DNA of 38,940 bases, from contig JAFQFS010000050.1 in the NCBI GenBank assembly GCA_017398585.1, positions 1 to 38,940 on the forward strand, written 5' to 3'. The position numbers were made by a program, and so were the translations under genes. Position 1 is the stretch's first letter, and each line of letters begins with the position of its first letter. This DNA comes from Clostridia bacterium (GTDB lineage: Bacteria > Bacillota > Clostridia > Oscillospirales > CAG-272). The notes under the pieces are model-generated. The model was given only the letters and a program-made list of their open reading frames with translations. It was not told where the DNA came from and did no database searches. This document shows, piece by piece, positions 1 to 38,940 of the stretch.

Positions 1-842
1 AAGGTGATGTTGTCGAGAACCTTGATGCCTTCCTCGCCGGTGATGGAGAGGTTTTTGACGGAGAGTCTCTTCTTCGGGTTGACGGGCGTTTTGCGGTCGA
101 TATTGAGAGTGACCTTTTTGCCGACCATCATTTCGGTGAGGGAGAGTTCGGAGGCATCCCTGGTATCGACGGTACCGATGTATTCGCCCTTGCGGAGGAT
201 GGAGACGCGGTCGGAAACGGAGAGGACTTCGTGAAGCTTATGGGTGATGATGACGATGGCCTTGCCGTCTTTTTTCATTTCGCGCATGACGCCGAAGAGT
301 TTTTCGGTTTCCTGGGGAGTAAGAACGGCGGTCGGTTCGTCGAGGATGAGGATATCGGCGCCGCGGTAGAGGACCTTGACGATTTCGAGGGTCTGTTTCT
401 GGGAGACAGTCATGTCGTAGACCTTCTGTTCGGGGGTGATATCGAAACCGTAGCGGTCGCAGATGGCGCGGATCTTTTCGCCGGCGGCCTTGAGGTCGAA
501 CTTTCCGTGACCGTGGAGACCGAGGACGATATTTTCGGCGGCGGTGAAGACATCGACGAGCTTGAAGTGCTGATGAATCATGCCGATGCCGAGGGCGAAG
601 GAATCGCCAGGGGAGCGGATGGAGACTTCCTTGCCGCCCACGAAGACCTGGCCTTCATCCGGGTAATAGATCCCGGAGAGGATATTCATGAGGGTAGTTT
701 TCCCGCTGCCGTTTTCACCGAGGAGGGAAAGAACCTCACCGCGGCGGATGGAGAGGGAGATGTTTTTGTTTGCAACGACTTCCCCGAAGGTTTTGGTGAT
801 CCCCACGAGGGTAATGGCGTCGTTCTGGTGAATGTTTTCCAT
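1..842 (-). CDS. BMP-family (nucleoside-type) ABC importer, ATP-binding protein, partial
   Basis: This gene runs off the left edge of the window, so only about the first 280 residues are seen. It is absent from simple ORF lists because no stop lies inside the window. The start is the ATG at 842 (MENIHQND). Residues 42-50 are the Walker A motif (GENGSGKTT), followed by a Q-loop region (GMIHQHF), a signature of the form TVSQKQTLEI, Walker B (ILILDEPTAVLTP) and the switch histidine (IITHK). The sequence ends in a linker leading to what should be a second nucleotide-binding domain, as in the ~500-residue two-NBD ATPases of simple-sugar and purine-nucleoside importers. The signature reads TVSQ rather than the usual SVGQ. 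The BMP binding protein lies upstream on the same strand, separated by a repeat element (895-1352). It is likely the energy subunit of that importer; the permeases would lie to the left. Confidence 0.9.
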   Translation of the reverse strand, partial: MENIHQNDAITLVGITKTFGEVVANKNISLSIRRGEVLSLLGENGSGKTTLMNILSGIYYPDEGQVFVGGKEVSIRSPGDSFALGIGMIHQHFKLVDVFTAAENIVLGLHGHGKFDLKAAGEKIRAICDRYGFDITPEQKVYDMTVSQKQTLEIVKVLYRGADILILDEPTAVLTPQETEKLFGVMREMKKDGKAIVIITHKLHEVLSVSDRVSILRKGEYIGTVDTRDASELSLTEMMVGKKVTLNIDRKTPVNPKKRLSVKNLSITGEEGIKVLDNIT

Positions 843-894
843 TGAAAAAACTCCGAAAAAATTTTGGAATGTTCAAACTTTTCGTTTTGATTGA

Positions 895-1352
895 AAGGAA
901 GAAAAACGCCTGAAGGCGTTTTTCAATTTTTATGCCCCTGCGCGGGACGGGCGCACAAGAGGTCCTCGCGCGGGACCTCTTGTGAATCACCCGCGCCAAG
1001 GGGGTTCCCCCTTGGATTCTCCTCTGCGCTTCTGAAGCTGAATAGTTGAGACAACACTCGACACGTACGTACCGGTGCAAGGGTTGCGCAGATATAGGCT
1101 AACCGCGGAAAAAGCCTAACTTCCGGCTACAAAATATACTTTATTTCTAGCCCCCGCGGTTAGCGCTATATCCGAGGGGAAGAGTCCAGAGGAGGGGACA
1201 CTTCCCCTCCTCTGGCGCGGGTGATTCACAAGAGGCTTCGCGCGGAGACACGAAGTGTCTCGTTGCCTCTTGTGCGCCGTCCTGAGACACGAAGTGTCTC
1301 GTGCGCTGTGGCATAAAATCGAAGAAAAACGACCGCAGGGAGTTTTTCCTCC
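895..1352 (-). repeat. MITE-like intergenic repeat, copy A (inverted orientation)
   Basis: This hairpin-rich element sits between the BMP lipoprotein gene and its ATPase. Its left edge is the hairpin GAAAAACGCC/GGCGTTTTTC (900-923). Inside are an ACAAGAGG/CCTCTTGT hairpin and a core inverted repeat with 11-bp arms, GCTAACCGCGG (1098-1108) and CCGCGGTTAGC (1154-1164), plus a mirrored right half. It is the reverse complement of the copies at about 9,880 and 11,716. No open frame in it is shared between copies, so it is treated as non-coding. Confidence 0.8.
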
Positions 1353-1440
1353 TTTTAAACAACGAAGGGAAGCTGTTTCGTTAAGGCTACGAGCTTCCCT
1401 TCGGAGTGGGTCATGATGAAACCGGAAGTTTCAGTTGCAA

Positions 1441-2730
1441 TTATTTTTCGATGATGCCGTCGATGCGGATGGAGAAATACGGAGCGGAACGAATGGTGGA
1501 TTCGTCGAATGCGCCGTCCTTGATGCACTCTACAACTTCACCCTGGTAGATAGGAGTCATGGTGCTCCAGTCCATGAAGGAGGTGTCGATGGTGCAGCTG
1601 GTAACGTGACCGTCAGCGTCGGTAGCAACGGTGCAGGTGCTCTGGTCTGCGCTTACGGTGAAGGTGGAGGTGTCGAATACCTTGAGGGAACCGTCTTTGA
1701 GAGCTGCTTCAACTTCTGCAACCTTTTCTGCGGTGCCTGCTGCGCAGGACGGGCCGAGAGTGGTGATTGCAACGCCGTTGTTTTCGTAGCCGTATGCTAC
1801 GTCAGCGGGAACGTCCTTGCCGTTCATAACGTTGGTCATGAGTTCGGTGTAGAAGACGGACCAGGTGTTGGTCGGGGAGGTCAGCGCTGCGGTGGGAGCG
1901 GTTGCGAGCATGTCGATGTTGTAACCGACGGAGTAGCAGATCTTGCCTTCGTCAAGCTTCTTCTGGGTTGCGGAAGGAGCGCCGGTGGAGTCAGCGTGCT
2001 GACCGATGATAACGCAACCGTTGGCGATGAGAGCTTCTGCTGCTGCAGCTTCCTTGTCGATGTCGAACCAGGAGCTGGTGTAGTTGATTTCCATCGTTAC
2101 ATTTTCAACGACGGACTTGATGCCGAGGAAGAATGCGGTGTAACCGGATACAACTTCCGCGTAGTCGAACGCGCCGACGTAACCGATCTTGACGTTGCCG
2201 TTATCGAAGTGTTCGGGAGTTGCGGATTCGGAGATGGTGCCGTTTGCAAGGAGTTCAGCGACCTTCATACCGGCTACAACACCGGATACGTAACGGGACT
2301 GGAACACCTTGGTGAAACCGTTCTTGAAGTTCGGAAGACCGGTAAGAGCGGCAAAGTCACCGGTCATGGATGCGAAGGTAACGTCCGGGAACTGTTCTGC
2401 AGCCTGTACCATGTAGGTCTGATGACCGTAGCTGTTGGAGATGATGAGGTTACAGCCCTGACCTACAAGGTCGGTTGCTGCGTCGAGACAGGTGGAGTTT
2501 TCTTCAACCTTGTACTTCCAGATGATCTGGTTGTCGGCGATACCGAGGTTCTTTGCGGCTTCCTTGATACCGTCCATGTGTGCCTTGGAGTAACCTTCGG
2601 TTTCGTCACCGATGAGGATTACGCCAACCTTGAAGTCAGCGGATGCACCGCCGGAGCAGCCGGTGAATGCAGCGGTGATGGAGACCATCATGAGCACTGC
2701 GAGAACGACTGCCGCAATTTTCTTGAACAT
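1441..2730 (-). CDS. BMP family ABC transporter substrate-binding lipoprotein (PnrA/Med-like)
   Basis: The 429-residue protein has a lipoprotein signal: a basic N terminus, a hydrophobic stretch and a lipobox ending FTGC with Cys25. The mature part resembles the basic membrane protein (Med/PnrA) family, which binds purine nucleosides outside the membrane. Motifs seen are KVGVILIGDETEGYSKAH at the start of the first lobe, TFASMTGD, and the hinge-region segment VKIGYVGAFDYAEVVSGYTAFF. The start is supported by a GGAGG nine bases upstream. The importer ATPase lies downstream and xpt upstream, all on one strand, which fits a purine uptake and salvage group. The exact ligand cannot be read from the sequence. 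No riboswitch was seen upstream. Confidence 0.92.
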   Translation of the reverse strand: MFKKIAAVVLAVLMMVSITAAFTGCSGGASADFKVGVILIGDETEGYSKAHMDGIKEAAKNLGIADNQIIWKYKVEENSTCLDAATDLVGQGCNLIISNSYGHQTYMVQAAEQFPDVTFASMTGDFAALTGLPNFKNGFTKVFQSRYVSGVVAGMKVAELLANGTISESATPEHFDNGNVKIGYVGAFDYAEVVSGYTAFFLGIKSVVENVTMEINYTSSWFDIDKEAAAAEALIANGCVIIGQHADSTGAPSATQKKLDEGKICYSVGYNIDMLATAPTAALTSPTNTWSVFYTELMTNVMNGKDVPADVAYGYENNGVAITTLGPSCAAGTAEKVAEVEAALKDGSLKVFDTSTFTVSADQSTCTVATDADGHVTSCTIDTSFMDWSTMTPIYQGEVVECIKDGAFDESTIRSAPYFSIRIDGIIEK

Positions 2731-2841
2731 GAGTCTGTTCCTCCGAAATTATTATGTTATTTTTTTATATTTCACGCGGGTATGCGGCCTGCGTTGAAAT
2801 CTGGTTTGTCCAAACCGATCGTTTGGATTTATAAGGTGGAA

Positions 2842-3062
2842 AAATGACTTGAAAAGTCATTTTTCTTCAATTAATGTGCCTGCGCGGCACGGCGCAAAAG
2901 AGGACCGGTCGCGGTCCTCTCTTGACTCTCCACGACCAGAGGAAGTGTCCTCTGGACACCTCTGCGTTCTTGAAGCTGAATAGTCGAGAAATAACCCGAC
3001 ACGTATATAATGGCAAAGTAGTGGAGCAGATATAGGCTAACCGCGGGGACAGGTTTTTCGTT
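2842..3062 (-). repeat. MITE-like intergenic repeat, copy B (truncated)
   Basis: This partial copy of the element lies in the 388-base gap between xpt and the BMP gene. It begins with an AATGACTT/AAGTCATT hairpin, continues through the AAGAGGACC...GGTCCTCT hairpin and the conserved GAAGCTGAATAGT stretch, and contains only one core arm, GCTAACCGCGG (3036-3046). The second arm and right half are missing. Next to it at about 2,813-2,832 is a TCCAAAC/GTTTGGA hairpin like the one bordering copy D. Nothing else gene-like was seen in this gap. Confidence 0.72.
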
Positions 3063-3118
3063 CTGTCGGCTGACGGAAAGTGAAAATAGTTATTCACTAT
3101 TCACTATTAGTTGTTAGC

Positions 3119-3688
3119 TTATTCAAATACAATGCCGTTTTCGTCCATGGAGGCGATTTTTGCGAGGGATTCGATGCGGAGTCCGCCGTCGCGGAGGATA
3201 CGGCCGCCGCACTGGTATGCCTTTTCGATGACGATGCCCGCACCTGCGACCGATGCACCGGAGTCGTTTACCAGCTTCAGGAGTGCCATCAGGGCGCTTC
3301 CTTTTGCGAGGAAGTCGTCGATGATGAGAACGCGGTCATCTGCGGTGAGAAAATCCTTCGACAGGCGGATGTTATACGTACGTTCATGGGTATAGCTGTA
3401 GACTTCTGCGGTATAGACGTCGCCGGCGATGTTATTGGTCGTTGTTTTCTTTGCGAAAACGACCGGAACGCCGAAATGAGCTGCCGTCAGGCACGCGATA
3501 CCGATACCGGAGGCTTCGATCGTCAGGATCTTGGTGATGCCTTCGTCTTTATACAGGCGGTGGAATTCTTCGCCGAGGAGGGAGAGGAAGGGGACGTCGA
3601 TCTGGTGATTCAGGAAACAGTCCACTTTCAGGACATTGCCCGCGCCGATCTTGCCGTCTTTCAGGATTCTATCTTCGAGAAGTTTCAT
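3119..3688 (-). CDS. xpt: Xanthine phosphoribosyltransferase
   Basis: The enzyme converts xanthine and PRPP to XMP in purine salvage. The start is placed at the ATG giving MKLLEDRI, which matches known Xpt proteins and gives 189 residues; an in-frame TTG 33 bases earlier is less likely. Conserved stretches are VLKVDCFLNHQIDV near the N terminus, ITKILTIEASGI, the region GVPVVFAKK, and the PRPP-binding loop VLIIDDFLAKGSA, followed by GAGIVIEKAYQ. The gene has its own promoter (3763-3791), with a leader of about 60 bases that is too short for a purine riboswitch. It stands upstream of the BMP importer on the same strand. Confidence 0.95.
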   Translation of the reverse strand: MKLLEDRILKDGKIGAGNVLKVDCFLNHQIDVPFLSLLGEEFHRLYKDEGITKILTIEASGIGIACLTAAHFGVPVVFAKKTTTNNIAGDVYTAEVYSYTHERTYNIRLSKDFLTADDRVLIIDDFLAKGSALMALLKLVNDSGASVAGAGIVIEKAYQCGGRILRDGGLRIESLAKIASMDENGIVFE

Positions 3689-3762
3689 GATCGTATACCC
3701 GACTTTCCGTTTTTTTAACAAAAAAACACATGATATAAGATTATAATGTAAATTATGATAGA

Positions 3763-3791
3763 ATTATACACAATTCCGTAACAAAATGCAA
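3763..3791 (-). promoter_or_regulatory. Sigma-A promoter for xpt
   Basis: Read on the minus strand, TTGCAT (3786-3791) and TATAAT (3763-3768) are separated by 17 bases. The box points at xpt, with the start codon about 75 bases downstream. Confidence 0.8.
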
Positions 3792-3854
3792 GCCTTTTTC
3801 GATATAAAATCCGGTATCCGAAAACTTTATGATTTGGGCTATATAGACAAGAAG

Positions 3855-3886
3855 CAAAAAGAGCGGCGGAAGTTCCGTCGCTCTTT
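3855..3886 (-). terminator. Intrinsic terminator after the family-1 solute-binding protein gene
   Basis: On the minus strand, the stop codon of the lipoprotein gene is followed by AAAGAGCGACGGAA pairing with TTCCGCCGCTCTTT and a run of five T. It separates that gene from xpt. Confidence 0.85.
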
Positions 3887-3892
3887 GAGGGT

Positions 3893-5401
3893 TTAGCCGA
3901 GTTTTGCTTCGTTTTCGAGGATGCTTTCAACGACTTTTTCCATCTGCTTTGCGAGAGGCTTGCTGTATTTTGCAGCGGTGGAGCCCCACTTCGCGTCGTT
4001 GCTGACGAGGGCGGCAAAGAAGATGTCGGTGATATTGGAGAGGTACTTGTTCATGAAGCGTCCGAGCTCGAAGCTGACGGATTCGCGCACAATGTCATAC
4101 ATCTGCGCGTTGATATCGTCAACGGAGTACTTCTTCTTCATGTTGTTTTCGAAGATGGCGGGGGTGGTGAGGCGGTAGCCGTTGGATGCCATGCATTCGA
4201 GGACAGCTGCGCAGATATCCTTTTTGGGCGTGCTGACGGAGATGGAGTACAGGGTTACGGGGTTGCCCATGACAGTACGGTAATTTTCCTGATTTTCGTC
4301 GTACTTCGGAACAGGAACGATACCGTAGCTCAGTTCGGAGTCACGGAGCGCCTTGGAGGCATAGTGGCAGCGGTTGATGGTGAAGAGGGAGCGGCCTTCG
4401 GTGAAGGGAGTTTCGTAGTCGCCTGCTTCGTAGACGTCGGTGGAAGTTTCCCACGGACCGAGCTTTTCGATAACGCTGATTGCCTTTTCTCCGAAGAAGT
4501 CGGGGGAGACGATGAGGGTCTTATCGGCGTCGTGTTCGACGAGCTTGAGGTCGGAGCCGGTATAGAACGCGTCGTTATGGAAGTTGACGATGGTGAAGCC
4601 GAACTGGTCGGCGATGTCCTTCTTGGAGTTGCCGTTGAGGTCGAGGTAGATGCCGGAGCCCATGGTAACGAGGGTATCGAGGGTCCACTTGTTTTCGAAG
4701 ACGAGGTTGGTGGGTTCTTCGAGCTGATAGTCTTCGAGGAGCTGCTTGTTATAGTACATGCAGTACATCATATGCAGCACGTTGGTGGAGATATCGCCGG
4801 AAACGAGGTAGAGGTGGTTATTGATGGTGGATTCCTTGAGGAGGTTGTCCGGCCACCACGGCTTATCGAAGTCGAGGTAGGGGGCATCTTCGAGGTTGGT
4901 GGTGAAGCCGTTGATGACGCTTGCCATGATGGTGCGGCTGTAGGAAGCGTAGATATCGTACGCGTTGTCGCCTGCGGTATGGCTTTCGCGGACCTTTGCG
5001 ACGTAGGCATCGATGTTGCCGCCGTTGCCGGGGGTACCGATCCAGTTGTACTTGACGTTGAGGTCGTCTTCGACGTTGATATTTCTTTGATAGATGGCGT
5101 CGTTGACGATTTCACCGGTGAATTCTTCCGCGGAGAATTCCTGGTTTTCGACGTCGCTCCAGTAAAGGAGGTTGATGATCTCACCTTCGAAGTCAAGTTC
5201 GTCCGGCAGATCGTCCTTGAGGTAGCCGTTTTCATCGATGGAATCGTCGACGGTTTCTTCGGGGATGGTTTCTTCCGCAGCGGTGGGTGCGGATGCGTTT
5301 TCTTCCGCGTTTTCTTCGTTGGTGCCGCTGTCCGAGCAGGAGAGGAAGGACGGCGCGGTCATGAGAAGAGCGAGAAGGAGAGCGAGAATTTTTTTCTTCA
5401 T
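3893..5401 (-). CDS. Extracellular solute-binding lipoprotein, family 1-like
   Basis: The 502-residue protein has a signal peptide with lipobox FLSC (Cys22), followed by an acidic Glu/Ala-rich linker (about residues 24-60). The rest looks like a family-1 ABC solute-binding protein of the long type often found in gut Clostridia: an early Trp-rich segment (IINLLYWSDVENQEF), a middle with aromatic residues (YLDFDKPWWPDNLL) and a late segment YGIVPVPKYDENQENY followed by a Pro-containing turn, typical of sugar or oligosaccharide binders. No permease or ATPase genes flank it, so its partners must be elsewhere. It has its own promoter and terminator and is a one-gene unit. The ligand is unknown. 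Confidence 0.82.
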   Translation of the reverse strand: MKKKILALLLALLMTAPSFLSCSDSGTNEENAEENASAPTAAEETIPEETVDDSIDENGYLKDDLPDELDFEGEIINLLYWSDVENQEFSAEEFTGEIVNDAIYQRNINVEDDLNVKYNWIGTPGNGGNIDAYVAKVRESHTAGDNAYDIYASYSRTIMASVINGFTTNLEDAPYLDFDKPWWPDNLLKESTINNHLYLVSGDISTNVLHMMYCMYYNKQLLEDYQLEEPTNLVFENKWTLDTLVTMGSGIYLDLNGNSKKDIADQFGFTIVNFHNDAFYTGSDLKLVEHDADKTLIVSPDFFGEKAISVIEKLGPWETSTDVYEAGDYETPFTEGRSLFTINRCHYASKALRDSELSYGIVPVPKYDENQENYRTVMGNPVTLYSISVSTPKKDICAAVLECMASNGYRLTTPAIFENNMKKKYSVDDINAQMYDIVRESVSFELGRFMNKYLSNITDIFFAALVSNDAKWGSTAAKYSKPLAKQMEKVVESILENEAKLG

Positions 5402-5448
5402 GATGATTTCCTTTTACAAAATATAGATATTTTTGTGTTTATGGGTGT

Positions 5449-5477
5449 ACTATATCACAAATTTCCGGTGTTGTCAA
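5449..5477 (-). promoter_or_regulatory. Sigma-A promoter for the solute-binding lipoprotein gene
   Basis: On the minus strand, TTGACA (5472-5477) and TATAGT (5449-5454) are 17 bases apart, some 48 bases before the ATG at 5401. AAAGGAAA precedes the start codon. Confidence 0.85.
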
Positions 5478-5523
5478 GGAAAAAGTGCGGGAGTGGAGGA
5501 AAGGGGGAACGAACGCCTGCACT

Positions 5524-6249
5524 TCAGCTCATTTCCTCAATATGAGAGACGTAATCGAGGGAGCGGAGGGCTTCGATGATTTCGCTGTGTTCTTTGTATT
5601 TTTTGAGTTCGGGGCTTTGGATGGTCATGGAGATGGAGTAGACGCTCAGACCGGAATTCAGATATGCGTGGTTGTATTCGATGTCGTCAATGCGGAGACC
5701 CAGGCGGCGGATGGTGGAGACGAAGTCCTGGAGGTTGGAGCGGTTTTTGAGTTCGAGGTGGACTTCGAAGTGGTTGGAGCGGTCCTTGAGGTATTTTTCG
5801 AGGACGGGGAAGAAGGAGAGGCACATGACGAGGGCAGCAAAGACGATGAGGGCAACGGTATAGAGACCCGCGCCGATGGTGAGTCCGAAGATAGCGGACG
5901 CCCACAGACCGGCGGAGGTGGTGAGCCCTTTGATCTGGTTGCGGGAGCTGAAGAGGATGGAGTTTCCGCTGATCATCGCTGCGCTGACGATGCTGGCGGC
6001 GGAAAGGAACGGGAATCCGATGTGGTAGGTACTGATGAGGAAGAGGTCGAGGATCATCGCGACGGTGGAGCCGAACGCGACAAGGATGAACGTGCGGAGT
6101 CCGGCGGAATGCCGTTTGCTGGAACGTTCGCAGCCGATGACAGCGGCGAAGAAGATGGAGAGGGCAATGCGGAACAGGATCGCGGCGTCGGTCAGCGAGG
6201 TTGACCATGCGCCGAGCAGATTGCCGATCGGGTCGTTAAGTAAAAGCAT
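5524..6249 (-). CDS. MgtC/SapB family membrane protein
   Basis: The 241-residue protein has a hydrophobic N-terminal half with about four to five membrane segments and the MgtC/SapB hallmarks: GCERSSKRHSAGLRTFILVAF (residues about 39-59), the following GSTVAMI, and KGLTTSAGLWASAIFGLTIG. The C-terminal third (from about residue 160) is soluble and resembles the ACT-like domain found in long MgtC homologues. Family members are linked to magnesium limitation or membrane-potential homeostasis. The start is set by AAGGAG six bases before the ATG. It lies 20 bases downstream of the antiporter gene and is probably cotranscribed with it, which suggests a joint role in ion homeostasis. Confidence 0.9.
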   Translation of the reverse strand: MLLLNDPIGNLLGAWSTSLTDAAILFRIALSIFFAAVIGCERSSKRHSAGLRTFILVAFGSTVAMILDLFLISTYHIGFPFLSAASIVSAAMISGNSILFSSRNQIKGLTTSAGLWASAIFGLTIGAGLYTVALIVFAALVMCLSFFPVLEKYLKDRSNHFEVHLELKNRSNLQDFVSTIRRLGLRIDDIEYNHAYLNSGLSVYSISMTIQSPELKKYKEHSEIIEALRSLDYVSHIEEMS

Positions 6250-6269
6250 AAGTTTCTCCTTTTTGGGAT

Positions 6270-7700
6270 TCAGCGGAGTTTTCCGCTGTGATGGCGGGCG
6301 CCCATGGCGGCGAAGTGCTGTTCGGCGCCCTCGAGGAAGGCGGCTTCCTCTTCGGACATGGTATTGTGAGCGGGAAGTTCCTGCTGGATTTTCTGGATGC
6401 GTTCGATGAGAATCTCGACGTTGGATTTGGGTTCGCCTTCCGCGGTCTGTTCCTCAACGGTGGTGAGATCTTCGAGTTTGTCGGAGTACGCGCCGGAGAG
6501 GTAGAGGGAAAGTTTGGCACATCCGGGACCGATGAGTTCATAGAGGATACTGGACGCGAGAATGATGGTCTCAAGGGCATCGCCTGTGGCACCGCCGAGG
6601 GAACGTGCGCCGAGGGCGGAAAGACCGATCGCGACGCCGGCCTGCGGGATGAGGGCGAGACCGAGGTAATTGCGGACGTTGTGGGATTTCTTTACGGCAG
6701 CACAGCCGGCGAAGGCTCCGCCGTACTTTCCGGCGATGCGGACGGCGAAGTAGACGATGCTGATGACGATCAGCGGTACTGCGCCGACAGAACCGGAGGA
6801 ATGGATGAGGGCGTCAAGATTGAAACCGGCGCCGGAGCGGACGAAGAAGAGGAGGAGCAGCGGCGGGCTGAAGTAATTGAGCTGTTTGAAGAGATTTTCG
6901 TCGTTCGAGATGTTGATGTAGACAGTACCCATGGACATACAGCCGAGGAGGGGGGAGACGTCGCAGGCGGCACAGATACCGCAGAAGGCAAACAGGAGCG
7001 CGACGGAGACGATGAGGCGGTTATCCTGGGAACGGTGGGACATGAGGAGCTTCATGAACAGACCGAAGAGGCATCCGACGAGGATGACGGCGATATTGAT
7101 GAGAACGGGAGTGATGATATCGAGAAAATCGATGCCGGTGCCTTCAGACGCCGCGCCGATGGAGACGGCGACGCTGAAGAAGAGCAGACCGACGACGTCG
7201 TCAACGGCGGAGACCTGCAGAAGGCTATCGACAAAGTCGCCCTTGGATCCGGTCTGGCGGATGGTCATCATGGTGGACGACGGCGAAATGACAACGGCGA
7301 GGGCGGACAGCGTGACGGACAGGGCGAGGTTCATGCGCAGCAGGAAGAACATTGTGCAGAAGATGAGAGACGCGGTGACGCCGGACTCGATGAGAGATAC
7401 GATCACGACACGCGGTCCGTTGCGGCGCAGGATGGACATCCGGAAAAATTCACCGGTGGAAAACGCGATGAACGCAAGCGCGATATCGGAAAGGAAATCC
7501 ATTCCCTCAATAATATTCTGAGGCACAAGATCAAAGCAGTACGGGCTGACCAGTACCCCGACAAGGATGTACGCCGTAACGTTCGGCAGCTTCAGCCGTT
7601 TCGTGACCCGCGTCATCGCAAAGCCCAGAAACAGCATGAGGGACACAGCCGTGATCACGACTGCGGTGGGGGATATGGCCGAGTAAAGAGAGGAAAGCAT
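6270..7700 (-). CDS. Cation:proton antiporter, CPA2/Na+-H+ exchanger family
   Basis: The 476-residue protein has around twelve hydrophobic segments in the first 390 residues. It matches the Na+/H+ exchanger (CPA2/KefB-like) fold: LKLPNVTAYILVGVLVSPY near the N terminus, ALAFIAFSTGEFF, the unwound-helix region ending in VSAVDDVVGLLFFSVAVS (with the conserved Asp pair), and LIPQAGVAIGLSALG. The C-terminal tail (about 395-476) is acidic and soluble, without a recognisable TrkA-N/RCK domain. It is the first gene of a two-gene unit with the MgtC-like gene and has a clear promoter. It should exchange Na+ or K+ for protons; which ion cannot be told. Confidence 0.9.
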   Translation of the reverse strand: MLSSLYSAISPTAVVITAVSLMLFLGFAMTRVTKRLKLPNVTAYILVGVLVSPYCFDLVPQNIIEGMDFLSDIALAFIAFSTGEFFRMSILRRNGPRVVIVSLIESGVTASLIFCTMFFLLRMNLALSVTLSALAVVISPSSTMMTIRQTGSKGDFVDSLLQVSAVDDVVGLLFFSVAVSIGAASEGTGIDFLDIITPVLINIAVILVGCLFGLFMKLLMSHRSQDNRLIVSVALLFAFCGICAACDVSPLLGCMSMGTVYINISNDENLFKQLNYFSPPLLLLFFVRSGAGFNLDALIHSSGSVGAVPLIVISIVYFAVRIAGKYGGAFAGCAAVKKSHNVRNYLGLALIPQAGVAIGLSALGARSLGGATGDALETIILASSILYELIGPGCAKLSLYLSGAYSDKLEDLTTVEEQTAEGEPKSNVEILIERIQKIQQELPAHNTMSEEEAAFLEGAEQHFAAMGARHHSGKLR

Positions 7701-7731
7701 AATGGTATCTCCGTTTCACTTTTATCCGTCT

Positions 7732-7759
7732 ATTATACCACATTATTTCGTTTTTGCAA
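7732..7759 (-). promoter_or_regulatory. Sigma-A promoter for the antiporter-MgtC operon
   Basis: On the minus strand, TTGCAA (7754-7759) and TATAAT (7732-7737) are 16 bases apart, upstream of the ATG at 7700. Confidence 0.75.
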
Positions 7760-7804
7760 CCGGTTTATTTTTGATAAAGGAGAGGATGTGCGGAGGCGGC
7801 ATTT

Positions 7805-7905
7805 TTGAGGGGAACCTTTTCAGAGGAAAGGTTCCCCTCAAACTCCCTTAACAGATTAAAGTTTTTGCGGAGCTTTTTTCAAAAAGCGACCGTTTCCCCC
7901 GAACG
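7805..7905. repeat. Hairpin repeat, second family, between antiporter and mnmG
   Basis: The block opens with a 13-bp perfect stem, GAGGGGAACCTTT (7807-7819) pairing with AAAGGTTCCCCTC (7827-7839). It continues with AAAGTTTTTG ... CTTTTTTCAAAAAG, words shared with the blocks near 14,510 and 18,110. It lies just before the mnmG promoter. Confidence 0.6.
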
Positions 7906-7911
7906 AAAAAA

Positions 7912-7940
7912 TTGACACTCCGTGTGATCTGTGGTATAAT
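7912..7940 (+). promoter_or_regulatory. Sigma-A promoter for mnmG
   Basis: A perfect consensus pair, TTGACA (7912-7917) and TATAAT (7935-7940), with a 17-base spacer, 40 bases upstream of the mnmG start. Confidence 0.92.
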
Positions 7941-7980
7941 AAAAAATTATGATATATGTTATTTCGGAGGGATTTCTTCC

Positions 7981-9867
7981 ATGTATAATACCGATAAATT
8001 TGATGTAGCCGTGATCGGCGCGGGGCATGCCGGGGTGGAAGCCGCACTGGCGTGTGCGCGGATCGGGCTGAATACAGCGCTGTTCACGCTGTCGCTGGAT
8101 GCGGTGGCGAATATGCCGTGCAATCCGTCCATCGGCGGGACGGGAAAGGGACATCTGGTATTTGAGATCGACGCGATGGGCGGGGAAATGGGATATGCCG
8201 CTGACCGCGTGACCATGCAGTCCCGGACGCTGAATACAAGCAAAGGTGCGGCGGTGCGCTCGAAGAGAGTGCAGGCCGACCGCAGAAAATATTCCGACCT
8301 TATGAAGGAGACGCTCGAGCATACTGAAAATCTTCGTATTATTCAGGCGGAGGTTACCGAAGTGTTCACGGAAGAGGGGGAGAACGGCAGACGCCGGGTC
8401 ACCGGCATCCGGACGGAACCGTGCGGCGATTTCGAATGCCGTGCCGCGATCATCTGCACCGGGACGTACCTCGGCGGCGTCACGCACGTAGGAAACGTGC
8501 ATAAGGCGTCCGGACCGGACAACTCCCTTCCGTCGAGCGGACTGACGCCCTGCCTGGCGGCACTCGGCGTGGAGCTGATGCGCTTCAAGACCGGCACGCC
8601 GCCTCGCATCCACCGCCGTTCCATCGATTTTTCCGTCCTCGAACGTCAGGACGGCGAGGAGTACATTACGCCGTACTCCACACGCACGGATCCCGCCGCG
8701 CTTAACGGCATCCGTCAGGTGCCGTGCCACGTGGTCTACACCAACGAGGAAACGCACAATATCATAAAAAACAACATTCACCGCTCGCCGCTGTATTCCG
8801 GTCAGATCCACGGAACCGGACCGCGCTACTGCCCGTCCATTGAGGACAAGGTCGTCCGTTTTGCGGATAAGGAACGGCATCAGCTGTTTGTCGAGCCCAT
8901 GGGCGACAATACCGACGAAATCTATCTGCAGGGCTTCTCGTCGTCCCTTCCGGCGGATGTACAGGTACAGATGCTGCACTCGCTGAAGGGGTTCGAGCAT
9001 GCCGAAATCATGCGCTACGCCTACGCGATCGAGTACGACTGTATCAATCCGCTCGAGCTTTACGGTACGCTGGAAATGAAGAAGGTTGCCGGTTTGTTCG
9101 GCGCGGGACAGTTCAACGGGACATCCGGCTACGAGGAAGCGGCGGCACAGGGACTTCTTGCGGGCATGAACGCATCGCTGTATGTGCGCGGGATGGAACA
9201 GATCATTCTGCCGCGCCATTCGTCGTACCTCGGCACGCTCATCGACGACCTTGTCACAAAGGGAACGAACGAGCCGTACCGCATCATGACGGGGCGGAGC
9301 GAATACCGTCTGCTGATCCGTCAGGACAACGCGGAGGAACGTCTGTCGAAGTACGCGCACTACGCGGGACTGCTCTCCGACGAGCGTTACGCGGAAACGG
9401 TTGCGCGGACACAGGCGGTCACGGACGAGATCGAACGTCTGCGGCATGTGAACGTCGGTCCGACGTCGGGCATCAACGGACTGCTCGAGGAACGCGGCAC
9501 GACGCCGATTTCGTCGGGGGCGAACTTATGCGACATCATCCGCCGTCCGGGACTGGACTATGCATCCACGGCGGCATTTGACCCGCACCGTCCGGAACTT
9601 CCGCGGAATCTCGCGGAACGCGTGGAGACGGAGATCAAGTACGAAGGGTACATCAAGCATCAGCTTGAGGAAGTTGCACGTCAGCAGAAGTCGGAAGACA
9701 CACGTCTGTCACAGGATATTGATTATTCGCAGATCAGGGGTCTGCGTCTGGAAGCGGCGCAGAAGCTCGACAAGGTAAAGCCCGCGACGATCGGACAGGC
9801 AGCGCGGATATCGGGGGTGAATCCTGCGGATATCACGGTACTGCTGATTTACTTACAGGGTAAGTGA
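7981..9867 (+). CDS. mnmG: tRNA uridine-5-carboxymethylaminomethyl modification enzyme MnmG (GidA)
   Basis: This FAD enzyme works with MnmE (GTPase) to install the cmnm5 group on the wobble uridine of some tRNAs. The 628-residue length matches the family. Seen are the FAD-binding GAGHAGVEAA motif near residue 13, the hallmark CNPSIGGTGKGH region with its catalytic Cys, the KTGTPPRIH motif, and the C-terminal helical domain with the SRxxxRLSQDIDY-type segment (DTRLSQDIDYSQIRGL) that contacts MnmE and tRNA. The start is the ATG preceded by GGAGGG (7966-7971); an in-frame upstream ATG would overlap the promoter. mnmE, often a neighbour, is not in the window. Confidence 0.98.
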   Translation: MYNTDKFDVAVIGAGHAGVEAALACARIGLNTALFTLSLDAVANMPCNPSIGGTGKGHLVFEIDAMGGEMGYAADRVTMQSRTLNTSKGAAVRSKRVQADRRKYSDLMKETLEHTENLRIIQAEVTEVFTEEGENGRRRVTGIRTEPCGDFECRAAIICTGTYLGGVTHVGNVHKASGPDNSLPSSGLTPCLAALGVELMRFKTGTPPRIHRRSIDFSVLERQDGEEYITPYSTRTDPAALNGIRQVPCHVVYTNEETHNIIKNNIHRSPLYSGQIHGTGPRYCPSIEDKVVRFADKERHQLFVEPMGDNTDEIYLQGFSSSLPADVQVQMLHSLKGFEHAEIMRYAYAIEYDCINPLELYGTLEMKKVAGLFGAGQFNGTSGYEEAAAQGLLAGMNASLYVRGMEQIILPRHSSYLGTLIDDLVTKGTNEPYRIMTGRSEYRLLIRQDNAEERLSKYAHYAGLLSDERYAETVARTQAVTDEIERLRHVNVGPTSGINGLLEERGTTPISSGANLCDIIRRPGLDYASTAAFDPHRPELPRNLAERVETEIKYEGYIKHQLEEVARQQKSEDTRLSQDIDYSQIRGLRLEAAQKLDKVKPATIGQAARISGVNPADITVLLIYLQGK

Positions 9868-9879
9868 AGAAAAACACCC

Positions 9880-10309
9880 CTATGGGGTGGAAGGAAGAAA
9901 AATGACCCGAAGGTCATTTTTCAATAATTTTCATGTCCCTACGCGGGACGGGCGCACAAGAGACCCGGTCGCGGGCCTCTTGTGAATCTCCGCGACCAAA
10001 GGAGGGGAAGTTTCCCCTCCTCTGGACTCTTCCCCTCGGATGATGCGCTAACCGCGGGGGGCTAAGGATAAAGTATATTTTGTAGCCGGAAGTTGGGCTT
10101 TTTCCGCGGTTAGCCTATATCTGCGTAACCCTTACACCGGTATGTACGTGTCGAGTTATTTCCTGATTGTTCAGCTAAACGAGCGCAAGGAGAATCCAAG
10201 GGGGAACCCCCTTGGTCGGGGTGATTCACAAGAGGGCCGCGACCGGTCCTCTTGTGCGCCGCCACGCGCAGTGGCATAAAAATTGAAAAACGCTTCAGCG
10301 TTTTTCGTC
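9880..10309 (+). repeat. MITE-like intergenic repeat, copy C
   Basis: This full-looking copy fills the 500-base gap between mnmG and the PLP enzyme gene. In order it has the hairpins CACCCC/GGGGTG and AATGACC/GGTCATT, a left terminal arm containing ACAAGAG...CTCTTGT, the GAGGGGAA/TTCCCCTC hairpin, core arms GCTAACCGCGG (10047-10057) and CCGCGGTTAGC (10104-10114), the CCAAGGGGG/CCCCCTTGG hairpin, a right arm that is the reverse complement of the left, and an AAAAACGC/GCGTTTTT hairpin. Nothing coding was seen. Confidence 0.82.
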
Positions 10310-10370
10310 CTAATAAATCAAACCTAAAGTTTGCACATACAAAATTTTGTAATACAGAAAGAGTTGTATC

Positions 10371-11696
10371 ATGAATATATCCACCACCATCCGCGCACTC
10401 GCGGATCAGGCGGAACGTGAAATGTCCGCCATTTTCACCGACATCGACGCGATTTCGCGTTTCAATACCGAGCATGTCCTCGACTGTTTCCGGAAGTGCG
10501 AGGTGTCCGAATCCCTGTTCGCTCCCTCCACCGGCTACGGCTACGGCGACCGCGGACGCGACGTTATCGACATCCTCGCCGCGAAAATCTTCCGCGCCGA
10601 AGCGGGATTCATGCGGACATCGCTCCTTTCCGGTACGCATACCCTTGCCGTCGGTCTGTTCGGTATCCTCCGTCCGGGCGATATCATGCTCTCCATTTCC
10701 GGCACACCCTACGATACCCTTCTTGACGTCATCGGCATCGACGGAAACGCCCGGCCGAACGGCAAGAACGGCGACGGCTCCCTCGCCGATTTCGGGGTGA
10801 CCTTCATGAAGACCGACCTTCAGCCCCGTGACGCGGAAGGTCTTCCGTTCGACTTCGACGCTATGCACGCGATCCTCGCCGAATACGGCGACCGCGTGAA
10901 GATGGTCTACGTCCAGCGCTCGAAGGGCTACGCCGACCGCCCGACGCTGACCGTGCGCGAGATCCGCCGTGCGGCATATGAGGTTGCGGTATTTGCAGAA
11001 AAAAACGGTATGAAAAAGCCGGTGTTCATGGTGGACAACTGTTACGGCGAGTTCACCGAGATTGAAGAACCGTGCGCGAATCCTCTGAACGGTGCGGCAG
11101 ACGAATGCGCCGTTGACCTCATGGCGGGTTCGCTTATCAAGAATCCGGGCGGCGGTATGGCAGACATCGGCGGTTATATCGTCGGTACGCAGGAAGCGGT
11201 TGACCTCTGCGGCTACCGTCTGACCTCTCCCGGGGTAGGCCTGGAAGTGGGTGCGTCCCTCGGACAGAACCGCAACCTGATCAAGGGCTTATTCTACGCG
11301 CCGCACACCGTTGCGCAGGCGATGAAGACCGCGCATCTGGCGGCATACATGTTCGAAAAGCTGGGTTACCGTGTGAATCCGGAATGGCAGGTACGCCGCA
11401 GTGATATTGTACAGGCGGTGGACTGCGATGCACCGGAAAAGCTGGTGGCATTCTGTCAGGGCATTCAGTCGGCATCGCCGATCGACGCGCACGTGACGCC
11501 GTATCCGTGGGAAATGCCCGGATATGCGGATCCCGTCATCATGGCGGCGGGAGCATTTGTCGGCGGAGCGTCGATCGAATTATCCGCGGACGGTCCGATG
11601 CGTGCGCCGTACACGGCGTTCATGCAGGGCGGACTGACGTATGAAAGTGCGCGGCTGGGGATTATGTCCGCCGCGGACAAGGTAAACGCTGTTTGA
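10371..11696 (+). CDS. Methionine gamma-lyase family PLP-dependent protein (YnbB-like, 'aluminum resistance')
   Basis: The 441-residue protein belongs to the fold-type I PLP enzymes of the YnbB group, annotated as methionine gamma-lyase family or aluminum-resistance protein. Visible are the N-terminal GYGYGDRGRD segment, the cofactor-stacking region RTSLLSGTHTLAVGLFGILRPGD, VDNCYGEFTE with the Asp that contacts the PLP nitrogen, and the Schiff-base lysine in AGSLIKNPGGGMADIGGYI. The length is usual (about 420-440). The actual substrate of this family is not settled. It stands alone between two copies of the MITE-like repeat. A modest AAAGAG lies before the ATG, and no convincing promoter was seen. 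Confidence 0.93.
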   Translation: MNISTTIRALADQAEREMSAIFTDIDAISRFNTEHVLDCFRKCEVSESLFAPSTGYGYGDRGRDVIDILAAKIFRAEAGFMRTSLLSGTHTLAVGLFGILRPGDIMLSISGTPYDTLLDVIGIDGNARPNGKNGDGSLADFGVTFMKTDLQPRDAEGLPFDFDAMHAILAEYGDRVKMVYVQRSKGYADRPTLTVREIRRAAYEVAVFAEKNGMKKPVFMVDNCYGEFTEIEEPCANPLNGAADECAVDLMAGSLIKNPGGGMADIGGYIVGTQEAVDLCGYRLTSPGVGLEVGASLGQNRNLIKGLFYAPHTVAQAMKTAHLAAYMFEKLGYRVNPEWQVRRSDIVQAVDCDAPEKLVAFCQGIQSASPIDAHVTPYPWEMPGYADPVIMAAGAFVGGASIELSADGPMRAPYTAFMQGGLTYESARLGIMSAADKVNAV

Positions 11697-11715
11697 GGAA
11701 CAGCTTACAGCCGTG

Positions 11716-12156
11716 AAAAAAACACCCCTACGGGGTGGAAGGAGGAAAAATGACCTTTGGTCATTTTTCTAAAATTTTTATGTCCCTGCGCGGGACGGGC
11801 GCACAAGAGACCCGATCGCGGGCCTCTTGTGAATCTCCGCGACCAAAGGAGGGGAAGTTTCCCCTCCTCTGGACTCTTCCCCTCGGATGATGCGCTAACC
11901 GCGGGGGCTAAGGATATAGTATATTTTGTAGCCGGAAGTTAGGCTTTTTCCGCGGTTAGCCTATATCTGCGCAACCCTTACACCGGTATGTACGTGTCGA
12001 TGGTTGTCTCAACTATTCAGCTTCAGAAGCGAGAGGTGTCCAGAGGACACTTCCTCTGGTCGTGGAGAGTCAAGAGAGGACCGCGACCGGTCCTCTTTTG
12101 CGCCGTGCCGCGCAGGCACATAAAAATTGAAAAACGCCTTCAGGCGTTTTTCTCCC
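11716..12156 (+). repeat. MITE-like intergenic repeat, copy D
   Basis: This copy fills the gap between the PLP enzyme and the DUF2974 gene. The left half is almost identical to copy C, with core arms GCTAACCGCGG (11894-11904) and CCGCGGTTAGC (11950-11960). The right half instead resembles copy B, with CTATTCAGCTTCA and the GAGGACCGCGACCGGTCCTC hairpin. It therefore looks like a mosaic of two subtypes. It ends at an AAAAACGCC/GGCGTTTTT hairpin, followed by a TCCAAAC/GTTTGGA hairpin. Confidence 0.82.
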
Positions 12157-12188
12157 TTATAAATCCAAACGAACGGTTTGGATTCCCC

Positions 12189-13271
12189 TCACTCCACGGC
12201 GGATTCCGCAAGCCGTTTGATGAATTCGTAAACCTGATCCTTCGTCTCACGTTCGAGATGCCCGAACGTCCGGAGAATTACCGCAATGCTGTTCAGACGG
12301 CCTTCCGTAAGGTCGGATACCGTCTTCGCTCCTGTGGATTCAAGAACGCTGAACAGCGTTTCCGTGAACTTCCGGCGTTCTTCGCTGTCCAGCTTCGAAA
12401 GCCACGAACGCAGTACCTGGTCGTTCCGCTTCCCCTGACGCGATAACCCGTCCAGATGGATGAACTGCGGCCCTACCACACTCCACGAAAACGGATCGTG
12501 CTGGAATAAACCGTTGTGGATCGTGCTTTCGATCACGCGGTAGTCCCCGTCGTGCTCGAGCAGCATCCCGATCACGGAGGACTGCGGTACAAACGTTACC
12601 ACGCGTCCTGCAATCGCACGGTATTCCGCCGAATCAAGGACGTGCCCGAGAAATCCCGGTCCGTCGTTGCTGTACGCGTTCACAATGCGCGGCTGGACGT
12701 ACGAAGGCACAAACGCCGCGGCATACACGGAAAGATTTCCGCCCTTCGAATGTCCGCCGATCCGGATGTCTCCGCGGTAGACCGACGCAACGTCCGCGAC
12801 ATAGGCGGCGGCAAGTTCCTGCGAACGGATCGGACATGTGAAACTGAGGTTGAAGTCTTCACGCCAGCCGGCGAGGGAATCGTCCGTCCCGCGGAATGCG
12901 ATGAAAACAGAATTGTCCGGCAGAATGTACGTGATTGCCGCAAACTGCATCGGTTCCGCTTCGTCGGTGATATTGACGTAGTAGGCGGCGTAAATCTCCG
13001 AAAAACGTTCCGAGGACGCCGCGCGGCGGAACAGATCCGTCGTCTCACCCGGAACGATCACGCCGAAATCTTCGCCTGCGGGGAAGTTTTCCTCGTAGCG
13101 GCGCAGGCACTCCGACAGACGTACCGGCGTTCCGAGCAGAGCGGACGGAACAATGTTCCGGTATTCAATGAACGATAACATGGATAAAATGAGGTTGTCC
13201 ACCTCGTTGAACGGTGCGGTCCGGAACGACAGGTCGCCGCGCCAGATAAGATAATCGAAAATGTTGGGCAT
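12189..13271 (-). CDS. DUF2974 / Mbeg1-like alpha/beta-hydrolase family protein
   Basis: The 360-residue protein starts at the ATG giving MPNIFDYLIWRGD, preceded by AAGGAG; the longer in-frame ORF to 13,490 would overlap holA and lacks support. It fits the DUF2974 (Mbeg1-like) family: the opening IFDYLIWRGDLSF, then VFIAFRGTDDSLAGWREDF and a lipase-type nucleophile elbow IGGHSKGGNLSVYAA (Ser in GHSKGG). An Asp/His completing a triad would be expected downstream (an Asp-rich stretch and FIHLDG are seen), but is not certain. Members are common in Firmicutes and are presumed lipases or esterases with no settled role. It is divergent from holA, with 132 bases between the two starts. Confidence 0.88.
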   Translation of the reverse strand: MPNIFDYLIWRGDLSFRTAPFNEVDNLILSMLSFIEYRNIVPSALLGTPVRLSECLRRYEENFPAGEDFGVIVPGETTDLFRRAASSERFSEIYAAYYVNITDEAEPMQFAAITYILPDNSVFIAFRGTDDSLAGWREDFNLSFTCPIRSQELAAAYVADVASVYRGDIRIGGHSKGGNLSVYAAAFVPSYVQPRIVNAYSNDGPGFLGHVLDSAEYRAIAGRVVTFVPQSSVIGMLLEHDGDYRVIESTIHNGLFQHDPFSWSVVGPQFIHLDGLSRQGKRNDQVLRSWLSKLDSEERRKFTETLFSVLESTGAKTVSDLTEGRLNSIAVILRTFGHLERETKDQVYEFIKRLAESAVE

Positions 13272-13403
13272 GGGGGGTCTCCTTGGGATGAAAGCGGTTT
13301 TCTGCTGTACCTTCATTCTACCCGATGAATATGAAGAAAGATACGCTCCCTTCATGAACAGATCTTTAATTTCCATATATTTCCAAAGAAAGGCGGTGCG
13401 CGC

Positions 13404-14477
13404 ATGACCGAGACCGAATTTCGCAGCGATATCAAGTCCCCGAAGGGGATCTACTTCTTCTACGGCGAGGAAGACTACATGAAAAATCATTACGCCGCGC
13501 AGATCAAGGCGGCGGTGGTGACGGATCCCGGGTTTGCGGCGTTCAATTATGCCCGTTTTTCCGACGATTCCTATGACCTCGAAGCTATCCGCGAGGCGGT
13601 GCTTGCCCCTCCGGTGATGGCGGAGAAAAAGCTCGTTGATATTTCGCTGTCAGACCTCGATAAACTGCTGAACGAAAAGGAGCGCACGGCGCTTCTTGAG
13701 ATGCTGACCGACGCGTTTGACGACGGTGCGGACGACGGCATGGCGCTGTCCCTGTTTGGAGAGAGTGCCGGTGTGGCGGACTCGGTTGTTGTGATCCTGC
13801 GGGTGGCGGCGAACGGATTTGACGCGGGAACAGCGAAGCGGCCGTCCGCGTTCCTGAAAAACGCGGGGAAGATCATGAAGACCGTGCAGTTTGACTTTCA
13901 GACGGACGCGCGGCTCGTGCGCTGGATCGAGAGGCACTTCGCGGAATACGGTCTGACGGTGTCTCAGCCGGCGGCGATGCGGATCCTGAACCTCTGCGGA
14001 CGGTCGATGTTCCGTCTGTCGGGGGAACTCGCGAAAACGGCGGCGTACACGGCGGAATCCGGACGCACGGAAGTGACGGCGGACGACGTGGACCAGACCG
14101 TGACCCGCACGGACGAGGATGATGCGTTCCGTCTCGCGAACTGCGTACTGGAAGGGAACATCACGGCGGCGCTCGACGCGCTGGCGGTCAAGATGCGCAA
14201 ACGGGAGGAACCGATTGTCGTTCTCTCCCAGATCACGCGGGTGTTCTGCGACCTCGCGGCGGCGGCGCACGCCCTTGAAGAAGGCATGAGCAGTGCGGAA
14301 TTCGCGAAAATCATGAAAATGCACTCCTACAAAGCGGGGCTGTACCTGAACGCTGCCCGGACGCGCCCGGCAGACTACTTCGACCGCGCGGCGGCACGCT
14401 GCGCGGAAGCCGACCGCAAAATCAAATCCACCCCCCTCGGCTACGCCGTCATCGAACGCCTCATCTGCGGAGGCTGA
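13404..14477 (+). CDS. holA: DNA polymerase III subunit delta
   Basis: Delta is the clamp-loader subunit that opens the beta sliding clamp. The 357-residue protein opens with KGIYFFYGEEDYMKNHY, the usual start of the N-terminal AAA+-like domain, which as expected lacks a functional Walker A. Next comes a clamp-interaction region, then the collar domain with the conserved AFRLANCVLEGN segment and a closing SYKAGLYLNAAR region. About 340 residues is normal for the family. The start ATG at 13,404 has AAAGGCGG upstream. A perfect 15-bp hairpin follows the stop. Confidence 0.93.
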   Translation: MTETEFRSDIKSPKGIYFFYGEEDYMKNHYAAQIKAAVVTDPGFAAFNYARFSDDSYDLEAIREAVLAPPVMAEKKLVDISLSDLDKLLNEKERTALLEMLTDAFDDGADDGMALSLFGESAGVADSVVVILRVAANGFDAGTAKRPSAFLKNAGKIMKTVQFDFQTDARLVRWIERHFAEYGLTVSQPAAMRILNLCGRSMFRLSGELAKTAAYTAESGRTEVTADDVDQTVTRTDEDDAFRLANCVLEGNITAALDALAVKMRKREEPIVVLSQITRVFCDLAAAAHALEEGMSSAEFAKIMKMHSYKAGLYLNAARTRPADYFDRAAARCAEADRKIKSTPLGYAVIERLICGG

Positions 14478-14506
14478 CGGCGGAGAATGGGGAGACGGGA
14501 GACGTT

Positions 14507-14539
14507 GGGGAGAAACTTTTTGAGAAAAAGTTTCTCCCC
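14507..14539. terminator. Perfect 15-bp hairpin after holA
   Basis: GGGGAGAAACTTTTT (14507-14521) pairs exactly with AAAAAGTTTCTCCCC (14525-14539) across a 3-base loop. No T-run follows on the plus strand, so it may act as an mRNA 3'-end stabiliser or weak terminator. The words AAACTTTTT/AAAAAGTTT link it to the second repeat family. Confidence 0.55.
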
Positions 14540-14679
14540 AAACCCCGTTTCAAAAACTTTTAAACGAATGAGTGAACGAAGTTTGGGTGCGGATTTGGAG
14601 TATCTTGATTTTGTAAAGCTGACAGAATTTTTAATAACGAACGATTTGCATATACTATGTCCGAAATAATAGATTGAAG

Positions 14680-14722
14680 CTTTTTGAAAGGGGACGAGAC
14701 TTACTTCGTAAGTCTCCGGGGA
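14680..14722 (+). repeat. Hairpin repeat, second family, in the leader of the histidine phosphatase
   Basis: GAGACTTAC/GTAAGTCTC pairs across a 3-base loop within a block that reads TTTTTGAAAGGGGACGAGAC and is nearly identical to 18,115-18,160 upstream of spoIIE. It lies directly upstream of the phosphatase start codon and seems to have no ORF of its own. Confidence 0.6.
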
Positions 14723-14733
14723 AACGATATATC

Positions 14734-15390
14734 ATGAAAACAAACCTGATTCTGATCCGACACGGGTACAGTACGGCGAATGAGGCAGATGTGTTTGCGG
14801 GATTTTACGATGCCGAGCTGACGGCGAAGGGGATGCGGCAGGCGGAAAAGTGTGCCGACGCGCTGAAGGATGAGTACATCGATGCCGTTTATGCGAGCGA
14901 TCTCAGGCGGGCGTTCCGGACGGCGGAGCCGGTTGCGGCGTCGCACGGGCTCCCGCTGATTCCCGAGCCCGGCATGCGGGAGATCTTCGCGGGTGAATGG
15001 GAAGGGCTGACGTTCCGCGCGCTGGCCGAACGGTTTCCCGAAGACGTCCATGTGTGGATGACTGACATCGGCAATTCGCGCTGCACGGGCGGGGAGAGCG
15101 TGAAGGAGTTTTCCGCGCGCATTCTTTCCACCGTTGACAGAATTGCGGCGGCGAACGCCGGAAAGACTGTCTGTATCGGCACGCACGCGACTCCCATCCG
15201 CGCGGTCTGTACGGCTGCGGCGGGACTTCCCGCCGGACGTATGGCGGAGATCCCGTGGGTGCGCAACGCGAGCATCAGCCGCTTTGTCTGGGAGGACGGC
15301 GTGTTGACTGCCGTTTCCGTCGGTGAAACCGCACATCTCGGCGACGACGAAACGCCTCCGCTCCCCGTTACGCTGGATCCGGAGGAGTGA
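14734..15390 (+). CDS. Histidine phosphatase family protein (phosphoglycerate mutase-like)
   Basis: The 218-residue protein begins at the ATG giving MKTNLILIRHGYST; the longer frame from 14,674 runs through the repeat and is unlikely. LIRHG carries the phospho-accepting His. MREIFAGEWEGL holds the conserved Glu, YASDLRRAFRTAEP has the second conserved Arg, and VCIGTHATPIRA has the second catalytic His. This is the branch that includes cofactor-dependent phosphoglycerate mutases and cobalamin or sugar phosphatases; substrate cannot be assigned. Its end is coupled to the Toprim gene, whose start lies nine bases downstream. Confidence 0.93.
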   Translation: MKTNLILIRHGYSTANEADVFAGFYDAELTAKGMRQAEKCADALKDEYIDAVYASDLRRAFRTAEPVAASHGLPLIPEPGMREIFAGEWEGLTFRALAERFPEDVHVWMTDIGNSRCTGGESVKEFSARILSTVDRIAAANAGKTVCIGTHATPIRAVCTAAAGLPAGRMAEIPWVRNASISRFVWEDGVLTAVSVGETAHLGDDETPPLPVTLDPEE

Positions 15391-15398
15391 GGAACGCG

Positions 15399-15995
15399 AT
15401 GATCAAGCTGAACATTCCCGTCCTTGTGGAAGGAAAGTATGACAAAATAAAAATAAAATCCATCGTTGACGCGGCGGTGATCGCGACCGATGGATTCGGT
15501 GTATTCAACAATGCGGAAAAGCGCGCGCTTATCCGCCGTCTCGGGGCAAAGGGCGTGGTGATCCTCTCCGACAGCGACGGCGGCGGACGCGTGATCCGTT
15601 CGCATCTGCGCGGTATGCTCGGCGGAATTCCCGTGTATGACCTGTACACGCCCCAGATCGAGGGGAAGGAACGCCGCAAGGCCGCGCCGTCGAAGGCGGG
15701 CTACCTCGGCGTCGAGGGGGTTCCTGCGGACGTTCTGCGCGCAATTTTCGAAAAATTCGCTGCCGCTCATCCCGAACTTTGCGGGGACGGCGGGGATGTC
15801 ACGGAGAAATCCGGCATCACGGGAGCACAGATGTACGAACTTGGTCTGACCGGACGGGACAATTCCGCCGTGCTGCGGGATGACGTGTGCCGACGACTCG
15901 GACTTCCCGCGGGGATGTCCGCGAAGGCGTTTGCCGAGGCGGTGAATCTCGTTTCGGGATATGATGAGGTCGCGGGGATCGTTTCGGGGGAATGA
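15399..15995 (+). CDS. Toprim domain protein, RNase M5-like with DUF4093
   Basis: The 198-residue protein opens with MIKLNIPVLVEGKYDKIKI, the Toprim start with its catalytic Glu. VVILSDSDGGGRVIR is the Toprim DxD motif. The C-terminal half (from about residue 110) matches the DUF4093 region seen in the RNase M5-like family of Firmicutes. Family members mature 5S rRNA, but M5-like paralogues with DUF4093 are often left unassigned, so RNase M5 is likely and not certain. The ATG at 15,399 is preferred over a GTG at 15,387 that overlaps the previous gene. Its TGA stop abuts the stop of the convergent ABC-F gene with no base between. Confidence 0.85.
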   Translation: MIKLNIPVLVEGKYDKIKIKSIVDAAVIATDGFGVFNNAEKRALIRRLGAKGVVILSDSDGGGRVIRSHLRGMLGGIPVYDLYTPQIEGKERRKAAPSKAGYLGVEGVPADVLRAIFEKFAAAHPELCGDGGDVTEKSGITGAQMYELGLTGRDNSAVLRDDVCRRLGLPAGMSAKAFAEAVNLVSGYDEVAGIVSGE

Positions 15996-17522
15996 TTATC
16001 CCATCGGGTATTCCAGTTCCGCGACTTCGTCGATGAATTTGCGGTCGTGAGAGACCGCGATGACCGTGCCGCCGTAATTCTGCAGAATGCGGCGGATCAC
16101 GGGGTTCGACAGCGGCGACAGATTGCGCGTCGGTTCATCGAGCAGAAGCGTGTCCGCGCCCGAGAGGATCATTTTCAGGAAGTACAGCTTTGCACGCTGC
16201 CCGCCCGACAGTGCGGCGATCGGATGCTCCATCTCCGCCGCCGTGAATTTGATGCTTCCGAGGTATGTCCGGTGCTTCACGTCCTCGCTGCGGTCGCCCG
16301 TGACCGACAGGTATTCGACCGGCGTTTTGTCCTGCGGCATTTCGTCCTCGTAATGCTGAGGCATGTAGACGGTGTGCAGGTCGCGCCGCGGCAGGAGCTG
16401 ACGGGCGATTTCGCGCATGAGCGTGGTCTTTCCGCAGCCGTTTCTGCCCGTGATGACGAGCTTGTCCCCGCCGTACAGGGTGAACCGAATGTTTTCGGCG
16501 AGGATTTCCGCGTCTTCCGCCGGATTCTCGTTTCCGCCCGCGTACAGGACGGGGATGTCGAGGTCGAGGATGACCTTGCCGTGCGGAACGGCGATCTCCG
16601 GAAAATCAATCATAATCGCTTCCTCGCTGTCGATCTTCTTCGCGAGGTTTTCTTTTTCCTTTTCGAATCTGCGCCCCATCGACTTGACGGAGTGCATTTT
16701 TTTCTTCAGCAGACGTCCGGTACCGGGATCCTGTCTGGAATTGTTACGCTGGGCAACGCGGACGCGGTCGTAGATTTTGCGGTACCGCTCCATTTTTTTG
16801 TCCAGTTCCGCCTTTTCCTTGTTCGCGATGACTTCCGATTTTTCCAGCATCCCCGCACGGCGTTCGATGTAGTCCGTGTACCCCGTGCGGCTGACGGTGA
16901 CTTTCGGCTCCGTTCGGCGCATGATCTGTTCGATGTGGACGATGCAGTCGGCGGTGTTTTCGAGGAGAACTTCGTCGTGCGAGATGTACAGGACGGTTTT
17001 CGGCGTGCTTTTTATGAATTCTTCCAGCCAGACGAGGGTTTCGATGTCGAGGTCGTTCGACGGTTCGTCGAGAAGGAGGATGTCCGGTTCCCCGCAGAGA
17101 ATGCGGAGGAGCTGGACTTTTATTTTTTCCCCGCCGGACATTTTGCCGAGGGTGATTTCGTCGTTCGTGATGCGGTCGGACAGGGAAAACTCGTCGGCGA
17201 GACGGTTCACGAGATGCACGGGCAGGTCGTCGGGCGCGTCGTGATAGAGAAATTCCCAGAAGGTCATGCCGGCATACTCCGGCGGGAGCTGCTGGGGCAG
17301 ATAGCCCGTGACGGAGCCGCCTTTGGTGACGCTTCCGGTGACTTCGGCGTAGGATTCGATGAGGGACGGATCGTGGAGCAGGGCGAGGAGGGTGGATTTT
17401 CCGTTTCCTTCTTCGCCGATGAAGGCGGTTTTTTCGCCGGCACGCGGGGTGAAGGAGAAATCGCGGACGAGCGTGCGGTCGTCTTTTTTATGATGGATGG
17501 TGATATGGCTGATCTGAAGCAT
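15996..17522 (-). CDS. ABC-F family ATPase (ribosome-acting, possible antibiotic-resistance type)
   Basis: The 508-residue protein has two fused nucleotide-binding domains and no membrane segments, as in ABC-F proteins, which bind the ribosomal E site. NBD1 has Walker A GEEGNGKST (36-44), signature MSGGEKIKVQLLR and LLLDEPSNDLD. An interdomain linker follows (about residues 220-300), highly charged and coiled-coil-like with many Lys/Arg/Glu. NBD2 has GRNGCGKTTL, LSGGQRAKLYFLKM and LLLDEPTRNLSPLS, where the D-loop NLSPLS departs from the usual NHLD. The family includes the Vga/Lsa/VmlR resistance proteins and housekeeping factors. The regulated-looking leader upstream (17,523-17,820) favours the antibiotic-responsive type, but this is inference. 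Confidence 0.9.
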   Translation of the reverse strand: MLQISHITIHHKKDDRTLVRDFSFTPRAGEKTAFIGEEGNGKSTLLALLHDPSLIESYAEVTGSVTKGGSVTGYLPQQLPPEYAGMTFWEFLYHDAPDDLPVHLVNRLADEFSLSDRITNDEITLGKMSGGEKIKVQLLRILCGEPDILLLDEPSNDLDIETLVWLEEFIKSTPKTVLYISHDEVLLENTADCIVHIEQIMRRTEPKVTVSRTGYTDYIERRAGMLEKSEVIANKEKAELDKKMERYRKIYDRVRVAQRNNSRQDPGTGRLLKKKMHSVKSMGRRFEKEKENLAKKIDSEEAIMIDFPEIAVPHGKVILDLDIPVLYAGGNENPAEDAEILAENIRFTLYGGDKLVITGRNGCGKTTLMREIARQLLPRRDLHTVYMPQHYEDEMPQDKTPVEYLSVTGDRSEDVKHRTYLGSIKFTAAEMEHPIAALSGGQRAKLYFLKMILSGADTLLLDEPTRNLSPLSNPVIRRILQNYGGTVIAVSHDRKFIDEVAELEYPMG

Positions 17523-17529
17523 AAAAATA

Positions 17530-17570
17530 GTACCTCCGTTCTGAAGTGTCCGCGCGGGACAGGGAGGTAC
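17530..17570 (-). promoter_or_regulatory. Hairpin sequestering the ABC-F ribosome binding site
   Basis: In the mRNA, GTACCTCC (17563-17570) pairs perfectly with GGAGGTAC (17530-17537), which contains the Shine-Dalgarno sequence of the ABC-F gene. Inside it, TGTCC pairs with GGACA around a GCGCG-type loop. The fold would hide the start region until it is opened. Confidence 0.7.
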
Positions 17571-17635
17571 ATACGGGTTTCTTCCGGTGATGACGCAGTT
17601 CTCACGGCAATCGTGGGGACTGTATTTTTATGCAC

Positions 17636-17679
17636 AAAAAAAGGCGGAAGCGTATATAACTCCCGTTCGCAAACCCCGC
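17636..17679 (-). terminator. Candidate attenuator in the ABC-F leader
   Basis: In the mRNA, GCGGGG-(UUU)-GCG (17668-17679) can pair with CGC-UUCCGC (17644-17652), with two G-U pairs and a bulge, and is followed by seven U (17636-17642). This has the layout of an intrinsic terminator lying between the promoter and the ABC-F gene. Confidence 0.5.
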
Positions 17680-17762
17680 ATCGGCACACGTAAAAGGCCA
17701 TCTCATATCATGGCACTGCATCTTCATAGCATGTGTGTGCATCGGATCTTCGCAAACGATTG

Positions 17763-17774
17763 TTATCTGTACAT
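17763..17774 (-). CDS. Candidate three-residue leader peptide (MYR) upstream of the ABC-F gene
   Basis: ATG-TAC-AGA-TAA lies about 35 bases downstream of the likely transcription start and is preceded by AAGGTGG close to the start codon. Short leader peptides on which stalled ribosomes trigger readthrough are known upstream of resistance ABC-F and erm genes. Its reality rests on position and ribosome binding site only. Confidence 0.35.
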   Translation of the reverse strand: MYR

Positions 17775-17814
17775 TTTCCACCTTGATTTTCTGAAGTTTT
17801 CTGTTTGTGACTAC

Positions 17815-17843
17815 ATTATACCACCGGAGCCCCTCTTTGTCAA
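17815..17843 (-). promoter_or_regulatory. Sigma-A promoter for the ABC-F gene
   Basis: On the minus strand, TTGACA (17838-17843) and TATAAT (17815-17820), both consensus, have a 17-base spacer. The start codon is about 290 bases downstream, giving an unusually long leader. Confidence 0.88.
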
Positions 17844-18054
17844 GCGGAAATATACGATTTCGACAAAAAATCTTTCCGCAATTTTGAAGAAATTCCGAAC
17901 ATGTCTTTCCCGCGCGACTTCCCGACCCGGTGCGTCAGCGTCCGTCAGGGAAATGGCGCGATGCCGTCCGCTTCCCGATTTCCCGCCTGCGGGGGCATCG
18001 GTGCGACCGTTTTCCGCCTCCGCGGAATGACGTTTTTCTGCATACCGTATGCGC

Positions 18055-18060
18055 TATAAT
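18055..18060 (+). promoter_or_regulatory. Candidate -10 box for spoIIE with overlapping palindrome
   Basis: TATAAT (18055-18060) lacks a good -35 at the usual distance; TTTTTC at 18,033 is 16 bases away. The spacer contains the palindrome GCATACCGTATGC (18040-18052), which could be an operator. spoIIE of Bacillus also depends on an activator (Spo0A) with a poor -35. This site would fit activator dependence, but that is inference. Confidence 0.4.
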
Positions 18061-18107
18061 CTGGTCACAGAACAAAAAGTTTCAGCTGAACTTTGTTTTT
18101 GCCCCGG

Positions 18108-18182
18108 CTCAAAAGTTTTTGAAAAGGGGACGAGACTTACTGCGTAAGTCTCCGGGGGAAACTTTTTTCAAAAATTCCCCCC
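18108..18182 (+). repeat. Hairpin repeat, second family, in the spoIIE leader
   Basis: TTTTTGAAAA pairs with TTTTCAAAAA as an outer stem, around an inner GAGACTTAC/GTAAGTCTC hairpin. The inner part is nearly identical to the block in front of the histidine phosphatase. It lies between the candidate promoter and the spoIIE ribosome binding site (GGAGG at about 18,199). Confidence 0.65.
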
Positions 18183-18210
18183 GCAAACTTCATTTCTATC
18201 GGAGGTACAT

Positions 18211-21108
18211 ATGAAAGACAAAACGAAACTGGTACAGGGTGAAACACGTGCCGTTGTGAAGACGAAGCCCTCACTGCGGACGATGTTCTCGACTTCCGCC
18301 GCGCGCCGGATCCTTGCCGCGCTCCTCTGTTTCGCGATTGCGCTGTTTGTCTCCGGCGCCGAGGCGTTTCCGGGGACGTTCCCGTTCGGCATCGCCGCCG
18401 TTTCGGCGGTCACGGGCGCATCCGTGCTGATCCCCGTTCTCGCCGGAGCACTGCTCGGTTCCGCACGCATCCCCGCTGTCGGCGGTGCACATGCGCTCAT
18501 CCTCACGCTCCTCGCCGTCGTCCGGATGTTCACGTCGGTCTGGCTTTTGTCGGACCGGCTGCCGGAGTGGATGAAAACGCGTGACCGGAGAAAGAAAATG
18601 TGGAGGAAGCTTGACGCGCTTGCCGGAGCGGACAGCGGCGGGCCGCATCCCCGTGAAGAACTCCGTTCTTCCGCCTTCCGCCGTGCGATGTTTCTCGCCG
18701 GGAATGCGGACGGGACCATGCTCCGGGAAAACATCAGCGTCCGGATGGCGCTTTCTGCCTGCGCAGCACTGTTCGCCGGGGCATGGTCGGTGGTCAGGGG
18801 AGGGTTTATGTATTATGACCTGTTCGGTGCTGTTTTTTCCTTATTGTTTACCCCGCTTCTTACGTATATGATGTACGCATCGGCTGACCGGAATATGCGC
18901 ACGTCGCCGTTCCGTGAAGCGGGAATTTACGCCATGTGTGCGGTACTGACGCATTCTCTGCAGACCTTATTACATACGAACCGTTTTGCGCCGGACGGAG
19001 CAGCGGGGATTCTGAACACGCCGTTCGGGTTCGGGGTTCTGTTTGCCTTTGCCGCGGCGGTTGTGCTCGCGGATCAGTACGGCATCCACCGTGGGACAAT
19101 TGCGGGAATCTGCTGCGGCATGATGATCGATCTGCGGTATCTGCCGATGTTTGCGCTGGCGGCGGTGCTGAGTTCCGTTCTGGGGCGGTATTCGCGGACG
19201 ATCGGGGTCCTTTCGGCCGGAGTGACTTCGGTCGCGTGGGCGACGTATCAGGCGGGATTTGATGGAATCGCCGCGGTGATGCCGCCTGTGACGGCGGCAT
19301 GTGCGGTTCTGATCCCGCTGTACCGGTACGGAATGGTGCGTCTGCCGGAGAATTTGTTCGGAGGTGCGGTACGCGGAACAAATGCGGAGGCGGGAATGGC
19401 TCTGCGTTCGCGGGACGAAATGGGGCAGAGGATCTCGCAGATGTCGGACAGTCTTTCGTCGGTTTCGGCGATTTTATACGGAATGTCGGAGCGGCTGTCG
19501 CGTCCGGGGAAAGCGGAGATGCGCGCGGTCTGTGAATCGGCGTTCGGAATGTACTGCCGCGGATGTGCGGTCCGGGCGAAATGTCACGAGGCACGTGCCT
19601 CAAAGACGGCTCCGGTGATCGAAGCGATGACGAAGGAACTGGTGCGCGACGGTGTGGTGACGGCGGGAACGGTGCCGTCCCATCTGGCGTCGCACTGTTA
19701 CAACATCGGGAGGATTTTGGATGAAATAAACCTGACGGCAGGTTCCCGGATCGCGCGGATGAAGTCGAACGACAAGCTGTCGGTGACGGCGGCGGACTTC
19801 GGACTGGCAGGGGAACTGATGAAGACGGCGTACGACGAAGGAGCGAGTGTATCGCAGATTGACGGAGAGATGTCGAAAAAGCTTCGGCGTCTGCTGGTAT
19901 ACCAGGATTTTCAGGCGGGCTCGGTGACAGCGTACGGCGGGAGAAAGAAACAGATTATCGTGAAGGACGTGGATCTGACGTCCACACGGATGGGAGGAGA
20001 TGATATCCGGCGGTTATTTGAGAAGATGGCGGGCATCCGGCTGTCGCAGCCGGAGTTTACCCTGGACGGAGCGGTGCTGTCAATGACGATGCATTCGGTT
20101 CCGGCCTTCGCCTGTCTTTCCGGACGGGCCGTCTGCGCGGCATCGAGCGTACACAGGTACTGGGATGACCCATATGGCTGCGGTGCAGACTGTGCAGGGG
20201 GCGGAGCGGAGAGTTACGGCGGGATACGGGCCGAAGGCGACGAGCGGGACGAGTACACGCTCTGCAGGGAACGATACGACGGAAGAACGGAGGAGGTACA
20301 CGGCAATGCTGATGATGGAGATGACATGGAAACGTGCGGTGAAGCGTACGGAGGGTATGCGGGATACGAAGAATACGAGATGGAAGGGGAATTCGTCTGC
20401 GATGCCGGAGAAGTCGCCGCAGCAGGCGATGCATACGATGAAGCCGCCGAACGGGGCAGGGACGGAGGAATCCGGATCGACGTGACGGACGATCCTCCGT
20501 CGTCTGAGGACGGCGGAGAGGTCTGCGGAGACGCGATTGCCTCGTTTGAAGCGTCGGGGAAGTACTACATGCTGATCTCCGACGGGATGGGCAGCGGCAG
20601 GGAAGCGGCGCTTACGTCCGGGGTATGCGCGGCGATCCTGCAGCGGCTGATCGGTGCGGGAGCGGGGCTTGAGACGTCGCTGAAGATGCTGAACAGCATC
20701 ATCCGCGCAGGGGAACGGGAATGTTCTGCGACGGTCGACATCGCAGAGATCGACCTTCTCACGGGCGAAGCGAGGTTCATCAAAAGCGGGGCGGCGCCGT
20801 CGTTCGTCCTGCGGAACGGCAGCATCTTCCGCCTGCAGTCAAAGACGGTACCGCTCGGGATCATCCGTGCGCTGGATGCGGAAATGATCAAATTCAACGT
20901 TCTTCCGGGTGACCGCGTGGTGATGGTTTCCGACGGCGCGGCGCGTTCCTACGAAGAAGTTCCGTGGCTCCTGGACATGATGACCTCCGACGAGGTTTTA
21001 TTGAAAGGAAGTCCGAAGGAAGCTGCGGCAAAAATCGTACGCGAAGCGGCACGGCGGGGCTCGGCAGACGACATTACGGCGGGGGTGATCTGTGTGATGA
21101 GTGCGTGA
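18211..21108 (+). CDS. spoIIE: Stage II sporulation protein E (PP2C-type phosphatase) with an internal insertion
   Basis: SpoIIE dephosphorylates SpoIIAA to activate sigma-F in the forespore and takes part in asymmetric division. The 965-residue protein has about ten membrane segments within the first 370 residues, a middle regulatory region with Cys pairs (YCRGCAVRAKCHE, residues about 447-459), and a C-terminal PP2C phosphatase domain. Metal-binding motifs are ISDGMGSG (about 788-795), MVSDGA and the closing SADDITAGVI (about 950-959). It is longer than the 827 residues of the Bacillus protein, mainly because of an acidic Gly/Glu/Asp-rich stretch at about 650-770 placed before the first metal motif. 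It is preceded by GGAGG and followed by a strong terminator. It shows that the host lineage is a spore former or descends from one. Confidence 0.96.
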   Translation: MKDKTKLVQGETRAVVKTKPSLRTMFSTSAARRILAALLCFAIALFVSGAEAFPGTFPFGIAAVSAVTGASVLIPVLAGALLGSARIPAVGGAHALILTLLAVVRMFTSVWLLSDRLPEWMKTRDRRKKMWRKLDALAGADSGGPHPREELRSSAFRRAMFLAGNADGTMLRENISVRMALSACAALFAGAWSVVRGGFMYYDLFGAVFSLLFTPLLTYMMYASADRNMRTSPFREAGIYAMCAVLTHSLQTLLHTNRFAPDGAAGILNTPFGFGVLFAFAAAVVLADQYGIHRGTIAGICCGMMIDLRYLPMFALAAVLSSVLGRYSRTIGVLSAGVTSVAWATYQAGFDGIAAVMPPVTAACAVLIPLYRYGMVRLPENLFGGAVRGTNAEAGMALRSRDEMGQRISQMSDSLSSVSAILYGMSERLSRPGKAEMRAVCESAFGMYCRGCAVRAKCHEARASKTAPVIEAMTKELVRDGVVTAGTVPSHLASHCYNIGRILDEINLTAGSRIARMKSNDKLSVTAADFGLAGELMKTAYDEGASVSQIDGEMSKKLRRLLVYQDFQAGSVTAYGGRKKQIIVKDVDLTSTRMGGDDIRRLFEKMAGIRLSQPEFTLDGAVLSMTMHSVPAFACLSGRAVCAASSVHRYWDDPYGCGADCAGGGAESYGGIRAEGDERDEYTLCRERYDGRTEEVHGNADDGDDMETCGEAYGGYAGYEEYEMEGEFVCDAGEVAAAGDAYDEAAERGRDGGIRIDVTDDPPSSEDGGEVCGDAIASFEASGKYYMLISDGMGSGREAALTSGVCAAILQRLIGAGAGLETSLKMLNSIIRAGERECSATVDIAEIDLLTGEARFIKSGAAPSFVLRNGSIFRLQSKTVPLGIIRALDAEMIKFNVLPGDRVVMVSDGAARSYEEVPWLLDMMTSDEVLLKGSPKEAAAKIVREAARRGSADDITAGVICVMSA

Positions 21109-21112
21109 GAGA

Positions 21113-21158
21113 GAAACAACGGCTGCGGGTTGTGGGGGAGCCTGCAGCCGTTGTTTTG
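21113..21158. terminator. Bidirectional terminator between spoIIE and the lipoprotein gene
   Basis: AACAACGGCTGC (21115-21126) pairs perfectly with GCAGCCGTTGTT (21144-21155), with TTTT following on the plus strand. The convergent lipoprotein gene stops at 21,160, so the same hairpin serves both genes. Confidence 0.88.
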
Positions 21159-21159
21159 T

Positions 21160-21864
21160 TTATTCGATTAAATCGGCGAGAGCAGTGAACGTAAGATTGG
21201 AAACTGCTTCATCTGCGGCGGTTTTGTCTTCGGTTTTCGTCCAGATGAAAATGTAGCTGCCGTCGAGGAAGCCTTCGTATTGATGATGATTCGGATGGGC
21301 GGGATTTGTGAAGTGATAAATTTCGTCGGAGGTATCTGTGGTCAATCTCGTTTTATTGATCGGGTCAACGGAGACAGGAGGTTCATTCAGGGGAATCCGG
21401 ACGAAGTAGATTTCGTCTGCGGGTGTTTGCTGAACAACGGTGCAGTATCCGGTTTCCATGGCAACGGTGATATTGACGGCTTCTGCCTGTTCGATCACGG
21501 GAACGGTCATGGAATCCAGTTTTACAAAGAGTGCGGAGGCATCTTCCTTTGTGCGGATGCCGTTCATGTGATAATTGTTTTCGCGGACATACCGGTCAAA
21601 TTCTTCTTCCGGTAATTCGAGCGAGTTTACAAAGGCGGTGTATTCGGAGATTTCACGAAAACGGAGAGTCTTTGGTGGGGCTTCGGAGATTTCATCCGAT
21701 AACTCCGGTATTTCTGTTTCCGGCGGAGCATCGGGGATGGACAGGATCGTTTCTGCAGGGAGTGTGGGAAGTACGAAGATTTCCGCAGGCTTCTCTGCAG
21801 AAGTACATCCGCTGAGCAGGAACAACAGAACGGTAAGAAGGAGCAGAAGGCTTGTTGATTTCAT
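21160..21864 (-). CDS. Hypothetical lipoprotein
   Basis: The 234-residue protein starts at the ATG giving MKSTSLLLLL, with GGAG nine bases upstream. The signal peptide ends in the lipobox LSGC (Cys20). A Pro/Glu-rich linker follows (residues about 25-65), then a domain with no motif I recognise; it contains FREISEYTAFVNSLELPEEE and a His-rich segment NPAHPNHHQYEGF. It is a single gene, convergent with spoIIE and divergent from guaA. No function is proposed. Confidence 0.75.
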   Translation of the reverse strand: MKSTSLLLLLTVLLFLLSGCTSAEKPAEIFVLPTLPAETILSIPDAPPETEIPELSDEISEAPPKTLRFREISEYTAFVNSLELPEEEFDRYVRENNYHMNGIRTKEDASALFVKLDSMTVPVIEQAEAVNITVAMETGYCTVVQQTPADEIYFVRIPLNEPPVSVDPINKTRLTTDTSDEIYHFTNPAHPNHHQYEGFLDGSYIFIWTKTEDKTAADEAVSNLTFTALADLIE

Positions 21865-22012
21865 AAAAAATTTCTCCATACGGGGAAATATGAAATGGAC
21901 ATGTTCTTTAGACGAACAGAACAGCGGAAAGGTTCCGCATTTTTTGCGAAAATTTACAGAAAATTCCCCCGGAACATACCATAATTTCTGCACACAACCG
22001 AAAAGGTTTTCG

Positions 22013-22041
22013 TTGAAAAACGGGCGGAAATGTGTTACAAT
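22013..22041 (+). promoter_or_regulatory. Sigma-A promoter for guaA
   Basis: TTGAAA (22013-22018) and TACAAT (22036-22041) with a 17-base spacer, 57 bases upstream of the guaA start. Confidence 0.75.
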
Positions 22042-22097
22042 AACAACATCGGCATATACTAATAATTGATTTGAAATACAGGTTTGGAGGGGAAAAT

Positions 22098-23099
22098 ATG
22101 TCTACTAACGTTCGTCCCGAAACGATGGAACGCATCACGACGCCTGAACTTGCTGCTGCATTTATTGAGGAGCAGGTAGCGGAAGTCCGCGCGCAGGTAG
22201 GGGATAAGAAGGTACTGCTGGCGCTGTCCGGCGGTGTTGACTCGTCGGTTGTAGCGGCGCTGCTCATCAAGGCGATCGGGAAGCAGCTGGTGTGTGTTCA
22301 TGTAAATCACGGTCTGATGAGAAAGAACGAATCGGAGCAGGTTGTTGAGATTTTCCGCAATCAGCTCGACGCGAACCTCATTTATGTTGACGCGACCGAC
22401 CGTTTCCTTGATCTTCTGGCGGGTGTAGCGGATCCCGAACAGAAGAGAAAGATCATCGGCAAGGAATTCATTGAAGTATTTGCAGACGAAGCGCGCAGAC
22501 TGGAAGGCGTGGAATACCTTGCGCAGGGCACGATCTATCCGGATATTCTGGAAAGTATCAAGCAGGCGGAAGGCAAGAAGGCAGTCAAGTCCCACCACAA
22601 CGTCGGCGGTCTGCCGGAAGACCTGAAGTTTGAACTGGTCGAACCCATCAAGCTGCTGTTCAAGGACGAAGTACGCGTAGTAGGCGAAGCGCTCGGTCTG
22701 CCGCACGCGATGGTATACCGTCAGCCGTTCCCGGGTCCGGGTCTCGGCGTACGCTGCCTCGGTGCGATCACGAGAGACCGTCTGCACGCACTGCGTGAAG
22801 CGGACGCGATCCTCAGAGAGGAATTTGACAACTGCGGACTTGCGGAAAAGGTATGGCAGTATTTTGTAGCGGTTCCGGACATCAAGAGCGTCGGTGTGAG
22901 AGATGACAGCCGTTACGAAGGCTGGCCGGCGATCATCCGCGCGGTAAACACGAAGGACGCGATGACCGCAACGGTCGAAGAGATCCCGTACGCGGTACTG
23001 CACAAGATCACGTACCGCATCACACACGAGGTTGAAGGGATCAACCGTGTGCTCATGGATCTCACTCCCAAGCCGATCGGCACGATTGAGTGGGAATAA
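22098..23099 (+). CDS. guaA: GMP synthase, ATP-pyrophosphatase subunit only
   Basis: This enzyme adenylates XMP and aminates it to GMP. The 333-residue protein carries the PP-loop LALSGGVDSSVVAAL (about residues 44-58), the lid and XMP-binding parts KSHHNVGGLPEDL and RQPFPGPGLGVRCLG, and the C-terminal dimerisation domain ending PKPIGTIEWE. The N-terminal class I glutamine amidotransferase domain of the usual ~510-residue bacterial enzyme is absent, as in two-subunit GMP synthases. A separate amidotransferase must be elsewhere, or ammonia is used. The ATG has a strong GGAGGGG. The last codons contain GAGTGGGAAT, the integration site of the element that follows. The gene reads intact to its TAA. 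Confidence 0.95.
   Translation: MSTNVRPETMERITTPELAAAFIEEQVAEVRAQVGDKKVLLALSGGVDSSVVAALLIKAIGKQLVCVHVNHGLMRKNESEQVVEIFRNQLDANLIYVDATDRFLDLLAGVADPEQKRKIIGKEFIEVFADEARRLEGVEYLAQGTIYPDILESIKQAEGKKAVKSHHNVGGLPEDLKFELVEPIKLLFKDEVRVVGEALGLPHAMVYRQPFPGPGLGVRCLGAITRDRLHALREADAILREEFDNCGLAEKVWQYFVAVPDIKSVGVRDDSRYEGWPAIIRAVNTKDAMTATVEEIPYAVLHKITYRITHEVEGINRVLMDLTPKPIGTIEWE
23088..23097 (+). other. Left attachment site (attL) in the last codons of guaA
   Basis: GAGTGGGAAT overlaps the Glu-Trp-Glu-stop codons of guaA. The same ten bases occur at 38,687-38,696 just outside the last element feature. Confidence 0.65.
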
Positions 23100-23164
23100 G
23101 AAAAAATTAGCAAAACCGTGATTTTCCCGGGTGTACACCTGAGAAAATGCAGTTTTTCCGCTGA

Positions 23165-23185
23165 TTTGATAGCAGAATGATAGCA
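23165..23185 (+). other. Candidate integrase arm-binding sites, left end
   Basis: TGATAGCA occurs at 23167-23174 and 23178-23185, 11 bases apart. The 13-mer TTTGATAGCAGAA (23165-23177) recurs at 38566-38578 near the right end. Confidence 0.6.
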
Positions 23186-23262
23186 AACCGTGATCCCGAT
23201 TTATTTGTTATATTATCGGTGACAGACGGCTTGCAGGTGTATCCAATTCTATAACAAAGAGC

Positions 23263-23315
23263 AAAGGCTCTGTTGACTTTCTGTATTACGCAGAAGTCGG
23301 CAGAGCCTTTTTGTT
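23263..23315 (+). terminator. Long hairpin terminator at the left end of the element
   Basis: AAAGGCTCTG pairs with CAGAGCCTTT, and inside it GACTT-TCTG pairs with CAGAAGTC; TTTTTGTT follows on the plus strand. It ends the short transcript leaving guaA and abuts the stop codon of the repressor, which it may also terminate. Confidence 0.7.
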
Positions 23316-23805
23316 ATTCCGTTAAATCCTGAGGCGGAACCTTCACCGTGTCCGGACGATGATCGAAAGCAGGGTAGTGATACCGCCAGCGGTCGTATTC
23401 CTCTTTTGTGATCTCGCTGTTCTTGAGTTTCTGCGCCTGTTCGTTCCATGAATAGAACATCTCAAACAGGACTTTGTAATCGTTCCCCTTGAATTTATCC
23501 AGTCGCAGACAGACTTCGCCGTGGATCTCGCCGATTTTCAGTCCGTACACATCTTCCAGCGTGAACAGCGTGTGCATCAGACCGAGGTAGCTGTCGATGT
23601 TCGGAACATCCAGTGCCATCGGGGATACGTCCAGTACCTTCGCAAGCTCCGCCGTCAGGTCAGCTTTCGGGGTACGGGTGCCGGTTTCGTACTGCGCCAG
23701 ACGTACATCTGCGGACTTTTCCGGGAATCCGACGGACATCCCCAAAAACTTCTGCGTCATGCCGCGTAATAATCTGAAAAAGTGAATTCTCTCGCCGATT
23801 GCCAT
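23314..23805 (-). CDS. XRE-family repressor
   Basis: The 163-residue protein has an N-terminal helix-turn-helix of the Cro/CI type (about residues 1-65): IGERIHFFRLLRGMTQKFLG, then VRLAQYETGTRTPKADLTAELAKVLDV. The C-terminal part is unrecognised, with FEMFYSWNEQAQKLKNSEITKEEYDRWRYHYP resembling the tail of repressors in clostridial mobile elements. It is divergent from the excisionase-like and integrase genes; the two face-to-face promoters and a pair of 20-bp operator-like sites between them suggest it controls excision. No autocleavage or metallopeptidase motif is visible. Confidence 0.88.
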   Translation of the reverse strand: MAIGERIHFFRLLRGMTQKFLGMSVGFPEKSADVRLAQYETGTRTPKADLTAELAKVLDVSPMALDVPNIDSYLGLMHTLFTLEDVYGLKIGEIHGEVCLRLDKFKGNDYKVLFEMFYSWNEQAQKLKNSEITKEEYDRWRYHYPAFDHRPDTVKVPPQDLTE

Positions 23806-23842
23806 GTTATCTTTTACTCCCGTTTTATCTTAATTTGCATAC

Positions 23843-23871
23843 ATTATAGCATATTTGCTTAGTGTTGTCAA
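23843..23871 (-). promoter_or_regulatory. Sigma-A promoter for the XRE repressor gene
   Basis: On the minus strand, TTGACA (23866-23871) and TATAAT (23843-23848) with a 17-base spacer; both boxes are perfect. Confidence 0.88.
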
Positions 23872-23878
23872 TAATGTT

Positions 23879-23898
23879 CTAAATAAATTTGTTTAATT
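23879..23898. promoter_or_regulatory. Operator-like site 1 (between divergent promoters)
   Basis: The 20-base site CTAAATAAATTTGTTTAATT matches site 2 (23955-23974) at 16 of 20 positions. It has an inverted TAAA/TTTA symmetry and lies between the -35 boxes of the repressor and excisionase promoters. Confidence 0.5.
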
Positions 23899-23916
23899 TT
23901 ATCCCCTGCACAGGAC

Positions 23917-23945
23917 TTGACATAAACAAAAATGTATAGTATAAT
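23917..23945 (+). promoter_or_regulatory. Sigma-A promoter for the excisionase-integrase operon
   Basis: TTGACA (23917-23922) and TATAAT (23940-23945), both perfect, with a 17-base spacer, 57 bases upstream of the first gene. Confidence 0.88.
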
Positions 23946-23954
23946 ATAGATATC

Positions 23955-23974
23955 CTAAACATATAAGTTTAATT
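23955..23974. promoter_or_regulatory. Operator-like site 2 (at the excisionase transcription start)
   Basis: CTAAACATATAAGTTTAATT, with TAAAC/GTTTA arms, covers the expected start point of the excisionase-integrase transcript. Bound repressor here would block that promoter. Confidence 0.5.
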
Positions 23975-24002
23975 AAAATCATGGATCCAGAAAGGAGAAC
24001 CT

Positions 24003-24215
24003 ATGGCAGAAAAAATCTTTATGCGTGTGGACGAAGTTGCGGAGGAACTGGGCGTTTCGGTTCCATATGCGTACAAGCTCATCAAAAGGCTGAACGAGGA
24101 ACTGAAAGCAACCGGCTGCATCACTATCGCCGGAAGGATCGACCGCAAATTCTTCTACGAAAAATTCTACGGAACCCGTGAAAATAAAAAGGAGGGGACG
24201 AATGGCAGCATTTAA
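24003..24215 (+). CDS. Excisionase-like small helix-turn-helix protein
   Basis: The 70-residue protein contains a winged helix-turn-helix of the type used by excisionases and small DNA-binding proteins: FMRVDEVAEELGVSVPYAYKLIKRLNEEL, then an RIDRKFFYEKFYG wing. AAAGGAG precedes the ATG. It overlaps the integrase start by 14 bases, so the two are translationally coupled. The placement directly before the integrase and under the repressor-controlled promoter supports a role in excision or its control; I do not see a family-specific signature beyond that. Confidence 0.78.
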   Translation: MAEKIFMRVDEVAEELGVSVPYAYKLIKRLNEELKATGCITIAGRIDRKFFYEKFYGTRENKKEGTNGSI

Positions 24216-25275
24216 GGACAAGAAAAACGGCTCATGGTACGTCCAGTTCCGGTACACGGACTGGCAGGGGAACCGTCAGCAGAAATTCAAGCGGGGATTC
24301 GCCACCAAGAAGGAAGCACAGGCATGGGAACGGGAATTTCTGATGCAGAAGCAGGCGGATGTGAACATGACTTTCGAAAGTTTCGCGGAACTTTATGAGA
24401 AGGATGTGAAGCCGAAACTGAAGCTGAACACATGGCTGTCGAAAGAAAACATCATCCGGACGAAAATCCTGCCCTACTTCGCAAAACGAAAGCTGTCCGA
24501 AATCACGGCAAGAGATGTGATCGACTGGCAGAACGAAATCCGGAAGCTGAAAACCTCCAAAGGCGAGCCGTATTCGATGGATTATCTGAAAAATGTCCAC
24601 ACCCAGCTCAGCTGCATCTTCAATCACGCGATCAAATACTACGGTTTGCAGATCAACCCGGCGCAGAAAGCGGGAAATATGGGAAGCGAATCCACGAAGG
24701 AAATGCTGTTCTGGACGAAGGAGGAATATCTGAAATTCATCGACGCCATGATGGACAAGCCCATGCTGTATTATGCGTTTGAAATCCTGTACTGGTGCGG
24801 CATCCGGGAAGGCGAACTGCTGGCACTGACTCCCGCAGATTTTGATTTCGAGAAGAAAACGCTCCGGATCAACAAATCCTATCAGCGGATCGGCGGTGAG
24901 GATGTCGTTACTACACCGAAGACGAAGAAAAGCAACCGGATCATTCAGATGCCGGACTTCCTCTGTGACGAAATGCAGGATTATTTCAAACAGTTCTACA
25001 GTTTGGACAGGGATGCGCGGATTTTCCCGCTGACGAAACACAGGCTGAAAAGCGGGATGGAGTACGGGTGTAAGATGTCCGGCGTGAAGGTCATAAGAAT
25101 CCACGATCTGAGACACAGCCACGTTTCGCTTCTTATCAACATGGGATATTCGGCGGTGGCAATCGGAAACCGCGTGGGGCATGAGAGCGTGGAAATCACT
25201 TACCGGTACGCGCATTTGTTCCCCACGGTGCAGAAAGAAATGGCGGATAAATTAAATCTGGAAAGGGAGGCATAA
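24202..25275 (+). CDS. Tyrosine recombinase (integrase)
   Basis: The 357-residue protein has the AP2-like arm-binding N terminus (SWYVQFRYTDWQGNRQQKFKRGF), a SAM-like core-binding domain (about 60-160) and the catalytic domain. Catalytic residues seen are Arg in CGIREGELLAL, His and Arg in IHDLRHSHVSLL, His in VGHESVEITY and the nucleophile Tyr336 in YAHL. The layout is that of Tn916/ICE-type integrases. The ATG at 24,202 has AAGGAGG upstream and is preferred over an upstream GTG. This enzyme should recombine the guaA 3'-end site. Confidence 0.95.
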   Translation: MAAFKDKKNGSWYVQFRYTDWQGNRQQKFKRGFATKKEAQAWEREFLMQKQADVNMTFESFAELYEKDVKPKLKLNTWLSKENIIRTKILPYFAKRKLSEITARDVIDWQNEIRKLKTSKGEPYSMDYLKNVHTQLSCIFNHAIKYYGLQINPAQKAGNMGSESTKEMLFWTKEEYLKFIDAMMDKPMLYYAFEILYWCGIREGELLALTPADFDFEKKTLRINKSYQRIGGEDVVTTPKTKKSNRIIQMPDFLCDEMQDYFKQFYSLDRDARIFPLTKHRLKSGMEYGCKMSGVKVIRIHDLRHSHVSLLINMGYSAVAIGNRVGHESVEITYRYAHLFPTVQKEMADKLNLEREA

Positions 25276-25279
25276 ATCT

Positions 25280-25612
25280 ATGTCAGCAAAAAATCTGGAT
25301 GGTCAGGGACGCTGGCGGAACGTGAATGTATCGTTCCGGGTGTCACCGGAAGAGGACAGGCTTCTGGAAACTTTCGTGAATCTGTCCGGTATGACCAAAC
25401 AGGACTATATTATAAGCAGACTGCTCTGCAGGGATGTGGTGGTACAGGGAAATCCGCGGGTGTACAAAGCTTTGCGGGATAAATATGAGGAGGTGGCTGC
25501 GGAACTGAAAAGAATTGAGAAGGGAGGTGATGTGTCGCCGGAATTACTTGAAACGATTGAATTTATGGCAGTAATCATGAATGGAATGAAGGAGGACACG
25601 AATGAATTCTGA
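25280..25612 (+). CDS. MobC-like mobilization accessory protein
   Basis: The 110-residue protein resembles small plasmid mobilization proteins: a basic N-terminal part with NVNVSFRVSPEEDRLLETFVNLSGMTKQDYIISRLL (a ribbon-helix-helix-like pattern), followed by a helical C terminus (YEEVAAELKRIEKGG). Such proteins bind near oriT and assist the relaxase. Its ribosome binding site lies within the end of the integrase gene, and its own end overlaps the next gene by 11 bases, so it is part of the integrase operon. Confidence 0.78.
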   Translation: MSAKNLDGQGRWRNVNVSFRVSPEEDRLLETFVNLSGMTKQDYIISRLLCRDVVVQGNPRVYKALRDKYEEVAAELKRIEKGGDVSPELLETIEFMAVIMNGMKEDTNEF

Positions 25613-26774
25613 AAAAGAAAAAACGACTGCCCTGATTCCGTCTGTTGGCGCAGATGGGGAGCAGTCGAATGTAGATCACAATAATAGTATACCAGATTGT
25701 ATCAAAGAAATCAACGAGGAAGACGAAATTTCCGTGGAGGAAATGGAAAAGTTGTACCGGGAAGCACTTCGCAAGAACGATCCGGCGTATCTGCACACGG
25801 TTTCCCTCGGTGAACTCTACGAAACCGTGTATCACAGCAGGCCGCCGGTGATTGATGGACTGCTCTGTGCAGGGGCATACATCCTTGCGGGTGCACCGAA
25901 AATCGGCAAATCCTTCCTCGTAGCGCAGATTGCTTACCACGTCAGTACGGGACAGAAACTCTGGGAGTACGATGTCCGGCAGGGGACGGTACTGTATCTG
26001 GCACTGGAGGATGATTACCAGCGGTTACAGGAGCGTATGTTCCGGATGTTCGGCGTGTCGGAGGTAAGCACACTCTATTTCGCCACCAATGCGAAACAGC
26101 TTGGTAACGGACTGGATGAACAGCTTGAACTGTTCGTGAAGGAGCATGAGCATACCAAACTCATCATCGTGGATACCTTACAGAAGGTTCGCGAGGTTGG
26201 CGGAGATTCCTACAGTTACGCAAACGATTATGAAATCATCAGCAAGCTGAAAAAGTTCGCGGACAATCACGGAATCTGCGTTTTGATTGTCCATCATACC
26301 CGAAAACAGCCTGCCGGAGATAATTTTGAAATGATCTCCGGCACCACGGGACTTCTCGGATGTGCGGACGGTGCGTTGCTGATGCAGAAGGAAAAACGCA
26401 CGGACGGCAGAGCCACACTGGATATCGTCGGGCGGGATCAGCCGGATCAGAAACTGCACCTCGTAAAAGATCAGGAGCGGTTGATCTGGACGCTCGACCA
26501 CGCGGAAGCGGAGATGTGGAAGATTCCGCCCGATCCGACACTGGAAGCGGTGGCACGGCTGGTGTCAGCGGACAATCGGGAATGGACGGGCAGTCCGAGC
26601 GAGCTGGCGGAAACGCTCAATAACGGCATGGCGGCGAACACGCTGACGAAGCATCTGAACGTGAACGCAAGCCGTCTGATGGACGAATACAACATCCGGT
26701 ATGAGAACAAACCGAAGCACAGCGGAAGAAAAATCACGCTTACCTACATGGTAGTGGATGTTGTAATCATGTAA
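25602..26774 (+). CDS. RepA-like RecA-fold ATPase/helicase of a mobile element
   Basis: The 390-residue protein has a Walker A GAPKIGKS (about residues 97-104), Walker B KLIIVDTLQKV, and a RecA-type motif VLIVHHTRKQ, matching the AAA_25/RepA family of hexameric replicative helicases found on plasmids and mobilizable elements. The N-terminal 60 residues are acidic and low-complexity. The C-terminal part (from about 310) looks like a winged-helix domain (SPSELAETLNNGMAANTLTKHL). The start has AAGGAGG and overlaps the previous gene. Tandem 9-bp repeats directly follow the stop and could be its origin. Confidence 0.88.
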   Translation: MNSEKEKTTALIPSVGADGEQSNVDHNNSIPDCIKEINEEDEISVEEMEKLYREALRKNDPAYLHTVSLGELYETVYHSRPPVIDGLLCAGAYILAGAPKIGKSFLVAQIAYHVSTGQKLWEYDVRQGTVLYLALEDDYQRLQERMFRMFGVSEVSTLYFATNAKQLGNGLDEQLELFVKEHEHTKLIIVDTLQKVREVGGDSYSYANDYEIISKLKKFADNHGICVLIVHHTRKQPAGDNFEMISGTTGLLGCADGALLMQKEKRTDGRATLDIVGRDQPDQKLHLVKDQERLIWTLDHAEAEMWKIPPDPTLEAVARLVSADNREWTGSPSELAETLNNGMAANTLTKHLNVNASRLMDEYNIRYENKPKHSGRKITLTYMVVDVVIM

Positions 26775-27172
26775 AGCGCGACGGTCGCGACGATTGCGAC
26801 GGTCTATTTGACGGTACACAAAACACCGTTGCGACCGTCGCGGATCGTCGCGGTACACGGATGTCGTGCGACACAAGCCCCAAATCCCCGCCGCAGCGGG
26901 CAGGCAGGAATGGAAGATAGGTTTCATTTCTGCCCGGGAGGTGGTCATCCGCAGAGGAGCACCGACCATGACGGGTGAAATGTGGGACACATAGCAGCCG
27001 TCAGAGGACTTCGCAAAGTCCGCACACTTGCCCCCTGTCCGCAGACAGCCCACGGCACTTTGCAGCTGATCCTCAGAGCAGATGAAAGTGTTATAGTAGG
27101 TTATTACACTTCCGCAGAAGTGCATCCCCGTGAATAAAGTTCAGCTTACAAAATTGAGATTGGAGGAATTCT
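26775..27172 (+). other. Non-coding region: iteron-like repeats, hairpins and candidate oriT
   Basis: Three head-to-tail 9-mers, GCGACGGTC, GCGACGATT and GCGACGGTC (26778-26804), are followed by two inverted copies (26833-26841 and 26843-26851). Then come a GGCAG...CTGCC hairpin (about 26,909-26,940) and GGACTT/AAGTCC (about 27,007-27,022). Before the relaxase gene lies the inverted repeat AAGTGT...ACACTT (27086-27111) with further pairing. The arrangement, between a helicase gene and a relaxase gene, fits a replication origin plus oriT. No gene was seen here. Confidence 0.6.
27086..27111 (+). other. Candidate oriT inverted repeat
   Basis: AAGTGTTATAG and TTATTACACTT form an imperfect stem (one mismatch, one G-T) around a short loop, about 60 bases before the MobV relaxase start. 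MobV origins usually have such an inverted repeat next to the nick site. The nick itself cannot be placed. Confidence 0.4.
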
Positions 27173-28420
27173 ATGGCAAGAAACGACGGAATTGACCGCA
27201 CTACAGTGCGAAACGTCAACCTGTCAGAAACGAAAATTTCAAATACACAAAGACACAACGAACGTGAAAAAGATTCATACAGAAACGAGGATATTATGCC
27301 GGGACGAACGGCGTACAATGTCCACTATAAGACGCCGACGGGAAGTTACCGCGAAATGTTTGCACAGATGGAAGCGTCGAAAACGATCTCGACCAGAGGA
27401 TTGAAGGAGGATGCCGACCATTACGGGGAGCTGATCTTCGACGTGAACTCGGCGTACTTCCACAATCACGGCGGGTATGAGTTTGCGAAGAAGTTTTACG
27501 AAGATGCGTACAAATCCGCAGTCGAAATCGTCGGCGGTGAGCAATACATCCTGTCAGCAGTCATGCACGCGGACGAGCGGAACCGGGCGATGTCGGAAGC
27601 TCTCGGGAAGGATGTGTTCCACTATCATCTGCACGTTGTCTACATCCCGGTGGTCGAAAAACAGGTGCTGTGGACGAAGCGGTGCAAAGACCCGTCACTG
27701 GTTGGAACGGTCAAGGAAACGATCATGCAGGTCAGCAGCAGTAAGAAATGGCTGTCGAAACCGGCAGTTGATGAAATGGGAAATCCGATTTTACAGAAGA
27801 ACGGGAAGCCGGTGCTGAAAAAGTCGTACAGTCAGCTGCAGGACGATTTCTTCGACCATATGCGCGCCGCTGGTTATGAGGATGTGGAGCGCGGGGAACG
27901 TGGATCGACGGAAGAACATCTGACCGTGATGCAGTTCAAGATCGGGCAGGAACAGGCTCGGTTAGAAGAACTGCAGGAACAGCAGGCTAAGGAAACTGCC
28001 GGCTTTGAAAAGAAGAAAGCGAAGATTGAAAAACAGGAGACTAATCTCGAACGTATTGAGCAGATAGAAGCCAAGCCGATTCCGCTGACCTCGAAGGTAG
28101 CCGTGGAGAAAGCGGATTATGATCTGCTGAAATCTGCCGCGAACAAGTATGTTGTGCAGGAGAAGAAGGAATCGAAATTGCAAAAGGCACTGGACAAAGC
28201 AAAGAAGATGATTGCCGATCTGACGGCGGAACTGAAAGCGGTGAAGGCGGAACTGTTGGAGTATAAATCGGTCATCGGTAAACTGGATCGTGCCGGACTG
28301 GAAAGAGAAAATGCAGAACTGCGTGAGAAAGTCCGGTGGTATGATTCCATTATTGATGCGAAGAATTTACGGAATCTGTTTATTCGGCATGGCCATCGCA
28401 GACAGCAGGAACGGCAGTAA
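27173..28420 (+). CDS. MobV/Pre-family relaxase
   Basis: The 415-residue protein nicks DNA at oriT to start mobilization. Motif I appears as QRHNEREKDSY (residues about 27-37), and the histidine-rich metal site as FHYHLHVVYIPV (His150, His152, His154). The C-terminal third (about 255-390) is a long coiled coil rich in Lys/Glu (LEELQEQQAKETAGFEKKK and onward), as in other Pre/MobV proteins. GGAGGAATT precedes the ATG. It is the last large backbone gene before the cargo. Confidence 0.94.
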   Translation: MARNDGIDRTTVRNVNLSETKISNTQRHNEREKDSYRNEDIMPGRTAYNVHYKTPTGSYREMFAQMEASKTISTRGLKEDADHYGELIFDVNSAYFHNHGGYEFAKKFYEDAYKSAVEIVGGEQYILSAVMHADERNRAMSEALGKDVFHYHLHVVYIPVVEKQVLWTKRCKDPSLVGTVKETIMQVSSSKKWLSKPAVDEMGNPILQKNGKPVLKKSYSQLQDDFFDHMRAAGYEDVERGERGSTEEHLTVMQFKIGQEQARLEELQEQQAKETAGFEKKKAKIEKQETNLERIEQIEAKPIPLTSKVAVEKADYDLLKSAANKYVVQEKKESKLQKALDKAKKMIADLTAELKAVKAELLEYKSVIGKLDRAGLERENAELREKVRWYDSIIDAKNLRNLFIRHGHRRQQERQ

Positions 28421-28563
28421 CGTCTTGATCTGGAGAAAACGGGAAATTTCCGATGGGAGAGGTTGAACCGAACAGGATATTAAAACGACTTCTCCCATTG
28501 GGAAAAACAGCAGAAAAGCCAGGTGTAGACTTGGTGAAAATTTTGAAAAATCAGGGAGGTTTC

Positions 28564-28845
28564 ATGAGAAAGTCACAGAAGGAAACAATCGTAAGTTTTG
28601 ATGAGAGCAGCGAGCGTGTGAATGTATTTACGCATAACGCCGATCTGAAAAAGAGGTTGACGAAGTTTGCGGAGGATTATCCAAAGCTGTGCCGACTGAT
28701 TGATGATAACGGAATCGGCGGTATGGCGTTTGAGGTGGATAGAAAACGGTTTGGCTTCCGGCTGACGGCATCGTACACGGCGGAACGGAAGAAGGCGGCA
28801 AGTGAGTTGGCGAAGAAAAGAGGTATGGGAGGAAATATGGTATGA
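28564..28845 (+). CDS. Small conserved mobile-element protein, function unknown
   Basis: The 93-residue protein starts at the ATG after GGGAGG (MRKSQKETIVSFDESS); a longer frame from 28,453 is possible but lacks a ribosome binding site. It resembles a small protein often found beside relaxases on clostridial elements (pattern: VNVFTHNADLKKRLTKFAEDYP, then VDRKRFGFRLTASYTAERKKAA). No domain with a known function is recognised. Its TGA overlaps the next start in ATGA, so the two genes are coupled. Confidence 0.7.
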   Translation: MRKSQKETIVSFDESSERVNVFTHNADLKKRLTKFAEDYPKLCRLIDDNGIGGMAFEVDRKRFGFRLTASYTAERKKAASELAKKRGMGGNMV

Positions 28846-29092
28846 AGAAGATACGGAAGTGCGAATATAATATGGACTGGACACCGCCTGTGTTGAGTTG
28901 GGGTTAGATGATGGGACAGTGATCGCGATTGATACGATTGCTGTGGAGAACGAGGGGGCGGATAATATGTATCAGCGGAGTGAGCTGGACTGGCTGATCT
29001 ACAATGCGCCGCTGGAATGTGCGGAGCTGGTACTGAACGGGGATCCGGAGAGGTATCTGAAGGCTGTGGTAGAGTATAAGCGGCTTGACTGA
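28842..29092 (+). pseudogene. DUF6061-like small protein, frameshifted
   Basis: From the coupled ATG at 28,842 (GGAGG upstream) the frame gives MKKIRKCEYNMD, then stops at 28,905. The following part in another frame reads CVELGLDDGTVIAIDTIA and continues to YLKAVVEYKRLD at 29,092. Together they match the usual small protein of about 80 residues found in this position on clostridial elements, as I recall that family. A shift of one base between about 28,872 and 28,890 splits it. It may be a real pseudogene or a sequencing error; programmed frameshifting is less likely, as no slippery run was seen. Confidence 0.65.
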
Positions 29093-29096
29093 ATGA

Positions 29097-29145
29097 AAAT
29101 CGCCCGTGTCGGCAGAGTTGAATCTGTCGGTACGGGCGATTTTTC
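29097..29145 (+). terminator. Terminator at the end of the mobilization genes
   Basis: AAATCGCCCGT pairs with ACGGGCGATTT, with a second inner stem (GGCAGA/TCTGTC), followed by TTTT. It separates the backbone from the cargo. Confidence 0.88.
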
Positions 29146-29162
29146 GTAGACCCATGACAGAA

Positions 29163-29191
29163 TTGACAAAAAGTTCACAGTATGTTATAAT
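29163..29191 (+). promoter_or_regulatory. Sigma-A promoter for the first cargo gene
   Basis: TTGACA (29163-29168) and TATAAT (29186-29191), both perfect, with a 17-base spacer, about 54 bases before the ATG. The cargo thus has its own constitutive-looking promoter. Confidence 0.9.
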
Positions 29192-29244
29192 TGAAGCAAC
29201 AAATTTGGGCTACAAAAACTAAATTTTAGTTGAAGGAGAAATTT

Positions 29245-32200
29245 ATGATGAACAGCAGAAAAAACAAATTCATCAGCGGATTGCTTTCATTCGTTATGGT
29301 TATGACGATGATATTGGAGATACTGCCGCCGATTGAGGCTGGGGCAGCTGAGTTTTCAATATCTGTACCTAAAGATGGAGATACATATTGGCTGGAAGAT
29401 ATGTCACAGCCATATAATATTCTCTATGAAAAGTATGCGGATGCGGTACAACATTGGGTAACAATAACAGATTTATCTGACTACAGTGATATATTTGAAA
29501 CCATTACAGAAAGTGAAATAGTTTCAGTAGATCGCGATTTATTTGAGTATGGTGGTGAATATAGAGTTACAGTTATTCCTTTAGATAATTTGGGTGATCC
29601 GATTGGTGGAGGTACATTTTCAATAAGTAATGAATTTTCTGTCCATGATGAAATGTATCTTAATTTTTCGGAAAATGATATGCAGGTATCCAGTGAATCC
29701 AATACATATTACATTGATGTTGAGACAAATAATGATGATTTAAGTTGGACAATAGGTGAAAGTGTTTCATGGTTAACTTTTTCTCCTGATTCAGGTACAG
29801 GTAGTACTGAAGTTAAAGTAAAAGTTAGCAATTATGATAAAACAGAAGATCGAGTTGCATATGTTAATTTACAAAATAAAAAATATGATTTTAAATATCA
29901 ATTAAAAGTAACACAATCTGGGATAGATTATACACCACATCTTGAGGTTACAGAGGATAGTTTAACTTTTTCATCAGAGTCTGGTGATATAAAGACATTT
30001 AAAATAAAATCAAATGAATCATGGGAGTTGGACTATCCCGAGTGGGTTACCTGTGAACCTGACAGTAAAACGATAACAACTGGTAACACTAATACAACAA
30101 CAGTTACTGTAACAACAATCAGTGAGAATACATCTTCAAGTGCCAATAGAGGAACAATATATATTGAAACTGACAATTGTGAGACCGAAGTCGAAGTGAC
30201 TCAAGAGGGGAGCGATATCCCGGAACAAGAAGAACATCATCCCACAATCACTTTCAATGTTTCTCCGACAACCGTTACTGAAGGAGAGAAGATCACATTT
30301 TTCGGCGTAGCCGATGGTGATGGATATAAAATCAATGCTGTAAGCATCGGTGTGGCATATTATGAATCAGAAGAAAAATATTATGAAGAGCAAAACAAAG
30401 AAGATCCTTCTGCTGATGATGCGGTGTATTTAAGAGAACCGAATATCAGTGTTGACACATTTGATTATTCTTCCATAAAGGACGGTAGCATTCCCACTGG
30501 TTCTGATGAACCTTTGAAAGGGGAGCTTGATGTTGAAGGCGAATATGTGCCTCATGAGATTCTCATGAGGCCAGGTGTTTATACTTTTACAGCCCATGCA
30601 TATTCTGACGAATATGGTAAGGAATTTGAACAGGTGTCCAAAACGGTGCGTATAGAACCTGATGAAGAAATACAGGAAGAAATTCAATTGGATTCTTTCA
30701 AGATTACCAATACCAATACAACTGTTAATAGAGGCTCCTCCTATATGCTCGAATGGGATGCCCCTGCTAATGCGCCTGACGGAACGACATACAGCATATT
30801 TGTCTGGGAATATTCCAATACCACAGAAGTCGGCTCTACGACAGATACCTGGTTTGAAATTCCGAGTAAATGTTTTGCCAACGCAGAGGTTGTTGCGATT
30901 ACTGTATACGCCAATGCAGACGGTTACAAGCAAAGTGAATGTGAAGAAACTCTGAATGTAACTGTAATCGAGGATGATACGAAAACACCGTGTGTTACTT
31001 CCGTTGTTCCCGACCCTCCTGCAGGAGATATGAACACTACCTATACCTTTACGGCGTATGCTGAAAATACAGATACTGTGGTATTTTACATGAATTCCAC
31101 AAAGATCGCAACTGTAACTGGTTCGAATGGAGAATTTGTCTGCTCATACAGCGGATTCCGTAAAGCAGGAACCAGAACTGTATTTGCATATCCTGTTGAC
31201 AGCAATGGAAATGAATTAAGAACGAACGGCTGTTTTGCTTCTGCCGAGATTACCATTGAAGCGGAAGGGAACCTCGAAAATATCAAGTATATCACAGAGT
31301 CCTATCAGAATATTGACGTGAATTCTTCCTTTGAGCTTGCATGGGAAAGACCTGAAAATGCACCGGAGGATATCGATATATCTTATATTATTTATGTCCA
31401 TAATGACGATGGTAAGGTAGGCGACGAATTTGAAGAATCCAGTGAATCTACCGTGATTCCGGCGTCCTATTTTGCAGAAGAAGGAAGATACACGATTTCT
31501 GTATATGCCGTTGCGGATAACTGGTCACAGAGCGAATATTCTGCAATTACAGTCTATGTGGAAGCTTCTGTTCCTACCATCAGCGGCTACAGACTTTCTC
31601 ATGCCACAATTCCGCGGGACGGTTCCTTTACTATGAAGGGGACTGTGGACGGCAACGGAGACGATCTGACAGAAATCCTTGTCAAAGCTGTGAATACATC
31701 CAGCGGAACTTCCGGTGAACTCTATTCGGATTCGCTGAATGACAGCGAGTTTGATCTGGCGGATATTCCAGCGCTCTGTCCTGCTAACAGTGGTCTCACG
31801 GAAGCCGGGACATATACGATCAGTGTTTATGCAAAAACTGTGGGAGCTACTTCCGCGACTTTACTGGGAAAATCCAGTCTTTATGTTTCGGCAGATTCCA
31901 AAATAACACTGGATACTCCTCAGCTGAACGGGACAAGCACTCTCGAATACGGTGAAAACTACATAATTTCCTGGAACTACGATTCCGCAGTGGATTACTA
32001 CAGCATTTCTGTGGGCGGATATTCCACAAAAATGACGGCAGATGCTTCGGAGGGATCGTATTCTATTCCTGCGTCCATTTTCAAAAAGCTGAGCAATGGT
32101 TCTTCGTATAACTGCACGATCTATGTACAGGCAATGAGCAAGGATACGGACAACTATCTTTCCAGTGCGACTGCGGAAAAGAAGATTACTGTTGCGGCAA

Positions 32201-35200
32201 AATCTGAAGCAACGGCGATCATCAAATCTGCGGAAATCGTTGGATTAAGCGCAGATAAGGTGATTATCGGCGGAACGGAAGTGGAATTTGAAGTTGTTAC
32301 TTCCACGGATGTCACAGCACTCCGAATGAAGGACGGGGCAGGTTCATTCGTCATCAATACATGGACAACCGGATATACCGATTCCGGGGACAACCGTACA
32401 TGGACGGTAACACAGAAAGTAAACTACGCCGGCGGCAATGACGCAACCGGTGCGAAACGTATGCTTACATTCTACTCGATGATCGGTGATATCGAATATA
32501 ACACATACAATATCAGCTTCTACTGTCAGAAGGGCGATACAATCGGCACCTTCTCTGTTCTCGCGCCTAAAAACAATTCGGTACAGGATGAAGGCAAGAA
32601 TCTGCGGATCACATGGAGCAAACCGCAGAACACGGATGTGGACAGCTATATTCTTGAGGTTATTCACAACGAACAGACGGTTGTGAGAGAAGAAATTCGC
32701 GGAAAGTGCGAATATACGCTGGACGGCTCGTATCTGGTGCGCGACAACAATGCATGGAAGATTCAGATTACTGCGCGGAAGGATGCCGGACAGTGGTCGG
32801 AAAGCAGCGCATTTGCTACGTTTACGCTGAGCTGTACGCATGAAAAGAAGAATCCTTCTTCGGAACGTGTTCTTTCGTATACAAACACCGGCAATGGACA
32901 CAGAATGGAGGTTGAGATTACCTCTACCTGTGAGGGCTGCGGTCTGGAAATCGTAGAAGAGAAGCCGGAAATCCGTACGGAGGAACATAAGTTTGTCGAC
33001 CTTACAGAGGGCGGCAAGGTATGCAACTGCTGTTGGTACTTGGTCAATGATGGTACATTTACGGACACGACAGAATACATTGCCAAGGAAAAATCCTATG
33101 CTTACACGAATGTACGCAAAGATGGAACACCGTATGGCGTACAGTATGTCAACGGGAATAAAAGTTCTATTCGCACGATATTTGCGGGAGATAAGATTAC
33201 GATTATTGGAAAGTTGAATGGATGCTGTCTGGTAGAGTATCCGATCAGTGGAGGAGCTTCGGCTAGAAGCAGTGGAGGATATTGGTATGGATTTGTGAAG
33301 GAAAGTGTGTTGGATGAAAAGGAAATCAAACAAGAAAATCCCAGTGAGGGAACATCAAATATTCAACAATATGTACAAGCAATGTACGATGCGGTGCTGG
33401 CTTTAGATGAATCTGAATTGAAAGCAAAACAGATATTTGAAAATGAATATTATCTTGCTCAATATTTTTGCGACTATTGGAGTAAGGAATATGGATGGTA
33501 TGATCAACTTCAAAGGAATGGGCTTAGTGGAAAGGGAATAATTTTTAATAATATTGAACGACTTTTTAATACTGAAGCATACCTATTCGATTTAGAATAC
33601 GAATTACTACAGACTGCTATTTCTGAAATTCCTCCGAGTTTTGACAATAATAATACATTACATGATACAAAAATTAATACTCAGGATGATGTTAATAATA
33701 TCGTTGAAGTAATTTTTGAATTTGTTGACACTGCAGGGGAGATCTATGGGGAAGATTTTTCGAAATTAGGTGATGAATGTTACAAAGTGATTTCATCAAG
33801 AATATCTAAAATATCCGAGGTATTTGATGAGGGGCTAAATTGGAAATGTGTATCTAATGGTATGATTGATCAACTGGCAAAAAATGCTCGTGGCACTGTA
33901 ATTAGTGCTGTCTTTGAGGCAGTTCGAGCATATAATGCATATACTAACTTTAGAATAGCTGCTGAATTAGAATATTTTGAGGTTTTGAGAGATATATTCA
34001 TGGGCGATGAGAATATAATAAAAGTGATAGATGAACTAGAAGTAGACTATTTAAATAAGGTGACTGCATTTTCGAATTGTTTATTTGATTTTGTATTGTC
34101 TCAAACGGGCGAGGAAACTGCAAGCTATATAGTTGCTCTGGTACTTCCTGAAATTGTTGTTATAGCTAAAGCAACCGATGTTATTCTCAAAGCAATAGGA
34201 ACTGTATCGGGTTTAACAAAGAATGTTAATAGCAAAGAATTACTCGCTCTTTACGGATGGATATTGTATGATACCAGATATTCATATATATCAAAACTCA
34301 TGTCATATAATGGAAGTTATCATGATGCATGTGTAATTGAATCTTATTATCAGGTATGGCGAGGTATGCAAATTTACTATAACGGAATAGTGATAGACTA
34401 TCTCGAATCCAGCGATGAATATGATTATAGAATTGTAGGTCAACTTGAAGATGAGATTGAGCAATTAAAAAAACAAGACATTTCAAATTGGACTTTCAAT
34501 GAATGTGGTTTTCTCCAAGAAATTCCAGACACATCTTCATTAAGTGATAATTACTATATGAATATTTTATTATATGGTTATCCTTTCAAGAAAGCCAATA
34601 ATTATGATGGTGTGATTGAAAATTGGGATAAAATGACGACGTATCAAAAAATGGAGTCTAATGAGATAATCACGAATCTTGTAGAGTTCAACAAATATGA
34701 TGTAAGCCGATTATATGTGATGGAAATGATAACAAAAGATTCTTACGGCAACATCCAAGACACTTCATTTTCAATAACCAATAATCATATGATGACAGAT
34801 AGTTATTTATACGTAAATGAAATTGGGATGGGACTTCATTTTACACGATGGTATGTTCCTCATACTGCTGGAACGAGATATTCACCGTTTTATGTAACTT
34901 GTTATACGGTATTAGATAATAGACAAGTTTTAAACCTGTTGACAGGTAATACTCCTATGCGAACCGAATGGCTTTCGGTTAACAGCGAACGTTGGGATGT
35001 GTTTTGGATTTGTACATCTTTTGAGTATTCCACGTATGTTAATAAGTATATTGAATATGATATAAATGTTGAAGAATATCATAAAGGGTTGAATATACTT
35101 CTTGGAGAAAGAGCGTGTTCTAATATTCAATTTGATTTACGGCCTGAAGATATATTAACATCAATGTTTGGGTTAGGTAATATGTGGGGGAATATATATC

Positions 35201-35292
35201 CTAATTACGGGCGATATGGAGGATATGTTAAGAGGTTTGGGAAAGGAAAAGTAGTTGATACTAGTAACCTTACGTTAATTGTCTATTCATGA
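29245..35292 (+). CDS. Giant secreted BACON/Ig-like/SH3-like protein with unrecognised C-terminal third
   Basis: The ~2,015-residue protein starts at ATGATG after AAGGAG. It has a signal peptide (to about residue 35), an N-terminal beta domain, two BACON-type domains (about 138-227 and 232-322, each ending in a VTQ motif), then a run of about seven Ig/fibronectin-III-like repeats (about 331-1195) with a recurring EYGENYIISWNYDSA-type start. A Cys/His cluster follows (CTHEKK, CEGCGLE, CNCCWY; about 1197-1275), then an SH3-like segment (about 1276-1360) with GDKITIIGKLNGCCLVEY and YWYGFV. The last ~650 residues are an alpha-rich part with a hydrophobic stretch (about 1620-1655) and a Tyr/Asn-rich tail, with no family I know. 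The DNA is AT-rich at both ends and GC-richer in the middle. No LPxTG or other anchor is seen; adhesion or a secreted effector role is possible, unproven. Confidence 0.8.
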   Translation: MMNSRKNKFISGLLSFVMVMTMILEILPPIEAGAAEFSISVPKDGDTYWLEDMSQPYNILYEKYADAVQHWVTITDLSDYSDIFETITESEIVSVDRDLFEYGGEYRVTVIPLDNLGDPIGGGTFSISNEFSVHDEMYLNFSENDMQVSSESNTYYIDVETNNDDLSWTIGESVSWLTFSPDSGTGSTEVKVKVSNYDKTEDRVAYVNLQNKKYDFKYQLKVTQSGIDYTPHLEVTEDSLTFSSESGDIKTFKIKSNESWELDYPEWVTCEPDSKTITTGNTNTTTVTVTTISENTSSSANRGTIYIETDNCETEVEVTQEGSDIPEQEEHHPTITFNVSPTTVTEGEKITFFGVADGDGYKINAVSIGVAYYESEEKYYEEQNKEDPSADDAVYLREPNISVDTFDYSSIKDGSIPTGSDEPLKGELDVEGEYVPHEILMRPGVYTFTAHAYSDEYGKEFEQVSKTVRIEPDEEIQEEIQLDSFKITNTNTTVNRGSSYMLEWDAPANAPDGTTYSIFVWEYSNTTEVGSTTDTWFEIPSKCFANAEVVAITVYANADGYKQSECEETLNVTVIEDDTKTPCVTSVVPDPPAGDMNTTYTFTAYAENTDTVVFYMNSTKIATVTGSNGEFVCSYSGFRKAGTRTVFAYPVDSNGNELRTNGCFASAEITIEAEGNLENIKYITESYQNIDVNSSFELAWERPENAPEDIDISYIIYVHNDDGKVGDEFEESSESTVIPASYFAEEGRYTISVYAVADNWSQSEYSAITVYVEASVPTISGYRLSHATIPRDGSFTMKGTVDGNGDDLTEILVKAVNTSSGTSGELYSDSLNDSEFDLADIPALCPANSGLTEAGTYTISVYAKTVGATSATLLGKSSLYVSADSKITLDTPQLNGTSTLEYGENYIISWNYDSAVDYYSISVGGYSTKMTADASEGSYSIPASIFKKLSNGSSYNCTIYVQAMSKDTDNYLSSATAEKKITVAAKSEATAIIKSAEIVGLSADKVIIGGTEVEFEVVTSTDVTALRMKDGAGSFVINTWTTGYTDSGDNRTWTVTQKVNYAGGNDATGAKRMLTFYSMIGDIEYNTYNISFYCQKGDTIGTFSVLAPKNNSVQDEGKNLRITWSKPQNTDVDSYILEVIHNEQTVVREEIRGKCEYTLDGSYLVRDNNAWKIQITARKDAGQWSESSAFATFTLSCTHEKKNPSSERVLSYTNTGNGHRMEVEITSTCEGCGLEIVEEKPEIRTEEHKFVDLTEGGKVCNCCWYLVNDGTFTDTTEYIAKEKSYAYTNVRKDGTPYGVQYVNGNKSSIRTIFAGDKITIIGKLNGCCLVEYPISGGASARSSGGYWYGFVKESVLDEKEIKQENPSEGTSNIQQYVQAMYDAVLALDESELKAKQIFENEYYLAQYFCDYWSKEYGWYDQLQRNGLSGKGIIFNNIERLFNTEAYLFDLEYELLQTAISEIPPSFDNNNTLHDTKINTQDDVNNIVEVIFEFVDTAGEIYGEDFSKLGDECYKVISSRISKISEVFDEGLNWKCVSNGMIDQLAKNARGTVISAVFEAVRAYNAYTNFRIAAELEYFEVLRDIFMGDENIIKVIDELEVDYLNKVTAFSNCLFDFVLSQTGEETASYIVALVLPEIVVIAKATDVILKAIGTVSGLTKNVNSKELLALYGWILYDTRYSYISKLMSYNGSYHDACVIESYYQVWRGMQIYYNGIVIDYLESSDEYDYRIVGQLEDEIEQLKKQDISNWTFNECGFLQEIPDTSSLSDNYYMNILLYGYPFKKANNYDGVIENWDKMTTYQKMESNEIITNLVEFNKYDVSRLYVMEMITKDSYGNIQDTSFSITNNHMMTDSYLYVNEIGMGLHFTRWYVPHTAGTRYSPFYVTCYTVLDNRQVLNLLTGNTPMRTEWLSVNSERWDVFWICTSFEYSTYVNKYIEYDINVEEYHKGLNILLGERACSNIQFDLRPEDILTSMFGLGNMWGNIYPNYGRYGGYVKRFGKGKVVDTSNLTLIVYS

Positions 35293-35356
35293 AGTTTTAT
35301 GCAAACAACTAATTTAAAAACTAAAGATTTTTTCTGAATCACACAGGAGAACCAAC

Positions 35357-38300
35357 ATGAAACGACTACTATCATTTATCCTCATACTATCCCTACTATG
35401 CGTGCTTCTGACCTATCCGCTGAATGCGGAGGATAATGCCGTAATAAGCGTAACAACAATGATTGACCCCGGTTTTTCGTCCGCAGTTCCGATCGCCGAA
35501 AGCGGGAGCATTGTTGACCTTAACATCAACGGTGCATATCAGTATTACACCTTCACCCACACTGCGGAAGACAATTTTACCGCAGAGGTTGTCTCAACTT
35601 CATCCGTGAAAATCAAATACGAACTGTATGATTCCGATTTTTCCCTCATGGAGGAATTCACTGCTCCTGCCAATGACTCTTACAGCAGCGGATGGTATCC
35701 GCTGCCTCAGGGGACATACTATATCAAAGTATACCCGGCTTTCGGAAACACCGCTTCCGGAACGCTGTGTATCAATTTTGCGGCAGAGGAAACTTTATTG
35801 AAAGACCCCGGATTTGCATCAGCAGAACCGATCCTTGACGTAAAAACTTCATATAAGTTTAGTGCTGAAGGAACTTATTGTTACTTTGTTTTTAAGCCGA
35901 TGGAACAGCTTAATGTCCATTTGAGCCTTTCAAACGGTTCTCAGGGTGAATTGGCGTGGGAATTATTCGATGAGAATTATTCGCTTATATATTCCTATGT
36001 TATGCCTAAAGCAAATGGTATGTTACATACTTTGCAGGCAACCCCCGGCGTATATTATATAAGATTCTTTTCAACAGGAGATAATGCAATCAGTGGCAGT
36101 CTGAGTATCAACAATGATGTTCCTTTGGCAAATCCAAAATATATTCCTTTACAGGACTTCCAGATTGAAGAATCCTTATTGGAACTCCAGGTTGGGGATA
36201 CTTATCAGCTGACTCCTATATTTACTCCCACAGATGCAGATTACCAGACGGTTTTCTGGCAGAGTGATGACAGCAGTGTTGTAGAAGTTTCTGACAACGG
36301 AATCATTACTGCTATGAAAAAAGGAACTGCAACGATTACTGGAAATGTTACAGAGACATATGATGGTAAAGTAGCTACCTACAGCGATACAGTAAGCGTG
36401 GTAGTAGGGGATAACTTGGAATTGACTGACCCTGGTTTTGAATCGGCGGAAGAACTTCATATCAGTGGAGAAGTTATTGATTTGTCTTTTAACGGTGCAG
36501 TGAAATATTATACTTTCTTCCTGCAGGGAGATATGGATTTTGGTGCGGAACTCGTATCAACTTCTTCTTCTGCGATAAAGTTTGAATTGTATGATTCACA
36601 ATATTCTCTTGTCGATGAATATATTGTGCAGGCGAATCTCTCGTATAGTATCGGATATCATTCGTTAGAATGGGGAACATATTATGTGAAAGTGTACCCC
36701 CTGAACACTTCTGATGCTACAGGGACATTATGTATTACATCTCTGGCGATAGAACCTATAATGAAAGACTCTGGTTTTTCCTCCGCGTTTCATATCACGG
36801 ATACGGATGTTTCATATATTTTTGAGGGATTGTATGAGTACATATATTTTTCATTTGATATGACGGAAATTGGTGTTGCAGATATATATATCATGAACAC
36901 ATCTGAAGGGCATATCGAATACGAATTATATCAGGGACAGGATACGGTATTATTCCGATATGATATGAGTGAAGGGGCAAATTATACCTATTCACCTGAA
37001 CTTTCGGCAGGAAGATATTACGTAAGAGTCTATACTCCGTGGAATCATGCATTCAGCGGAAGAATCAATGTTTATTCCGATGTTCTCGGCGATGGTACTG
37101 TGCCGGATACTCCTGAAAGCGATTCTGACTCAAGTGCAAAGCTGAGAGTCTACGAACCGACTTACGAATATGTCCGTCAGTTCAAGGATAATTACGCAAC
37201 CGTTTATAATAATGGAGTCTATTCCCTCGTGGATACGCAGAACAATCAGCACTATTCTACCAATCAGGACGGGTTCGGAGATTACTCGGAAGAAATCGTT
37301 GCGATCTATGATGCGGACAAGCACGAAATCACCTTTACGCGTCTTGACGGATATTCCTTCGCTTTTATCGGTTATATCTGGGCGGGAGAATTCCTTGGCG
37401 GTAAGTGTGTCATTGTTGACGAGGACGGGAAATACGGTCTGATTGATACTTCCGGAAACTTTATTGTTGATTGTATATATGATGACATCGAGTACGATAT
37501 GTCGGATACAGTGCTGCTGTATTCCGATTCTGTGTGGACACCGTATACGATCGGGCAGGACAGTACATATTCTCTGTATTCACGTTCTGCGGTTACAGAA
37601 ATCTATAATCCTGTTCTGTCTGTGACGGGAGAACATATCATAGCTTCCGACGGAACGGCATACGGAATTCTGACAACGGATAATGTTCCTCTGACTGCGT
37701 TTGAATACGATCTGATCCATGATGCGGAAGACGGACTTTTTGTCGGTTATAGCGGAGATTACGTGTATCTGATTGAAACAGACGGTACTGTTTCTGCTAC
37801 GCTTACTGCCTACTATGTCGGAGGATATTCGGAAGGAAAACTTGCGGTATATGACGGTACAGAGTTCTTCTATGCTGATAAAAACGGAAACCGAGTTGTG
37901 GAACTTTCTGTTGAGGACGTAGTATCGGCGGAAGAGTTTCATGAGTCTCTGGCTGTAGTATGTGTTGATAACAAAGGATATACTTACATCAATACTTCCG
38001 GTGAGATTGCTGTGGATTCCTACTGGGATTATGCGGCACAGTTTGCAGAAGGATATGCACTGGTTATGAACTATATCACAGATGGCGACGGTAATATGCT
38101 GCGAAGATGGAATGTTATTGATATGGATTTCAATAATGTGCTTACATTGGAAGATGATGTATATATTGATGCCGCCGACGAACATTCCGCGGACTTTTCG
38201 AATGGCTATATACGCACTGTTGACAGAAATACCGGTTTGATGGGATTTGTTCAACTGGAGAGTGCGGCTTCAGAAAATATTACGGGCGACCTCAACGAAG

Positions 38301-38479
38301 ACGGAACAGTATCTGTGAAAGATGTACAGTATTTCCTGGCATATCTTACATCTCCGGAAGAATATCCGCTCAATGCAGCTGATGTTGACTATAATGGTGA
38401 CGGGGAAGTGAATCGTGCAGATGCTCTGTATCTGCTTCGTTATACCATTCTTCCGGAACGGTATCCATTGTCCAGGTAA
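35357..38479 (+). CDS. Secreted dockerin protein with duplicated beta-domain module and WG-like repeats
   Basis: The 1,040-residue protein has a signal peptide (to about residue 24) and GGAG before the start. Four related beta domains of about 110 residues, each opening DPGF-SA (near 36, 148, 356 and 469), look like pre-peptidase C-terminal (PPC)-type domains. A Big_2-like Ig domain (about 264-355: LLELQVGDTYQLTPIF, NGIITAMKKGTATITG) lies in the middle. After a Ser/Asp linker (about 586) comes a WG-type repeat region (about 600-970: GKYGLIDTSGNFIVDCIYDD). The C terminus is a type I dockerin (about 977-1037) with two calcium loops, DLNEDGTVSVKD and DYNGDGEVNRAD. It should be exported and dock to a cohesin scaffold. 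It sits 65 bases after the giant protein gene, probably in one transcript. Confidence 0.87.
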   Translation: MKRLLSFILILSLLCVLLTYPLNAEDNAVISVTTMIDPGFSSAVPIAESGSIVDLNINGAYQYYTFTHTAEDNFTAEVVSTSSVKIKYELYDSDFSLMEEFTAPANDSYSSGWYPLPQGTYYIKVYPAFGNTASGTLCINFAAEETLLKDPGFASAEPILDVKTSYKFSAEGTYCYFVFKPMEQLNVHLSLSNGSQGELAWELFDENYSLIYSYVMPKANGMLHTLQATPGVYYIRFFSTGDNAISGSLSINNDVPLANPKYIPLQDFQIEESLLELQVGDTYQLTPIFTPTDADYQTVFWQSDDSSVVEVSDNGIITAMKKGTATITGNVTETYDGKVATYSDTVSVVVGDNLELTDPGFESAEELHISGEVIDLSFNGAVKYYTFFLQGDMDFGAELVSTSSSAIKFELYDSQYSLVDEYIVQANLSYSIGYHSLEWGTYYVKVYPLNTSDATGTLCITSLAIEPIMKDSGFSSAFHITDTDVSYIFEGLYEYIYFSFDMTEIGVADIYIMNTSEGHIEYELYQGQDTVLFRYDMSEGANYTYSPELSAGRYYVRVYTPWNHAFSGRINVYSDVLGDGTVPDTPESDSDSSAKLRVYEPTYEYVRQFKDNYATVYNNGVYSLVDTQNNQHYSTNQDGFGDYSEEIVAIYDADKHEITFTRLDGYSFAFIGYIWAGEFLGGKCVIVDEDGKYGLIDTSGNFIVDCIYDDIEYDMSDTVLLYSDSVWTPYTIGQDSTYSLYSRSAVTEIYNPVLSVTGEHIIASDGTAYGILTTDNVPLTAFEYDLIHDAEDGLFVGYSGDYVYLIETDGTVSATLTAYYVGGYSEGKLAVYDGTEFFYADKNGNRVVELSVEDVVSAEEFHESLAVVCVDNKGYTYINTSGEIAVDSYWDYAAQFAEGYALVMNYITDGDGNMLRRWNVIDMDFNNVLTLEDDVYIDAADEHSADFSNGYIRTVDRNTGLMGFVQLESAASENITGDLNEDGTVSVKDVQYFLAYLTSPEEYPLNAADVDYNGDGEVNRADALYLLRYTILPERYPLSR

Positions 38480-38484
38480 AAGAC

Positions 38485-38513
38485 TTGCATTGGTCCGTAT
38501 AATGTGGTATAAT
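38485..38513 (+). promoter_or_regulatory. Outward-facing promoter at the right end of the element
   Basis: TTGCAT (38485-38490) and TATAAT (38508-38513) with a 17-base spacer point out through the right end. No ORF follows within the window. Confidence 0.55.
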
Positions 38514-38543
38514 ACAGATACTTAAACCAAGCTTTCCAGGCAG

Positions 38544-38578
38544 TGATAGCATTCGCCGATAGCTGTTTGATAGCAGAA
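38544..38578 (+). other. Candidate integrase arm-binding sites, right end
   Basis: TGATAGCA occurs at 38544-38551 and 38568-38575, with CGATAGCT between them at 38557-38564. The copies are spaced 13 and 11 bases apart and match the left-end motif. Confidence 0.6.
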
Positions 38579-38686
38579 AGTCATATACCCTATAGAATAC
38601 GGATACTACACATCAAACACATCAAATAAAACCAAATGAGATCAAATCGCCCATACAGAAAAGTTTAGAACCCGATTTCATTTGGC

Positions 38687-38696
38687 GAGTGGGAAT
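38687..38696 (+). other. Right attachment site (attR)
   Basis: GAGTGGGAAT repeats the last bases of guaA (23088-23097). It marks the outer edge of the element, about 110 bases beyond the arm-like repeats. Confidence 0.65.
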
Positions 38697-38715
38697 GATA
38701 CCCTAAGTTTCAAAT

Positions 38716-38773
38716 AACCCCGAAAAACGCAGAAAAACCACGATTTTATGCGATTTTTCGGGGTTTTGCTTTT
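38716..38773 (+). terminator. Terminator just outside the right end
   Basis: AACCCCGAAAAACGCA (38716-38731) pairs with TGCG-ATTTTTCGGGGTT (38749-38765), with one bulged A, and TTTTT follows shortly after. It could be the original guaA terminator, displaced by the insertion, or belong to a neighbouring element. Confidence 0.75.
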
Positions 38774-38775
38774 TC

Positions 38776-38820
38776 ACCGGCTACAAAATGGCTACATTTC
38801 CGTAGTTTTTTGTAGCCGGT
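38776..38820. repeat. GGCTACA repeats and 13-bp inverted repeat in the right flank
   Basis: ACCGGCTACAAAA (38776-38788) and TTTTGTAGCCGGT (38808-38820) are perfect inverted arms. GGCTACA recurs at 38779 and 38790, 11 bases apart. It looks like arm sites of another integrase. No gene is seen from here to the window end. Confidence 0.55.
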
Positions 38821-38940
38821 GCGTAACCGCCAAATAAATCATGACTGACCTAAGTCGGAGGAAACCTGATAAACTAAACTCCAAATAGCAGTGTACAAAA
38901 CACTCTGGCCGAGCAAATTGAACACTCGCACACCGTTCAA

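Follow-up and report, generated by a model that had tools for sequence, protein, structure and literature searches.

A probable guaA-targeting integrative and mobilizable element with two giant secreted-type proteins as cargo in a Clostridia bacterium

Several described mobile elements integrate into the 3′ end of guaA. ATE-1, a 10.8-kb integrative and mobilizable element (IME) of Trueperella pyogenes, is presented in PMC5704250 as combining this site with a tyrosine integrase, a MobV relaxase and the resistance gene tet(W). The same paper places GIsul2 and an IncP island, both with a tyrosine integrase and RepA, at the guaA 3′ end in Proteobacterial hosts, with GIsul2 carrying arsenate and arsenite resistance. 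Tn5801-like elements also use the guaA 3′ end and are flanked by 11-bp direct repeats (PMC4844618); Tn5801 itself, 25 kb long, is a putative conjugative element that carries tet(M) beside its conjugation genes. The plasmid pMV158 encodes a MobV relaxase and has an oriT of overlapping inverted repeats with the nick region TGTG/TTATAC (PMC5863519).

In the window, by which we mean the whole 38,940-bp stretch of DNA analysed, positions 23088–38696 probably constitute an IME as well, and we put the probability of this reading, judged from sequence features, at roughly 0.86. As far as the published descriptions allow a comparison, the putative element resembles ATE-1 in its guaA 3′ end, tyrosine integrase and MobV relaxase, and GIsul2 and the IncP island in its site, integrase and RepA-type protein. 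It differs from ATE-1 in its cargo, which consists of two giant exoproteins; tet(W) is absent among the nine element proteins (Pfam), and the same gene lies beside a relative of the window backbone at guaA in Subdoligranulum. Unlike in Tn5801, neither conjugation genes nor tet(M) were matched in the element. Searches of the nine element proteins against Pfam and NCBIfam, from which all domain calls were taken, matched no mating-pore or coupling protein, and a conjugative element was rejected because conjugation genes went unmatched among these proteins. Judged by titles and the opening lines of abstracts, none of the literature matches listed describes a mobile element with such a cargo. The unit thus resembles a mobile element type already known from gut bacteria, and the exoprotein cargo is what sets it apart.

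All features given below lie on the forward strand, apart from the repressor. The guaA gene (22098..23099, TIGR00884) encodes only the ATPase/synthase part, 333 aa, with the glutaminase domain absent directly upstream, and its 3′ end serves as the attachment site. Behind it follow a HTH_3 repressor of 163 aa on the reverse strand (23314..23805, Pfam), which is 95% identical in genomes G013 and G009, and a 70-aa excisionase resembling Xis of ICEBs1 (24003..24215), whose match to NF047858 (E 1.4e-9, 37.5 bits) is under the model cut-off of 100. The tyrosine integrase (24202..25275), with 357 aa counted from the ATG, exceeds the cut-offs of PF14657, PF14659 and PF00589. Next come a 110-aa relaxosome accessory protein (25280..25612), a RepA-type AAA_25 ATPase of 390 aa (25602..26774, PF13481) and a MobV-family relaxase of 415 aa (27173..28420), over the cut-off for PF01076 and below it for NF041497. 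The original prediction had named all of these genes, and the accessory protein alone had to be reassigned: the gene is present as foreseen, but its family is NikA-like (PF21983) and not MobC-like. Just upstream of mobV, a candidate oriT of overlapping inverted repeats (27084..27125) was recognised by comparison with that of pMV158 as given in PMC5863519. The likeness to pMV158 extends to relaxase and oriT architecture, whereas pMV158 is a plasmid and its nick region TGTG/TTATAC reads GTAGG/TTATTAC (more fully TAGTAGG/TTATTAC) in the window candidate. Two small genes separate mobV from the cargo. The first encodes a 130-aa protein without assigned function (28453..28845) that is common to the elements of G013, G008, G267 and G243; the second is a DUF6061-type ORF (28842..29092), frame-broken in the window and full length in G013.

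The ends of the element were proposed to lie at two copies of GAGTGGGAAT, and both exact copies, the only ones in the window, are indeed found. The attL core (23088..23097) overlaps the guaA stop codon and leaves the guaA reading frame intact, as had been expected of a mobilizable element with a tyrosine integrase at this site; the attR core is at 38687..38696, and the unit that they enclose measures 15,599 bp (23088 to 38687). With up to one mismatch, the window contains four matches to GAGTGGGAAT against 2.75 expected by chance, and at least four such matches occurred in 27 of 100 shuffles, so that the 10-mer on its own is weak evidence for the ends. Further support comes from paired TGATAGCA repeats, candidate integrase arm sites, which lie near the left end (23167..23185, at 23167 and 23178) and near the right end (38544..38575, at 38544 and 38568). 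The left-end repeats are present in the left ends of G013 and G009 and absent from that of G267; the right-end repeats are kept in G009, where the right end of the element is conserved at 86% over 199 bp, including GAGTGGGAAT.

These observations bear on the possibility that the giants are host chromosomal genes, that the element is shorter and that the right-hand GAGTGGGAAT arose by chance. The near-chance count of one-mismatch 10-mers would fit such an arrangement, as would the related pair of giants in G231, which lacks matched mobile genes. However, the TGATAGCA repeats and att core behind the giants are kept together in G009, the sequence beyond the right end adjoins guaA directly in G007, units running from att to att with other cargo are found in G161 and G238, and the GC content of the giants is far under that of the chromosome. 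We consider this explanation highly improbable.

The element had been pictured as an island in plain chromosome, but this had to be abandoned. Sequence comparison shows that what begins immediately beyond attR is the left end of another guaA element, distinct from the first (38697..38822, 94% identical over 134 bp to G007), so that the window is read as a tandem array at guaA. It is followed by the end of an insertion sequence (38823..38940), presumably of the IS66 type by inspection, which is 81% identical to a copy in G000:C143 and inside which the contig stops. A right flank of plain chromosome was rejected on the same grounds. The predicted empty-site junction, guaA joined directly to sequence of the type starting at 38,697, does exist in G007, but the site there is occupied by another guaA element. 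An unoccupied guaA is present in G006, where different genes lie behind it and about 18 kb of sequence gave no match to the window integrase. Hence neither observation named beforehand as fatal, a lack of empty sites in relatives or a right-end GAGTGGGAAT that is not conserved, was made. Tandem arrangement is also seen in the Subdoligranulum record: three units whose integrases are related lie behind guaA, and of these the first and second, both 8,011 bp long, have the att core at their boundaries and are identical except at one base.

The cargo matches the expected two genes of 6.0 and 3.1 kb for giant proteins of secreted type. Giant 1 (29245..35292, 2015 aa from its ATG) is preceded by a promoter-like TTGACA-N17-TATAAT (29163..29191) that agrees at 12 of 12 positions and also occurs in G009; the promoter scan as a whole was near chance, with 37 found and 32.6 expected. 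The protein has a signal-peptide-like start, two BACON stretches, an Ig/fn3-like stalk and a C-terminal part that belongs to no Pfam family and is SH3-like and helical by inspection. Giant 2 (35357..38479, 1040 aa) combines a signal-peptide-like start with PPC-like and Big_2 modules, WG repeats and a C-terminal dockerin. Pfam matched neither a catalytic domain, nor an established carbohydrate-binding module, nor a toxin family in either giant, nor a dockerin in giant 1; BACON is listed there as a "putative binding domain". The suggestion of cellulosome-type proteins therefore holds in part. Giant 2 carries a type I dockerin like the cellulosomal proteins of gut and ruminal Clostridia, and two cohesin matches lie elsewhere in its host genome, on contig G000:C24, the pairing expected of a cellulosome component. 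It differs from such proteins in having no catalytic domain, in its WG, PPC-like and Big_2 modules and in its place on a mobile element, and giant 1 is without a dockerin.

Both giants recur with their order kept in G009 and, in another genus, in G231. A further scan of genome contigs with giant 1 gave two relatives, which probably come from these two genomes. Their GC content of 39–42%, compared with 55.8% for positions 1–22000 of the window, is also below that of the flanks in G009 and G231. Recurrence and composition suggest that the cargo itself moves between bacteria. In G231 no integrase or relaxase of the window type was found within the 19 kb read, which argues that the pair is not tied to this element. 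Between the window and G009 the aligned parts are 37% identical for giant 1 and 59% for giant 2, so that the data do not support one and the same cargo having been transferred recently; the DNA flanking the giants is 85–92% identical. In a comparison based on three sequences, residues 901–1200 of this giant 1 are 43–60% identical and residues 1501–2000 only 16–26%.

Such a conserved stalk with a divergent and more AT-rich C-terminus (32.3% GC) invites an unlikely alternative, namely that the cargo is an antagonism module in which giant 1, like a polymorphic toxin, would present an exchangeable helical head to competitors. A hydrophobic stretch at 1628–1660 is compatible with it, and a profile of the C-terminal part has a single PDB hit, to colicin E1; with an E value of 0.11, however, this match is at noise level, and PDB sequence searches with this part gave nothing usable. 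The C-terminal part has no Pfam toxin family, neither giant has a PADLOC match at E 0.01, and the gene adjoining giant 1 is giant 2 instead of a small immunity-type gene. Fold prediction for the C-terminal part, with three sequences as input, had a mean pLDDT of 35.9, which supports no fold and is unusable as an argument for a toxin. Moreover, the C-terminal parts of G009 and G231 are 20–43% identical to each other, and fast divergence is therefore possible instead of a swap. An origin of giant 1 as a phage gene was rejected, as no relative was present in viral contigs (pattern scan) or in a phage collection.

Our best reading of the sequences remains that the cargo would be an extracellular module of two proteins, carried horizontally, in which one protein would have an exchangeable head and its partner has a dockerin within a cohesin-encoding host. 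The two may form a complex for binding or docking at the cell surface that alters the attachment of the recipient through the exchangeable head, a proposal to which we give somewhat less than an even chance.

In several relatives, DNA-defence or antibiotic-resistance genes stand where the window has its two giants. The cargo place holds GmrSD_N and N6_Mtase in G013, a type III methylase in G008, a type I RM system in G238, AAA and S8 protease (subtilase) genes with an LRR lipoprotein in G220, a cohesin-dockerin protein in G236, a metallo-hydrolase and DUF2812 in G161 and tet(W) in Subdoligranulum. This count covers neither G086 (L136), whose stretch is without the right att copy, nor G007, G021, G151, G243 and G267, whose stretches reach no further than the mobilization genes or their vicinity. 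The restriction or AAA/protease genes in G013, G008, G238 and G220 might suggest that the giants, too, are an anti-phage or superinfection-exclusion device. We find this distinctly unlikely, as neither giant was matched in PADLOC at E 0.01, both have signal-peptide-like starts and extracellular-type modules, and the tet(W), cohesin-dockerin and hydrolase cargoes make the cargo place no predictor of function.

For the extracellular module on a guaA element, the following course of events can be proposed. Int and Xis would recombine the two GAGTGGGAAT copies and so release a circle of 15.6 kb, which RepA may allow to replicate. MobV would nick the candidate oriT, and a co-resident conjugative element would carry the circle into a new cell, where it would integrate at guaA even when other elements already reside there, placing itself ahead of them by tandem accretion. 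The cargo place lies behind the mobilization genes and is here taken up by the promoter-led pair of giant genes: giant 1, of secreted type, in which a BACON/Ig stalk bears a variable head at the C-terminus, and giant 2, likewise of secreted type, whose WG repeats are accompanied by a dockerin that could attach to cohesins of the host. The most far-reaching version, in which the guaA element is the vehicle of the module, the dockerin plugs into cohesins of the recipient, the head of its giant partner is exchangeable, a single transfer equips the surface of a gut Clostridium anew and the same place is interchangeably used for restriction, proteases and resistance, is doubtful. If exoproteins are a regular cargo alongside restriction and resistance genes, one mobilization event can alter the surface properties of gut Clostridia, and dockerin-cohesin pairing would set which recipients benefit.

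Relatives of the integrase (E<=1e-90) are present in 27 of 295 genomes of the family. They represent 20 of the 71 genera sampled, so that poorly cultured bacteria of one family have both site and vehicle in common and differ in the cargo; a close backbone relative with tet(W) sits at guaA in the record of Subdoligranulum variabile. The surroundings of the integrase were read in 26 of the 27 genomes, and 20 of the 26 have a guaA match within the stretch. In G013 the integrase is 96% identical to that of the window and guaA 80%, which argues for transfer. No such support comes from G267, where integrase identity (61%) falls below that of guaA (83%), with MobV (81%) about level with guaA. In G009 the left end and the cargo are on different contigs (C279 and C154); no integrase is present on either stretch and a MobV search of this genome found nothing, and we infer that the left end and the cargo belong to one element. 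The exact oriT motif was found in none of the 20 loci L130–L149, several of which have another relaxase or none that was matched. Besides the window, it occurs in nine further places, namely in seven genomes and in two copies in the Subdoligranulum record. Among the family genomes, the fuller backbone is rarer than the integrase.

Between the two att copies lie genes for a repressor, an Xis-like protein, a tyrosine integrase, a NikA-like protein, a RepA-type AAA_25 ATPase and a MobV relaxase. The interval also encodes two long secreted proteins and a 130-aa unknown protein, and it contains a DUF6061-type ORF whose frame is broken. This 15,599-bp unit shares its site, integrase kind and relaxase family with ATE-1, the guaA integrative and mobilizable element (IME) of Trueperella pyogenes, as far as the consulted part of its description goes (PMC5704250), and on these three counts it is a guaA IME of the ATE-1 type.

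The att core GAGTGGGAAT is found at 23088-23097, within the last codons of guaA (22098-23099), and its exact second copy at 38687-38696. With one mismatch allowed, this 10-mer occurs in the window at a near chance count, and hence the ends of the element require other support. A second repeat, TGATAGCA, is present twice at each end (23167 and 23178 on the left, 38544 and 38568 on the right), which fits the pattern expected of integrase arm sites. The left end, including the arm repeats, is 89-92% identical in two relatives, G013 and G009, and the right arms and att are kept in G009 (86% over 199 aligned bp). G009 has two additional core copies after its right att, spaced at 95 bp (locus L057, 10003-10217), possibly scars of earlier elements; the genes beyond them have no element character by inspection. 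The guaA gene itself is of the ATPase-only form, and no glutaminase domain is encoded immediately before it. Several members of the genus have a second, more distant guaA match, and by inspection locus L050 contains a 539-aa ORF that includes a glutaminase part. The window is the whole of contig C39 in an incomplete assembly (G000; 3.18 Mb, 178 contigs, 74% complete).

The original prediction called for relatives with an empty site, in which the guaA end is joined directly to the sequence at 38,697. An unoccupied guaA was indeed found in the relative G006, as far as this test goes: other genes follow it, and about 18 kb contain no match to the window integrase. The predicted junction was borne out in part. 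The joined window sequence aligns without gaps to the relative G007, but the site there is occupied by an element of a second type, whose integrase gene (51% identical) lies in the opposite orientation within about 130 bp of the guaA junction, with Xis, RepA and the start of a MobV gene behind it. We therefore read window positions 38,697-38,822 as the left end of a second element. In G007, the start of the MobV gene continues into RepA-like sequence, a fused remnant (L043, 9060-9551). After 38,822, the window contains the end of an IS66-like insertion sequence, which is 81% like a copy on contig C143 of the same genome. That contig also has a further att-like core near an IS66-like element (L063, about 1838-1860), not beside a guaA coding sequence, and another guaA-type unit may be present there.

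The consulted parts of PMC5357655 and PMC5704250 describe IMEs accumulating in tandem at a single site. In a Subdoligranulum variabile record (L150, 2977-18998), three units with related integrases lie behind guaA. The two nearest to guaA are each 8,011 bp long and differ from one another at a single base; they carry tet(W), have the att core at their bounds and form an att-to-att tandem duplication. Their MobV aligns across 272 of 415 residues, and in the third unit no MobV was matched within this stretch. The record is catalogued as a plasmid despite its guaA. Another tandem array is seen in G047 (L137, 2729-6152), where an att-like core separates two consecutive integrase genes; the second match has two internal stops.

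Integrase relatives (E≤1e-90) occur in 27 of 295 family genomes and 20 of 71 genera; NikA-like, RepA and MobV genes were matched together in only part of these. The surroundings were read in 26 of the 27 (all but G242), and 20 stretches contain a guaA match, counting the distant ones (34-35% identity) of G054, G086 and G151. The other six stretches gave no guaA match. In G243, G220, G236 and G047 the integrase or att is at or near a contig end; in G045 and G169 an att-like core adjoins the integrase. Between the window and G013, the integrase is 96% identical and guaA 80%, which argues for transfer. The identities to G267, of another genus (integrase 61%, MobV 81%, guaA 83%), give no such argument.

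Directly 5' of mobV, the window contains AAAGTGTYATAGTRGGTTATTACACTTCC, which recurs at nine further places (seven genomes and both Subdoligranulum copies), with one base different in one relative; the same search found it in none of the 20 loci L130-L149. This candidate oriT has overlapping inverted repeats and a DNA fold z of -2.41, reached by 4 of 200 shuffles. It resembles the pMV158 oriT, for which the consulted part of PMC5863519 describes a nick region, TGTG/TTATAC, with overlapping inverted repeats, and by this likeness MobV would nick here.

The DNA behind the integrase and mobilization genes varies among the elements read. In G013 it encodes GmrSD_N and N6_Mtase, and in G008 a type III methylase; both contigs stop before attR. 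The G238 element, complete between its att copies but with no matched mobilization gene, carries type I restriction-modification (RM). The G220 element, whose left end lies beyond the contig and whose relaxase is of the MobA/VirD2 type, carries an AAA protein with a subtilase, and an LRR lipoprotein. A cohesin-dockerin protein is encoded in G236, where the contig begins at the att core and the integrase is shortened; by inspection, an ORF resembling a serine recombinase is nearby. The cargo is a hydrolase and DUF2812 in G161 (att to att, more distant Mob_Pre protein) and tet(W) in Subdoligranulum. Counting these seven relatives, the window and G009, exoprotein cargo is present in four of nine elements (window, G009, G220 and G236) and RM cargo in three. 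RM or resistance cargo of IMEs is described in the consulted parts of PMC5357655 and PMC5704250; in the portions of the IME literature examined, we found no description of an exoprotein pair with a dockerin as cargo.

Giant 1 (29245..35292, + strand, 2015 aa) begins like a signal peptide and contains two BACON stretches and an fn3-like region below the cut-off; its C-terminus has no family match. Giant 2 (35357..38479, + strand, 1040 aa) has Big_2 and WG modules, a dockerin and a PPC-like region below the cut-off, and contig C24 of the same genome contains two cohesin matches over the cut-off. We tentatively read the pair as a surface binding or docking module (probability about 0.4). A toxin-like module and a defence module are rival readings. 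The pair keeps its order in G009 and in a genome of another genus, G231. In G009, giant 2 has LRR_5, WG and a dockerin; in G231 it has WG and a C-terminal hydrophobic stretch, with no dockerin match. Giant 1 relatives occur in 2 of 25 genus genomes and 4 of 295 family genomes, own genome included in both; G009 is absent from the four, presumably because it was not drawn. Weak giant 1 matches in G251 and G111 are each followed by a gene for a cohesin-dockerin protein. GC of the giants is clearly below that of the surroundings in G000, G009, G231 and G251 (giant 1, 38-41% vs 48-56%) and little below in G111 (36 vs 39).

The window and G009 share 85-92% identity in the DNA flanking the giants. 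At the protein level, identity is 37% for giant 1 (residues 1-1411) and 59% for giant 2 (residues 265-1029). Within giant 1, identity to G009 is 43-60% at residues 901-1200 and only 16-26% at 1501-2000, whereas G009 and G231, which belong to different genera, keep 20-43% in the latter region. This pattern is consistent with an exchanged head in the window protein, although fast divergence is an alternative in a comparison of three sequences. A 12-of-12 promoter match 5' of giant 1 is common to the window and G009.

What the first reader, a model, noticed from the sequence alone, without database searches (positions are those of the whole stretch)
23088..38696. A ~15.6-kb mobilizable element stitched into the guaA 3' end, carrying two giant secreted proteins
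Seen: GAGTGGGAAT at both ends (guaA stop region and 38,687), integrase, excisionase-like gene, repressor, RepA-like ATPase, MobC-like protein, MobV relaxase, and cargo of 6.0 and 3.1 kb in just two genes. Established: tyrosine integrases of genomic islands use the 3' end of guaA and keep the gene intact. Inferred: the element moves surface or cellulosome-type proteins between gut bacteria. A mobilizable element devoted to a dockerin protein and a BACON giant is unusual; most carry resistance or defence genes.
Basis: partly seen in the sequence, partly recalled or inferred. Interest (0 to 1): 0.75.

Follow-up and report, generated by a model that had tools for sequence, protein, structure and literature searches.

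The report
Mobile element with swappable-tip giant protein
A 15.6-kb DNA element inserted at the end of the guaA gene in a gut Clostridium, built to be carried between cells by conjugation, holds two very large secreted proteins, one of which belongs to a family whose tail end has been swapped between otherwise near-identical proteins.

Summary
GAGTGGGAAT occurs exactly twice (23088, 38687; 0 of 100 shuffles had two) and bounds a 15.6-kb integrative mobilizable element (IME) in the guaA 3' end: repressor, excisionase-like gene, tyrosine integrase, NikA-like protein, RepA-like ATPase, MOBV-type oriT, MobV relaxase, cargo. Sister elements confirm both ends and show a shared backbone with exchanged cargo: of 17 loci searched, 8 gave defence-type hits and 5 tetracycline protection. 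Besides the window, only G015 has the two giants in such an element. In G004 guaA is joined directly to the window's right flank, but that flank is another guaA element's end: these elements stack. Site, core and MobV match published guaA elements (ATE-1, GIsul2), so the vehicle is a known kind. The cargo is the surprise: the 2,020-aa protein is modular. Stalks up to 96% identical end in C-terminal tips without detectable similarity, and related tips recur on different stalks. Its partner is a WG-repeat, dockerin protein. Best guess: a mobile surface-binding pair with recombining tips; a toxin-like role is the main rival, though no immunity gene was seen. Excision, transfer and function are untested.

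The parts
22071..23099 (+). short guaA (ATP-PPase/C-terminal part of GMP synthase), the integration target
   Evidence: PF00958, no GATase hit; 29 loci of relatives compared at its 3' end
23088..23097 (+). attL core GAGTGGGAAT inside the guaA 3' end
   Evidence: same core GAGTGGGA published for GIsul2 (PMC9376610, passages)
23167..23185 (+). two TGATAGCA repeats, arm-type-like (inferred)
   Evidence: pattern found 4 times in the window, all within 160 bp of the two cores
23314..23805 (-). HTH_3 repressor-like protein
   Evidence: PF01381
24003..24215 (+). excisionase-like HTH protein
   Evidence: HTH_17 below cut-off; ICEBs1 Xis model E 1.4e-9, below cut-off
24202..25275 (+). tyrosine integrase
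   Evidence: PF00589, PF14659, PF14657; 97% identical in G008
25280..25612 (+). NikA-like (MobC-type) relaxosome accessory protein
   Evidence: PF21983
25602..26774 (+). RepA-like AAA_25 ATPase
   Evidence: PF13481
26777..26852 (.). GC-rich repeats and inverted repeats, possible replication origin (inferred)
27084..27111 (+). oriT-like site, TAGTAGG/TTA, predicted nick 27100/27101
   Evidence: conserved upstream of mobV; motif in 38 of 53 loci; mapped MOBV nicks TAGTGTG/TTA and TAGTGCG/TTA (PMC5090054, passages)
27173..28420 (+). MobV relaxase
   Evidence: PF01076, 97 bits against cut-off 25.5; NCBIfam MobV E 1.5e-9 but below its cut-off
28453..29092 (+). two small backbone proteins of unknown role (28453-28845, 28898-29092)
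   Evidence: no family hit; first one recurs in several sister elements
29145..38501 (.). cargo slot
   Evidence: similarity to G008 stops at 29144; similarity of the right end to G015 starts at 38502
29230..35292 (+). giant 1, 2,020 aa, exported; BACON/Ig-like N-part, stalk (aa 860-1361, 31807-33312) and exchangeable tip (aa 1362-2020, 33313-35289)
35357..38479 (+). giant 2, 1,040 aa: PPC-like and Big_2 parts, WG-repeat core, dockerin (38285-38443)
38544..38575 (+). two TGATAGCA repeats near the right end, arm-type-like (inferred)
   Evidence: also present in the G015 right end
38687..38696 (+). attR core GAGTGGGAAT
   Evidence: right-end similarity of L062, L078, L090 stops exactly at 38696
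38697..38820 (.). end of another guaA-targeting element (remnant)
   Evidence: 94% identical over 134 bp (38687-38820) to the DNA right after guaA in G004; no integrase in the remaining 120 bp of the window

Best explanation
Vehicle (well supported): an integrative mobilizable element of about 15.6 kb. Its tyrosine integrase recombines GAGTGGGAAT in the guaA 3' end with the same core on the circular element; the element supplies a new stop codon, so guaA stays intact. The xis-like protein would aid excision, the repressor restrain it, the RepA-like ATPase keep the circle replicating; MobV would nick at 27100/27101 and a helper's mating pore carry the strand to a new cell (all inferred from anatomy). 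The backbone has a cargo slot between mobV and attR that is filled differently in sisters. Cargo (less certain): here it holds a two-gene surface pair. Giant 1 is a long exported fibre with a conserved stalk and an exchangeable C-terminal tip; giant 2 is a WG-repeat protein whose dockerin could dock on a host cohesin. Most likely role: attachment to other cells, host glycans or plant fibre, tip swapping being kept by diversifying selection. My odds: element 0.9; tip exchange 0.85; attachment rather than another function 0.45.
For: Exact, unique end repeats. guaA C-terminus unchanged by insertion. G008: same left end and backbone, 85-92% DNA identity, while its guaA is 75% and its SpoIIE 40% and 63% in two stretches; integrase 97%; cargo replaced after 29144 by GmrSD/NsnA-like and type I methyltransferase-like genes. 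G015: same left end behind guaA on one contig; both giants and the same right end (86%) on another. Right ends identical up to the core and different after it in L072/L077/L079 and in L084/L086. oriT motif in 38 of 53 loci fits mapped MOBV nick sites. Family transfer: backbone 99.6% identical over 5.8 kb between Mitsuokella jalaludinii and a Flavonifractor, guaA 74%. Giants side by side in the window, G015 and G269. Tip exchange. Host has 2 cohesin hits and 4 dockerin hits and 2 conjugative coupling-protein hits.
Against: No excision, circle or transfer data. The window ends 244 bp after attR. The G004 junction is occupied by a different element. The nick site of the window has A where the two mapped sites have G (TAGTAGG). 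MobV, xis and repressor score below NCBIfam's curated cut-offs. No domain in giant 1 shows binding beyond BACON and Ig-like hits; the tip model was too poor to use (pLDDT 46.8). The dockerin is not conserved in the G269 partner. The giant pair also sits on a contig of G269 without any element gene hit, between hisS and PEPCK genes, so it is not tied to IMEs.
Confidence: 0.75

Rival explanations
1. The cargo is an antagonism system: giant 1 presents a swappable toxic or pore-forming tip, as polymorphic toxins do, and helps carrier and element compete.
For: Constant stalk with abruptly exchanged C-terminus, the layout of polymorphic toxins (layout recalled). Sister elements carry competition-related cargo such as restriction systems.
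Against: No immunity-like gene: the next gene is giant 2 in the window, G015 and G269, and giant 2 stays 80% identical where the tip is different (P0001/P0015, taken as neighbours from their shared longest contig length). Tips are 552-692 aa (one 999), large for such toxins (recalled). No toxin domain hit.
Confidence: 0.3
2. A former mobile element, now fixed: it no longer excises, and the giants are kept as ordinary chromosomal genes.
For: Stacked remnant at the right; the giant pair is chromosomal in G269.
Against: Backbone genes are open and 85-92% identical to G008 while host genes are more diverged; both cores exact.
Confidence: 0.12
3. Assembly chimera: the two ends or the giants were joined wrongly in the MAG.
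For: MAG of 178 contigs, 73.6% complete; guaA contigs of several relatives end close to the gene.
Against: G008 and G015 independently join guaA to the same left end; G015 independently joins the end of the backbone to giant 1 (80% over window 28878-29336) and giant 2 to the same right end.
Confidence: 0.03

Closest known systems
ATE-1 of Trueperella pyogenes (IME, 10.8 kb, tet(W)); PMC5704250 passages, PMC12904643 passages
   Same: tyrosine integrase, 3' end of guaA, MobV relaxase, similar size, one main cargo gene
   Different: host phylum and cargo; sequence homology not tested here (record not fetched)
GIsul2 (genomic island at guaA); PMC9376610 passages, PMC5704250 table passage
   Same: integration site GAGTGGGA in the guaA 3' end, tyrosine integrase, RepA; excision and integration shown there by experiment
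   Different: Proteobacterial hosts, sul2 cargo; relaxase class not compared
Streptococcal IMEs with guaA- or rplL-targeting (Tyr_3) integrases and tandem accretion; PMC5357655 passages
   Same: guaA target, stacking of elements at one site
   Different: most have other relaxases; no such giants in the passages seen
pMV158 / IMESag-rpsI (MOBV oriT and relaxase); PMC5090054 and PMC5863519 passages
   Same: relaxase class and nick-site motif TAGTnnG/TTA just upstream of the relaxase gene
   Different: integration site, backbone and cargo
Polymorphic toxin systems (recalled)
   Same: constant long N-part, exchanged C-terminus
   Different: no immunity gene seen; much larger tips; conserved large partner gene
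Cellulosome components (recalled)
   Same: dockerin on giant 2, cohesin hits in the host
   Different: no catalytic domain hit; dockerin absent in the G269 relative

Membership tests
Integrative mobilizable element (IME) | own site-specific recombinase and defined ends | tested here: met
   integrase; att cores; ends conserved in sisters
Integrative mobilizable element (IME) | own relaxase and oriT | tested here: met
   PF01076; conserved nick-like motif
Integrative mobilizable element (IME) | no mating-pore genes of its own | tested here: met
   the ten main proteins given to Pfam include none; the element is filled by them; shorter ORFs not searched except 28898-29092
Integrative mobilizable element (IME) | excises and is mobilized by a helper | not testable with these tools
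   needs reads or mating tests
guaA-targeting islands (GIsul2 type) | core GAGTGGGA in the guaA 3' end, gene kept intact | tested here: met
ATE-1 family | homologous integrase and relaxase sequences | not tested
   the ATE-1 record was not fetched; only published features compared
MOBV relaxase/oriT | Mob_Pre domain and TAGTGnG/TTA nick site upstream of the gene | tested here: met
   Pfam over cut-off, NCBIfam MobV below cut-off; window has TAGTAGG/TTA, one base off; sisters mostly TAGTGGG/TTA
Polymorphic toxin system | constant N-part with exchangeable C-terminal domain | tested here: met
   16 proteins compared, shuffle control
Polymorphic toxin system | small immunity gene next to the exchanged end | tested here: not met
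   next gene is giant 2 in three of three loci read
Polymorphic toxin system | toxic activity of the tip | not testable with these tools
   no domain hit; fold model unusable
Cellulosome component | dockerin with a cohesin scaffold in the host and a catalytic or binding module | tested here: inconclusive
   dockerin over cut-off; 2 cohesin hits on C24; no catalytic domain hit

The most novel reading that the evidence does not exclude
IMEs of this guaA family move a so far undescribed two-gene system of gut Clostridia: a giant exported fibre that exchanges its whole C-terminal tip (at least two unrelated tip classes, one of them very diverse, spread over three stalk lineages) beside a WG-repeat partner that stays constant. 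It would be a mobile, combinatorial way to change what a gut bacterium binds or attacks.
Probability: 0.4. Interest if true: 0.8.

Novelty: new variant of a known kind. Interest (0 to 1): 0.58.

Why it matters
One small mobile backbone, with sister elements in at least two classes of gut Bacillota, has a cargo slot that holds defence genes, tetracycline protection or, here, a surface system. That links the spread of resistance and the diversification of gut-bacterial surfaces to one type of vehicle. The tip-swapping giant is a directly testable candidate for a mobile specificity determinant.

Tried and rejected

One search was added to test by Pfam what I had named by eye (SpoIIE, hisS, aspS, PEPCK, the missing dockerin in G269), and to count giants over all 143 loci held. 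Mended: 29 guaA loci, not 31 (one search prints L005-L033 besides two copies of the window); 'three unrelated tip classes' became 'at least two', because P0010 shares short weak hits with the large class; identity figures for P0001 per block corrected.
Full report
OBSERVATION. The 10-bp repeat GAGTGGGAAT is exact at 23088 and 38687 and absent elsewhere in the window. The window is one whole contig (C39) of a MAG with 178 contigs, 73.6% complete, so nothing beyond 38,940 can be read.

ENDS. In the filled site guaA ends ...EWE-TAA; joining its end to 38,697 gives ...EWE-TGA, so the insertion leaves the protein unchanged. In G004, of the same genus, guaA (93% identical protein) is followed directly by DNA 94% identical over 134 bp to window 38687-38820. 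In G004, however, it leads into a minus-strand integrase 51% identical to ours, so it is the end of a different guaA element. In the window the match stops at 38,820 and the remaining 120 bp show no integrase. The window is therefore a stack: guaA, this element, and at least a remnant of another. Of 29 guaA loci of relatives printed (L005-L033), two share our left end (L008 of G015, L027 of G008) and one our right flank (L006 of G004); the other 26 differ, several with other paired short repeats (seen by eye).

SISTERS. G008: left end, repressor, xis, integrase (97% protein), accessory genes and MobV are 85-92% identical in DNA, whereas guaA is 75% and SpoIIE matches in two stretches at 40% and 63% protein identity. 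Similarity stops at window 29,144; the cargo there holds a GmrSD/NsnA-like protein and a type I-like methyltransferase, and the contig ends inside it. G015: the left end sits behind guaA on one contig (89-92%, guaA 82%). A second contig holds both giants (37% and 59% in tblastn) and our right end (86% over 38502-38703). Right-end similarity in L062, L078 and L090 stops exactly at base 38,696 and in L094 two bases before. L072, L077 and L079 show the same right end up to the core and different DNA after it; so do L084 and L086, with L089 nearly the same.

FAMILY. A scan of one genome per species with the MobV protein gave 53 loci. Of these 53, 34 have a related integrase just upstream of mobV, 25 a guaA end just before it, 31 an attL pattern, 38 the oriT motif, 14 a downstream att pattern, and 11 both att patterns. 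13 of the 53 are distant relaxases under 55% identity, none with the oriT motif; of the other 40, 38 have it (L063 and L111 do not). Several loci are short contigs. Tandem elements are seen in L062, L066, L072, L076, L079 and L095. Of 395 genomes of the family, 8 including our own have a relaxase hit at E<=1e-40.

CARGO SLOT. I listed cargo ORFs for 25 element loci and ran family searches on part of the cargo of 17 of them. 8 gave PADLOC hits of defence type (L139, L062, L066, L095, L063, L064, L068, L108). 5 gave a TetM/TetW/TetO/TetS-type ribosomal protection protein over cut-off (L072, L078, L080, L090, L093). 4 gave neither: L084 transglutaminase-like, L111 M42 peptidase and L092 no hit (Pfam only), L085 no hit (PADLOC only). 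Caveats: the five tetracycline loci carry closely related elements and are not independent; L063, L064, L068, L108, L080 and L093 show no att pattern downstream, so the far end of their element is not fixed. Of 143 loci held, relatives of the giants beyond the dockerin occur, besides the window's own, only in loci of G015 (an element) and G269. The G269 pair lies on a 26.7-kb contig without any element-gene hit, between hisS/aspS and PEPCK genes. In whole-genome searches giant 1 was found in 3 of 395 family genomes including our own (E<=1e-20) and giant 2 only in our own among 394 order genomes (E<=1e-40; whether G015 and G269 were in that draw is not shown).

TRANSFER EVIDENCE. The backbone of a tetracycline-type sister is 99.6% identical over 5.8 kb between Mitsuokella jalaludinii (L080, Negativicutes) and a Flavonifractor (L077), while guaA beside it is 74%. 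Our own element shows the same trend with G008 and G015. Upstream of mobV is a conserved block with TAGTAGG/TTA in the window and mostly TAGTGGG/TTA in the sisters aligned. It fits the mapped MOBV nick sites TAGTGTG/TTA and TAGTGCG/TTA (PMC5090054, passages), with one base different in the window. GIsul2 uses the guaA site GAGTGGGA, with excision and integration shown by experiment (PMC9376610, passages). ATE-1 is a guaA-targeting IME with MobV and tet(W) (PMC5704250, passages). So the vehicle is a known kind. The host MAG has two coupling-protein-like hits, so a helper is possible.

GIANTS. Giant 1 has 11 homologues for its C-terminal part and 13 for the stalk of the G015 version, together 13 different proteins, none named by a source. 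I compared 16 proteins (window, G015, G269, P0001-P0011, P0043, P0044). Stalks: lineage I (window, P0001: 89%), lineage II (G015, P0002, P0003: 92-96%), lineage III (P0004-P0011, P0044: 82-100%, with G269 at 71-76%), and P0043 apart (39-43%). Tips, grouped by BLAST single linkage: a broad class alpha (window, P0002, P0003, P0004-P0006, P0044, P0043, G015, G269; many pairs only 18-31%), class beta (P0001, P0007-P0009, P0011; no hit to alpha), and P0010 with only short weak hits to alpha. P0004 and P0007 have 96% identical stalks and tips without a BLAST hit; window and P0001 (89% stalks) likewise. G015 and P0002 (96% stalks) have tips at about 21% over 218 residues, while P0002's tip is closest to the window's (39% over 677 residues) although their stalks are only 48% identical. 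Both alpha and beta tips occur on lineages I and III. Shuffle control: window tip against P0001 tip scores 46 (shuffled mean 48), against P0010 48 (46), against P0002 1170 (50), against G015 122 (51, maximum 82), so window and G015 tips are remote relatives. Along window and P0001 the identity per 100 residues is 58-94% from 301 to 1300 and 16-27% after 1400. Caveats: P0004 and P0005 are identical in these parts, and P0007, P0008, P0009 and P0011 nearly so, hence not independent; most homologues lie on contigs I could not fetch, so I do not know which are on elements.

GIANT 2 has a WG-repeat core (593-964) shared by all eight close homologues and by the G015 and G269 partners and variable N-termini: LRR_5 in G015 and P0015, not in the window; P0013 is 95-100% identical from about residue 600 on and much lower before. 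Dockerin: present in the window, G015 and P0015, absent in G269, whose end looks like a membrane segment (by eye).

FUNCTION. Shown: modular exchange, gene pairing in three loci, domain content. Inferred: export, surface display, docking on a host cohesin (2 hits on C24), attachment role. The toxin-like rival is kept at 0.3 because the layout fits it but no immunity gene was found.

VERDICT. A real, well-bounded element of a known kind with unusual cargo; the new part is the tip-swapping giant and its constant partner.

Noticed in passing
L077, L080 (also L072, L074, L079, L081): A guaA element with a tetracycline ribosomal protection gene has a backbone at least 99.5% identical over 5.8 kb in Mitsuokella, Flavonifractor, Pseudoflavonifractor and MAGs, beside diverged guaA genes (product names for L072 and L080).
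   Followed up: partly
window 22071-23099; G030:C4, G052:C9, G073:C122, G081:C39: The target is a short guaA without a GATase-domain hit; in these four relatives a short and a longer guaA-like match lie side by side. Why the short copy exists is unexplained.
   Followed up: no
L136:10003-10200: To the right of the G015 element three GAGTGGGAAT cores follow each other about 90 bp apart, like scars of repeated insertion and loss.
   Followed up: no
L005, L007, L010, L011, L013, L014, L016, L023, L024, L030, L031: guaA ends of relatives are followed by many different sequences with paired short repeats (GGCAAC, GATAAG, GGACAA types), suggesting a hotspot for several integrase families (by eye).
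   Followed up: no
L070 (record called Bacteroidales), L074 (record called Smithella): The tetracycline-type guaA element backbone on short contigs of records named after other phyla (for L074); mis-binning or wide transfer.
   Followed up: no
G000:C24:3694-4728 and C24:37325-38062: Host contig with a dockerin hit, two cohesin hits and, further on, a conjugative coupling-protein hit.
   Followed up: no
L068:18896-21047, L064:18360-19817: GajA-like and SpbK-like defence proteins downstream of mobV in guaA elements.
   Followed up: no
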